Positions 1-64,000 of a stretch of DNA of 64,000 bases are shown in pieces. Below the pieces are notes generated by a model. The model searched no databases, was not told the DNA's origin, and was given only the letters and a program-made list of their open reading frames with translations. Position 1 is the first letter of the stretch. Each line of letters starts with the position of its first letter. This stretch comes from Agelas oroides (Eukaryota; Porifera; Demospongiae; Agelasida; Agelasidae), in the NCBI GenBank assembly GCA_949130485.1, contig OX422197.1, forward strand, positions 5,627,193 through 5,691,192, written 5' to 3'. Position numbers and translations under genes: made by a program.

Positions 1-3000
1 TCTACCCCGACTCCACCTCACTCAACCACACTCTACCCTGGCTCGACCCCGACTCTACATCACTCTACCACACTCTACCCTGCCTCGACCCGACTCTACC
101 TCACTCTACCACACTCTACCCTTTTCTCGATCCAACTCTACCTCACTCTACCACACACTATCCCGACTCTACCTCACTCTACCACACTCTACCCTGGCTC
201 AACCCGACTCTACCTCACTTTTCTACACTCTACCACGACTCTACCTCACTCCACAACACTCTACCCTTGCTCAACCCGACTCTACCTCACTGTACCACAC
301 TCTACCCTGGCTAAACCTGGCTCATCCCGACTCTACCTCACTCTACCACACTCTACCCTGGCTCAACCTGAATCTACCTCACTCTACCACACTCTACCCT
401 GGCTAGACCCGACTCTACCTCACTCTACCACACTCTACCCTGGCTCGACCCAACTCTACCTCACCCTACCACACTCAACCCCGACTCTACCTCACTCTAC
501 CATAATCTACCCCGACTCTACCTCACTCTAACACACTCCACCCTGGCTCGACCCGACTCTATCTCACTCTACCTCACTCTACCCTGTCTAAACCCGCCTC
601 TACCTCACTCTACCACACTCTACCCCGACCCTACCTCACTGTACGACACTCTACCCCGAATCTACCTCACTCTACCGCACTCTACCCTGGCTCGACCCAA
701 CTCTACATCACTCTACCACACTCTACCCCGACTCTACCTCACTCTACCACACACTACCATGACTCTACCTCACTGTACCAACATTTACCCTGACTCTACC
801 TCAATCTACCCCACTCTACCCTGGCTCGACCCGACTCTACCTCACTCTTCCACACTCTACCCCGACTCTACCTCACTCTACCACACTCTACCCCAATTCT
901 ACCTCACTCTACCACCCTCTACCCCGACTCAACCTCACCCTACCACACTCTACCCTGGCTCCACCCGACTCTACCTCATTCTACCACACTCTTCCCCGAC
1001 TCTACCTCACTCTACCACACTCTACCCCGACTCTACCACACTCTACCACACTCTACCATGGCTCGACCCCGACTCTACCTCACTCTACCACGCTCTACCC
1101 TGACTCTATGTCACTCTACCACACTCAGCCACTACTCTACCTCACTTTACTAACATTTACCCTCACTCTACCTCACTCTACCACACTCTACCCTGGCTCG
1201 ACCCGACTCTACCTTCCTCTACCACACCCTCCACCGACTCTACCTCACACTACAACACTCTACCCCGACTCTACCTCACTCTACCACACTCTACCCTGTT
1301 TCGACCCAATTCTACCTCACTCTACCACACCCTTCCCTGGCTAGACCCGACTCTACCTCACTCTACCTCCCTCTACCCTGGCTCGACCCGACTCTACCTC
1401 AATCTACCACACTCTACCCTGTCTCGACCCGACTCTACCTCACTCTACCACACTCTACCCCGACTCTACCTCCCTCTACCACACTCTACCCTGGCTCGAC
1501 CCAACTCTACCTCACTCTACCTCACTCTACCACACTCTACCCCGACTCTACCTCACTCTACCACACTCAAACCTGGTTAGACCCCACTCTACCATGGCTC
1601 GACCCGACTGTACCTCACTCTACCACACTCTACCCTGGCTCGTCCCGACTCTACCTCACTCTACCACACTCTACCCCGACTCTACCCCGCTCTACGACAC
1701 TCTACCCTGGCTCGACCCGACTCTACCTCACTCTCCCACACTCTACCCTTGCTCGACCCGATTCTTCCTCACTCTACCACACTCTACCATGACTCTACCT
1801 CACTCTACCACAGTCTCCCCTGGCTCAACCTGACTCTACCTCACTCTACCACAATCTACCCTTGCTCGACGCGACTCTACCTCACTTCATCACACTCTAC
1901 CCCAACTCTACCTCTACCACACTCTACCCCGACTCTAACTCAATCTACCACACTCTACTCTGGCTAGACCCGACTCTACCTCACCCTACCACACTCTACC
2001 ACACCGTACTCTGTCTAGACCCGACTCTACCTCACCCTACCACACTCTACCCTTACTCAACCCGAATCTACCTCACTCTGCCACACTCTACCCTGGCCCG
2101 ACCCAACTCTACCTCACTCTACCACATTCTACCCCGACTCTATCTCACTCTACCACACTCTACCCCGACTCTACCTCACTCTACCACACTCTACCCTGAC
2201 TCGACCCGACTCTACCTCACTCTACCACACTCTACCCTGTTTCGACCCAATTCTACCTCACTCTACCACACCCTTCCCTGGCTAGACCCGACTCTACCTC
2301 ACTCTACCTCCCTCTACCCTGGCTCGAGCCGACTCTACCTCAATCTACCACACTCTACCCTGTCTCGACCCGACTCTACCTCACTCTACCACACTCTACC
2401 CCGACTCTACCTCCCTCTACCACACTCTACCCTGGCTCGACCCAACTCTACCTCACTCTACCTCACTCTACCACACTCTACCCCGACTCTATCTCACTCT
2501 ACCACACTCAAACCTGGTTAGACCCCACTCTACCATGGCTCGACCCGACTGTACCTCACTCTACTACACTCTACCCTGGCTCGTCCCGACTCTACCTCAC
2601 TCTACCACACTCTACCCCGACTCTACCCCGCTCTACGACACTCTACCCTGGCTCGACCCGACTCTACCTCACTCTCCCACACTCTACCCTTGCTCGACCC
2701 GATTCTTCCTCACTCTACCACACTCTACCATGACTCTACCTCACTCTACCACAGTCTCCCCTGGCTCAACCTGACTCTACCTCACTCTACCACAATCTAC
2801 CCTGGCTCGACGCGACTCTACCTCACTTCATCACACTCTACCCCAACTCTACCTCTACCACACTCTACCCCGACTCTAACTCAATCTACCACACTCTACC
2901 CTGGCTAGACCCGACTCTACCTCACCCTACCACACTCTACCACACCGTACCCTGTCTAGACCCGACTCTACCTCACCCTACCACACTCTACCCTTACTCA

Positions 3001-4560
3001 ACCCGAATCTACCTCACTCTGCCACACTCTACCCTGGCCCGACCCAACTCTAACTCACTCTACCACATTCTACCCCGACTCTATCTCACTCTACCACACT
3101 CTACCCCGACTCTACCTCACTCTACCACACTCTACCCTGACTCGACCCGACTCTACCTCACTCTACCACACTCTACCCTGGCTCGACCTGACTCTACCTC
3201 GCTCTACCACACTCTACCCGGTCTTGACCCGACTCTCCCTCATTCTACCACACTCTACCTTGGCTCGACCCAACTGTACCTCACTCTACCACACTCTACC
3301 ACACTCAACCCTGGTTAGACCCCACTCTACCATGGCTCGACCCGACTGTACCTCACTCTACCACACTCTACCCTGGCTCGTCCCGACTCTACCTCACTCT
3401 ACCACACTCTACCCCGACTCTACCCCGCTCTACCACACTCTACCCTGGCTCGACCCGACTCTACCTCACTCTCCCACACTCTACCCTTGCTCGACCCGAT
3501 TCTTCCTCACTCTACCACACTCTACCATGACTCTACCTCACTCTACCACACTCTCCCCTGGCTCAACCTGACTCTACCTCACTCTACCACAATCTACCCT
3601 GGCTCGACGCGACTCTACCTCACTTCATCACACTCTACCCCAACTCTACCTCTACCACACTCTACCCCGACTCTAACTCAATCTACCACACTCTACCCTG
3701 GCTAGACCCGACTCTACCTCACCCTACCACACTCTACCACACCGTACCCTGTCTAGACCCGACTCTACCTCACCCTACCACACTCTACCCTTACTCAACC
3801 CGAATCTACCTCACTCTACCACACTCTACCCTGGCCCGACCCAACTCTACCTCACCCTACCACACTCTACCCTTATTCAACCCGACTCTATCTCACTCTA
3901 CCACACTCTACCCCGACTCTACCTCACTCTACCACACTCTACCCTGACTCGACCCGACTCTACCTCACTCTACCACACTCTACCCTGGCTCGACCTGACT
4001 CTACCTCACTCTACCACACTCTACCCTGGCTCGACCTGACTCTACCTCACTCTACCACACTCTACCCCGACTCTATCTCACTCTACCACACTCTGCCACG
4101 ACTCTACCTCACTTTACCAACATTTACCCTCACTCTACCTCACTCTACCCCACTCTACCCTGGCTCAACCCGACTCTACCTCACTCTTCCACACTCTACC
4201 CCGACTCTACCTCACTCTACCACACTCTACCCCGATTCTACCTCACTGTACCACTCTCTATGCCTACTCTACCTCACTCTACCACACTCTACCCTGGCTA
4301 ACCCCGACTCTACCTCACTCTACCACACTCTACCCGGTCTCGACCCGACTCTCCCTCATTCTACCACACTCTACCCTGGCTCGACCCAACTGTACCTCAC
4401 TCTACCACACTCTACCACACTCTACCCTTTCTCAACCAGACTCTACCTCACTCCGCCATACCCAACCCCAACTCTCCCTCCCTCTACCCCACTCTACCCC
4501 GACTGTACCTCACTCTACCACAGTCTAACCTGGCTGTACCCAGCTCTACCTCACTCTACC
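1..4560. repeat. CTACC-rich satellite with higher-order structure
   Basis: The stretch consists of degenerate decamers of the type ACTCTACCTC / ACTCTACCAC joined to spacers of the type ACTCTACCCTGGCTCGACCC, giving composite units of about 31 and 41 bp. A higher-order period is visible: a block near 1594-1967 recurs near 2535-2908 (offset 941 bp) and near 3332-3705 (offset 797 bp). Long open frames here follow from the repeat composition and encode only S/T/L/Y/P/H strings, so they are not called genes. The array ends abruptly at about 4560, inside sequence that elsewhere is the middle of an inverted-repeat element. The left end lies outside the window. Confidence 0.95.
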
Positions 4561-5212
4561 TCTGCTTTGTCATGCTTGGGATTGAAAAGGGTCATTGTGA
4601 GGCACAAAAAAAATGCAAGTAGTGGGTTTTTTCCTTTCAGCATTAGATGAAGGTGGTGAAAGAGGAAGCCATACTAGAACATTTTTTTCTGTCTAGGTTG
4701 AAGGGAGGTCAACCTGTCCATTGTACTCTTTCCTACAGTTGCAGGAGCCAGTTGTTGGCCAGTATATATATAGTAGGCTGTTCTCTGGGGGTCTCTGATT
4801 CCTTGTAGATCACAATCCCCTTTCGTGAAATCCACCCATTCGATTATCTAAGCTGAATTGGTTTCCATGCCTACATGTTTGTGGTATCAGCTCTAAAGGA
4901 AATTCTCACTTCTGACTTTCATGAACTCTCATAAAAAGGTTGACTCAAATAATCCAAATTTGGACGATAATTCATGTCATCCAGAAATGGACGACTAGAA
5001 ATATTCAGAATTTGGATGATAGTTTATGTCATCCAAAAATGGATGACTAAAATCATTCAAAAGTGGATGATTATTCTCATTCTGTAATAGAGACAAATGA
5101 GCTAAAATCGTCCAAAAATGATGCTTGTTGTACATCAGTGAAAAAAAAAAGCCAAATATAGACGGTTACAGATGGTCTATAATCATTCATTTTTGGAACA
5201 AGAGAGAAAGAG
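4561..5212. mobile_element. right part of the 1.3-1.5-kb inverted-repeat element (truncated by the satellite)
   Basis: This matches nearly base for base the right half of the element at 9964-11283 (compare 4563 with 10635). The left terminus is absent because the satellite array starts here. It contains two subrepeats with the core TTGGATGATAGTT...ATCCAAAAATGGATGA and ends with a short inverted-repeat terminus near 5190-5205. It holds no open frame that I can recognise. Confidence 0.7.
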
Positions 5213-5890
5213 GTTGAGAAAGGATACAGCCCACTAGTTTACTTGTATGATTTGCAGTGCTTTAACTGTACTGATCATCACTACAACTGGGTCAGTATCA
5301 TAAATACTTTCCCCACATTTGCAAGTGTCATTGGCTCGCATGTTTCTAAATTGAACAGTCCTGATCGTATATCTTCAAAGATCATGAAAGATGTTGAGAT
5401 CAACTTCACACAACAGCACCCCTGCCACATTACCACTCAAAATGTGTCATCTCTACAAAACTGTTCTGGTTTGTTGTCTTTCCCAAAGCACCATTACTGT
5501 AACCTCAGACTCGCACAAAGTCTTTCTATTTCTCCTTTTTCACACACACTGTAGCAATCTGGAACAGCTTACCATACTCCATTTTTTCATCACCTAATAG
5601 TAGTTTAGTTTCATGTTCATAACTCTTTGTGTACCTTTGGAAGCCATTTCATAGGTTCTTTATTCACGTTTGAAAGCAGTGAAATATAAAGACTTCAATC
5701 ATTGAAATATTTGCTGCAATTCTTCTCCTCTCAAATGTGAAGTGTGTCCTTTGAGTTTCTCACTCCAACTGAAGTCCGCAACATAAATGGAAGCTTGTTA
5801 GGCATATTTTTATATGATGATGCATCGATTGCTTATTTTGGTAAGGAGCATCTCCCATATGCTAAGGAGGGTCTGGAGTGAGCTATTTAA
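5213..5890 (+). pseudogene. broken 3' copy of the sponge-type membrane protein gene (psi-1)
   Basis: The segment begins with the Cys-motif region (GYSPLVYLYDLQCFNCTD then HHYNW), matching residues about 192-215 of the intact protein at 6577-8589. It then loses homology for about 420 bp, and resumes near 5645 with sequence equivalent to the residue 340-415 region (WKPF..FIH, then SVSFDLL-like and NGSLLGIFLYYDASIAY-like stretches) in changing frames. It stops near 5880. The middle replacement resembles the C-terminal end of a LINE reverse transcriptase (a VAIWNSLPYSIF-like stretch). No 5' half is present because the satellite and element DNA replace it. It is clearly non-functional for the multi-pass part. 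Confidence 0.8.
5305..5600 (+). mobile_element. possible LINE 3' remnant inside psi-1
   Basis: The segment replaces codons for about residues 218-340 of the host gene copy. One frame reads FFTHTVAIWNSLPYSIF, resembling the conserved tail of L2/CR1/RTE-type reverse transcriptases (aromatic-F-x-R-T-x-x-x-WNSLP). Equivalent sequence occurs at about 11375-11660 and 17665-17990, so the insertion predates the 6.1-kb duplications. The call rests on one short motif. An alternative is unrelated host DNA. Confidence 0.35.
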
Positions 5891-6518
5891 AAGATTTTGC
5901 TATAGCTACAGGTTGACTACATATACCCTCCCTGCTTTCCGAGTAGATATTGTTGTACTGGGTTGTGATGTTAATGTAAGTCATAAATTAAGTGCACCCA
6001 GCTCGAGTGCACCCAGCTCGACTGTCTGTAACCTTAGCCACAGTGGTTACCTTGGTTGCAGACAAGCTACAAGATATAGTGGTCATGGGGAGATTTATCT
6101 TGATACTGGAGACTAGCTGGCTAGATCAGCCTACAACTCATGGGAATCAAAACCACTCATACATCCATGTGGGAGTCAACAGGCCTCTAAAACAATTTTC
6201 ATATGCATATTATAGTGACTCCCTCACAGATGTTCAGGTGATTGTAAGATCAGTGTTGTTTATAGGCAATGGAGACTGCCTACGTAGATTAGCCCACAAC
6301 TCACAATCCTGGGAATCAAAACCACTCACACATCCGTGTGGGAGTCAACAGCCTGCATAGAATAACTTTCAAATACACTCCCTCACAGATGTTCTGGTGA
6401 GTGTAAGATCATGCAGTGTTGTTTATATAGGCAACAACACTGTATGCATGGACAGTTCCCTCTTAGGTTGCTTATCTGTCTGGGTAATCAGTGTGTGAGC
6501 AATTTGCTTGTTCTGACA
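5891..6518. promoter_or_regulatory. upstream region of gene 1 with a repeated module
   Basis: No gene is supported here. Two direct copies of a module of about 150-185 bp lie at about 6120-6300 and 6300-6440. The shared order is CAAAACCACTCA, then GGGAGTCAACAG, then a CTTTCAAAT/ATTTTCATATGCAT-type block, then CCCTCACAGATGTTC, then GTAAGATCA and TGTTGTTTATA. A related third copy precedes the next broken gene (about 8985-9170), and equivalents lie in the next unit (about 12184-12500, 15035-15200). The consistent placement upstream of family members suggests a regulatory or 5'-flank repeat. That role is inferred. Confidence 0.45.
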
Positions 6519-6576
6519 GTGAACATTTTCCTTTGCACTGTAGCTAGCTAGTTTCTACATACTGGAAATCTCAATC
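6519..6576 (+). promoter_or_regulatory. conserved promoter-proximal / 5' leader block of gene 1
   Basis: The block GTGAACATTTTCCTTT...ACTGTAGCTAGCTAGT-TCTACA sits directly before the start codon. It is shared with the genes starting at 12641 and 28393, although sequence further upstream of the 28393 gene is unrelated. Conservation limited to about 55 bp next to the ATG suggests a 5' UTR, core promoter or splice-leader-type signal. Which of these applies cannot be told from sequence alone. Confidence 0.5.
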
Positions 6577-8589
6577 ATGTACTTCATAAAGTCTGTAGCA
6601 CTAGCCACTTTGGTGCTTTGTGCTGCTATAAACTTGAGCACAGAAGCAAAGGCGAAACCAGTCATCTATGTTGACATGCGGAATGGGACACTAGATAGCA
6701 GCTGTTGGAGAAGAGGACTGGACCTGCCCTGTGGTAGTTTGGAACTAGCTATAGCTGGTGCTAGGAAACACAACTCCACCATAGATGTACTACCTTTTGA
6801 AGTACCTGCAGCAGCTTCTCAAGAAGTCCAGCCCAGCAGTCCTTCTTGTCCACCTTGGTTCTTTCCCGACCAATCATCCAATGATACTTGCAGATGTGGG
6901 AAAAGTATTCATGGTGCTGTCAAGTGTAACGAAACACTGCAAGAGTCTGCCATACTTGACTGCTACTGTGTGACATACAATGAATCTACTGGTGTAGTTG
7001 CAGGTCCTTGCTTCTATAACTGTGAAAATATACCAAAAGATCAAGAAGACACACTCTACCACCCCTTACCACACCGTGTTGAAGAGCTTAACAGTGCAAT
7101 GTGTGGGCAGTTTCATAGAGGTGGACAATTGTGTGGATCCTGTGAGGAAGGATACAGTCCACTAGTTTACTCATATGATTTACAGTGCTTTAACTGTACT
7201 GATAGCCACTACAACTGGGTCAAGTATGTCACCGCAGCATTTGTTCCCCTCACAGTTTTCTATGTCATCATCTTATTGTGCAGAGTTAGTGCCACCTCAC
7301 CACAGTTGTATGCTTTTGTTACTTTTAGTCAGACCATTTCAATTCCTGCTAATGTCCGTCCTGTTTTAGCTGCAGTAAACAACTATCCAAAGGTTGGAAC
7401 ATTTGCACGAATACTAGCAGCTCTGTATGGTGTCTGGAATTTGGATTTCTTCCGTGCTCTTATTCCTCACATTTGTCTTGAGCTGAATACCTTACAAGCT
7501 CTAGCACTAGACTATGCCATTGCATGCTACCCTCTACTTTTGATTGTTGTTTCTTACGTGTTAATTGAGCTTCATGGTCACAACTTCAAAATCCTTGTGT
7601 ACTTTTGGAGGCCATTTCGTAGGGTGTTTATTCACTTTCGAAAGCAGTGGGATATAAAGACATCTGTCATTGAAGTATTTGCCACCTTTCTTCTCCTCTC
7701 AAATTTCAAGTTTCTAAGTGTGTCTTTTGACCTTCTCATTCCAACTGAAGTCCGCAACATAAATGGAAGCTTGTTAGGCATATTTTTATATTATGATGCA
7801 TCGATTGCTTATCTTGGTAAGAAGCATCTCCCATATGTTATTCTCACTTTGCTGCTTGTATTAATCTTTGTGCTGCTTCCAATTGTGCTTCTGTTACTGT
7901 ATCCGATGCGGTGCTTTCAGCGATGTCTTGGTCGCTGTGGCTTAAGGTTTCATGCTCTTCGTATATTCATGGATGCATTCCAGGGCTGCTACAAGGATGG
8001 AACTAATGGGACTCGTGATTGTCGATACTTTGCAGCTCTTAATTTAATTATTCACTTTATTTTGTTTTTTGTCCTTGCATTTACTTTAGATGTCTTGTTT
8101 TATGCAGTTGGCCAGTTCATGCTGATAGTATTTGCCGTGCTGATTGCCATAATTCAACCGTATAAAGCAGAATTTGCTGTTTATAACATTGTGGACACAG
8201 TGTTTATTTTATTACTAGCCCTGTGGTATTGTACTGTGACGTGCCTGGAGTTAGCATTATTAAAAGATCAAAGATACCAGTATTCATCACAAGTTCTTTC
8301 AGCTGTGGTTGCAGTGTTGCCTCTATTTTACATAACTGCCATCACTCTTCACTGGGTGTGTTCTCGGACAAAGATTGGACAAAATGTGATCAGGAAGACT
8401 CAAGACTGCTTTCAGCGTCAACCTCCTTCACAATTGCAAGGCATGAATGATGAGGACTCTCTTCCACATAGGCTTTCCAATCCAGACCACTACCGTAGTA
8501 GCCTTGAAGACACAGTTGCTGCTAGTATAATGGACAATAGTGGGTGCTCTTCTAACAACAGCAGTGACAACAATGAAACTGCATACTGA
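6577..8589 (+). CDS. secreted-Cys-rich / multi-pass membrane protein, sponge-type family, copy 1 (670 aa)
   Basis: Intronless open frame with a signal peptide (residues 1-24, MYFIKSVALATLVLCAAINL...). Residues 28-60 (IYVDMRNGTLDSSCW...LPCGSLELAI) resemble the opening strand of pectin-lyase-like beta-helix ectodomains, but the helix repeats themselves are missing. A Cys-rich ectodomain with several N-glycosylation sequons follows to about residue 210, ending in the motif CGQF-x6-LCGSCEEGYSPLVYSYDLQCFNC. About eight or nine hydrophobic segments then follow (about 216-236, 313-332, 363-385, 420-442, 484-527 as two, 533-556, 572-592). The conserved IQPYKAEFAVYNIVDTVF motif lies at 525-543 and a Ser/Asn-rich cytoplasmic tail ends at 670. 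The Cys-motif plus membrane domain is one I associate with large uncharacterised sponge and cnidarian families, and the last helices faintly recall TRP-like proteins. Function is unknown. Start choice: this ATG opens the signal peptide and is shared by all three intact copies. Confidence 0.9.
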   Translation: MYFIKSVALATLVLCAAINLSTEAKAKPVIYVDMRNGTLDSSCWRRGLDLPCGSLELAIAGARKHNSTIDVLPFEVPAAASQEVQPSSPSCPPWFFPDQSSNDTCRCGKSIHGAVKCNETLQESAILDCYCVTYNESTGVVAGPCFYNCENIPKDQEDTLYHPLPHRVEELNSAMCGQFHRGGQLCGSCEEGYSPLVYSYDLQCFNCTDSHYNWVKYVTAAFVPLTVFYVIILLCRVSATSPQLYAFVTFSQTISIPANVRPVLAAVNNYPKVGTFARILAALYGVWNLDFFRALIPHICLELNTLQALALDYAIACYPLLLIVVSYVLIELHGHNFKILVYFWRPFRRVFIHFRKQWDIKTSVIEVFATFLLLSNFKFLSVSFDLLIPTEVRNINGSLLGIFLYYDASIAYLGKKHLPYVILTLLLVLIFVLLPIVLLLLYPMRCFQRCLGRCGLRFHALRIFMDAFQGCYKDGTNGTRDCRYFAALNLIIHFILFFVLAFTLDVLFYAVGQFMLIVFAVLIAIIQPYKAEFAVYNIVDTVFILLLALWYCTVTCLELALLKDQRYQYSSQVLSAVVAVLPLFYITAITLHWVCSRTKIGQNVIRKTQDCFQRQPPSQLQGMNDEDSLPHRLSNPDHYRSSLEDTVAASIMDNSGCSSNNSSDNNETAY

Positions 8590-9146
8590 ATGCGCATAGC
8601 TGTATTGATTTGTGTAATTTAAATGGAGTAAGCTAACTCTGCTGTTGATGTGTTTCTAGGTTTAGTTTCTTGTGTTGCAATCAGACTTTCCGTGCACAGT
8701 TTGCAAGATAACAATTTAGTTCAACTTTATCATTGCAGTAGTGTATTTGGATCCGGTTTTCTTTAACCTACTGAAATGAAAAGGTCAGTCATTCTACCTC
8801 CAGATATCAGTTCTGAGCTAGCTACTCAGGCCGGGTTGCTGGCTTGAGTTGCCAATGTTCTGACCACTGAGCAGTGAGCTACGAATACTGGGCAACTATC
8901 AGCCCCAACAATACTCGGTCTTGTGGTGTGCAACTTAAAATTATTGCATAAGAGAATCCATAAAGAAAGTTAGTTTGTCCTAAAACACATGATCCTGGGA
9001 ATCATAACCAAATAAATTATCCATGCGGGAGTCAACTGCCTCAATAGAACAACTTTCAAATGCAATTATAGTGTGCTCTCATAAATAGCTTCTCTCATAA
9101 AATTTCTACAGTATGCAACCAGATGTTCTGGTGATTCTTAGATCAA
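8590..9146. other. 3' flank of gene 1
   Basis: No gene. It is near-identical to 14642-15199 downstream of copy 2. It contains a tRNA-like SINE candidate on the minus strand (8815-8925) and, from about 8985, a further copy of the upstream module described at 6120-6440. Confidence 0.6.
8815..8925 (-). repeat. candidate tRNA-derived SINE fragment
   Basis: On the minus strand the order is TAGCTCACTGCTCAGTGGTC, AGAAC, then a possible anticodon hairpin TTGGC-AACTCAA-GCCAG (5-bp stem, 7-nt loop). The A-box-like block recalls tRNA D-arms. A more complete relative at 19150-19255 has a perfect CTGGC/GCCAG stem and a B-box-like GAGTATGATTCC. The acceptor stem is not convincing, so this is not called as a tRNA gene. 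Confidence 0.35.
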
Positions 9147-9258
9147 TGTTGTTTGGGCAGTAGATGTTGTTTGGACAGCAGATGTTGTATGGACAGCAGA
9201 TGTTGTATGGACAGCAGATGTTGTTTAGGCAGCAGATGTTGTTTAGGCAGCAGATGTT
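9147..9258 (+). repeat. 18-bp minisatellite, about 6 copies
   Basis: Tandem units of the type GATGTTGTTTGGACAGCA (variants TATGGACAGCA, TTAGGCAGCA). The orthologous position in the next unit (15200-15397) has about 11 copies, so the array length changed after the segmental duplication. Confidence 0.9.
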
Positions 9259-9370
9259 CTGGTGATTGTTAGATCAGTATTGTTTGGACAACAATGTTGT
9301 TTAGATCAATGTTGATTGGATAGCTTCCTAGATCTGAGGCTTCTTATCTAGGAACTTGTCTGGGTAACCA

Positions 9371-9963
9371 GTGTGTGAGCAATTTCCTTTAGTCACTTAC
9401 TTTCTCCATAAACATCTCAACCATGTAGTTCATAAATGTAGCACTAGCCACTTTGGTGCTTTGTATTATTGTGGAATTAGATGTAAAAGCACACTCGATC
9501 TTCTAAATGTTGACATGGAAAGCAGCTGTTGGAGAAGAGGACTGGACCTGCCCTGTGGTAGTTTGGTAGCTGGTGCTAGGAAACACAACTCCACCATAGA
9601 TGTTCTACCTTTTGAAGTACCTGCAGCAGCTTCTCAAGAAGTCCAGCCCAGCGGTCCTTCTTGTCCACCTTGGTTCTTTCCTGACCCATCATCCAATGAT
9701 ACTTGCAGATGTGGGGAAAGTATTCATGGTGCTGTCAAGTGTAACGAAACACTGCAAGAGTCTGCCATACTTGACTGCTACTGTGTGACATACAATGAAT
9801 CTACTGGTGTAGTTGCAGGTCCTTGCTTCTATAACTGTGAAAATATACCAAAAGGTCAAGAAGACACACTCTACCACCCCTTACCACACCGTGTTGAAGA
9901 GCTTAACAGTGCAATGTGTGGGCAGTTTCATAGAGATGGACAATTGGTGGATCCTGTGAGGAG
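9371..9963 (+). pseudogene. broken 5' half of the membrane protein gene (psi-2), ectodomain frame open
   Basis: The segment aligns with residues 1 to about 188 of the intact protein. The original start codon is followed at once by a stop (ATG TAG, where intact genes have ATG TAC), and the signal-peptide region is frame-disrupted. From NVDMESSCWRRGLDLPC onward the ectodomain frame is fully open and very similar to gene 1, lacking three residues after PCGSL. Homology breaks at the CGSC motif (QLVDPVRRG instead of QLCGSCEEG), a few bases before the inserted element at 9964. An open frame of 244 codons from 9371 runs into the element to 10105. Its N-terminal part has no signal peptide, so a working secreted product is unlikely. 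Confidence 0.8.
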
Positions 9964-11283
9964 AGGTATGTTCCAGTTCCTAAAATGGTTGATTATAGAC
10001 TATCTGTATAATCATCCATTTTTGGATGATTTTAGTTCATTGTCTCTACATAGAATGAGAACAAACAATAATCATCCAATTTTGGATGATTCCATTTTTG
10101 GATGAACTATAGTTCATTATAGTCACCAATTTTTTGAGTCATTTGATTTTTTGAGTCATTTGATTTTTTGAGTCATTTGATTTAGCATCCAAATGTGGAG
10201 AAAATTGGTACGATAAAATATACATACATCACAGTTTAAATTAGCTACCTATATCTAGCTTGCTTTGCTTATCCAAGAAACAATTTTACATGAAACAAAT
10301 TTATCCGGCTTTGTGTATGCAATATGTCCTTTGATCCCTTGCAGCCTGGCATTTGCTTGCCCATTCACTTGTGAGTTAATGGAGGCAAGATTGAGTGATG
10401 TATAACCATTCAGGGAATAGGGAGGCAAGGTTGAGTGATGTATAACCATTCAGGGAATAGGGAGGCAAGATTGAGTGATGTATAACCATTCAGGGAATAG
10501 CTGCTGGAATACCCCATGTGTCCTCGCCAATGGTGTCAGGTGAGGGCCCGTAGATAGGGCCACATGAATGCTTCTGCCCATTTGATATCAAGAAGCCTGG
10601 CAAAAGAATTTCAACCCTGCTGTAGGAACTTGATGCTTTGTCATGCTTGGGATTGAAAAGGGTCATTGTGAGGCACAAAAAAATGCAAGGAGTGGGTTTT
10701 TTCCTTTCAGCATTAGATGAAGGTGGTGAAAGAGGAAGCCATACTAGAAAAATTTTTTCTGTCTAGGTTGAAGGGAGGTCAACCTGTCCATTGTACTCTT
10801 TCCTACAGTTGCAGGAGCCAGTTGTTGGCCAGTATATATATAGTAGGCTGTTCTCTGGGGGTCTCTGATTCCTTGTAGATCACAATCCCCTTTCGTGAAA
10901 TCCACCCATTCGATTATCTAAGCTGAATTGGTTTCCATGCCTACATGTTTGTGGTATCAGCTCTAAAGGAAATTCTCACTTTTGACTTTCATGAACTCTC
11001 ATAAAAAGGTTGACTCAAATAATCCAAATTTGGACGATAATTCATGTCATCCAGAAATGGACGACTAGAAATATTCAGAATTTGGATGATAGTTTATGTC
11101 ATCCAAAAATGGATGACTAAAATGATTCAAAAGTGGATGATTATTCTCATTGTGTAATAGAGACAAATGAGCTAAAATCGTCCAAAAAGGATGCTTGTTG
11201 TACATCAGTGAAAAAAAAAGCCAAATATAGACGGTTACAGATGGTGTATAATCATTCATTTTTGGAACAAGAGAGAAAGAGGT
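9964..11283. mobile_element. 1.3-kb non-autonomous inverted-repeat DNA element in psi-2
   Basis: The left terminus (AGGTATGTTCC... then AAAATGGTTGATTATAGACTATC) and the inverted right terminus (GTTCCAAAAATG then ATGATTATACACCATC) are imperfect TIRs. The element interrupts the host gene exactly at its GTGAGGAAGG sequence. The flanks look like decayed 8-bp duplications (GTGAGGA-G on the left, TTGAGAAAGG on the right), which would fit a hAT-like element, though this is inferred. Inside are about three 17-bp repeats (TTTTTTGAGTCATTTGA, 10135-10185), three units of about 40 bp with ATTGAGTGATGTATAACC (10380-10500) and TTGGATGAT-type subrepeats. No transposase is visible. Confidence 0.65.
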
Positions 11284-11950
11284 TGAGAAAGGATACAGCC
11301 CACTAGTTTACTTGTATGATTTGCAGTGCTTTAACTGTACTGATCATCACTACAACTGGGTCAGTATCATAAATACTTTCCCCACATTTGCAAGTGTCAT
11401 TGGCTCGCATGTTTCTAAATTGAACAGTCCTGATCGTATATCTTCAAAGATCATGAAAGATGTAGAGATCAACAACAGCGCCCCTGCCACATTACCACTC
11501 AAAATGTGTCATCTCTACAAAACTGTTCTGGTTTGTTGCCTTTCCCAAAGCACCATTACTGTAACCTCAGACTCGCACAAACTCTTTCTATTTCTCCTTT
11601 TTCACACACGCTGTAGCAATCTGGAACAGCTTACCATACTCCATTTTTTCATCACCTAATAGTAGTTTAGTTTCATGTTCATAACTCTTTGTGTACCTTT
11701 GGAAGCCATTTCATAGGTTCTTTATTCACGTTTGAAAGCAGTGAAATATAAAGAATTCAATCATTGAAATATTTGCTGCAATTCTTCTCCTCTCAAATGT
11801 GAAGTGTGTCCTTTGAGTTTCTCACTCCAACTGAAGTCCGCAACATAAATGGAAGCTTGTTAGGCATATTTTTAATATTATGATGCATCGATTGCTTATT
11901 TTGGTAAGGAGCATCTCCCATATGCTAAGGAGGGTCTGGAGTGAGCTATT
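11284..11950 (+). pseudogene. broken 3' half of psi-2
   Basis: This resumes the host gene right after the inserted element, starting with GYSPLVYLYDLQCFNCTD. Like psi-1 it has lost the codons for about residues 218-340 to LINE-like sequence (about 11375-11660), and then carries frame-disrupted remnants of the residue 340-415 region ending near 11940. It is near-identical to 5213-5890, so the two are products of the same tandem duplication. Confidence 0.8.
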
Positions 11951-12581
11951 TAAAAGATTTTGCTATAGCTACAGGTTGACTACATATACCCTCCCTGCTT
12001 TCCGAGTAGATATTGTTGTACTGGGTTGTGATGTTAATGTAAGTCATAAATTAAGTGCACCCAGCTCGAGTGCACCCAGCTCGACTGTCTGTAACCTTAG
12101 CCACAGTGGTTACCTTGGTTGCAGACAAGCTACAAGATATAGTGGTCATGGGGAGGTTTATCTTGATACTGGAGACTAGCTGGCTAGATCAGCCTACAAC
12201 TCATGGGAATCAAAACCACTCATACATCCATGTGGGAGTCAACAGGCCTCTAAAACAATTTTCATATGCATATTATAGTGACTCCCTCACAGATGTTCAG
12301 GTGATTGTAAGATCAGTGTTGTTTATAGGCAATGGAGACTGCCTACGTAGATTAGCCCACAACTCACAATCCTGGGAATCAAAACCACTCACACATCCGT
12401 GTGGGAGTCAACAGCCTGCATAGAATAACTTTCAAATACACTCCCTCACAGATGTTCTGGTGAGTGTAAGATCATGCAGTGTTGTTTATATAGGCAACAA
12501 CACTGTATGCATGGACAGTTCCCTCTGAGGTTGCTTATCTGTCTGGGTAGTCAGTGTGTGAGCAATTTGCTTCTTCTGACA
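11951..12581. promoter_or_regulatory. upstream region of gene 2 with repeated module
   Basis: Near-identical to 5891-6518. It again contains two direct copies of the GGGAGTCAACAG / CACAGATGTTC / GTAAGATCA module. No gene is supported; short open frames here fall inside the repeat. Confidence 0.45.
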
Positions 12582-12640
12582 GTGAACATTTTTTCCTTTG
12601 CACTGTAGCTAGCTAGTTTCTACAACTGGAAATATCAATC
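12582..12640 (+). promoter_or_regulatory. conserved promoter-proximal block of gene 2
   Basis: Same GTGAACATTTT...CTTTGCACTGTAGCTAGCTAGT block as before genes 1 and 3, here with two extra T residues in the T-run. Confidence 0.5.
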
Positions 12641-14641
12641 ATGTACTTCATAAAGTCTGTAGCACTAGCCACTTTGGTGCTTTGTGCTGCTATAAACTTG
12701 AGCACAGAAGCAAAGGTGAAACCAGTCATCTATGTTGACATGCGGAATGGGACACTAGATAGCAGCTGTTGGAGAAGAGGACTGGACCTGCCCTGTGGTA
12801 GTTTGGAACTAGCTATAGCTGGTGCTAGGAAACACAACTCCACCATAGATGTACTACCTTTTGAAGTACCTGCAGCAGCTTCTCAAGAAGTCCAGCCCAG
12901 CAGTCCTTGTCCACCTTGGTTCTTTCCCGACCCATCATCCAATGATACTTGCAGATGTGGGAAAAGTATTCATGGTGCTGTCAAGTGTAACGAAACACTG
13001 CAAGAGTCTGCCATACTTGACTGCTACTGCATGACATACAATGAATCTACTGGTGTAGTTGCAGGTCCTTGCTTCTATAACTGTAATATACGTCAAGAAG
13101 ACACACTCTACCATCCCTTACCACACCGTGTTGAAGAGCTTAACAGTGCAATGTGTGGGCAGTTTCATAGAGGTGGACAATTGTGTGGATCCTGTGAGGA
13201 AGGATACAGTCCACTAGTTTACTCATATGATTTACAGTGCTTTAACTGTACTGATAGCCACTACAACTGGGTCAAGTATGTCACCGCAGCATTTGTTCCC
13301 CTCACAGTTTTCTATGTCATCGTCTTATTGTGCAGAGTTAGTGCTACCTCACCACAGTTGTATGCTTTTGTTACTTTTAGTCAGACCATTTCAATTCCTG
13401 CTAATCTCCGTTCTGTTTTAGCTGATGTAAACAACTATCCAAAGGTTGGAACATTTGCACGAATACTAGCAGCTCTGTATGGTGTCTGGAATTTGGATTT
13501 CTTCCGTGCTCTCATTCCTCACATTTGTCTTGAGGTGAATACCTTACAAGCACTAGCACTAGACTATGCCATTGCATGCTATCCTCTACTTTTGATTGTT
13601 GTTTCTTACGTGTTAATTGAGCTTCATGCTCACAACTTCAAAATCCTTGTGTACTTTTGGAGGCCATTTCGTAGGGTGTTTATTCACTTTCGAAAGCAGT
13701 GGGATATAAAGACATCTGTCATTGAAGTATTTGCCACCTTTCTTCTCCTCTCAAATTTCAAGTTTCTAAGTGTGTCTTTTGACCTTCTCATTCCAACTGA
13801 AGTCCACAACAGAAATGGAAGCTTGTTAGGCATATTTTTATATTATGATGCATCGATTGCTTATCTTGGTAAGGAGCATCTCCCATATGTTATTCTCACT
13901 TTGCTGCTTGTATTAATCTTTGTGCTGCTTCCAATTGTGCTTCTGTTACTGTATCCGATGCGATGCTTTCAGCGATGTCTTGGTCGCTGTGGCTTAAGGT
14001 TTCATGCTCTTCGTATATTCATGGATGCATTGCAAGGCTGCTACAAGGATGGAACTAATGGGACTCGTGATTGTCGATACTTTGCAGCTCTTAATTTAAT
14101 TATTCACATTATTTTGTTTTTTGTCCTTGCATTTACTTTAGATGTCTTGTTTTATGCAGTTGGCCAATTTTTGCTGATAGTATATGCCGTGCTGATTGCC
14201 ATAATTCAACCATATAAAGCAGAATTTGCTGTTTATAACATTGTGGACACAGTGTTTATTTTATTACTAGCCCTGTGGTATTGTACTGTGACGTGCCTGG
14301 AGTTAGCATCATTAAAAGATCGAAGATACCAGTATTCATCACAAGTTCTTTCAGTTGTGGTTGCAGTGTTGCCTCTATTTTACATAACTGCCATCACTCT
14401 TCACTGGGTGTGTTCTCGGACAAAGATTGGACAAAACGTGATCAGGAAGACTCAAGACTGCTTCCAGCGTCAACCTCCTTCACAATTGCAAGGCATGAAT
14501 GATGAGGACTCTCTTCCACATAGGCTTTCCAATCCAGAGCACTACCGTAGTAGCCTTGAAGACACAGTTGCTGCTAGTATAATGGACAATAGTGGGTGCT
14601 CTTCTAACAACGGCAGTGACAACAATGAAACTGCATACTGA
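12641..14641 (+). CDS. secreted-Cys-rich / multi-pass membrane protein, copy 2 (666 aa)
   Basis: Intronless tandem paralogue of the 6577-8589 gene with the same architecture: signal peptide, truncated beta-helix-like opening, Cys-rich glycosylated ectodomain, CGSCEEGYSPLVYSYD motif, about eight or nine membrane segments, IQPYKAEF motif and Ser/Asn-rich tail. It is four residues shorter: one Ser is missing before CPPWFFP, and three residues are lost where copy 1 has NCENIPKDQEDT and this copy has NCNIRQEDT. The other differences are scattered substitutions (for example HMVE/HIIL-type changes in the membrane domain). The shared frame and conserved C-terminus (NNETAY) argue that both copies are functional. 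Function is unknown. Confidence 0.9.
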   Translation: MYFIKSVALATLVLCAAINLSTEAKVKPVIYVDMRNGTLDSSCWRRGLDLPCGSLELAIAGARKHNSTIDVLPFEVPAAASQEVQPSSPCPPWFFPDPSSNDTCRCGKSIHGAVKCNETLQESAILDCYCMTYNESTGVVAGPCFYNCNIRQEDTLYHPLPHRVEELNSAMCGQFHRGGQLCGSCEEGYSPLVYSYDLQCFNCTDSHYNWVKYVTAAFVPLTVFYVIVLLCRVSATSPQLYAFVTFSQTISIPANLRSVLADVNNYPKVGTFARILAALYGVWNLDFFRALIPHICLEVNTLQALALDYAIACYPLLLIVVSYVLIELHAHNFKILVYFWRPFRRVFIHFRKQWDIKTSVIEVFATFLLLSNFKFLSVSFDLLIPTEVHNRNGSLLGIFLYYDASIAYLGKEHLPYVILTLLLVLIFVLLPIVLLLLYPMRCFQRCLGRCGLRFHALRIFMDALQGCYKDGTNGTRDCRYFAALNLIIHIILFFVLAFTLDVLFYAVGQFLLIVYAVLIAIIQPYKAEFAVYNIVDTVFILLLALWYCTVTCLELASLKDRRYQYSSQVLSVVVAVLPLFYITAITLHWVCSRTKIGQNVIRKTQDCFQRQPPSQLQGMNDEDSLPHRLSNPEHYRSSLEDTVAASIMDNSGCSSNNGSDNNETAY

Positions 14642-15199
14642 ATGCGCATAGCTGTATTGATTTGTGTACTTTAAATGGAGTAAGCTAACTCTGCTGTTGA
14701 TGTGTTTCTAGGTTTAGTTTCTTGTGTTGCAATCAGACTTTCTGTGCACAGTTTGCAAGATAACAATTTAGTTCAACTTTATCATTGCAGTAGTGTATTT
14801 GGGTCCGGTTTTCTTTAACCTACTGAAATGAAAAGGTCAGTCATTCTACCTCCAGATATCAGTTCTGAGCTAGCTACTCAGGCCGGGTTGCTGGCTTGAG
14901 TTGCCAATGTTCTGACCACTGAGCAGTGAGCTACGAATACTGGGCAACTATCAGCCCCAACAATACTCGGTCTTGTGGTGTGCAACTTAAAATTATTGCA
15001 TAAGAGAATCCACAAAGAAAGTTAGTTCGTCCTAAAACACATGATCCTGGGAATCATAACCAAAATAAATTATCCATGCGGGAGTCAACTGCCTCAATAG
15101 AACAACTTTCAAATGCAATTATAGTGTTCTCTCATAAATAGCTTCTCTCATAAAATTTCTACAGTATGCAACCAGATGTTCTGGTGATTCTTAGATCAA
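14642..15199. other. 3' flank of gene 2
   Basis: Duplicate of 8590-9146, including the minus-strand tRNA-like SINE candidate (about 14869-14975) and the upstream-type module (about 15035-15190). No gene. Confidence 0.6.
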
Positions 15200-15397
15200 T
15201 GTTGTTTGGGCAGCAGATGTTGTTTGGACAGCAGATGTTGTTTGGACAGCAGATGTTGTATGGACAGCAGATGTTGTTTGGACAGCAGATGTTGTATGGA
15301 CAGCAGATGTTGTTTGGACAGCAGATGTTGTATGGACAGCAGATGTTGTATGGACAGCAGATGTTGTTTGGGCAGCAGATGTTGTTTAGGCAGCAGA
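15200..15397 (+). repeat. 18-bp minisatellite, about 11 copies
   Basis: Same ATGTTGTTTGGACAGCAG unit as 9147-9258, expanded. Because 18 is divisible by 3, two frames stay open (MLFGQQ and CCLDSR repeats). These are composition artefacts. Confidence 0.92.
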
Positions 15398-15513
15398 TGT
15401 TCTGGTGATTGTTAGATCAGTATTGTTTGGACAACAATGTTGTTTAGATCAATGTTGATTGGATAGCTTCCTAGATCTGAGGCTTCTTATCTAGGAACTT
15501 GTCTGGGTAACCA

Positions 15514-16106
15514 GTGTGTGAGCAATTTCCTTTAGTCACTTACTTTCTCCATAAACATCTCAACCATGTAATTCATAAATGTAGCACTAGCCACTTTGGT
15601 GCTTTGTATTATTGTGGAATTAGATGTAAAAGCAAACTCGATCTTCTAAATGTTGACATGGGAAGCAGCTGTTGGAGACGAGGACTGGACCTGCCCTGTG
15701 GTAGTTTGGTAGCTGGTGCTAGGAAACACAACTCCACCATAGATGTTCTATCTTTTGAAGTACCTGCAGCAGCTTCTCAAGAAGTCCAGCCCAGCAGTCC
15801 TTCTTGTCCACCTTGGTTCTTTCCTGACCCATCATCCAATGATACTTGCAGATGTGGGGAAAGTATTTATGGTGCTGTCAAGTGTAACGAAACACTGCAA
15901 GAGTCTGCCATACTTGACTGCTACTGTGTGACATACAATAAATCTACTGGTGTAGTTGCAGGTCCTTGCTTCTACAACTGTGAAAATATACCAAAAGGTC
16001 AAGAAGACACACTCTACCACCCCTTACCACACCGTGTTGAAGACCTTAACAGTGCAATGTGTGGGCAGTTTCATAGAGGTGGACAATTGGTGGATCCTGT
16101 GAGGAG
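15514..16106 (+). pseudogene. broken 5' half of the membrane protein gene (psi-3)
   Basis: Sister of the 9371-9963 segment. Here the ancestral second codon is TAA (ATG TAA) rather than TAG. The ectodomain frame from NVDMGSSCWRRGLDLPC to QFHRGGQL is open and close to the intact genes, with the same three-residue loss after PCGSL. It breaks at the CGSC motif where the inverted-repeat element is inserted. Confidence 0.8.
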
Positions 16107-17575
16107 AGGTATGTTCCAGTTCCTAAAATGGTTGATTATAGACTATCTGTATAATCATCCATTTTTGGATGATTTTAGTTCATTGTCTCTATATAGAATG
16201 AGAACAAACTCCAATTTTGGATGATTCCATTTTTGGATGAACTATAGTTCATTATAGTCACCAATTTTTTGAGTCATTTGATTTTTTGAGTCATTTGATT
16301 TTTTGAGTCATTTGATTTTTTGAGTCATTTGATTTTTTGAGTCATTTGATTTAGCATCCAAATGTGGAGAAAATTGGTACGATAAAATATACATACATCA
16401 CAGTTTAAATTAGCTACCTATATCTAGCCTGCTTTGCTTATCCAAGAAATAATTTTACATGAAACAAATTTATCCGGCTTTGTGTATGCAATATGTCCTT
16501 TGATCCCTTGCAGCCTGGCATTTGCTTGCCCATTCACTTGTGAGTTAATGGAGGCAAGATTGAGTGATGTATAACCATTCAGGGAATAGGGAGGCAAGAT
16601 TGAGTGATGTATAACCATTCAGGGAATAGCCGCTGGAACATCCCATGTATTCTCGCCAATGGTGTCAGGTGAGGGCCCGCAGATAGGGTACATGAATGCC
16701 CATTTGATATCAAGAAGCCTGGCAAAGAATTTCAAGACTGCTGTAGGAACTTGATGCTGACTTGCTTTGTCATGCTTGAGATTGAAAAGGGTCATTGTGA
16801 GGGACAAAAAAAATGCAAGGAGTGGATTTTTTCCGTTTCATCATTAGATAAAGGTGGTGAAAGAGGAAGCCATAGTAGAACACGTTTTTTCGTCTAGGTT
16901 GATGGGAGATCAACCTGTCCATTGTACTCTTTCCTACAGTTGCAGGGGGCAGTTGTTGGCCAGTAGTAGGCTGTTCTCTGGGGGTCTCTGATTGTGACTG
17001 ATTCCTTGTAGATCACAATGCCCTTTCGTGAAATCCACCCATCTCATCTCAGCTGAATTGGTTTCCATGCCCACATGTTTGTGGTATCAGCTCTGAAGGA
17101 AATTCCCACTTCCGGTTTTTCATGAACTCTCATCCAAAAAAGGTTGACTCAAATATTTGGATGATAGTTCATGATATCCAAAAATGGATGACTAGAACCA
17201 TTCAGAATTTGGATGATAGTTCATGCCATCCAGAAATGGAGGACTAGGAATTTGGATGATAGTTTATGCCATCCAAAAATGGATGACTAGACTAGAACCA
17301 TTCAGAAATTGGATGATAGTTCATGCCATCCAAAAATGGATGACTAGACTAGAACCATTCAGAAATTGGATGATAGTTCATGCCATCCAGAAATGGAAGA
17401 CTAAAATCATTCAAAACAATTTGGATGATATTGTTTGTTCTCATTCTGTAATAGAGACAAATGAGCTAAAATCATCCAAAAAAGGATGCTTGTTGCACAT
17501 CAGTGAAAAAATCATCTAAATATAGATGCTTACAGATGGTCTATAATCATCCATTTTTGGAACAAGACCATACCT
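16107..17575. mobile_element. 1.5-kb non-autonomous inverted-repeat DNA element in psi-3
   Basis: Second full copy of the element at 9964-11283, at the same site of the sister pseudogene. The best-preserved termini are AGGTATG on the left and CATACCT on the right (17569-17575), followed inward by GTTCC and ATGATTATAGAC on both sides. Flanks GTGAGGAG and GTAAGAAA resemble a decayed 8-bp target duplication of host GTGAGGAA. Internal repeat counts differ from its sister: five 17-bp GAGTCATTTGA units (16268-16355) instead of three, two units of about 40 bp instead of three, and four 56-bp TTGGATGATAGTTCATGCC subrepeats (17145-17410) instead of two. Confidence 0.7.
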
Positions 17576-18932
17576 GGTAAGAAAGGATACAGCCCACTAG
17601 TTTACTTTTTATGATTTGCAGTGCTTTAACTGTACTGATCATCACTACAACTGGGTTAGTATCATGAATACTTTTCCCACATTTGCAAGTGTCATTGGCT
17701 CACGTTTCTAAACTGAACAGTCCTGATTGTATATCTTCAAGGGTGTTGAAATCAACTTCACACAACAGTGCCCCTGCCATTACTACTCAAAGTGTCATCT
17801 CTACAAAATTGTTCTGGGTTTGTTGGCTTTCCCAATGCACCGTTACTGTACTAATTTGCTGCTACATCACAAGATACATACATCCTCTCACACTCTGCAC
17901 AACCTCAGACTCTTTCTGTTTCTCCTTTTCACACATGCTGTAGCAATCTGGAACAGCTTACCATACTTCATTTTTTTTCATCACCTAATATTATAACTCC
18001 TTGTGTACCTTTGGAAGCCATTTCGTAGTTTCTTTATTCACATTCAAAAGCAGTGGAATTGCAAAGACTTCAAATATTTGCTACAATTCTTCTCCTCTCA
18101 AATTTCAAGTTTCTGAGTGTGTCCTTTGACCTTCTCACTCCAACTGAAGTCCACAACATCAATGGAAGCTTGTTTGGTCTATTCTTATATTACGATGCAT
18201 CAATTGCTTATCTTGGTAAGGAGCATCTCCCGTATGCTGTTCTTGCTTTGCTGCTTTTCTTAATCTTTGTGATTTACCCAATTGTGCTTCTGCTGCTATA
18301 TTCAATGCGATGCTTTCAACAGTGTCTTGGTCGCTGTGGCTTAAGTTTTCATGCTATTCATATATTCATGGTGCATTCCAGGGCTGCTACAAGGACGGAA
18401 CTAATGGGACTCACGATTGTCGATACTTTGCAGCTCTTAATTTTATTTTTTGTCCTTGCATTTACTTTAGATGTCTTGTTTTATGCAGTTGGCCAGTTCA
18501 TGCTGATAGTATTTGCCGTGCTGATTGCCATAATTCAACCGTATAAAGCAGAATTTGCTATTTATAACATTGTGGACACAGTGTTTATTTTATTACTGGC
18601 CCTGTGGTTTTGTACTGTGTGTTGTGTGTGGAGTTAGCATCCTTGAAAGATCACAGATACCAATATTCATCATTTTTTGCTTCAATTGTAGTTGCAGTAT
18701 CGCCTTTCTCTTACATAACTGCCATCAGGTTTCACTGGATGTGTTCTAGGACAAAGATTGGAGACAATGTAATGTTATTTGCAGTTGCAAAGTGTGAATG
18801 ATTAGGACTCTCTTCCACATAGGCTTTCCAACCCTGTGCAATACAGTAGTAGGCATGAAGACCCACTTGCGGCTGGCATAACCAGCAAAAGTAGCTGCTC
18901 CTCTGATAACAGTGATGATGTTGAAACTTCAT
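17576..18932 (+). pseudogene. broken 3' half of psi-3, membrane domain partly open
   Basis: Starts at the KGYSPLVY region, contains the LINE-like replacement (about 17665-17990), and from 18053 to 18637 has an open frame covering the membrane segments (FLSVSFDLLTPTEVHNING ... IIQPYKAEFAIYNIVDTVF). Inside that frame a short stretch after HIFM is read out of phase and then restored by a second indel. After CVWS it stops. The remaining C-terminal codons, including the tail, are present but frame-disrupted to about 18932. It extends further 3' than psi-1 and psi-2, and is more diverged. Confidence 0.8.
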
Positions 18933-19149
18933 AATTATGTGTAGCTAGTTGGACTGAAAAATTTGTTTGTACTTTTTTGTCTAGGTTTATGTTGGTGTGT
19001 CTTAGTTTCTTGTGTTGTCATCAGACTTTCCATGCACACAGTTAATTTTCATTATTTGAGCTTGAGATAACCATCTACTACCTCACTCTCATTAAACAAC
19101 CCACTGAACTGAAAGGAAAAAAACTCAGTCTCTCTACCCCCAGATAGCA

Positions 19150-19255
19150 GTACTGGATTTATGTCAGGAATCATACTCAAGTTTCCTGGCTTGAGCTGCC
19201 AGTGTTCTGATCACTGCATGAGCAGTGAGCTATGACCACCAGCCTAACGGCAGTT
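19150..19255 (-). repeat. candidate tRNA-derived SINE (best copy)
   Basis: On the minus strand: GGCTGGTGGTCATAGCTCAC, a D-arm-like block, a perfect 5-bp hairpin CTGGC-AGCTCAA-GCCAG, then GAGTATGATTCC resembling a B box. It lies 3' of psi-3, in the position equivalent to 8815 and 14869. The variable/D-arm insertions rule out a normal tRNA. Confidence 0.4.
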
Positions 19256-19498
19256 TCAAACATGTCTATTTCTACGATGTATCATTTTGCTAGCCATCCA
19301 GTGCTTGCCACTGGAAGGTGAGTCAGGGTGGATGTATTTCATCTCTTCGTTGTGAGCATTGGCCTTGCCCACCACAGTCCACTTGGAGTTGAGGAACTTG
19401 TAGCGATTGTCAGCTAGGTTGAACACCATCATGATGGTGTACTTGCTGTCTGCTTGTAGACCAGCTACGTGTAGTGATAATTTAATCCCAGGAAACAT
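19256..19498 (-). CDS. orphan T-box DNA-binding-domain exon (partial)
   Basis: The minus-strand frame opens MFPGIKLSLHVAGL and continues through DNRYKFLNSKWTVVGKA and KYIHPDSPSSGKHWM. These are the hallmark first-half motifs of the T-box domain (MFP-x-x-K, W-x-V-x-GK, YIHPDSP-x-x-G-x-HWM). RYKFxNSxW and GKA are closest, from memory, to the Tbx2/3/4/5 group. T-box proteins are sequence-specific transcription factors. Homology covers about 72 residues, then the frame runs on as HRRNRHV. No acceptor AG sits just before the Met, an in-frame stop lies upstream, and the preceding GRR of the usual GRRMFP is absent. No other T-box exons are visible within the neighbouring kilobases, so this is either one exon of a widely spread gene or a stranded fragment. 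Confidence 0.75.
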   Translation of the reverse strand: MFPGIKLSLHVAGLQADSKYTIMMVFNLADNRYKFLNSKWTVVGKANAHNEEMKYIHPDSPSSGKHWMASKMIHRRNRHV

Positions 19499-20560
19499 TC
19501 ACCAAAATGACAGAACTCGATAGAAACTCCCTTCTCAAATTGTTTTAGACCTACATGTATATATAGGCTATACCTAGCTACATGTCCTCATCCCCAGAGA
19601 GGGGGCTGGGGATGAGGCTATACTGCATAGCTGCACTTCATCACTGAGGTGCATGGATGATGACCACTACGTATGTGTCTACATTCCACACATCATCTAG
19701 CTCTTATAGCATTGTATTATTGCTACTATATAGATCTGCACCCTCGAACATTATGGAAGGTATACAAAAAAATACAAAGTTGTAAGATGAGAATTAAGGG
19801 TGGATGGAGCTTGTTTCAACTGCACATGCATGGAAGGCAATTTGGGATTAGAAGTCCTATACATGCAATTATAATCAACACAACATGTTTCTGTGATTTT
19901 TCAGGGACTTTACATAACCTGTAATTGGTTAGAATTTTTGACATGTTTTGTTTAGAGCTACAATTTCAGTAAACAAGGTCCCCATTAAAACTCTTTTGGG
20001 GAGCAGTCTATCAATATAATAATAGGATCCATTTTCGGGTTTGCTGATGACCCTTTCAACATGCCAGTGTTGACAAAGCATAGCAAGGAATTTCCAGTCA
20101 GGTTTGGGACACACTCTCAAGGACAACACCAGCAGTTATACTGCAGAAGCTCCACAACTTGTCAGTCTTGAATCAATGTGCTTGTCTGTGAAATAAATAA
20201 ATGAACTAAATTTTACTCTTAGTCAAGTCAAGTTACAAACATTTGAAGACATGCAAGCATACCTAGCTGGATCAAGTGTGAACAGCTTGTTGTTGCCAAA
20301 GAGAGGGGTTGCAAGGTGTTGGTCTTCTATACTTCTTGCTTTTTGTTTTTCTTTAGGAGGCTCATGTGCCTCTTTCTGAGTGCACAGGTAGTAGAGTAGT
20401 AGTGACTAAACTGCGCCTCAGGGCAGCCAGTGCATCCTACCCTTTCAAAATCAGGCCTCTCTCACCTTCGTTCTGAATGCCTCACAGCAGCCAATCATTC
20501 TCCAGTTTGTCGATTGACTTTCATTTGCTGGGGTTAGGCCTGTCTCTCAGAGTCCTTCAA
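19499..20560. other. intergenic, no gene supported
   Basis: Contains a small perfect hairpin at about 19587-19617 (CTCATCCCCAG / CTGGGGATGAG, next to AGGCTA) that looks like a degenerate member of the TAGYCTCG mini-element family. A minus-strand frame of 66 codons at 19929-20129 has no recognisable motif. Confidence 0.4.
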
Positions 20561-21060
20561 CGGCGTTGGACAGCAGCGGACCACTAGTCTCGTGCCCAGA
20601 TAGGGCAAAAATGCATATACGGAATGCGCACGTACCACGGCGTCTTTCCGCTACACTTAGTACGTTGCGGCAGGAACTCCAGCGCCTAAACGACTAGTAG
20701 GAAAAGGAGCGTCAAAAACTCGAGCAAAAGGACACTGTTAGTGTCGCTCTAATTAGAAGGCACCTCCCTAAACAAGGCGCCCACAAGGGTACGCGTACTG
20801 CAAGCGACGATCTTTGAGGAAGCTTGGCAACAAGACTACGAGTCGGTCCGCTTCTAGCACAATTACACAGCCATCCATCTCCACCGTCGGGCTGGCTTCG
20901 ACTAAGCACGGGCGAAGCGTACCCTCTGGCAGCTAACTTCGCATCCGGGATGGGCGCTTGCACGGGGACATTCACTCCGTGCAACCACCCACCCCCAATT
21001 TGGTGTTTGAGCTGCGAGCGCCCATGGGCACTTGCTTAGGACATAAATTTTTTTCCACTT
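20560..21060. other. CpG-rich segment, no recognised gene
   Basis: Base composition changes sharply: many CG dinucleotides (CGTACGCG-type stretches, CGGCGTC, GCGAGCGCCC) in contrast to the AT-rich, CpG-poor surroundings. Short frames exist on both strands but show no family motif. It could be an unmethylated promoter/CpG island or a recent insertion. It ends about 170 bp before the telomere-type repeat. Confidence 0.4.
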
Positions 21061-21230
21061 CAAAGAAGGCGCCTTTGCGAACCGTAATTATTTATAACAG
21101 CGGTTTTACGGTATAGGGGTCGACAAAGTTCACCCGGTTTGAAATGGTTACGTCATCTTATTAGAGGCCACCGAAGCAAAGATGTTCATCACATTTTGTA
21201 AGACCAGAGGAAAAAAAAAAAGGCCTGGAG

Positions 21231-21298
21231 CCCTAGCCCTAACCCTAACCCCAACCCCAACCCCAACCCCAACCCTAACCCTAACTCTAACCCTTAAC
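21231..21298. repeat. interstitial telomere-type repeat (CCCTAA / CCCCAA)n
   Basis: About eleven hexamers: CCCTAACCCTAA flanking a core of CCCCAA variants, then CCCTAACCCTAACTCTAAC. TTAGGG is the usual metazoan telomere repeat. Preceded by an A11 run and adjacent to the outer end of the foldback structure starting at 21440. Confidence 0.85.
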
Positions 21299-21439
21299 CA
21301 TTTAGCATGGGGAGTAGCCTGTGCTGAATGAGGCTAAGTAGTCAGCATAAGTCAGTGGAGATGGTAACAGATCTAGGCCTAGTACATCACTGCAACCGCT
21401 CAATACTGGTGCATGGAACTAAACAAGGATTTACCCGAT

Positions 21440-21940
21440 GCTGTTCTGGACACCCAGAACTATGGGGCGCCATTTGTGTCAAAATTGTGTTCTTTCTGTT
21501 ATTTATATATCCTGTACTTTATTTATAAATCCATTTCAGATTTATATATCAACTATTTGTTTATAACTCAGCTCTCTGTTTTAATATATACCCCCTCATT
21601 ATTTATAAATCCAAAGTCCATATTTATAAATCCAGTGCTGTTTTTATAAACACAAAGTTTGTGTTTATAAATGCAAAGTTTGTGTTTATAAACCCACCGC
21701 TCTATTTATAAATCCAGAGTTCATATTTATAAATCTGTGCCTGTATTTATAAATACAAAGTTTGTGTTTATAAATCTACTGCTTTATTTATGAATTCGTT
21801 GCTGTGTTTATAAATCGGGAGTTCGTATTTATAAATCGGGAGCGTATTTATAAATCCAAAGCGATTACGTCATCTTATTAAGTATTCATAAGACACTTTG
21901 ACCCTTTGTGCTGGCGATGTCTGACTCGTCCTCTGCTACT
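21440..21940 (+). repeat. left arm of a 5.3-kb foldback-like inverted repeat
   Basis: The arm reads GCTGTTCTG, a unique block around GCCATTTGTGTCAAAATTG, then about 17 units of TTTATAAAT plus 11-12 variable bases (period 20-21 bp), then CGATTACGTCATCTTATTAA and CACTTTGACCCTTTGTGCTG. The same order occurs inverted at 26117-26763. Each unit carries the palindrome TTTATAAA, spaced about two helical turns apart. Long TIRs made of short tandem repeats resemble Drosophila Foldback elements in form only. No transposase is visible. Confidence 0.85.
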
Positions 21941-21941
21941 A

Positions 21942-22187
21942 CAAGGGGTAGTCACTTATATGCTGCTTGTTGAAGCGTTTGTGACCGATATCAAGGATTT
22001 TGATCGGCCAAAAGTGTGCTTGATCGCTTGATCGTTCCCTTCTGAGGCTCTTGATCGCTTGATTTTCAAAGGGTCAAAGGTCAAATTGCAGCCGCGCGTT
22101 CTTGATCCGTTGATTTTAGCAGTTCGGAGGTCACCTTGATCCCGTTGCAAACGCTTCTACACGGGACATATCAGTGACTACCCCTTG
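21942..22187. mobile_element. 246-bp MITE (CAAGGGGTAGTC termini) inserted in the foldback left arm
   Basis: Ends CAAGGGGTAGTCACT and AGTGACTACCCCTTG are inverted repeats, with similarity continuing inward to GAAGCGTTTG. It is flanked by TACTA on both sides (21937-21941 and 22188-22192). The opposite arm of the foldback has the uninterrupted sequence CTGCTACTATC, so the empty site is present in the window and confirms the insertion. The interior has repeated TTGATCGCTTGAT motifs and no coding capacity. Confidence 0.85.
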
Positions 22188-22188
22188 T

Positions 22189-23895
22189 ACTATCTGTATG
22201 TGACTTGCAAGATAGTCATACAGCTCTCTCTAAGGTAATCAGTGGAGATTTTTGCAAGTGTACAGATGCATCATAACCAATAACTTAACATGAGGGTTCC
22301 AAACTGAATTTCTCTGCAGAGTAAAAGCATTCTTCATCTTGGGTAGGAGTGGTATGTACATTACAAAGGTTTGGTTGGTGACGTGCCTTGGTTAGTGACA
22401 TGGTGACTCTGATTCGCTCAGAGGTCACTTCACAAAGGAAATGCATTTTGAGTAAGATAATTAACTCACTTCAGAGTAAATTTCAGCGTAAGTTGCAATG
22501 TCAGTTTCCAGATGTATGCCAATTTTACAAGGACTACTTTTCCGCTATGTCTAACAGCTGCTACATATCTATAGTCTTGTTCCCAGATCGAAACACCAAA
22601 TTTTACATAGGTTGCCCAGGCCAACAGAAAATATATAGGGTCTGGACACTCACTAGGAAAACCATAGTCAGCAGAAGACACTTGAGATTGGGGGTCACAT
22701 GACTACATGCATCTGGGGGCATGCTCCAGGAAAGTCTTCAGAGTTATTAACCCTGAAATCGCTTCTGGGGCCATTGTGGGATCAAATCTTGCAACTAGTG
22801 TGACGAGAGCGTCTTTGCGGCACTAGCTCATACCGTGCTAGTATCTTGGGGCATTGGGATGATCATGAATGCCTAAATCATGCACCTGTCGCATGCACCT
22901 GACCTGAGATTTTGTGGGGACACGCACCCCCACTGCCACCCTTGTCCCACTGCCTATGAAACAGTGGCTTATATGACATGTACTGGCCAGTAATAGGTCG
23001 AGTGCTTGTACTGTATCCAAATTTGGATACAGTGCTGCAAGCACTCAATCCTGCAAGATAGCCATACATCACCAGCATTGAGTCCTGTGAGACAATTGTC
23101 TGGTATGAAATGCCTGAGGCCATCATGTTCTGTGTGGAATATGATGAGGAAGGGATGAAGGCACTTGCTTAAATGTCTTAAGGCTAGGGGGAAGGCATCA
23201 TTTCAATGCAAGAAATCAACACAAAAGTTGGTGTGATGGAGATAGATTTTCTTTCTAGATTCCAGGAGAACTGTACATGTGCAAACAGTGGGTGTCAGGT
23301 TCCCTCCTTTAATTCTCTGCCACCACAAGAGCCTAGGATCAAACCTATCCCTCCCTGGAGAGTGGTCATTAAGTTAGACCACGCCTTAGGGAGGGATATT
23401 ATATAACCTGTTCCCTAGGGAATCACTGTAGAAGAGAGATAGGAGCAACATTGCAATATGTTGCCTAGGTAATAGGTTTATTACATCTTATCCAACACTT
23501 CTTCTGCAGAAAACCACGGTCACCTAAACTTTTGTCTATGTCATTCTTAGTAGCTATGTTTACAGGGTAGGCTTTTTTGATAACCCATGTAGATAAGCCT
23601 CTGAGGAAGTCCTGTACAGTCACCTGGCTGTGGAGATACAACCTTCATCAATGTCAACAACCAAACCTGTGTAATCTATGTACCACTCCTACCCAGGATG
23701 AAGAATGCTTTTATATACTCTGCAGAAGAATTCAGTTTGGAACCCTGTTCAGTCTTAGTCTCTTGCGGAATGGAGTGTGGCCACGCGAGACTAGTTCAGT
23801 CTCATGTCAAGGTATTGGTTATGTACACTTGCAAAAATCTCCACTGATTACCTTAGAGAGAGCTGTATGACTATCTTGCAAGTCACATATAGACA
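22189..23895. mobile_element. 1.7-kb nested inverted-repeat element
   Basis: About 200 bp at the left (22191-22385: GTGACTTGCAAGATAGTCAT, AGCTCTCTCTAAGGTAATCA, AAAGCATTCTTCATC, GGGTAGGAGTGGTA) recurs inverted at 23650-23895. The right arm carries an extra 38-bp mini-element. The interior (about 22390-23640) contains a 104-codon frame at 22388-22702 and antisense frames without recognisable motifs. It may be non-autonomous. Terminal target duplications cannot be defined because it abuts other elements on both sides. Confidence 0.65.
23756..23793. mobile_element. 38-bp TAGTCTC mini-element with 9-bp target duplication
   Basis: TAGTCTC at the left and GAGACTA at the right form inverted ends. 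GTTCAGTCT flanks it exactly on both sides (23747-23755 and 23794-23802). It lies in the right arm of the 1.7-kb element. The left arm (near 22290) lacks the insert, but also lacks the GTTCAGTCT target, so that arm either lost it or never had it. Confidence 0.75.
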
Positions 23896-24703
23896 AGTCA
23901 CAAAAAGTTTTCTGAATGAAAACAAGCGCATGTAGGGATGGAACCCTCAAAAACCAACCAAACTAGATGGGAATGACACCACAACAATTTCACACCATCC
24001 CTACATCTTGTGCCATTTTGCCAACTGTGCTTTGTGTTTGTTCATAGAAGGGTTGTGGAAGGCAGTGGGGTGGGTAGTGCTGGGTGTGGAGTGCATGTTA
24101 ATGTGTATGGGGAGTGAGTTATGTTGTGGGTGGCTGCAATGTAGTTGCTATACTGAGCATGGCAGATATGGTCTGTCTTGAAGTAGTCTCGCAAGCCAGA
24201 CCCTTTCCGCGCAGCGCTGATTGCTTTCAGTATGCGGCACGCGGAGGGAAGACATTTGATGTTTGGGTTTACAATTTCACTTTGGATTTATGACGATTCT
24301 TAGTTCCTCTGCGTGCCGATACTGAAAGCGATCGGTGCTGTAGAACGGAAAGGGTCTGGCTTGCGAGGCTAGTCTTGAATGTAGAAACTGTGGAGTGCAT
24401 GAGCTGGGTCTGTATGGTATGTTGGGGTAAGTTATGTTGTGAAATTTTATTGCTGCTGGACATGGCATATATGGATTGTCTTTTATGTAGAAGGATGTAT
24501 ATTGTTCAGTGTTCATTTAGTGGGTGTGAATAGACTAAGTGCATGTAGAGAGTTTTGTGGTGTGTATAGTTGGCAAAATGGCACAAGATGTAGGGATGGT
24601 GTGAAATTGTTGTGGTGTCATTCCCATCTAGTTTGGTTGGTTTTTGAGGGTTCCATCCCTACATGCGCTTGTTTTCATTCAGAAAACTTTTTTGTGACTT
24701 GTT
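23894..24703. mobile_element. 0.8-kb element with near-perfect 133-bp inverted repeats
   Basis: The left arm (23894-24022, beginning ACAAGTCACAAAAAG) is repeated inverted at about 24571-24703 with a single one-base length difference. Each arm itself contains a smaller hairpin bounded by ATGTAGGGATGG and CCATCCCTACAT, a motif also bounding the hairpin at 27843-27944. Between the arms are two direct repeats of about 100 bp (about 24085-24183 and 24388-24486) separated by a 188-bp mini-element. No coding region is recognised. Confidence 0.7.
24184..24371. mobile_element. 188-bp TAGYCTCG mini-element
   Basis: Long inverted ends TAGTCTCGCAAGCCAGACCC and its near-perfect inverse ending GGCTTGCGAGGCTA. 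Flanks GTCTTGAAG (24175-24183) and GTCTTGAAT (24372-24380) form a 9-bp duplication with one mismatch. No coding capacity. Confidence 0.8.
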
Positions 24704-25258
24704 CCTGCTGTTTTTTTTTTGGTAGTTTATTAGGAATGGTAACAGAGAAGAGACGTGGAAGGGTAGGCCGAGGGGAAGATGCATGGTGTGTACAGTATGA
24801 TAGTACAGAACTTTTTTGCTCACAAAGAACTAAGAATTGTCATAAAGTCAAATGCTTCTAAGTGAAATTGTCAATTCAAACATCAAACTTCTTTATCTGG
24901 GGGGTTTAGAACCCCAAGCAAAGCCTCATAAAAACCAAGTGCAAAGCACGAGTTTAATGAGGCTTTGCATGCAAGCTTATAAATCCCGTGCTCACTTCAT
25001 GTGGACTACTAATGGGTTCACCGAAAAACTCTCAGCAGTTCGAGTATACCAAGCTACCAATAGGGTCCTACTTGCTGCGTTGGAGAAACTCAGAGGCACA
25101 ACACAAAAGGAGGATGTTAAGAAGACACCAGCCAAAATGCTACCATCAACATGCAGTAAACATTGTATGTGTACTATATGCATTGTTGTAAATGACTATA
25201 ACAAGCAAATTGAAATGTGAAAGTTGACAATAAAAATTGAATATCAGTGGTTAGTGTT
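24704..25258. other. interior of the foldback structure, no recognised gene
   Basis: A 122-codon frame at 24852-25220 (MLLSEIVNSNIKLLYLGG...) has no motif I recognise. A small hairpin with CAAAGCCTCAT / ATGAGGCTTTG lies at about 24917-24967, inside that frame, which argues against coding. Confidence 0.35.
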
Positions 25259-25380
25259 CTAAGTCATATAGTCCACCTAGATTCGAATAACTTGATGTTT
25301 GAAACTAAACTAGCTGGCAAGTACCAGCTAGTGTTTTAACCATCAAGTATACCTCGTATCTAGGTGGGTTATATGACTAG
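25259..25380. repeat. 122-bp near-complete hairpin element
   Basis: CTAAGTCATATAGTCCACC ... ACTTGATG at the left pairs with CATCAAGT ... GGTGGGTTATATGACTAG at the right (about 39 bp each, few mismatches). The loop contains a second hairpin ACTAGCTGG / CCAGCTAGT. Essentially the whole element is self-complementary, as in foldback MITEs or a processed hairpin RNA precursor. Confidence 0.7.
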
Positions 25381-26116
25381 CAACTGACTAGATTACAAAT
25401 TGACTTCAAACTGCATGTGCTCATTGTGGGAGTCCTCACATACACTTTCATTTACAGCAGCTCTAGCAATACATAACTTATAATACTTCTCCTGGAAACA
25501 TGCACAACCCCTCTATGTCTGTTTGCATGCGTTTATATACCACCTGACTTCGGCTGTTGCTGTTCACGGTAAGCTAGATCTAAACACGTGCTCAGTTAAG
25601 CTTCCAGGGGCGTACGCGCGCGCTATGAATAATGTTATTGCAACAAAATGGCGTATAGCACCAAGTATTAACATCGGAGTGCTTGAGAATCACTGAAGAA
25701 TAGTTCGAGTTCTACGATAACGATAAGTAGTGAGTGCAATACCCTGTGATTTATGCTGTTTTTTCGTGTTTGAATCGTTGTAATAGCTTCAGCCGTTATC
25801 GTGCTAGCCTGGCTGACAGTTACACTGACAGAAGAAAGAAGAAGAAAGAAAGAAGAAAGAAAGAAAGAAGAAAGTCAGAAGATAGACGATTTGCCCGTTT
25901 TCAGAGCGACTCGCCGGTCCGGTACTTCAGCGATGCTCTCCAGCAAAGTTAACGGTCCCGTTGCTCATGGAAGCACTCGGTAATGCCTGATATGGCTCAT
26001 ATAGGCCTTTGACTAATCTAACGTAGACATTTCGAGCGTGTCATTGGTGCACTTTTAATGTGGCCGCCATTTTTTTTCGGGGTCATCCCTACATATGGCG
26101 TACTACCATACGCCAT
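25381..26116. other. foldback interior, simple repeat, no recognised gene
   Basis: Includes a purine tract of GAAGAAAGAAAG type at about 25830-25875 and a motif CATCCCTACATATGG at about 26085 related to the hairpin elements. Two short frames overlap the purine tract and are not supported. Confidence 0.4.
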
Positions 26117-26763
26117 GATAGTAGCAGAGCATAGCCTCGATCCCAGGCCCCGCCCAGCTTTCTGTCGCTATTATATGCAAGCCTGGGAACGAGGCTAAGC
26201 AGAGCACGAGTCAGACATCGCCAGCACAAAGGGTCAAAGTGTCTTATGGATACTTAATAAGATGACGTAATCGCTTTGGATTTATAAATACGCTCCTGAT
26301 TTATAAATACGAACTCCCGATTTATAAATACGGACCCCCGGTTTATAAATACGGACCCCGTGTTTATAAATACGAACTCCAGATTTATAAATACGAACTC
26401 CGGATTTATAAACACAGCAACGAATTCATAAATAAAGCAGTAGATTTATAAACACAAACTTTGTATTTATAAATACAGGCACAGATTTATAAATATGAAC
26501 TCTGGATTTATAAATAGAGCAGTGGGTTTATAAACACAAACTTTGCATTTATAAACACAAACTTTGTGTTTATAAAAACAGCACTGGATTTATAAATATG
26601 GACTTTGGATTTATAAATAATGAGGGGGTATATAAACAGAGAGCTGACTTATAAACAAATAGTTGATATATAAATCTGAAATGGATTTATAAATAAAGTA
26701 CAGGATATATAAATAACAGAAAAAACACAATTTTGACACAAATGGCACCCCATACAGAACAGC
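26117..26763 (-). repeat. right arm of the 5.3-kb foldback-like inverted repeat
   Basis: Inverse of 21440-21940: CAGCACAAAGGGTCAAAGTG, AATAAGATGACGTAATCG, then about 20 TTTATAAAT units of 20-21 bp, then TTTTGACACAAATGGC and CAGAACAGC. It has about two to three more units than the left arm and carries one 66-bp mini-element. Confidence 0.85.
26132..26197. mobile_element. 66-bp TAGCCTCG mini-element with 9-bp target duplication
   Basis: Ends TAGCCTCGATCCCAGGC and GCCTGGGAACGAGGCTA are inverted. Exact 9-bp flanks AGCAGAGCA lie at 26123-26131 and 26198-26206. The left foldback arm shows the empty site (inverse TCCTCTGCT, single copy, near 21930), so both insertion and target length are supported inside the window. 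Confidence 0.88.
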
Positions 26764-27842
26764 CAGAACTTGTTTGCTAGCCAGATTGCTCAGATTATGT
26801 TTAATTTGCACATGCCACAACCACTCATCACTTGGACTGACAATGCTCTTATGCTTGTATACTGACTAGTAACTGTGTGGGCCAAAAAGTCAGTGCGTGC
26901 AATAAACACTCAGATGAGTGCTACCTCAGTTACTATCAGGTGCATAGAGCAATTAGATATCTTCAGGTGTATTGGCTACCCAAGAGGACACAACTTTGGG
27001 CCTATTTCAATACTGAGCCCAATATGCTGCACAGATGGCTGCGAATTGCACAATTTATTTCCCTCAAAGCTGCAGGAATACATACCTCCACCATATTTTA
27101 GACTGTCTGCTCAACACCATGCTGATTCTACGCTTACTTGTTTTTCTTTTCCTTGATACCGAAGATACTCCATGAGCGAGTCTGTGATTACAGCGAAGTA
27201 CAAAGTTCAGTAACAGGCATACTGTGCGTGGGCGATATTAATTATTCATATAAACCTGGCTCACTCACGTGAGAACTAGGCCCCCCCCCCAAAAAAATCG
27301 CGCGCGGGTGATAATCGTACGATAATAATTGGGGCGAGACTGAGCGAGCCCCACACTAGCGGGACTGCATTGCAAGACGCGTGTGTATGTCTGCTTAATG
27401 CGCATAAATATTTCCCGAAAATTGAATGTCCTCGTGCACTAGGTAGCCTCAATAAAAAGGGCAATGCTGGGCTACTGCCAGAGTGCAGCGTCAGCAACCG
27501 TAACGGAGACGGCTCAAGTTGAAGCACACACGGCAACTTCTTGTTTGTCACGGCAGCTACGGACCGACCGTCAACGGCAGCTGCTCGCAGATCGCTTCAG
27601 GTAAGGCCCGTGCATAAACGGCACTCATAAACGCTAGCGATTCAGCTCGTGATTTCAGCGTGAAGCTTAGTCTATCATGTGTAGCCATAGTAGCTGCTTG
27701 CTCAGGCTCGCCCCCACCATTTTCTAGTAATAATAATAATGTATGAAATCGCCCAGTTGTACCGTCTATGTGGGGCTCGCCCAGGCTCGCCCCAATAACA
27801 ATAATAATAATAACAAGAAATAAAAAACATTAAAAATGTAAA
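26764..27842. other. intergenic, no gene supported
   Basis: Contains a C10/A7 run followed by CGCGCGCG at about 27282-27306 and a moderately CpG-rich stretch to 27680. A 74-codon frame at 26877-27101 (with RWLRIAQFISLKAAGIH) has no family I can name. Confidence 0.4.
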
Positions 27843-27944
27843 AAGATGTAGGGATGGCATGCCAAAAAGTATCACAAACAAGGTAGGGATGATAGCATAA
27901 AAGCAAAGGTCAACATAAAGGCAATGCCCCATCCCTACATCTTC
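27843..27944. repeat. 102-bp hairpin element (GATGTAGGGATGG termini)
   Basis: AAGATGTAGGGATGGCAT at the left and ATGCCCCATCCCTACATCTT at the right are inverted. It shares its terminal motif with the hairpins in both arms of the 23894-24703 element. Confidence 0.65.
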
Positions 27945-28341
27945 CGATCTCACAAGCCACACCCTTCGCAGAACGTTCGGTTGGAAGAACGGAAAATTGT
28001 TGGAAGACTCAGTCTTTCGCACTGTTCGCAGCCATCTCGTATTATGTTGCAACATGTCACCACGCTGTGTGCGTGCCATGGGCGTTTGCCGAGCATTGGC
28101 CCTATTTGGCGACGCCAAGCAAGCCATAGGTGAGGGGAAAAGTGGTCCGGTTGAAACCGGACTAACCGGACCGGTGGCTACGGCCCTGCAAAGCCACTCA
28201 AAGAGGAAGCCTGGGCGCTTAAATACGTGTTTGTGGTGAAGTTATACGGCTTTTGCTTAAGTATTGTGGTTAGTTTTGCCGTTCCGTTTTCACCACAAGC
28301 GTGGGCGCTTGCCCTAATAAACACCCATACGTCAGAGGAAG
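27945..28341. other. upstream region of gene 3
   Basis: Unrelated to the upstream regions of genes 1 and 2. Contains a short inverted pair, TTTGTGGTGAA (about 28230) and TTCACCACAA (about 28290), with GGGCGCTT copies beside it. No gene is supported. Confidence 0.4.
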
Positions 28342-28392
28342 GTGAACATTTTCCTTTACTGTAGCTAGCTAGTCTCTACACAAACATCAACC
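28342..28392 (+). promoter_or_regulatory. conserved promoter-proximal block of gene 3
   Basis: GTGAACATTTTCCTTTACTG and TAGCTAGCTAGT match the blocks before genes 1 and 2, followed by an AACCATGTAC-type start context. Similarity starts abruptly at 28342, marking one edge of an older duplication. Confidence 0.5.
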
Positions 28393-30378
28393 ATGTACTT
28401 TGTGAAATTTGTAACACTAGCTACTCTACTGCTTTGTACTGGAGTAGAATTGAGTACAGAAAAACCAGTCATCTATGTTGATATAAAGAATGGGACACTG
28501 GACAGCAATTGTTGGAGAAGAGGACTGGACCTGCCCTGTGGTAGTTTGGAACTAGCTATAGCTGGTGCTAGGAAACACAACTCCACCATCGATGTTCTAC
28601 CTTTTGAAGTATCTGCAGCAGCTTCTCAAGAAGTCCAGCCCAGCAGTTCTTCTTGTCCACCTTGGTTCTTCCCTGATCCATCATCCAATGATACTTGCAG
28701 ATGTGGGGCAAGTATTCATGGTGCTGTCAAGTGTAACGAAACACTGCAAGAGTCTGCCATACTTGACTGCTACTGCATGACATACAATGAATCTACTGGT
28801 GTAGTTGCAGGTCCCTGCTTCTATAACTGTGAAAACATACCGAAAGGCCAAGATGATATGCTCTACCACCACTTACCACACCATGTTGAAGCGCTTAACA
28901 GTGCAATGTGTGGGCAGTTTCACAGAGGAGGACAGTTGTGTGGATCTTGTGAGGAAGGATACAGCCCACTTGTTTACTCATACGATTTACAGTGCTTTAA
29001 TTGTACTGATAGCCATTACAACTGGGTCAAGTATGTCACTGCAGCATTCATACCCCTCACAGTTTTCTTTATCGTCATCTTATGCTGCAGGGTTAGTGCT
29101 ACCTCACCTCAACTATATGCTTTCGTTAATTTCAGTCAGAACCTCGTATTTCCTGTTAATGTGCGTGTTCTTTTAGCTGTAGTAACCAACTATCCAAATA
29201 TTGGAACATTTGCACGAACCATGGCAGCTTTCTATGGAATCTGGAACTTAGATTTCTTTCGCACTCTCATTCCACACATTTGTCTTGAGGTGAATACCTT
29301 ACAAGCCCTAGCACTAGACTATGCCATTGCATGCTACCCTCTACTTTTGATAGTTGTTTCTTACATACTCATTGAGCTTCATGCTCGCAACTTCAGACTA
29401 CTTGTGTGCCTTTGGAAGCCATTTCGTAGGTTCTTTATTCACTTTCGAAAGCAGTGGGATATAAAGACTTCCGTCATTGAAGTATTTGCCACCTTTCTTC
29501 TCCTCTCAAATTTCAAGTTTCTGAGTGCGTCCTTTGACCTTCTCACTCCAACTGAAGTCCACAACATAAATGGAAGCTTGTTAGGTCTATTCTTATGGTA
29601 TGATGGATCAATTGCTTATTTTGGTAAGGAGCATCTCCCATATGGTATTCTTGCTTTGCTTCTTTTATTAATCTTTGTGATTTTCCCAATTGTGCTTCTG
29701 CTACTTTACCCAATGCGGTGTTTTCAGCAGTGTCTTGGTTGCTATGGCTTAAGGTGTCATGCTCTTCATATATTCATGGATGCATTTCAGGGCTGCTACA
29801 AAGATGGAACTAATGGAACACGCGATTGTCGGTACTTTGGAGCTCTTTATTTAATTATTCGCATTATATCCCTTTTTATTCTTGCACTTACTCTCGATGC
29901 GTTGGGCTACGCAGTTATCCAGTTCATGCTGATAGTATTTGCCATGCTGATTGCCATAATTCAACCATATAAAGCAGAATTTGCTGTTTATAACATTGTG
30001 GACACAGTGTTTATTCTCATACTGGCCCTCCACTATTGTACTTTGTGGTGTGTGGAGGTAGCATCATTGAAAGATCACAGATATACGACTACATCAAAAG
30101 TTGCTCTGGGTGTAGTTGCAGTATTGCCTCTATTTTATATAACTGCCATCACTCTTCACTGGTTGTGTTCTCGAACAATGATTGGACGCAACATGATCAG
30201 GAAGATTCGACACTGTGTCCAGCATCAACCTTCTTTGCAGCTACAAGATATGAATGATGAAGACTTTCTTCCACACAGGCTTTCCAACCCCGAGCAGTAC
30301 AGTTCAGTTGCTGCTGCTATAACAGAAAATAGCAGCTGTTCCTCTGACAACAGCAGTGACAATGAAACTGAATACTGA
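28393..30378 (+). CDS. secreted-Cys-rich / multi-pass membrane protein, copy 3 (661 aa, diverged)
   Basis: Intronless third intact member with the same order of parts: signal peptide (MYFVKFVTLATLLLC), truncated beta-helix-like opening (KPVIYVDIKNGTLDSNCW), Cys-rich ectodomain, CGSCEEGYSPLVYSYD motif, about eight or nine membrane segments, IQPYKAEFAVYNIVDTVF and an acidic Ser-rich tail (DNSSDNETEY). Ectodomain residues 28-210 are much closer to copies 1 and 2 than parts of the membrane domain (for example the segments around NVRVLLAVVTNYPNIG and DALGYAVIQFM). That suggests either gene conversion over the 5' half or stronger constraint there. Function is unknown. Confidence 0.9.
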   Translation: MYFVKFVTLATLLLCTGVELSTEKPVIYVDIKNGTLDSNCWRRGLDLPCGSLELAIAGARKHNSTIDVLPFEVSAAASQEVQPSSSSCPPWFFPDPSSNDTCRCGASIHGAVKCNETLQESAILDCYCMTYNESTGVVAGPCFYNCENIPKGQDDMLYHHLPHHVEALNSAMCGQFHRGGQLCGSCEEGYSPLVYSYDLQCFNCTDSHYNWVKYVTAAFIPLTVFFIVILCCRVSATSPQLYAFVNFSQNLVFPVNVRVLLAVVTNYPNIGTFARTMAAFYGIWNLDFFRTLIPHICLEVNTLQALALDYAIACYPLLLIVVSYILIELHARNFRLLVCLWKPFRRFFIHFRKQWDIKTSVIEVFATFLLLSNFKFLSASFDLLTPTEVHNINGSLLGLFLWYDGSIAYFGKEHLPYGILALLLLLIFVIFPIVLLLLYPMRCFQQCLGCYGLRCHALHIFMDAFQGCYKDGTNGTRDCRYFGALYLIIRIISLFILALTLDALGYAVIQFMLIVFAMLIAIIQPYKAEFAVYNIVDTVFILILALHYCTLWCVEVASLKDHRYTTTSKVALGVVAVLPLFYITAITLHWLCSRTMIGRNMIRKIRHCVQHQPSLQLQDMNDEDFLPHRLSNPEQYSSVAAAITENSSCSSDNSSDNETEY

Positions 30379-31899
30379 ACACATGTAGCTAGGAATGCTG
30401 TTGGTGTGTTTATAGTTTAGTCCCTTGTGTTGTAAACTTGTAATCAGACTTTCAATCAGACTTTCAATCCATATGTAAGTACGTACGATGACTTCCAAGA
30501 TATACTGGTACCTGGGAGTTATACAGTGCTCCAGGGAATACAAGAGCATCTCCATACATTTCAACATGCTACAAAAACAACACACCTCTGGTCACAACAA
30601 CAAACCTCTGGTCACAACAACATTCCTCTGGTCACAACAACATTCCTCTTCTTGCAGTTTCTGAAAATAAATTTAGTGTGATTGCAGTCATGTATATACT
30701 GAAAAAACTACTTAGTTAAAACAACCTTTCACCACAAATATGCTAAAAGCATATTGAAGCACCTCACGTTCTACAATATTGAGCAAATGTATTTGACTTG
30801 TACTTTGGAAATCTTTCTCAAGCCTATAACACAAAAAATGGTACAAATGAAACATGCACCAATATTGAAAATTCAAGACCATTAAATTATTTGAATTGTA
30901 TCAGCAAGTCTCAACAGCCACTCTTGCAAACATATAACAGGAAGTCCAGACCATCCAACTTAGCAACTACTGGCTTGAATGTAAGTGGCTTCACCCTAGC
31001 CTCGTTTCTCTGAGGAGGAGCCTGGGTATGAGGCTATCCTACCCCCCAAAACTGGAAGTTGTGATATGGATCCTAAAATATACTGGTGAAGTGTCCAACA
31101 AGGTCAAAGGGATATTTTTCCAGTATACAAATAACCATTTTCCCCCCGGCAACTCTATGGATTGAGAAGGCTATTTTTGCAGAGTACCTACCTAGAAATG
31201 TCCAGTAACATAGTCACCTACCTAGAAATGTTCTACTGTGCTGTATATAACTATGGGATTGTCTTAGTTCATATGGCTCCATGTGATTACGTCATAAAAT
31301 CACACAATTAACCCACTTTCTATGTATTTTAACTTGGCTGAAATGTATTGGCATGTATTTAGTGAGTAAGCAGCAAATCAATGTAAAAGAGAATGAGTAT
31401 AGGCATAATATATTATCAGCAAGGTAAAGTTGTCAGGATGGAAGGTATATGTTTGTGACAGCTGTGGAGGGAAAAATGGACCGTATACAGCTCAGCTATG
31501 CCTTCATAAAAATGACCACCTGCATGAAAGTACAATTTGTCCTTGATGCCTAAATATGGGCAGTGAAAACATGGTTGTTGCACAGGAATCAATCAAAATT
31601 AGGTCTTTATGTGCATTTGAAAATCCCACTTTGTACAGTTGGCTTTGTGCATTGTGAGGTAGCTAGATCAATGCATGACTCAAACTATCTTTGGAACATC
31701 TATAGCATCTACACTGCATGACTAGTTTAATTACCGTACAGCGCTAAATTTTCGAGGGTCTAAATTTTCGCGAATAGCGAGTTTACTTTCGCGAATTTGC
31801 TACACGCGCACGCCGCACACATAATATACTATGGGCGTGGCATACAAGCTTGGTTTACCTAACCGCACCGTCACGCTGTTGTCTATAACCTCACTCTGT
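30379..31899. other. intergenic downstream of gene 3
   Basis: No gene. Contains a minisatellite of about 20 bp (ACAACAACATTCCTCTGGTC type, four units, about 30578-30655) and a TAGCCTCG mini-element at 30997-31036. At about 31738-31800 a stretch with repeated TAAATTTTCG and TTCGCGAAT motifs resembles part of a dispersed element without clear ends. Confidence 0.45.
30997..31036. mobile_element. 40-bp TAGCCTCG mini-element (no clean target duplication)
   Basis: Starts TAGCCTCGTTTCTC and ends GCCTGGGTATGAGGCTA. Flanks GCTTCACCC and TCCTACCCC match only partly. It belongs to the family by its ends, not by its flanks. Confidence 0.5.
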
Positions 31900-32110
31900 T
31901 TTGTAGACAGTCACGAATAAATGCTTTTAGGTACTCCTTTTTTGTAAATTGCCACTTTCTGTGGAATGAGCTTCCACATATTGTTGCTAATGCTTAATCC
32001 TATATATCTATGATCCTTTCAATCCTTTAAGCAAACTTCCCTGTATTAGTATATCATAATTTTCCCTTTTCTTCTTGTTTTGTTTTGCTGCCTCTTGTTG
32101 TAAATGGCCG
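31900..32110 (+). mobile_element. LINE 3' fragment (reverse transcriptase tail)
   Basis: One plus-strand frame around 31935-31990 reads FFVNCHFLWNELPHIV, matching the usual C-terminal F-x-x-R/N-x-x-x-x-WN-x-LP motif of L2/CR1-type reverse transcriptases, followed by stops and a T/G-rich tail. 5'-truncated and dead. Confidence 0.5.
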
Positions 32111-32179
32111 TTATATGTAGGGGAAATACGTATATAGGATTACCACCCCTTCCTATGGGATAAAATTATCTCAGATTCA

Positions 32180-33465
32180 GGCAGATTCCCTGACCCTCTG
32201 TCTCTGTCCCTTTCCCATGTCCCTCTTACCCTATATCTGTCCTTGCCCCCTGTCCATGTCTTTCTTTCCTTCTTTCTCTGTCCCTGTCCTTGTCCCTCTG
32301 TCCCTGTCCCCCTGTTCCTGTCCCTCTGTCCCTGTCCCTCTGTTCCTTTCCCTGTTCCCCTGTCCCTGTGTCTCTGTCCCTTTCCCTTGTCCCTCTTACC
32401 CTATCTCTGTCCCTGTCTTCCTGTCCATGTCTTTCCCTGTTTCTCTGTCCCTGTTCCTTCCCCCTGTCCCTCTTACCCTGCATGTCTCTGTCCCTGTCCC
32501 CATCTGTTCCTGCCCCTGTTCCTGTCCCTGTCTGATTGTCCAATTGTCTCAGTCCCTGTCCTTCTGTCCCTCTGTCCCTGTTCCTGCCCCTCTGTTCCTT
32601 CCCCTGTTCCTGTCTCTGTCTGATTGTCCGATTGTACCAGTCCCTGTCCTTCTGTCCCTGTCCCTCTGTCCTTGTTCCTCAGTCCCTGTCCTTGTCCCTC
32701 TGTCCCTGACCCTCTGTCTCTGTCCATTTCCCCTGTCCCTCATACCCTATCTCAGTCCCTGTGCTTGTCCCTGTCCCTTTCCCCTGTCTTCCTGTCTCTG
32801 TCCTTCTGTCCCTTTCCCTGTCACTGTCCTCCTATTCTTGATCCTGTCCCTGTCCCTCTGTCCCTGTTTCTTTTCCTTTGTCCCTGTCCCTCTGTCCCTG
32901 TCCGTGGGCCTGTCAGTGGTCCTGTCCACGTCCCTGTCCTTCTGTCCCTGTTGCTGTCCCTCTGTCCATGTCCCTGTCCCTGTTCCTCTATCCTTGTTCC
33001 CATCCCTGCAGACTATCCTTGTCCTTGTCCTTCTGTCGCTTGTGTCCCAGTCCCTGTTTATTTTCTTTTGCCTCTGTCCCTCTGTCCCTGTGCCTTTCCT
33101 TGTCCCTCTGTTCCTGTCCCTCTGCTCCAGTCCCTCTGCTCCAGTCCCTGTCCCTCTGTTCCTGTCCCTGCCCCTCTGTCCCTCTGTCCCTTTGTCCCTG
33201 ACCTTGCCCCTCTGTCCCTATCCTTGTCCATGCATGTCGTTTTTTTCTGTTCCTCTGTCCCTGTCCCCCTATCCCTGTCCCTCTGTCACTGTCTCTCTGT
33301 CCCTGCCCCTGCTTTCTTGTCCCTGTCCCTCTGTCCCTGTTCTTGTCCCTTTCCCTGTCCTTGTCTTTTTCCCTCTGTCCTTGTCTCTCTGTCTCTGTCC
33401 CTGTCATTTTGTCACTGTCCCTCTGTCTCTGTTTTAGGGATAGGAACAGAGAGACAGGGACAGGG
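32180..33465. repeat. CCTGTC-type minisatellite (1.3 kb) with an inverted cap
   Basis: Hexamer-based array of TGTCCC/TGTCCT/CTGTCC with CTCTGTCCCTGTCC super-units. Long frames on both strands (up to about 406 codons of S/P/V/C/L) follow from the repeat. At the right end CTGTCCCTCTGTCTCTG is followed after 12 bases by the inverse CAGAGAGACAGGGACAGGG (to about 33465), so the array finishes in a hairpin. Confidence 0.93.
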
Positions 33466-33496
33466 ATAAATGATTCAAGTTTGACCAGATATGGTT

Positions 33497-33609
33497 GAAA
33501 TGTTACATGCATTTCTAATTTGACCAGTTTCAACATTTGAACCGTAATTTGTCAAGCTTAAATCATTTCCATTAAAACTGGTCTAATTGAAGAATGCATG
33601 TAACAATTC
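33497..33609. repeat. 113-bp hairpin element
   Basis: Left arm GAAATGTTACATGCATTTCT + AATTTGACCAGTTT (33497-33530) and inverted right arm AAACTGGTCTAATTG + AAGAATGCATGTAACAATTC (33574-33609). Further diverged copies of the AACTGGTCTAA motif follow to about 33860. No coding capacity. Confidence 0.65.
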
Positions 33610-35569
33610 TACCAAAATTCGTCTAATTGGAAAATCCATGAAGCATTTATACCAACTTGAACTGGTCTAACCAATTCTGATCTGATTTATTCAGGACCAT
33701 ATATATCAACCAAATGTAGTCTGAAAGGTTAAATTCAGCAGCCTATAAGGAATAAAGTTGACTGAATCAATCTAATTTGATCTTAAAAGTCCAAATTCAG
33801 TAACTATAGCTAACTAGACCAAGTCAATCAAATTTGGCACTAGAAGTCATTTAGACCATTGAAAAAGGGTATGGTCAAATAGACCAACAAATGGTCTAGT
33901 ACTAGTGACATACCTGAAACTCACTACACATTCAGTCTCAGTTTTGATGACCGACCTTCCACTCTGTCAAAAGCTAGAATCAGGCACTAAATAAAAGAAC
34001 AGTGATTTGATGGTCAGGTTCAAAGTTTTGCTCGAGGCTCCGAAGAGTATAAGATACGCTATGATGCTCTTTGTACTGTTTTTCACTCGTGGATATGGTT
34101 GAGGATTAAGAGAATGGTGACCTAGAGATTCTTTGACTCCATAACTATACTTGGCAGATATATAATTATGTATATATACATATGTACACATTCCAAAAAA
34201 AAGTACATGGTTTACACAGACCAGGATATGTAGTAAGTATTATTTACTTATGACACCTCAAACTTAATGAGTGTCTTAGCACACATTCTTGGCTGCATAC
34301 AGGTTTTGCCTACACGTTAGGACAAGTTGCCTGAAAACCTTGCTCCAAGACTTTTGCCACCTTCAGTAGCTCTTGTGACATCTGGTGATGTACACATGGT
34401 GGGCATTGTCTGACAAAATGTCAAAGTCATTTCTTGTAATGTCAATCCAAGGGCTGGAAGCTGAAGCACTCACAAGGCAGTATCACTACACTTTGGAATT
34501 ATTATTGTTGGACACCACCCCCATGTTGTATCTACCTTATGCTAGCTGATGTCACTGCATGTGCTGTGATCAAATATCAGTAGTTAAAGCCTGAGAATGA
34601 GGCTAGCAATACTACAGGAGTTTCGTTATAGCAGCTTTCCCCCTCACCATGCTATTGCCCAAGACAAGGAGAGGTCAAAGCTGATTTAATGATTTGACAT
34701 ATCGGATAGGTAGAGCTTTGTGAAGTGGAATATAGCTGAGTGTAGCATCCTCTTTCAATGCCTAGAATTCAAATGGAATTTTTTATATGTATGCATGTCC
34801 ACAGTATCAGTCCTACCTCCACTTAGGTTTTGTTATCTTCAGTGGACATCTGGATGTGATACGGAAATGGGCAAGTGGAAAATGTTGAAGTGCAGAAACT
34901 GAGATACAGAAACGGAAGTACAGAACTGAGAAGAGCCGCCTATATGTAGGTTAGTAACCTAGGCCAAGGGTTCTGTGCGATTTAGACTCCTGAGCGCAGC
35001 AAGGGAGTCTAAGTGTGTAGAGTGTACATGCAATAGCAAGTCATACAGTGTACATGCAATAGCAAGTTAGCTTCACTTCACTCCACATGCAATAGGTATG
35101 CTTATTATAAGGAGCTGGATTGTGCACCTCACTCCAATTCCCTGCTCCACTTTTGCCCTAATCTAGCTAGGCTTCCATACTAGGTGATTTGTCCACTCAA
35201 AGATCCTTGTTATATATATACCTATGCCCTACTGTATAACACCTTGTGTGATGATGTTCTATAAACTAGTCACAATAGCTACAGAAACCAAAAACATGTA
35301 ATCCTGTGTAAGTTCAGATATGGTAGCTATGATTGTCTTAAATGACAGTCTTGAGGTTATAAAAGTCACTTGAGACATGTGTATATGGGTTAGCTACATA
35401 CAGCATGGATGAATCTGTGACACTTTCGAGATCAGTATCAGCAGTCAGCTATAACACGCAGTGATTACAATTTAGTGCAATCACTGCATGCTATAAAACT
35501 GTTTTAACTTGTTTCACAGTAAATATAGCACTCAATATTTTTCTGGAATTCAAACAAATTTGCCACTGA
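33610..35569. other. AT-rich intergenic DNA, no gene supported
   Basis: I see no exon-like or family-matching frame. Short frames are under 75 codons and motif-free. A direct repeat of about 25 bp (GTGTACATGCAATAGCAAGT) occurs at about 35020-35065. Confidence 0.4.
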
Positions 35570-35940
35570 TTAATTAGACCATCGTTGTTTGAAAGGGGTT
35601 TTTGTAAAATAGACCAAAAATAGCCTTGTAACATAGCTTGTGGATGATACAAAGATAGCAGTGTTCCAGCTTCTAACTACAAAATTATGTCACACATCAG
35701 CACTCAAGCAGCTGTAGCTATTTTTTAGCACTCACACTGCTGGGTGGTGTTGAAAGTTGCTCATCAACCTTCTGATTATCAAACTATACCTTTGTGCTAA
35801 CTGTACTGGTGCATCACGTCATTTGCTATACAAGCTGCTTGTACCACTTGGATATTGCCAGTTCAAACTCAAAGAGATTGCAGTTCTGTGTCAATTGAAT
35901 GTAGAACATTTCGTGTGATTTCTTGGAAGCTATGTTCATT
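35570..35940. repeat. diverged partial copy of the 4.5-kb unit flank
   Basis: The order GACCATCGTTG, TTTTTGTAAAATAGACCAAAAA, CTTGTAACATAGCTTGT, CAGCACTCAAGCAGCTGTAG, GTGCATCACGTCATT and TTCGTGTGATTTC matches 40785-41245 inside unit 1 with clear divergence. It is the remnant of an older unit left of the array, now separated from unit 1 by minisatellites. Confidence 0.7.
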
Positions 35941-36283
35941 GTTTGTATTGATTTCAGAGGTCACTGCAGTATCGATCGGTACATATGGAACCAGAGTGTC
36001 CTTTGTGTTGTTCCCTGGCTCCTCCAGACCCAGCTTTTGTCAACTGAGTGGGGCCTTGGGAATGAGGCTATAAACATCATTCAGGAAGAAAAGTTATCAC
36101 ACAAAAAAATACCATGCCAGCAATTTGGTCTGTACATGCACATATTTGTCAGCCTGCCTACACTAGACTAGCTAGAACATTGCTCCACCTCTCATATCAA
36201 CTCTGTTGTTGATACGTGGACTACTTCTAGTACCTGTGGACTCACATGGCTTCATAGCTATGCATATCTCTGTGAGTTTGTTT

Positions 36284-36400
36284 CTATAGGGCAAGGGATA
36301 CAAAGAACAGGATGACCTGGTGGTACTTGATGGCATCAGTCAGCCGCAGTATGGCCACTGCCACCATCAGTATCCCAACCACAATGGTGATGTACGGCAT
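36284..36400 (-). CDS. possible terminal exon of a small membrane protein
   Basis: The minus-strand frame MPYITIVVGILMVAVAIL followed by RLTDAIKYHQVILFFVSLAL and a stop is strongly hydrophobic and has the look of real coding sequence (one or two membrane helices with a charged linker). A possible acceptor (GGCTAG|C) lies just upstream, inside the minisatellite that would be its intron. I do not recognise the family, and no other exons are seen. Confidence 0.3.
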   Translation of the reverse strand: MPYITIVVGILMVAVAILRLTDAIKYHQVILFFVSLAL

Positions 36401-36868
36401 AGCGCTAGCCCATAAGACATCATAAGACGCCATGAGACAACATGAGACGCCATTAGACACCATAAGATGCTATGAGACATCATAAGACACCTTGAGACAC
36501 CATAAGACGCTATGAGACACCATAAGACACCATAAGACATCATTACACACCATAAGACATCATAAGACACCATGAGACACAAAGAAACATCATAATGCAC
36601 TGTTTGTCTAATGTTGTCTCATGGTGACTTATGATGTCTTATGCTGTCTCATATCAACTGTCTCATGGTGACTTATGATGACTTATGCTGTCTCATATCA
36701 ACTGTCTCATGGTGACTTATGATGACTTATGCTGTCTCATATCAACTGTCTCAGGGTGACTTATGGTGTCTTATGCTGTCTCATATCAACTGTCTCATGG
36801 TGACTTATGATGTCTTATGCTGTCTCATATCAACTGTCTCAGGGTGACTTATGATGTCTCATGGTGTG
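36401..36868. repeat. mirrored minisatellite (ATAAGACACC array then 44-bp GTCTCATGGTGACTTATG array)
   Basis: 36401-36600 is a decamer array of CATAAGACAC/CATGAGACAC. From about 36605 it switches to the complementary sense, as roughly six units of 44 bp (CTGTCTCATGGTGACTTATG, then ATGACTTATGCTGTCTCATA, then TCAA). The two halves are inverse-complementary, so the junction near 36600 is the centre of a large imperfect palindrome. The 44-bp type recurs at 59197-59486. Confidence 0.85.
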
Positions 36869-37059
36869 ACTGCAATTCACTGTAATTTTGACATATCAAC
36901 AATTCATTCTTCAAAATTCCAAACAAAATTCAAACAATGAGTTTACTAATGCAAATAGTAATGCCCTATAGCTAACATGTTGCAGTTTACTTGGTACAAT
37001 AATCCTAAGTGCTAAACAAAATTCAAAATCTATTAATGCACAAATATTATTCCAGTCCA

Positions 37060-40000
37060 TAACATCAGCCAACAAGTAGCAGTTTACAGTGGGGAGGATG
37101 GGACACATCTTGTGGTAGTGATGGTCACAAGCCTCTGTCATTCCCTCGGCTTTGTGTAGTGACAGTTTCCCATAAAGGAAACAGTCAAACTCTGCACTGT
37201 AATCATTCTCACTGTGATAAGAGGAGAGCAGTAGGGATGGAGAAGAGGGAGGGAAAAAAGAAGGTGAAAGTCTGATGCTGAGAACACCACTAATTGTGAT
37301 GCACAGAGTAAACACTCTTTCCTAAAGCACATCTTAGCATACCATGTGATAAGGTGCAGTGGACTTACTTTGGCATTCCATGGAGGCGCATTTGGCAGAC
37401 GAGCATTACCACCATTACACAGTCTCCATGCATCATGCCTTGGGCTAAATGGTTGTACATCATCTGAAGGATGGTGAGGGAGAAGAGGGGAAGGGAGAGG
37501 AGAAGATAGGAAAGAAAGGAAAGTCACAATACTATCAACTTTATTGTTTGGTTACATATGCTAGCACTGCACGTACACACTCGCCATACCACACCACACA
37601 CACCCTCTCCATACAAACCTGGTAGGTGATAATGGACAGCTTCTCAACCATTTCCTTCAGGTTGGTATTCCCACTCAGAACCACCTGGAATACACCAACG
37701 AAGAACCGCATGGAACTCTGGTATAGGAAGTACACCTGTGAGAGAGAAACCCTTGTATTATGAGAGCTGTTTGGGGACATCATATGGGACATATAAGCAG
37801 GCTAGGAAACCAATTGCTCATGAAACTCCAAGACAATCTGCCATACTTCAACACTAAAAGCCACTTTGTAAACAAGTTTTAAGTTTGTGAGCATCTTGGG
37901 GTGTAATTGACTTGTAAACAACACTGAGACAAAGCACACCAACCTTGGCCTCCACTGTGGTGAGGTCTTCCTTCATGGCGTTTGCCTCAGTAATGAGGAT
38001 GGCATATTCCTCCTTGTATTTGGCAATACTGTTCTCCAGTTCATGGATAATGCCATCTATCTCATCTGCCTTGATGTAAGATGTCGCTTCTTGTGCCTCT
38101 ATGTCTTGTCGCAGTGGGTCCACACATTTTAGCATGTCTGCATAGTCAGTTGAGAAGTTGATGAGTTTAGGAATGACATTCTCTTGGATAAGAACACAGT
38201 TGATGGATGTCCACTCTGTAGCAGGCTCCCCAGTCAGTGGGTAGATACTCTCCATGCTCATTTTCATAAGTCGTGGAGACTGAGGGAGGAACTGAACCTT
38301 AACCAGGTGCTGGTTCTTCATTGTCTTGACAGCTGTACACAAAACAAGGTGGAGCTAATCACCAAAACCTTCTGTCAATCGCCTGAGCAGTAGAAGTCCG
38401 TAAAGTTTATTGTGGAAGAATAGGCAACTTTGTGTACTCAGCAGACATGGCCAGCTATTTATAACTGCAGCAATTGACAAACTGCACATGTGGTTTCGCT
38501 CAAGTAATCACCAAATGCTTTCATCAATCCCTCAAAAGAGGAGTTTACAAGCCGTATAAGTCCGTAAAACTTCATTTCTGCAAACAGGGCAGGCTACTTT
38601 TTGTGCACGAGTAAGCAACTCCGTGTGCTCGTCAGCCATGGTTAGCTATTTTCACATGATTACAATGCCATGGTTGACAAAGTGCTCATTCAGCCTTTGC
38701 AGCAGGCTATTTTTCACGCAAGAATAAGGAACTCCGCGTGCTCATCAGCCATGGCTAGTTATTTGACATGATTGTATTGCTGCAGTCTGCCGTATTAGTC
38801 CGTAAAAGTTCGTTACTACACTTGCAGCAGGCTACTTTTCACACAACAGTAAGTAACTCCGCGTGCTCTGCAGCCATGGTTAGCTGCGGTTGACAAAATG
38901 TACATGGGGCCCCTTGTAGAGTGATTTGTAAAGCAGTCATGTAGAAAGGCAACATATGCGTGTAACATACGTGCTTTTTGGTGAAATAAACTTTACATAG
39001 ATCTTTTCAGCACACTCTCCAGTAACATTAAATTAGCTCAGTAAATCTATTTCTGTACAGGAGCATTTCATCAAATCATTCCCCCTTCTCCTCAGCATTC
39101 ACTCTCTCCTCAGCATTCACCTCTCTCGACATCATTCACCTCTCTCCTCACCATTTTCCTCTCTCCTCATCATTTGCCTTTCTCCTCACCATTAACACAC
39201 CTCTCTTCACCCCTTGCTTGAACTTCTAGGGTGTTCTTCCGCTCATGTTCTTTCTTCTTGGTGGAGAGGGAGACCTGGAGCTCCTCCAATTAGTCCACCA
39301 TCTCTCTGATGTTATGTAGGCCCACCATGCGTAAACCAACTACACTGAACTTTGATCTTGAACTCTTTGGATCTGCACCCATTCTGCACATCTGAAAACT
39401 GCTTTTCAGTACAGACTACAACTCAAAGAAGATTGGTCAAAATGTCACTTGTACATGTGGTTTCGTTCTGTAATCTGGTTGGTACCGCCACATCCACACA
39501 GTGTGGTTTTATTAAAGGTTCATGCTTTTAGTTTAGTTAGTTGTTTGATTTGGAAAATTATAGTTTCCTGCTTTTACAATTATTTTGGTTAGTTTTAGTG
39601 TTAGGTACTTAAACTCCAAATTCCCTTACTAGAAGGTATTTAGTTATAGCATTAAGCTTTATGTTGAGTAGTTTTCTGTTTTGTACAGTTATGGTTTCTT
39701 CTTGGGTGTCTTAGTTTAGTTTAGTTATAGTTTCCAGTTTTGCCCAAACATGTTAGTTGGTTATAGTTCAACTAAAGCCATACTATGTAAAAGTTATTTA
39801 CTTATAGTTATAGTTAAATAAGACAACACTGGTGACGGAAGTCAGCAGCTTTTCCCACAAATATTACTAGGCTCTCTCCTCCCAGGATTTTAAGGAAACA
39901 GCCTGGGAACAAGGCTAGTACGTGTGTACGTGGAAGTCTGTATAGACACACATGGTGCTTACTGATGATTCATGTTCCCACTCACATAGTGCATGATGAA

Positions 40001-40442
40001 GTGTGGGTAGTAACGTGGGGTAACAGCCACGGTGGAGTCACCCTGCTTGGCCAGGCAGATGCGCATGGTGCAAGGTGTGATATGGATGTGTTAATGGTTA
40101 CTTGACTGTGAGTGGGCTGCTGAGGAAGTGCTGAATACACCAGAGGTAAATAGTTAGCAAAAACATACTGTTGAGAGTGAGAGAGTGGTGGCAAAGGGGA
40201 AGGGGGAGGGGGCGGGGAATGAGGGAAAGGAGGGGAAGGAGAGGAAGGAGGAAACACAAGAGAAGGAAGGAAGGAGGTGAACAAAATAATAACAGAAACA
40301 AACTACATATGCATCTAATATACAAGTATACTGTACTAAACAAATCACATCTGATTTCTCAAGGTCTACTTTGTTGGTGAACTCGTACCCCACTTGGTAG
40401 AGGGCGCCAGTGGCCTAGACTCCAAACCAGTTCAGCACACAC
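37060..40442 (-). pseudogene. DYNC1H1: cytoplasmic dynein heavy chain 1 mosaic pseudogene, unit 1
   Basis: Minus-strand pieces in transcript order. 40350-40442: CVLNWFG, stop, ATGALYQVGYEFTNKVDLEK (AAA4 end). 39986-40167: YVFANYLPLVYSALPQQPTH ... LAKQGDSTVAVTPRYY in shifting frames. About 39190-39365: VGLR-x-VGLHNIREMVD, stop, LEELQ (coiled coil 1). 37944-38332: AVKTMKNQHLVKV ... LIQENVIP-x-LINFS joined directly to YADMLKCVDPLRQD ... IAKYKEEYAILITEANAM (coiled coil 2). 37619-37735: VYFLYQSSMRFF ... LSIITYQ. 37369-37463: MMYNHLAQGMMHGDCV. About 37060-37211: NDYSAEFDCFLYGK. AG and GT splice borders are still visible. Missing are about 45 residues of the microtubule-binding domain and all of AAA5. 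Dynein is the minus-end microtubule motor; this copy cannot make one. Confidence 0.9.
38390..38900. repeat. intronic subrepeats of about 110-165 bp within the dynein unit (unit 1 instance)
   Basis: Three to four imperfect direct repeats share AGTCCGTAAA, GCAGGCTACTTTT, AAGTAACTCCGCGTGCTC and CAGCCATGGTTAGCT. They lie in the intron between the coiled coil 1 and microtubule-binding-domain exons. Unit 4 (near 52120) has lost one repeat of about 112 bp between two CGTCAGCCATGG sites, and unit 5 (near 56575) another between two CTCCGCGTGCTC sites. Confidence 0.8.
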
Positions 40443-41534
40443 CTGCAGGGAACAAGGACATGTGTATGTACATGACCAGGGAAGTTCGGCAGGGCTGAAT
40501 AATAACTACAATCCAATTTATATTGGTAAAGGTTTATGCAGATCCCCCCAAGATCAAAATGTTGCATGCTGTGTGCATTGCAAAGTCAATCATAGTTTGC
40601 ACTACTCGAAAACCAACTACCTCAGTAGTCTAGAGATGAGTACTAGCTCCCGTTGAGCACCTATTGAAACTCACATCATGAAAAGTTTGTAAGACAAGAT
40701 ACATGGACAGGAGTTCATTACGCTACTAGCTTCCAACTTCCTCGTTGATTGAATCATGGCCAAAATCTAGCATTGATGATTTACACCATCATTTGTGGAA
40801 AATGGGTTTTGTAAAACAAGCCAAAAATGGTCTTGTGACATAACTTGTTGGTTATATAAAGACACCAATGTTCCAAGTCTTTTCTCAGTGACAAGTTAGT
40901 CTTCTTGCTCACCTACCGAATAAAGCTTGTAGGTCTGCCACACCTCAGCACTCCAGCAGCTGTAGGACATGGACAATACTTATTCTCTAGTGTAATATAA
41001 TTTACTGATGAGGGATAACTCACCCTTGCTACCTATTGAAAAGCCTAGGTGTTGTTGAAATCTGTTCTAGAACCTTCCCATTTTAAAACTCTAACAGTGT
41101 GTCAACAGTAATGCACATCATGTTATGCTTATGCTTACAATACAAGGTGTTTGTACCACTCTGATATGGCATGTTTGTACTAGAGCAGATTACAGTTAAG
41201 GCTGAATCGAAAGTAGAATATTCCGTGTGATTTCAAGGAAATACAGTATATGGACACGATCGCAAAGTGCTGTGTAGTTTCTCAATACTTAGCGAAATCG
41301 AGATTGTGTCATTTGCATTGAAGATGTACCAACTTGAAATCATCCTTGTCATGCACACAGTACTGTAATTCACTGTAAATTTGACATATCAACAATTCAT
41401 TCTTCAAAAATCCAAACAAAATTCAAACAATGAGTTTACTAATGCAAATAGTAATGTCCCATGGCTAACAGGTTGCAGTTTACTTGGTACAATAATCATA
41501 AATGTTAAACAAAATTCAAAATCTACTAATGCAC

Positions 41535-44500
41535 AAATTTCATTATTCATGTCAGCCAACAAGTAGCAGTTTACAGTGGGGAGCATGGGACACATCTTGT
41601 GGTAGTGATGGTCACAAGCCTCTGTCATTCCCTCGGCTTTGTGTAGTGACACTTTCCCATAAAGGAAATAGTCAAATTCTGCACTGTAATCATTCTCACT
41701 GTGATAAAAGGAGAGCAGTAGGGATGGAGAAGAGGGAGGGAAAAAAGATGGTAAAAGTCTGATGCTGAGAACACCACTAATTGTGATGCACAGAGTAAAC
41801 ACTCTTTCCTAAAGCACATCTTAGCATACCATGTGATAAGGTGCAGTGGACTTACTTTGGCATTCCATGGAGGCGCATTCGGCAGACGAGCATTACTACC
41901 ATTACACAGTCTCCATGCATCATGCCTTGGGCAAAATGGTTGTACATCATCTGAAGGATGGTGAGGGAGGAGAGGGGAAGGGAGAGGAGAAGATAGGAAA
42001 GAAAGGAAAGTCACAATATTATCCTTTATTGTTTGGTTACATATGCTAGCACTGCACGTACACACTCGCCATACCACACCACACACACACCCTCTCCATA
42101 CAAACCTGGTAGGTGATAATGGACAGCTTCTCAACCATTTCCTTCAGGTTGGTATTCCCACTCAGAACCACCTGGAATACACCAACGAAGAACCGCATGG
42201 AACTCTGGTATAGGAAGTACACCTGTGAGAGAGAAACCCTTGTATTATGAGAGCTGTTTGGGGACATCATATGGGACATATAAGCAGGCTAGGAAACCAA
42301 TTGCTCATGAAACTCCAAGACAATCTGCCATACTTCAACACTAAAAGCTACTTTGTAAACAAGTTTTAAGTTTGTGAGCATCTTGGGGTGTAATTTACTT
42401 GTAAACAACACTGAGACAAAGACAACACCAACCTTGGCCTCCACTGTGGTGAGGTCTTCCTTCATGGTGTTTGCCTCAGTAATGAGGATGGCATATTCCT
42501 CCTTGTATTTGGCAAAACTGTTCTCCAGATCATGCATAATGCCATCCATCTCTTCTGCCTTCATGCAAGATGTCGCTTCTTGTGCCTCTATGTCTTGTCG
42601 CAGTGGGTCCACACATTTTAGCATGTCTGCATAGTCAGTTGAGAAGTTGATGAGTGTAGGAATGACATTCTCTTGGATCAGAACACTGTTGATGGATGTC
42701 CACTCTGTAGCAGGTTCCCCAGTCAGTGGGTAGATAGTCTCCATGCTCATTTTCATAAGTCGTGGAGACAGAGGGAGGAAGCGAACCTTAACCAGGTGTT
42801 GGTTCTTCATTGTCTTGACAGCTGTACACAAAACAAGGTGGAGCTAATCACCAAAACCTTCTGCCAATCGCCTGAGCAGTAGAAGTCCGTAAAGTTTATT
42901 GTGGAAGAATAGGCAACTTTGTGTGCTCAGAAGACCTGGCCAGCTATTTATAACTGCAGCAATTGACAAACTGCACATGTGGTTTCGCTCAAGTAATCAA
43001 CAAATGCTTTCGTCAGTCCCTCAAAAGAGGAGTTTACAAGCCGTATAAGTCCGTAAAACTTCATTTCTGCAAACAGGGCAGGCTACTTTTTGTGCACGAG
43101 TAAGCAACTCTGCGTGCTCGTCAGCCATGGTTAGCTATTTTCACATGATTACAATGCTGTGGTTGACAAAGTGCTCATTCAGCCCTTGCAGCAGGCTATT
43201 TTTCACGCAAGAATAAGGAACTCCGTGTGCTCGTCAGCCATGGCTAGTTATTTGACATGATTGTATTGCTGCAGTCTGCCGTATAAGTCCGTAAAAGTTC
43301 GTTACTACACTTGCAGCAGGCTACTTTTCACACAACAGTAAGTAACTCCGCGTGCTCTGCAGCCATGGTTAGCTGCGGTTGACAAAATGTACATGGGGCC
43401 CCTTGTAGAGTGATTTGTAAAGCAGTCATGTAGAAAGGCAACATACGCGTGTAACATACGTGCTTTTTGGTGAAATAAATTTCACATAGATCTTTTCAGC
43501 ACACTCTCCAGTAACATTAAATTAGCTCAGTAAATCTATTTCTGTACAGGAGCATTTCATCATTTCATTCCCCCTTCTCCTCACCATTCATTCTCTCCTC
43601 AAGCATTCACCTCTCACGACATCACCTCTCTCCTCACCATTTTCCTCTCTCCTCATCATTTGCCTTTCTCCTCACCATTAACACACCTCTCTTCACCCCT
43701 TGCTTGAGCTTCTAGGGTGTTCTTCCGCTCATGTTCTTTCTTCTTGGTGGAGAGGGAGACCTGGAGCTCCTCCAATTAGTCCACCATCTCTCTGATGTTA
43801 TGTAGGCCCACCATGCGTAAACCAACTACACTGAACTTTGATCTTGAACTCTTTGGATCTGCACCCATTCTGCACATCTGAAAACTGCTTTTCAGTACAG
43901 ACTACAACTCAAAGAAGATTGGTCAAAATGTCACGTGTACTTGTGGTTTTGTTCTGTAATCTGGTTGGTACCGCCACATCCACACAGTGTGGTTTTATTA
44001 AAGGTTTATGATTTTAGTTTAGTTAGTTGTTTGATTTGGAAAATTATAGTTTCCTGCTTTTACAATTATTTTGGTTAGTTTTAGTGTTAGGTACTTAAAC
44101 TCCAAATTCCCTTACTAGAAGGTATTTAGTTATAGCATTAAGCTTCATGTGGAGTAGTTTTCAGTTTCGTACAGTTACAGTTTCTTCTTGGGTGTTTTAG
44201 TTTAGTTTAGTTATAGTTTCCAGTTTTGCCCAAACATGTTAGTTAGTTATAGTTCAACTAAAGCCATACTATGTAAAAGTTATTTACTTATAGTTATAGT
44301 TAAATAAGACAACACTGGTGACGGAAGTCAGCAGCTTTTCCCACAAATATTATTAGGCTCTCTCCTCCCAGCATTTTAAGGAAACAGCCTGGGAACAAGG
44401 CTAGTACGTGTGTATGTGGAAGTCAGTATAGACACACATGGTGCTTACTGATGATTCATGTTCCCACTCACATAGTGCATGATGAAGTCTGGGTAGTAAC

Positions 44501-44927
44501 GTGGGGTAACAGCCATGGTGGAGTCACCCTGCTTGACCAGGCAGATGCGCATGGTGCAAGGTGTGATATGGATGTGTTAATGGTTACTTGACGGTGAGTG
44601 GGCTGCTGAGGAAGTGCTGAATACACCAGAGGTAAATAGTTAGCAAAAACATACTGTTGAGAGTGAGAGAGTGGTGGCAAAGGGGAAGGGGGAGGGGGCG
44701 GGGAATGAGGGAAAGGAGGGGAAGGAGAGGAAGGAGGAAACACAAGAGAAGGAAGGAAGGAGGTGAACAAAATAATAACAGAAACAAACTACATATGCAT
44801 CTAATATACAAATATACTGTACTAACAATCATATCTGATTTCTCAAGGTTTACTTTGTTGGTGAACTCGTACCCCACTTGGTAGATGGCGCCAGTGGCCT
44901 AGACTCCAAACCAGTTCAGCACACATC
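41535..44927 (-). pseudogene. DYNC1H1: dynein heavy chain pseudogene, unit 2
   Basis: Same exon remnants and the same two shared stops as unit 1. The main stalk exon spans 42433-42821 (389 bp, frame open). The last exon remnant carries a deletion of about 13 bp (AEFDYFLYGK ... LLADMNNEIC instead of LLADVMDWNN), shared with units 3, 4 and 6. The motif LEELQ is again preceded by a TAA. Confidence 0.9.
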
Positions 44928-46029
44928 TGCAAGGAACAAGGACATGTGTATGTACATGACCAGGGAAGTTCGACAGGGCTGAATAATAACTACAATCCAA
45001 TTTATATTGGTAAAGGTTTATGCAGATCCCCCCAAGATCAAAATGTTGCATGCTGTGTGCATTGCAAAGTCAATCATAGTTTGCACTACTGGAAAACCAA
45101 CTACCTCAGTAGTCTAGAGATGAGTACTAGCTGCCATTGAGCACCTATTGAAACTCACATCATGAAAAGTTTGTAAGAAAAGATACATGGACAGGAGTTC
45201 ATTACACTACTAGCTTCCAACTTCCTCGTTGATTAAATCATGACAAAAATCTAGCATTTATTATAATTGATGATTTAGACCATCATTTGTGGAAAATGGG
45301 TTTTGTAAAACAAGCCAAAAATGGTCTTGTGACATAACTTGTTGGTTATATAAAGACACCAATGTTCCAAGTCTTTTCTCAGTGACAAGTTAGTCTTCTT
45401 GCTCACCTACCGAGTAAAGCTTGTAGGTCTGCCACACCTCAGCACTCCAGCAGCTGTAGGACATGGACAATACTTATTCTCTAGTGTAATATAATTTACT
45501 GATGAGGGATAACTCACCCTTGCTACCTATTGAAAAGCTTAGGTGTTGTTGAAATCTGTTCTAGAACCTTCTCATCATCAAACTCTACCAGTGTGTCAAC
45601 AGTAATGCACATCATGTTATGCTTATGCTTACTATACAAGGTGTTTGTGCCACTCTGATATGGCATGTTTGTACTAGAGCAGACTACAGTTCAGTGTGAA
45701 TGGAAAGTAGAATATTTTGTGTGATTTCAAGGAAATACAGTATATGGACACGATCGCAAAGTGCTGTGTAGTTTCTCAATACTTAGCGAAATCGAGATTG
45801 TGTCATTTGCATGAAGATGTACCAACTTGAAATCATCCTTGTCATGCACACAGTATTGTAATTCACTGTAAATTTGACATATCAACAATTCATTCTTCAA
45901 AATTCCAAACAAAATTCAAACAATGAGTTTACTAATGCAAATAGTAATGTCCCATAGCTAACAGGTTGCAGTTTACTTGGTACAATAATCATAAATGTTA
46001 AACAAAATTCAAAATCTACTAATGCACAA

Positions 46030-49000
46030 ATTTCATTATTCATGTCAGCCAACAAGTAGCAGTTTACAGTGGGGAGCATGGGACACATCTTGTGGTAGTG
46101 ATGGTCACAAGCCTCTGTCATTCCCTCGGCTTTGTGTAGTGACACTTTCCCAGAAAGGAAATAGTCAAACTCTGCACTGTAATCATTCTCACTGTGATAA
46201 GAGGAGAGCAGTAGGGATGGAGAAGAGGGAGGGAAAAAAGAAGCTAAAAGTCTGATGCTGAGAACACCACTAATTGTGATGCACAGAGTAAACACTCTTT
46301 CCTAAAGCACATCTTAGCATATCATGTGATAAGGTGCAGTGGACTTACTTTGGCATTCCATGGAGGCGCATTCGGCAGACGAGCATTACCACCATTACAC
46401 AGTCTCCATGCATCATGCCTTGGGCAAAATGGTTGTACATCATCTGAAGGATGGTGAGGGAGAAGAGGGGAAGGGAGAGGAGAAGATAGGAAAGAAAGGA
46501 AAGTCACAATATTATCCTTTAATGTTTGGTTACATATGCTAGCACTGCACGTACACACTCGCCATACCACACCACACACACACCCTCTCCATACAAACCT
46601 GGTAGGTGATAATGGACAGCCTCTCAACCATTTCCTTCAGGTTGGTATTCCCACTCAGAACCACCTGGAATACACCAACGAAGAACCGCATGGAACTCTG
46701 GTATAGGAAGTACACCTGTGAGAGAGAAACCCTTGTATTATGAGAGCTGTTTGGGGACATCATATGGGACATATAAGCAGGCTAGGAAACCAATTGCTCA
46801 TGAAACTCCAAGACTATCTGCCATACTTCAACACTAAAAGCCACTTTATAAGCACGTTTTAAGTTTGTGAGCATCTTGGGGTGTAATTGACTTGTAAACA
46901 ACACTGAGACAAAGTACACCAACCTTGGCCTCCACTGTGGTGAGGTCTTCCTTCATGGCGTTTGCCTCAGTAATGAGGATGGCATATTCCTCTTTGTATT
47001 TGGCAATACTGTTCTCCAGATCATGCATAATGCCATCCTTCTCTTCTGCCTTCATGCAAGATGTCGCTTCTTGTGCCTCCATGTCTTGTCGCAGAGGGTC
47101 CACACATTTTAGCATGTCTGCATAGTCAGTTGAGAAGTTGATGAGTGTAGGAATGACATTCTCTTGGATCAGAACACTGTTGATGGATGTCCACTCTGTA
47201 GCAGGCTCCCCAGTCAGTGGGTAGATACTCTCCATGCTCATTTTCATAAGTCGTGGAGACAAAGGGAGGGAGTGAACCTTAACCAGGTGTTGGTTCTTCA
47301 TTGTCTTGACAGCTGTACACAAAACAAGGTGGAGCTAATCACCAAAACCTTCTGCCAATCGCCTGAGAAGTAGAAGTCCGTAAAGTTTATTGTGGAAGAA
47401 TAGGCAACTTTGTGTGCTCAGAAGACCTGGCCAGCTATTTATAACTGCAACAATTGACAAACTGCACATGTGGTTTCGCTCAAGTAATCAACAAATGCTT
47501 TCGTCAGTCCCTCAAAAGAGGAGTTTACAAGCCGTATAAGTCCGTAAAACTTCATTTCTGCAAACAGGGCAGGCTACTTTTTGTGCACGAATAAGCAACT
47601 CCGCGTGCTCGTCAGCCATGGTTAGCTATTTTCACATGATTACAATGCTGTGGTTGACAAAGTGCTCATTCAGCCCTTGCAGCAGGCTATTTTTCACGCA
47701 AGAATAAGGAACTCTGCGTGCTCGTCAGCCATGGCTAGTTATTTGACATGATTGTATTGCTGCAGTCTGCCGTATAAGTCCGTAAAAGTTCGTTACTACA
47801 CTTGCAGCAGGCTACTTTTCACACAACAGTAAGTAACTCCGCGTGCTCTGCAGCCATGGTTAGCTGCGGTTGACAAAATGTACATGGGGCCCCTTGTAGA
47901 GTGATTTGTAAAGCAGTCATGTAGAAAGGCAACATATGCGTGTAACATACGTGCTTTTTGGTGAAATAAACTTTACATAGATCTTTTCAGCACACTCTCC
48001 AGTAACATTAAATCAGCTCAGTAAATCTATTTCTGTACAGGAGCATTTCATCAAATCATTCCCCCTTCTCCTCACCATTCATTCTCTCCTCAAGCATTCA
48101 CCTCTGTCGACATCATTCACCTCTCTCCTCACCATTTTCCTCTCTCCTCATCATTTGCCTTTCTCCTCACCATTAACACACCTCTCTTCACCCCTTGCTT
48201 GAGCTTCTAGGGTGTTCTTCCGCTCATGTTCTTTCTTCTTGGTGGAGAGGGAGACCTGGAGCTCCTCCAATTAGTCCACCATCTCTCTGATGTTATGTAG
48301 GCCCACCATGCGTAAACCAACTACACTGAACTTTGATCTTGAACTCTTTGGATCTGCACCCATTCTGCACATCTGAAAACTGCTTTTCAGTACAGACTAC
48401 AACTCAAAGAAGATTGGTCAAAATGTCACTTGTACATGTGGATTTGTTCTGTAATCTGGTTGGTACCGCCACATCCACACAGTGTGGTTTATTAAAGGTT
48501 TATGATTTTAGTTTAGTTAGTTGTTTGATTTGGAAAATTATAGTTTCCTGCTTTTACAATTATTTTGGTTAGTTATAGTGTTAGGTACTTAAACTCCAAA
48601 TTCCCTTACTAGAAGGTATTTAGTTATAGCATTAAGCTTCATGTGGAGTAGTTTTCAGTTTCGTACTGTTAAGGTTTCTTCTTGGGTGTTTTAGTTTAGT
48701 TTAGTTATAGTTTCCAGTTTTGCCCAAACATGTTAGTTAGTTATAGTTCAACTAAAGCCATACTATACAAAAGTTATCTAGTTATAGTTATAGTTAAATA
48801 AGACAACACTGGTGACAGAAGTCAGCAGCTTTTCCCACAAATATTACTAGGCTCTCTCCTCCCAGCATTTTAAGGAAACAGCCTGAGAACAAGGCTAGTA
48901 CGTGTGTACGTGTAAGTCTGTATAGACACACATGGTGCTTACTGATGATTCATGTTCCCACTCACATAGTGCATGATGAAGTGTGGGTAGTAACGTGGGG

Positions 49001-49422
49001 TAACAGCCACGGTGGAGTCACCCTGCTTGGCCAGGCAGATGCGCATGGTGCAAGGTGTGATATGGATGTGTTAATGGTTACTTGACGGTGAGTGGGCTGC
49101 TGAGGAAGTGCTGAATACACCAGAGGTAAATAGTTAGCAAAAACATACTGTTGAGAGTGAGAGAGTGGTGGCAAAGGGGAAGGGGGAGGGGGCGGGGAAT
49201 GAGGGAAAGGAGGGGAAGGAGAGGAAGGAGGAAACACAAGAGAAGGAAGGAAGGAGGTGAACAAAATAATAACAGAAACAAACTACATATGCATCTAATA
49301 TACAAGTATACTGTACTAAACAAATCACATCTGATTTCTCAAGGTCTACTTTGTTGGTGAACTCGTACCCCACTTGGTAGAGGGCGCCAGTGGCCTAGAC
49401 TCCAAACCAGTTCAGCACACAC
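46030..49422 (-). pseudogene. DYNC1H1: dynein heavy chain pseudogene, unit 3
   Basis: Stalk exon 46924-47312, 389 bp, frame open, with KDGIMHDLENSIAKY. It shares the stops in the AAA4-end and coiled coil 1 exons, the missing microtubule-binding segment and the short form of the last exon. Differences from unit 2 are scattered substitutions. Confidence 0.9.
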
Positions 49423-50529
49423 CTGCAGGGAACAAGGACATGTGTATGTACATGACCAGGGAAGTTCGGCAGGGCTGAATAATAACTACAATCCAATTTA
49501 TATTGGTAAAGGTTTATGCAGATCCCCCCAAGATCAAAATGTTGCATGCTGTGTGCATTGCAAAGTCAATCATAGTTTGCACTACTGGAAAACCAACTAC
49601 CTCAGTAGTCTAGAGATGAGTACTAGCTGCCGTTGAGCACCTATTGAAACTCACATCATGAAAAGTTTGTAAGACAAGATACATGGACAGGAGTTCATTA
49701 CACTACTAGCTTCCAACTTCCTCGTTGATTGAATCATGACAAAAATCTAGCATTGATTATAATTGATGATTTAGACCATCATCCATTTGTGGAAAATGGG
49801 TTTTGTAAAACAAGACAAAAATGGTCTTGTGACATAACTTGTTGGTTATATAAAGACACCAATGTTCCAAGTCTATTCTCAGTGACAAGTTAGTCTTCTT
49901 GCTCACCTACCGAGTAAAGCTTGTAGGTCTGCCACACCTCAGCACTCCAGCAGCTGTAGGACATGGACAATACTTATTCTCTAGTGTAATATAATTTACT
50001 GATGAGGGATAACTCACCCTTGCTACCTATTGAAAAGCCTAGGTGTTGTTGAAATCTGTTCTAGAACCTTCTCATTATAAAACTCTACCAGTGTGTCAAC
50101 AGTAATGCACATCATGTTATATTTATGCTTACAATACAAGGTGTTTGTACCACTCTGATATGGCATGTTTGTACTAGAGCAGACTACAGTTCAGTGTGAA
50201 TGGAAAGTAGAATATTTTGTGTGATTTCAAGGAAATACAGTATATGGACACGATCGCAAAGTGCTGTGTAGTTTCTCAATACTTAGCGAAATCGAGATTG
50301 TGTCATTTGCATGAAGATGTACCAACTTGAAATCATCCTTGTCATGCACACAGTACTGTAATTCACTGTAAATTTGACATATCAACAATTCATTCTTCAA
50401 AATTCCAAACAAAATTCAAACAATGAGTTTACTAATGCAAATAGTAATGTCCCATGGCTAACAGGTTGCAGTTTACTTGGTACAATAATCATAAATGTTA
50501 AACAAAATTCAAAATCTACTAATGCACAA

Positions 50530-53500
50530 ATTTCATTATTCATGTCAGCCAACAAGTAGCAGTTTACAGTGGGGAGCATGGGACACATCTTGTGGTAGTG
50601 ATGGTCACAAGCCTCTGTCATTCCCTCGGCTTTGTGTAGTGACACTTTCCCATAAAGGAAATAGTCAAATTCTGCACTGTAATCATTCTCACTGTGATAA
50701 AAGGAGAGCAGTAGGGATGGAGAAGAGGGAGGGAAAAAAGATGGTAAAAGTCTGATGCTGAGAACACCACTAATTGTGATGCACAGAGTAAACACTCTTT
50801 CCTAAAGCACATCTTAGCATACCATGTGATAAGGTGCAGTGGACTTACTTTGGCATTCCATGGAGGCGCATTCGGCAGACGAGCATTACCACCATTACAC
50901 AGTCTCCATGCATCATGCCTTGGGCAAAATGGTTGTACATCATCTGAAGGATGGTGAGGGAGAAGAGGGGAAGGGAAAGGAGAAGATAGGAAAGAAAGGA
51001 AAGTCACAATATTATCCTTTATTGTTTGGTTACATACGCTAGCACTGCACGTACACACTCACCATACCACACCACACACACACCCTCTCCATACAAACCT
51101 GGTAGGTGATAATGGACAGCTTCTCAACCATTTCCTTCAGGTTGGTATTCCCACTCAGAACCACCTGGAATACACCAACGAAGAACCGCATGGAACTCTG
51201 GTATAGGAAGTACACCTGTGAGAGAGAAACCCTTGTATTATGAGAGCTGTTTGGGGACATCATATGGGACATATAAGCAGGCAAGGAAACCAATTGCTCA
51301 TGAAACTCCAAGACAATCTGCCATACTTCAACACTAAAAGTCACTGTGTAAACAAGTTTTAAGTTTGTGAGCATCTTGGGGTGTAATTTACTTGTAAACA
51401 ACACTGAGACAAAGCACACTAACCTTGGCCTCCACTGTGGTGAGGTCTTCCTTCATGGCGTTTGCCTCAGTAATGAGGATGGCATATTCCTCTTTGTATT
51501 TGGCAAAACTGTTCTCCAGATCATGCATAATGCCATCCATCTCTTCTGCCTTCATGCAAGATGTCGCTTCTTGTGCCTCCATGTCTTGTCGCAGTGGGTC
51601 CATACATTTTAGCATGTCTGCATAGTCAGTGGAGAAGTTGATGAGTGTAGGAATGATATTCTCTTGGATCAGAACACTGTTGATGGATGTCCACTCTGTA
51701 GCAGGCTCCCCAGTCAGTGGGTAGGTACTCTCCATGCTCATTTTCATAAGTCGTGGAGACATAGGGAGGGACCGAACCTTAACCAGGTGCTGGTTCTTCA
51801 TTGTCTTGACAGCTGTACACAAAACAAGGTGGAGCTAATCACCAAAACCTTCTGTCAATTGCCAGAGCAGTAGAAGTCCGTAAAGTTTATTGTGGAAGAA
51901 TAGGCAACTTTGTGTGCTCAGAAGACCTGGCGAGCTATTTATAACTGCAGCAATTGACAAACTGCACATTTGGTTTCGCTCAAGTAATCAACAAATGCTT
52001 TCGTCAGTCCCTCAAAAGAGGAGTTTACAAGCCGTATAAGTCCGTAAAACTTCATTTCTGCAAACAGGGCAGGCTACTTTTTGTGCACGAGTAAGCAACT
52101 CCGCGTGCTCGTCAGCCATGGCTAGTTATTTGACATGATTGTATTGCTGCAGTCTGCCGTATAAGTCCGTAAAAGTTCGTTACTACACTTGCAGCAGGCT
52201 ACTTTTCACACAACAGTAAGTAACTCCGCGTGCTCTGCAGCCATGGTTAGCTGCGGTTGACAAAATGTACATGGGGCCCCTTGTAGAGTGATTTGTAAAG
52301 CAGTCATGTAGAAAGGCAATATATGCGTGTAACATATGTGCGTTTTGGTGAAATAAACTTTACATAGATCTTTTCAGCACACTCTCCAGTAACATTAAAT
52401 TAGCTCAGTAAATCTATTTCTGTACAGGAGCATTTCATCAAATCATTCCCCCTTGTCCTCACCATTCATTCTCTCCTCAAGCATTCACCTCTGTCGACAT
52501 CATTCACCTCTCTCGACATCATTCACCTCTCTCCTCATCATTTGCCTTTCTCCTCACCATTAACACACCTCTCTTCACCCCTTGCTTGAGCTTCTAGGGT
52601 GTTCTTCCGCTCATGTTCTTTCTTCTTGGTGGAGAGGGAGACCTGGAGCTCCTCCAATTAGTCCACCATCTCTCTGATGTTATGTAGGCCCACCATGCGT
52701 AAACCAACTACACTGAACTTTGATCTTGAACTCTTTGGATCTGCACCCATTCTGCACATCTGAAAACTGCTTTTCAGTACAGACTACAACTCAAAGAAGA
52801 TTGGTCAAAATGTCACTTGTACATGTGGTTTTGTTCTGTAATCTGGTTGGTACTGCCACATCCACACAGTGTTGTTTTATTAAAGGGTCATGCTTTTAGT
52901 TGTTTGATTTGGAAAATAGTGTTTAGTTACAGTTTTTACAATTATTTTGGTTACTAAAACTCCAAATTCCCTTACTAGAAGGCATTTAGTTATAGCATTA
53001 AGCTTCATGTGGAGTAGTTTTCTGTTTTGTACAGTTACGGTTTCTTCTTGGGTGTTTTAGTTTAGTTTAGTTATAGTTTCCAGTTTTGCCTAAACATGTT
53101 AGTTAGTTATAGTTCAACTAAAGCCATACTATGTAAAAGTTATTTACTTATAGTTATAGTTAAATAAGACAAAACTGGTGAAGGAAGTCAGTAGCTTTTC
53201 CCAAAAATATCACTAGGCTCTCTCCTCCCAGCATTTTAAGGAAAGAGCCTGGGTACAAGGCTAGTACGTGTGTACGTGGAAGTCTGTATAGACACACATG
53301 GTGTTTACTGATGATTCATGTTCCCACTCACATAGTGCATGACGAAGTCTGGGTAGTAGCTAATGTGGTGTTACAGCCATGGTGGAGTCGCCCTGCTTGG
53401 CCAGGCAAATGCGCTTGGTGCAAGGTGTGATTGATGTGTTAATGGTTACTTGACAGTGAGTGGGCTGCTGAGGAAGTTCAAAATACACCAGAGGGCAAAA

Positions 53501-53773
53501 GCATACTGTTGGGAGAGCGAGAGGGGTTGGTAGCAAAGGGGAAAGAGTGGGCAAGGATAGGTTAGATGAAGAATGAGAGGAAGGAGAGGAAGGAGGAGAG
53601 AGAAGAGAAAAAAGCAAACAAAATAATAAAAGAAACAAACTACATATAATATACAAGTATACTGTACTAAACAGATCACATCTGATTTGTCAAGGTCTAC
53701 TTTGTTGGTGAACTCGTACCCCACTTGGTAGAGGGTGCCAGTGGCCTAGACTCCAAACCAGTTCAGCACATAC
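50530..53773 (-). pseudogene. DYNC1H1: dynein heavy chain pseudogene, unit 4 (with a diverged 5' part)
   Basis: Stalk exon 51424-51812, 389 bp, open. The AAA4-side portion (about 52860-54700) is visibly more diverged than in the other units. Its second exon reads PLVYFELPQQPTHCQVTINT through ICLAKQGDSTMAVTP in a single frame (53360-53500), where the other five units need frame changes because they are 2 bp longer at this point. It has lost one intronic subrepeat of about 112 bp and carries the short form of the last exon. Confidence 0.88.
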
Positions 53774-54879
53774 CTGCAGGGAACAAGGACATGTGCATGT
53801 ATATGACCAGGGAACCTCAGCTGGGCTGAATAATAATTACAATACAATTTACATTGGATAAGGTTTATGCAGATCCCCCACATCAAAATGTTGCATGCTG
53901 TGTGCATTGCAAACTCAATCATAGTTTGCACTACTCGAAAACCAACTACCTCAGTAGTCTAGAGATGAGTACTAGCTGCCGTTGAGCACCTATTGAAACT
54001 CACATCATGAAAAGTTTGTAAGACAAGATACATGGACAAGAGTTCATTACACTACTAACTTCCAACTTCCTCGTTGATTGAATCATGACCAAAATCTAGC
54101 ATTGATTATAGTTGATGATTTAGACCATCGTTGGTTGAAAAAATGTTTTTGTAAAACAGGCCAAAAATGGTCTTGTGACATAGCTTGTTGGATATATAAA
54201 GATACCAATGTTCCAGTTGTGTTCCAAGTCTTTTCTCAGTGACAAGTTAACCTTCTTGCTCACCTACCGAGTCAAGCTTATAGGTCTGCCACACCTCAGC
54301 ACTCCAGCAGCTGTAGGACATGGACAATACTTGTAATATAATGTACTGATGAGGGATAACTCACCCTTGCTACCCATTCAAAAGCCTAGCTGTTGGTGAA
54401 ATTTGTTCTAGAACCTTCTCATTATAAAACTCTACCAGTGTGTCAACAGTAATGCACATCATGTTATATTTATGCTTACTATACAAGGTGTTTGTACCAC
54501 TCTGATATGGCATGTTTGTACTAGAGCAGACTACAGTTCAGTCTGAATGGAAAGTAGAATATTTTGTGTGATTTCAAGGAAATACTGTATGGACAGGATC
54601 ACAAAGTGCTGTGTAGTTTCTCAATACTTAGCGAAATCGAGATTATGTCATTTGCATGAAGATCATCTGACTTGAAATTGTCCTTCTCATGCACAGAGTA
54701 CTGTAATTCACTGTAAATTTGACACATCAACAATTCATTCTTCAAGATTCCAAACAAAATTCAAACAATGAGTTTACTAATGCAAATAGTAATGTCCCAT
54801 AGCTAACAGGTTGCAGTTTACTTGGTACAATAATCCTAAGTGCTAAACAAAATTCAAAATCTATTAATGCACAAATTTC

Positions 54880-57800
54880 ATTATTCCAGTCCATAACATC
54901 AGCCAACAGGTAGCAGTTTACAGTGGGGAGCATGGGACACATCTTGTGGTAGTGATGGTCACAAGCCTCTGTCATTCCCTCGGCTTTGTGTAGTGACACT
55001 TTCCCAGAAAGGAAATAGTCAAACTCTGCACTGTAATCATTCTCACTGTGATAAAAGGAGAGCAGTAGGGATGGAGAAGAGGGAGGGAAAAAAGAAGGTA
55101 AAAGTCTGATGCTGAGAACACCACTAATTGTGATGCACAGAGTAAACACTCTTTCCTAAAGCACATCTTAGCATACCATGTGATAAGGTGCAGTGGACTT
55201 ACTTTGGCATTCCATGGAGGCGCATTCGGCAGACGAGCATTACCACCATTACACAGTCTCCATGCATCATGCCTTGGGCAAAATGGTTGTACATCATCTG
55301 AAGGATGGTGAGGGAGAAGAGGGGAAGGGATAGGAGAAGATAGGAAAGAAAGGAAAGTCACAATATTATCCTTTATTGTTTGGTTACATACGCTAGCACT
55401 GCACGTACACACTCACCATACCACACCACACACACACCCTCTCCATACAAACCTGGTAGGTGATAATGGACAGCTTCTCAACCATTTCCTTCAGGTTGGT
55501 ATTCCCACTCAGAACCACCTGGAATACACCAACGAAGAACCGCATGGAACTCTGGTATAGGAAGTACACCTGTGAGAGAGAAACCCTTGTATTATGAGAG
55601 CTGTTTGGGGACATGATATGGGACATATAAGCAGGCAAGGAAACAAATTGCTCATGAAACTCCAAGACAATCTGCCATACTTCAACACTAAAAGTCACTG
55701 TGTAAACAAGTTTTAAGTTTGTGAGCATCTTGGGGTGTAATTTGCTTGTAAACAACACTGAGACAAAGCACACCAACCTTGGCCTCCACTGTGGTGAGGT
55801 CTCCCTTCATGGCGTTTGCCTCAGTAATGAGGATGGCATATTCCTCTTTGTATTTGGCAATACTGTTCTCCAGATCATGCATAATGCCATCTATCTCTTC
55901 TGCCTTCATGCAAGATCTCTCTTCTTGTGCCTCCATGTCTTGTCGCAGTGGGTCCACACATTTTAGCATGTCTGCATAGTCAGTGGAGAAGTTGACGAGT
56001 GTAGGAATGATATTCTCTTGGATCAGAACACTGTTCATGGATGTCCACTCTGTAGCAGGCTCCCCAGTCAGTGGGTAGATACTCTCCATGTTCATTTTCA
56101 TAAGTCGTGGAGACATAGGGAGGGACCAAATCTTGACCAGGTATTGGTTCATCATTGTCTTGACAGCTGTACACATAACAAGGTGGAGCTAATCACCAAA
56201 ACCTTCTGTCAATCGCCTGAGCAGTAGAAGTCCGTAAAGTTTATTGTGGAAGAATAGGCAACTTTGTGTGCTCAGAAGACCTGGCGAGCTATTTATAACT
56301 GCAGCAATTGACAAACTGCACATGTGGTTTCGCTCAAGTAATCAACAAATGCTTTCGTCAGTCCCTCAAAAGAGGAGTTTACAAGCCGTATAAGTCCGTA
56401 AAACTTCATTTCTGCAAACAGGGCAGGCTACTTTTTGTGCACGAGTAAGCAACTCCGCGTGCTCGTCAGCCATGGTTAGCTATTTTCACATGATTACAAT
56501 GCCGTGGTTGACAAAGTGCTCATTCAGCCCTTTCAGCAGGCTATCTTTCACGCAAGAATAAGGAACTCCGCGTGCTCTGCAGCCATGGTTAGCTGCGGTT
56601 GACAAAATGTACATGGGGCCCCTTGTAGAGTGATTTGTAAAGCAGTCATGTAGAAAGGCAATATATGCGTGTAACATATGTGCGTTTTGGTGAAATAAAC
56701 TTTACATAGATCTTTTCAGCACACTCTCCAGTAACATTAAATTAGCTCAGTAAATCTATTTCTGTACAGGAGCATTTCATCAAATCATTTCCCCTTCTCC
56801 TCACCATTCATGCTCTCCTCAAGCATTCACCTCTGTTGACATCATTCACCTCTCTCCTCACCATTTTCCTCTCTCCTCATCATTTGCCTTTCTCCTCACC
56901 ATTAACACACCTCTCTTCACCCCTTGCTTGAGCTTCTAGGGTGTTCTTCCGCTCATGTTCTTTCTTCTTGGTGGAGAGGGAGACCTGGAGCTCCTCCAAT
57001 TAGTCCACCATCTCTCTGATGTTATGTAGGCCCACCATGCGTAAACCAACTACACTGAACTTTGATCTTGAACTCTTTGGATCTGCACCCATTCTGCACA
57101 TCTGAAAACTGCATTTCAGTACAGACTACAACTCAAAGAAGATTGGTCAAAATGTCACTCGTACATGTGGTTTTGTTCTGTAATCTGGTTGGTACCGCCA
57201 CATCCACACAGTGTGGTTTATTAAAGGTTTATGATTTTAGTTTAGTTAGTTGTTTGATTTGGAAAATTATAGTTTCCTGCTTTTACAATTATTTTGGTTA
57301 GTTTTAGTTATAGTACTAAAACTCCAAATTCCCTTACTAGAAGGTATTTAGTTATAGCATTAAGCTTCATGTGGAGTAGTTTTCAGTTTCGTAAAGTGAC
57401 AGTTTCTTTTTGGATGTATACGTTTAGCTATACTTATAGTTTCCAGTTTTGCCCAAACATGTTAGTTAGTTATAGGTCAACTAAAGCCATACTATGTAAA
57501 AGTTATTTACTTATAGTTATAGTTAAATAAGACAACACTGGTGACTGAAGTCAGCAGCTTTTCCTGCGAATATTACTAGGCTCTCTCTTCCCAGCATTTT
57601 AAGGAAACAGCCTGGGAACAAGGCTAGTACGTGTGTACGTGGAAGTCTGTATAGACACACATGGTGCTTACTGATGATTCATGTTCCCACTCACATAGTG
57701 CATGATGAAGTCTGGGTAGTAATGTGGGGTAACAGCCACGGTGGAGTCACCCTGCTTGGCCAGGTAGATGCGCTTGGTGCAAGGTGTGATATGGATGTGT

Positions 57801-58151
57801 TAATGGTTACTTGACGGTGAGCGGGCTGCTGAGGAAGTGCTGAATACACCAGAGGTAAATAGTTAGCAAAAACATACTGTTGAGAGTGAGAGAGTGGTGG
57901 CAAAGGGGAAGGGGGAGGGGGCGGGGAATGAGGGAAAGGAGGGGAACGAGAGGAAGGAGGAAACACAAGAGAAGGAAGGAAGGAGGTGAACAAAATAATA
58001 ACAGAAACAAACTACATATGCATCTAATATACAAGTATACTGTACTAAACAAATCACATCTGATTTGTCAAGGTCTACTTTGTTGGTGAACTCGTACCAC
58101 AATTGGTAGAGGGCGCCAGTTGCCTAGACTCCAAACCAGTTCAGCACACAA
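54880..58151 (-). pseudogene. DYNC1H1: dynein heavy chain pseudogene, unit 5
   Basis: Stalk exon 55778-56166, 389 bp, open, with the variant QEERSCMKAEE also found in unit 6. Unlike units 2, 3, 4 and 6 it keeps the long last-exon form (LLADVMDWNNEIC), as does unit 1. One intronic subrepeat is lost near 56575. Shared stops are present. Confidence 0.9.
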
Positions 58152-59196
58152 CTGCAGGGAACAAGGACATGTGTATGTACATGACCAGGGAGTTCGGCAG
58201 GGCTGAATAATAACTACAATCCAATTTATATTGGTAAAGGTTTATGCAGATCCCCCCAAGATCAAAATGTTGCATGCTGTGTGCATTGCAAACTCAATCA
58301 CAGTTTGCACTACTGGAAAACCAACTACCTCAGTAGTCTAGAGATGAGTACTAGCTGCCGTAGAGCACCTATTGAAACTCACATCATGAAAAGTTTGTAA
58401 GACAAGATACATGGACAGGAGTTCATTACACTACCAGCTTCCAACTTCCTCGTTGATTGAATCATGGCCAAAATCTAGCATTGATTATAATTGATGATTT
58501 AGACCATCATTTGTGGAAAATGGGTTTTGTAAAACAAGCCAAAAATGGTCTTGTGACATAACTTGTTGGTTATATAAAGACACCAATGTTCCAAGTCTTT
58601 TCTCAGTGACAAGTTAGTCTTCTTGCTCACCTACCGAGTAAAGCTTGTAGGTCTGCCACACCTCAGCACTCCAGCAGCTGTAGGACATGGACAATACTTA
58701 TTCTCTAGTGTAATATAATTTACTGATGAGGGATAACTCACCCTTGCTACCTATTGAAAAGCTTAGGTGTTGTTGAAATCTGTTCTAGAACCTTCTCATT
58801 ATAAAACTCTACCAGTGTGTCAACAGTAATGCACATCATGTTATATTTATGCTTACTATACAAGGTGTTTGTATCACTCTGATATGGCATGTTTGTACTA
58901 GAGCAGACTACAGTTCAGTGTGAATGGAAAGTAGAATATTTTGTGTGATTTCAAGGAAATACCGTATATGGACAGGATCACAAAGTGCTGTGTAGTTTAT
59001 CAATACTTAGCGAAATCAAGATTGTGTCATTTGCATGAAGATGTACCAACTTGAAATCATACTTGTCATGCACACAGTACTGTAATTCACTGTAAATTTG
59101 ACATATCAATAATTCATTCTTCAAAATTCCAAACAAAATTCAAACAATGAGTTTACTAATGCAAATAGTAATGTCCCATAGCTAACAGGTTGCAGT

Positions 59197-59486
59197 TGTG
59201 CTGTCTCATATCAATTGTCTCATGGTGGCTTATGATGTGTTATGCTGTCTCATATAAACTGTCTCAGGGTGACTTATGATGTGTTATGCTGTCTCATATC
59301 AACTGTCTCACGGTGACTTATGCTGTCTCATATCAACTGTCTCATGGTGACTTATGATGTGTTATGCTGTCTCATATCAACTGTCTCATGGTGTCTTACG
59401 CTGTCTCATATCAACTGTCTCAGGGTGACTTATGATGTCTTATGTCAACTGTCTCATGGTAACTTATGGTGTCTCATGGTGTGACT
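59197..59486. repeat. 44-bp minisatellite inside the array
   Basis: Units of CTGTCTCATGGTGACTTATG, ATGTGTTATGCTGTCTCATA and variants, the same family as 36605-36868 beside unit 1, with several shortened units. Confidence 0.9.
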
Positions 59487-59885
59487 GAAATTCACTGTAA
59501 TTTTGACATATCAAGAATTCATTCTTCAAAATTCCAAACAAAATTCAAACAATGAGCTTACTAATGCAAATAGTAATGTCCTATAGCTAACAGGTTGCAG
59601 TTTACTTGGTACAATAATCCTAAGTGCTAAGCAAAATTCAAAATCTATTAATGCAAAAATTTCATTATTCCAGTCCATAACATCAGCCAACAGGTAGCAG
59701 TTTACAGTGGGGAGCATGGGACACATCTTGTGGTAGTGATGGTCACAAGCCTCTGTCATTCCCTCACAAGCCTCTGTCATTCATATGGCATGTTTGTACT
59801 AGAGCAGACTACAGTTCAGTGTGAATGGAAAGTAGAATATTTTGTGTGATTTCAAGGAAATACTGTATATGGACAGGATCACAAA

Positions 59886-60044
59886 TAGTCTCGGAGCCAG
59901 ACCCTCGCACGCGGAGAAGGAGGAGGGTCTGGTAAACTTGCATACATACAAATTTGAAGTCCGCGGAATTTCGGCGGAATGAATCTGATTGGTTGATGAC
60001 TGTGTAATTACATTTCTGCCCACAAAGGCACGTGTTCGAGACTA
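59886..60044. mobile_element. 159-bp TAGTCTCG mini-element with 9-bp target duplication
   Basis: Ends TAGTCTCG and CGAGACTA. Exact flanks GATCACAAA at 59877-59885 and 60045-60053. Unit 5 has the uninterrupted GGACAGGATCACAAAGTGCT at about 58972, so the empty site is documented. The interior is GC-rich at the left (CCAGACCCTCGCACGCGG) and non-coding. Confidence 0.9.
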
Positions 60045-60309
60045 GATCACAAAGTGCTGTATAGTTTCTCAATACTTAGCGAAATCGATTTGCATGAAGA
60101 TGTACCAACTTGAAATCATCCTTGTCATGCACACAGTACTGTAATTCACTGTAAATTTGACATATCAACAATTCATTCTTCAAAATTCCAAACAAAATCC
60201 AAACAATGAGTTTACTAATGCAAATAGTAATGTCCCATAGCTAACAGTTTGCAGTTTACTTGGTACAATAATCATAAATGTTAAACAAAATTCAAAATCT
60301 ACTAATGCA

Positions 60310-63300
60310 CAAATTTCATTATTCATGTCAGCCAACAAGTAGCAGTTTACAGTGGGGAGCATGGGACACATCTTGTGGTAGTGATGGTCACAAGCCTCTG
60401 TCATTCCCTCGGCTTTGTGTAGTGACACTTTCCCAGAAAGGAAATAGTCAAACTCTGCACTGTAATCATTCTCACTGTGATAAGAGGAGAGCAGTAGGGA
60501 TGGAGAAGAGGGAGGGAAAAAAGAAGGTAAAAGTCTGATGCTGAGAACACCACTAATTGTGATGCACAGAGTAAACACTCTTTCCTAAAGCACATCTTAG
60601 CATACCATGTGATAAGGTGCAGTGGACTTACTTTGGCATTCCATGGAGGCGCATTCGGCAGACGAGCATTACCACCATTACACAGTCTCCATGCATCATG
60701 CCTTGGGCAAAATAGTTGTACATCATCTGAAGGATGGTGAGGGAGAAGAGGGGAAGGGAGAGGAGAAGATAGGAAAGAAAGGAAAGTCACAATATTATCC
60801 TTTATTGTTTGGTTACATATGGTAGCACTGCACGTACACACTCGCCATACCACACCACACACACACCCTCTCCATACAAACCTGGTAGGTGATAATGGAC
60901 AGCTTCTCAACCATTTCCTTCAGGTTGGTATTCCCACTCAGAACCACCTGGAATACACCAACGAAGAACCGCATGGAACTCTGGTATAGGAAGTACACCT
61001 GTGAGAGAGAAACCCTTGTATTATCAGAGCTGGTTGGGGACATGATATGGGACATATAAGCAGGCTAGGAAACAAATTGCTCATGAAACTCCAAGACAAT
61101 CTGCCATACTTCAACACTAAAAGCTACTTTGTAAACAAGTTTTAAGTTTGTGAGCATCTTGGGGTGTAATTTGCTTGTAAACAACACTGAGACAAAGCAC
61201 ACCAACCTTGGCCTCCACTGTGGTGAGGTCTCCCTTCATGGCGTTTGCCTCAGTAATGAGGATGGCATATTTCTCCTTGTATTTGGCAATACTGTTCTCC
61301 AGATCATGCATAATGCCATTCATCTCTTCTGCCTTCATGCAAGATCTCTCTTCTTGTGCCTCCATGTCTTGTCGCAGTGGGTCCACACATTTTAGCATGT
61401 CTGCATAGTCAGTGGAGAAGTTGATGAGTGTAGGAATGATATTCTCTTGGATCAGAACACTGTTCATGGATGTCCACTCTGTAGCAGGCTCCCCAGTCAG
61501 TGGGTAGATACTCTCCATGCTCATTTTCATAAGTCGTGGAGACATAGGGAGGGACCAAATCTTGACCAGGTATTGGTTCATCATTGTCTTGACAGCTGTA
61601 CACATAACAAGGTGGAGCTAATCACCAAAATCTTCTGTTAATCGCCTGAGCAGTAGAAGTCCGTAAAGTTTATTGTGGAAGAATAGGCAACTTTGTGTGC
61701 TCAGAAGACCTGGCGAGCTATTTATAACAGCAGCAATTGACAAACTGCACATGTGGTTTCGCTCAAGTAATCAACAAATGCTTTCGTCAGTCCCTCAAAA
61801 GAGGAGTTTACAAGCCGTATAAGTCCGTAAAACTTCATTTCTGCAAACAGGGCAGGCTACTTTTTGTGCACGAGTAAGCAACTCCGCGTGCTCGTCAGCC
61901 ATGGTTAGCTATTTTCACATGATTACAATGCCGTGGTTGACAAAGTGCTCATTCAGCCCTTTCAGCAGGCTATCTTTCACGCAAGAATAAGGAACTCTGC
62001 GTGCTCGTCAGCCATGGCTAGTTATTTGACATGATTGTATTGCTGCAGTCTGCCGTATAAGTCCGTAAAAGTTCGTTACTACACTTGCAGCAGGCTACTT
62101 TTCACACAACAGTAAGTAATTCCGCGTGCTCTGCAGCCATGGTTAGCTGCGGTTGACAAAATGTACATGGGGCCCCTTGTAGAGTGATTTGTAAAGCAGT
62201 CATGTAGAAAGGCAACATATGCGTGTAACATACGTGCTTTTTGGTGAAATAAACTTTACATAGATCTTTTCAGCACACTCTCCAGTAACATTAAATTAGC
62301 TCAGTAAATCTATTTCTGTACAGGAGCATTTCATCAAATCATTTCCCCTTCTCCTCACCATTCATGCTCTCCTCAAGCATTCACCTCTGTCGACATCATT
62401 CACCTCTCTCCTCACCATTTTCCTCTCTCCTCATCATTTGCCTTTCTCCTCACCATTAACACACCTCTCTTCACCCCTTGCTTGAGCTTCTAGGGTGTTC
62501 TTCCGCTCATGTTCTTTCTTCTTGGTGGAGAGGGAGACCTGGAGCTCCTCCAATTAGTCCACCATCTCTCTGATGTTATGTAGGCCCACCATGCGTAAAC
62601 CAACTACACTGAACTTTGATCTTGAACTCTTTGGATCTGCACCCATTCTGCACATCTGAAAACTGCTTTTCAGTACAGACTACAACTCAAAGAAGATTGG
62701 TCAAAATGTCATGTGAACATGTGGTTTTGTTCTGTAATCTGGTTGGTATCGCCACATCCACACAGTGTGGTTTTATTAAAGGTTTATGATTTTAGTTTAG
62801 TTAGTTGTTTGATTTGGAAAATTATAGTTTCCTGCTTTTACAATTATTTTGGTTAGTTTTAGTGTTAGGTACTTAAACTCCAAATTCCCTTACTAGAAGG
62901 TATTTAGTTATAGCATTAAGCTTCATGTGGAGTAGTTTTCAGTTTCGTACAGTTACAGTTTCTTTGTGGATGTATTAGTTTAGCTATACTTATAGTTTCC
63001 AGTTTTGCCCAAACATGTTAGTTAGTTATAGTTCAACTAAAGCCATACTATATAAAAGTTATTTACTTATAGTTATAGTTAAATAAGACAACACTGGTGA
63101 CTGAAGTCAGCAGCTTTTCCTGCGAATATTACTAGGCTCTCTCTTCCCAGCATTTTAAGGAAACAGCCTGGGAACAAGGCTAGTACGTGTGTACGTGGAA
63201 GTCTGTGTAGACACACATGGTGCTTACTGATGATTCATGTTCCCACTCACATAGTGCATGATGAAGTCTGGGTAGTAATGTGGGGTAACAGCCACGGTGG

Positions 63301-63707
63301 AGTCACCCTGCTTGGCCAGGCAGATGCGCTTGGTGCAAGGTGTGATATGGATGTGTTAATGGTTACTTGACGGTGAGTGGGCTGCTGAGGAAGTGCTGAA
63401 TACACCAGAGGTAAATAGTTAGCAAAAACATACTGTTGAGAGTGAGAGAGTGGTGGCAAAGGGGAAGGGGGAGGAGGAGGGGAGTGAGGGAAAGGAGGGG
63501 AAGGAGAGGAAGGAGGAAACACAAGAGAAGGAAGGAAGGAGGTGAACAAAATAATAACAGAAACAAACTACATATGCATCTAATATACAAGTATACTGTA
63601 CTAAACAAATCACATCTGATTTGTCAAGGTCTACTTTGTTGGTGAACTCGTACCACAATTGGTAGAGGGCGCCAGTGGCCTAGACTCCAAACCAGCTCAG
63701 CACACAC
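60310..63707 (-). pseudogene. DYNC1H1: dynein heavy chain pseudogene, unit 6
   Basis: Stalk exon 61207-61595, 389 bp, open, with QEERSCMKAEE as in unit 5 but the short last-exon form as in units 2-4. Such mixed markers point to exchange between units. Intronic subrepeats are complete. Shared stops are present. The unit continues to the window end. Confidence 0.9.
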
Positions 63708-64000
63708 CTGCAGGGAACAAGGACATGTGTATGTACATGACCAGGGAGTTCGGCAGGGCTGAATAATAACTACAATCCAATTTATATTGGTAAAGGTTTA
63801 TGCAGATCCCCCCAAGATCAAAATGTTGCATGCTGTGTGCATTGCAAAGTCAATCACAGTTTGCACTACTCGAAAACCAACTACCTCAGTAGTCTAGAGA
63901 GGAGTACTAGCTGCCGTTGAGCACCTATTGAAACTCACATCATGAAAAGTTTGTAAGACAAGATACATGGACAGGAGTTCATTACACTACCAGCTTCCAA

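Follow-up and report, generated by a model that had tools for sequence, protein, structure and literature searches.

A tandem array beside DYNC1H1 in the sponge Agelas oroides, very probably grown from a truncated, unprocessed duplicate of the gene

How does a piece of a dynein heavy chain gene come to stand head to tail along a sponge contig, and does anything in such an array still work? The window, that is, the whole 64,000-nucleotide stretch analysed (C15:5627193-5691192), belongs to a genome of 259 Mb in 141 contigs. The array runs 32 kb past the window end, and the analysis was extended to C15:5829700, with coordinates above 64000 continuing the window numbering. A first, sequence-only reading had counted at least six head-to-tail units of about 4.5 kb; this count holds, and the array is even larger, with 13 units of ~4.5 kb each (4345-4654 bases; n = 13) over 59.2 kb (36879-96093, ending at C15:5723285). 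The start given in that reading, 36872, falls ~10 bases or less from the alignment edge. U1-U6 begin inside the window and U7-U13 outside it, pairwise identity between the 13 units is 93.1-99.3%, and the dynein fragment in the units lies on the minus strand. Unit borders are drawn in an arbitrary phase.

36410-36867, no strand: minisatellites (10/20-bp and 44-bp units) immediately beside the array's left edge
36879-41371, minus strand: U1
41372-45864, minus strand: U2
45865-50364, minus strand: U3
50365-54709, minus strand: U4
54710-59088, minus strand: U5
59089-60147, no strand: irregular stretch between U5 and U6, with unit pieces flanking a 44/34-bp minisatellite (59195-59477)
60148-64644, minus strand: U6 (cut by the window at 64000; the end is in extended numbering)

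The minisatellite of the left edge recurs in the irregular stretch alongside fragments of units, a picture that an older array edge, engulfed between U5 and U6, might leave. CTGTCC-type minisatellites flank the array on both sides, at 32187-33432 and ~96.1-96.8k, and match each other.

Are there really so many units, and are they confined to this locus? Genome searches, in which all counts are lower bounds, gave 17 matches to a 429-bp probe from the unit edge region (the 13 units, two unit pieces at 59-60 kb, the parental 3' flank and one parental piece) and 15 matches to a 531-bp stalk-exon probe (the 13 units and two parental exons), in both cases only on C15. A 72-residue parental stalk peptide matched 14 times, once in the parent and once in each unit. 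The absence of units outside C15 rests on these three probes, for which all candidates were scored (22/22, 16/16 and 14/14); a search with the whole unit, which scored 38 of 841 candidates and missed even the array, is left out of account. Long tandem repeats of near-identical units pose difficulties for assembly, and one could suppose that the array of 13 was inflated by the assembly, in part or as a whole. We judge this very unlikely, given that the units differ by 0.7-6.9% and have indels of their own, that older relics stand at the array edges and that the contig is 8.7 Mb long. The exact number of 13 could be off.

From which gene do the units descend? Among solved structures, the fused stalk peptide of U3 finds its best match in cytoplasmic dynein 1 heavy chain 1 (E 1.2e-24), and a DYNC1H1 gene adjoins the array in the same orientation, with its last exon at a distance of ~2.6 kb. 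Together these observations uphold the initial identification of the units as a fragment of cytoplasmic dynein heavy chain 1. That a parental gene with sound codons should exist was likewise correct; its location was not the distant one expected ("elsewhere"), as it is the array's immediate neighbor. The parent reads the sense codons TGG (133524-133526) and CAG (132109-132111) at the two sites where the units carry stops.

~98730-98867 (extended numbering), minus strand: DYNC1H1 last exon with stop
123-133.6k, minus strand: DYNC1H1 exons of the AAA6 start and the stalk
~144.6-148.4k, minus strand: DYNC1H1 AAA1 exons

Twelve joined parental exon pieces (613 residues) match chain 8dyu_A, a human cytoplasmic dynein 1 heavy chain 1, in three colinear stretches (E 2.4e-293). 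The pieces were chosen as stop-free, and the match thus shows the parent's identity and not the openness of the whole gene. One parental AAA1 match contains three stops, all of which fall before the splice acceptor. On this evidence the parent appears intact, and DYNC1H1 is essential in other animals. A second dynein, at C1:30.69-30.72 Mb (the best match of the stalk family PF12777), was also considered. No match to the unit was seen in its DNA, and its chained exons mostly show 30-60% protein identity to the C15 exons; it was dropped as a parent for these reasons and is putatively of the axonemal type.

The first sign of decay is a pair of stop codons. Stop 1, a TAG at a Trp site in the CVLNWFG exon, is present in 13/13 units, just as the sequence-only reading had it. 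Stop 2, at a Gln site before LEELQ, had been described as the same TAA everywhere; this is true of 12/13 units, including all six in the window (where both positions were checked in 6/6), but U13, which lies beyond the window, has TAG. As the closest unit to the gene, U13 may preserve an intermediate between CAG and TAA, because CAG to TAG to TAA needs the fewest changes; the alternative, a back-change in U13, takes an additional change. In the unit consensus, a net 10 bases are lost from the exon that follows the CVLNWFG exon, which shifts the frame.

U1, minus strand: stop 1 (TAG) 40415-40417; stop 2 (TAA) 39290-39292
U2, minus strand: stop 1 (TAG) 44899-44901; stop 2 (TAA) 43776-43778
U3, minus strand: stop 1 (TAG) 49395-49397; stop 2 (TAA) 48271-48273
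U4, minus strand: stop 1 (TAG) 53746-53748; stop 2 (TAA) 52658-52660
U5, minus strand: stop 1 (TAG) 58124-58126; stop 2 (TAA) 57000-57002
U6, minus strand: stop 1 (TAG) 63680-63682; stop 2 (TAA) 62554-62556

How was the unit built? It is colinear with at least eight parental pieces, of which the final one covers the last exon and 3' flank; they are listed here in gene order with parental coordinates.

133690-133647 and 133579-133028: first match
132144-132047: second match
131.93-131.57k: third match, intronic repeats common to unit and parent
130623-130425 joined to 129807-129481: fourth match, with loss of the microtubule-binding-domain exon
124236-123971: fifth match, with loss of 5.2 kb of the AAA5 region
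123644-123504: sixth match
123358-123252: seventh match
98808 to 98404: eighth match, last exon and 3' flank, with loss of 24 kb holding the C-terminal exons

Three large deletions thus separate unit from parent (the microtubule-binding-domain exon, the AAA5 region and the C-terminal exons), with further, smaller losses between the pieces. Comparison of unit and parent shows that part of the parental intron sequence is kept and that large blocks have been deleted. Could the unit instead stem from a partly spliced dynein RNA that re-entered the genome as a copy before its amplification? Fusion of two exons without the intervening intron, a last join that runs from exon to exon (with ~2 bases of overlap) and an AG just before the right end of the stalk-exon join are all features that a retro-origin would accommodate. 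However, the stalk-exon join breaks off 9 bases short of the first exon's donor and resumes 5 bases past the acceptor of the next exon, and its left end is not a GT; neither of the two exonic deletion joins examined is a splice junction. Introns, intronic repeats and an untranscribed-looking 3' flank were carried along, and parent and copy stand in tandem. The retained introns refute a retro-origin unless the template was unspliced, and we give it next to no chance. The retention of intron sequence, together with exonic joins that are not splice junctions, indicates that the source was genomic DNA and not mRNA, and the intronic repeats common to the parent support this part of the earlier interpretation as well.

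What remains of the unit has two single-copy counterparts, one in the 3' flank of the gene itself (98808-98404 and 98333-98271), the other in a relict to the left of the array (35928-35567). Single-copy flank relics on both sides of the array are understandable, because a tandem duplication that reaches past the 3' end leaves such relics. Where the duplicate was joined, ~170 bp (unit 598-767) could be assigned to neither, which counts against this account. The unit also holds a dispersed repeat.

35567-35928, minus strand: relict left of the array, single copy, matching unit 131-326 (72.6% identity), 406-435 (90%) and 496-597 (77.5%)
44044-44319, no strand: dispersed repeat of ~270 bp in U2, with a counterpart in 13/13 units

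A 461-bp probe holding this repeat matched 13/13 units and, among the best 40 of 759 candidates, had at least 28 matches on other contigs at 70-80% identity. The parental gene has no match to this part of the unit. The repeat would have been inserted after the duplication, and it either preceded the amplification or spread later by conversion.

In total, we conclude that the array is very probably a truncated, unprocessed DYNC1H1 duplicate that was amplified locally in tandem. In the first step of the proposed mechanism, a DNA-level tandem duplication would have spanned the gene from the AAA4 exons to beyond its 3' end; we read this step from the unit's composition and the edges of the array on both sides. 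In the second step, deletions would have stripped the extra copy of the microtubule-binding-domain exon, the AAA5 region and the C-terminal exons, and it would have acquired the two stops, the frame damage and the dispersed repeat, and died. The lesions themselves are observed in the units, and we infer part of their order. In the third step, to which the identities, the tree and the edges point, unequal crossing-over and gene conversion may have turned the dead copy into 13 homogenised units. Duplication, deletion and unequal exchange of the ordinary kind would suffice, and the data fit a history that needs no function or new mechanism.

Did the lesions come before the amplification? The units show 80.9-82.1% identity to the parent over 1966-2017 aligned columns, versus 93-99% to each other. 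A maximum-likelihood tree rooted on the parent places U12 and U13 outside the other 11 units (support 98), with support of only 53 for the two as a joint group. The pairs U5/U10, U4/U9 and U7/U8 have support of 100 each. Because sister pairs stand five units apart (in two of the three cases), block duplication within the array is suggested. The parental base is kept by U13 alone at 5 sites, by the other 12 units at 13 and by neither at 2; for U12 and U13 together, it is kept at 6 sites versus 9 for the rest. A root at U13 is less clear, as these site patterns would not cleanly place it there. The claim that the lesions predate amplification gains from the finding that the stops and the stalk-exon join also occur in U12 and U13, which are nearest the parent in the tree, but sharing alone is no proof: tandem arrays homogenise, so lesions common to all units do not strictly establish priority.

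The stalk exon raises a separate question: why is it open? The fused exon is open in 13/13 units (131 codons in 11 units and 133 in U12 and U13), and the deletion inside it is in frame. Its YADML-to-VEAKV part lies as follows.

U1, 37941-38144, minus strand: fused, open
U2, 42430-42633, minus strand: fused, open
U3, 46921-47124, minus strand: fused, open
U4, 51421-51624, minus strand: fused, open
U5, 55775-55978, minus strand: fused, open
U6, 61204-61407, minus strand: fused, open

Could the array be functional, transcribed as long or small RNA or translated into short stalk peptides without the microtubule-binding domain, and in this way influence DYNC1H1? Its closeness to the last exon of the gene, on the same strand, and the open, in-frame fusion speak for such a role. 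So does the count of nonsense changes: among 59 changes, one was scored against the majority codon, yet a stop is read in 0 units, against an expectation of 2.0-2.4, a weak excess of expected over real stops. The stalk exon has no gapped consensus columns, versus 20% over the unit; the neighboring, mostly intronic 200-column blocks 2801-3000 and 3401-3600 likewise have none. Against function, changes between units (14 synonymous and 44 nonsynonymous) fit a pattern of no selection, for which 12.1-14.7 and 42.3-44.6 are expected; mean pN/pS among units is 0.79, and diversity in the stalk exon (0.047) is not below the mean of the whole unit (0.039). Parent-versus-unit dN/dS is 0.41-0.58 (13 comparisons). 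At the amino acid positions where parent and unit differ, 8dyu_A shares the parental residue at 22-27 sites, the unit residue at 0-2 and neither of them at 11-13; that is, the assignable changes fall nearly all on the unit side. Because 8dyu_A sides with the parent, these dN/dS values fit one constrained lineage and one free lineage. A coding function of the open stalk exon is thus not supported. A Pfam scan of the fused stalk peptide gave no family, and an Rfam scan of the window gave no family at gathering score. A functional array is in our estimate very improbable, and we see equally slim prospects for a functional non-coding partner of DYNC1H1, for example, one making repeat or small RNAs that match the stalk exons and tune the gene. 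The array's product looks dead.

Is there a precedent? The Drosophila gene sw encodes cytoplasmic dynein intermediate chain. In Drosophila melanogaster, Sdic is described as arising by segmental duplication over sw and AnxB10, deletion fusion and tandem expansion; it has six copies over ~46 kb in the reference strain, unequal crossing-over is expected to alter its copy number, and it is a chimeric gene family affecting sperm competition (PMC7475035). On that description, Sdic is the closest precedent for the sponge array, with the same route from duplication to deletion fusion to tandem expansion. In contrast to Sdic as described there, the sponge units derive from the heavy chain gene alone and, with two stops in 13/13 units, frame damage in the consensus and no visible selection, would not each encode an open chimeric protein.

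Macrosatellites are usually hundreds of kilobases long and highly polymorphic (PMC3599962). The array resembles human D4Z4, DXZ4 and RS447 in its kilobase units (4.3-4.7 kb), head to tail at one locus, with two unit probes matching only on C15. It differs in measuring 59.2 kb with 13 units in one assembly ("usually" in that source sets no strict bound) and in having its parent gene beside it. The earlier label "satellite-like" suits the tandem kilobase units but is generous for 13 units, 59 kb and one locus. Like an unprocessed pseudogene, the copy keeps parental introns, which speak for a DNA-level origin, has disabling changes where an intact-looking parent has TGG and CAG, and shows no visible constraint on protein, as measured on one exon, the fused stalk exon; unlike one, it was amplified to 13 homogenised copies. 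In open-access literature (titles and abstract openings), we found no earlier report of a dynein heavy chain pseudogene array. An intact-looking parent, single-copy edge relics, gene-proximal near-root units and homogenised inner units stand on one contig. Since most stages from gene to dead array are thus visible together, the locus is a good case for the origin and spread of satellite-like arrays, and it is an unusually complete record of an ordinary mechanism. For annotation it is also a warning, with 13 false dynein fragments in a stretch likely variable in copy number.

The window holds other repeats and open frames. A direct duplication of 4.7 kb (4601-9319 and 10672-15371, plus strand) has 97.5% identity. 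Three long open frames on the plus strand, at 6544-8586 (681 codons), 12617-14638 (674) and 28369-30375 (669), look like related cysteine-rich multi-pass membrane proteins; a Pfam scan of two of the three gave no family. Across positions 1-4562, a 10-bp unit (TCTACCTCAC) is repeated in a long array that has a strong GC skew and higher-order periods of 31, 41 and 72 bp. About 11 CCCTAA copies at 21231-21299 are telomere-like and internal to the contig, and two arrays at 21600-21861 and 26274-26619 are built on a common TTTATAAA core with periods of 21, 41, 62 and 82 bp.
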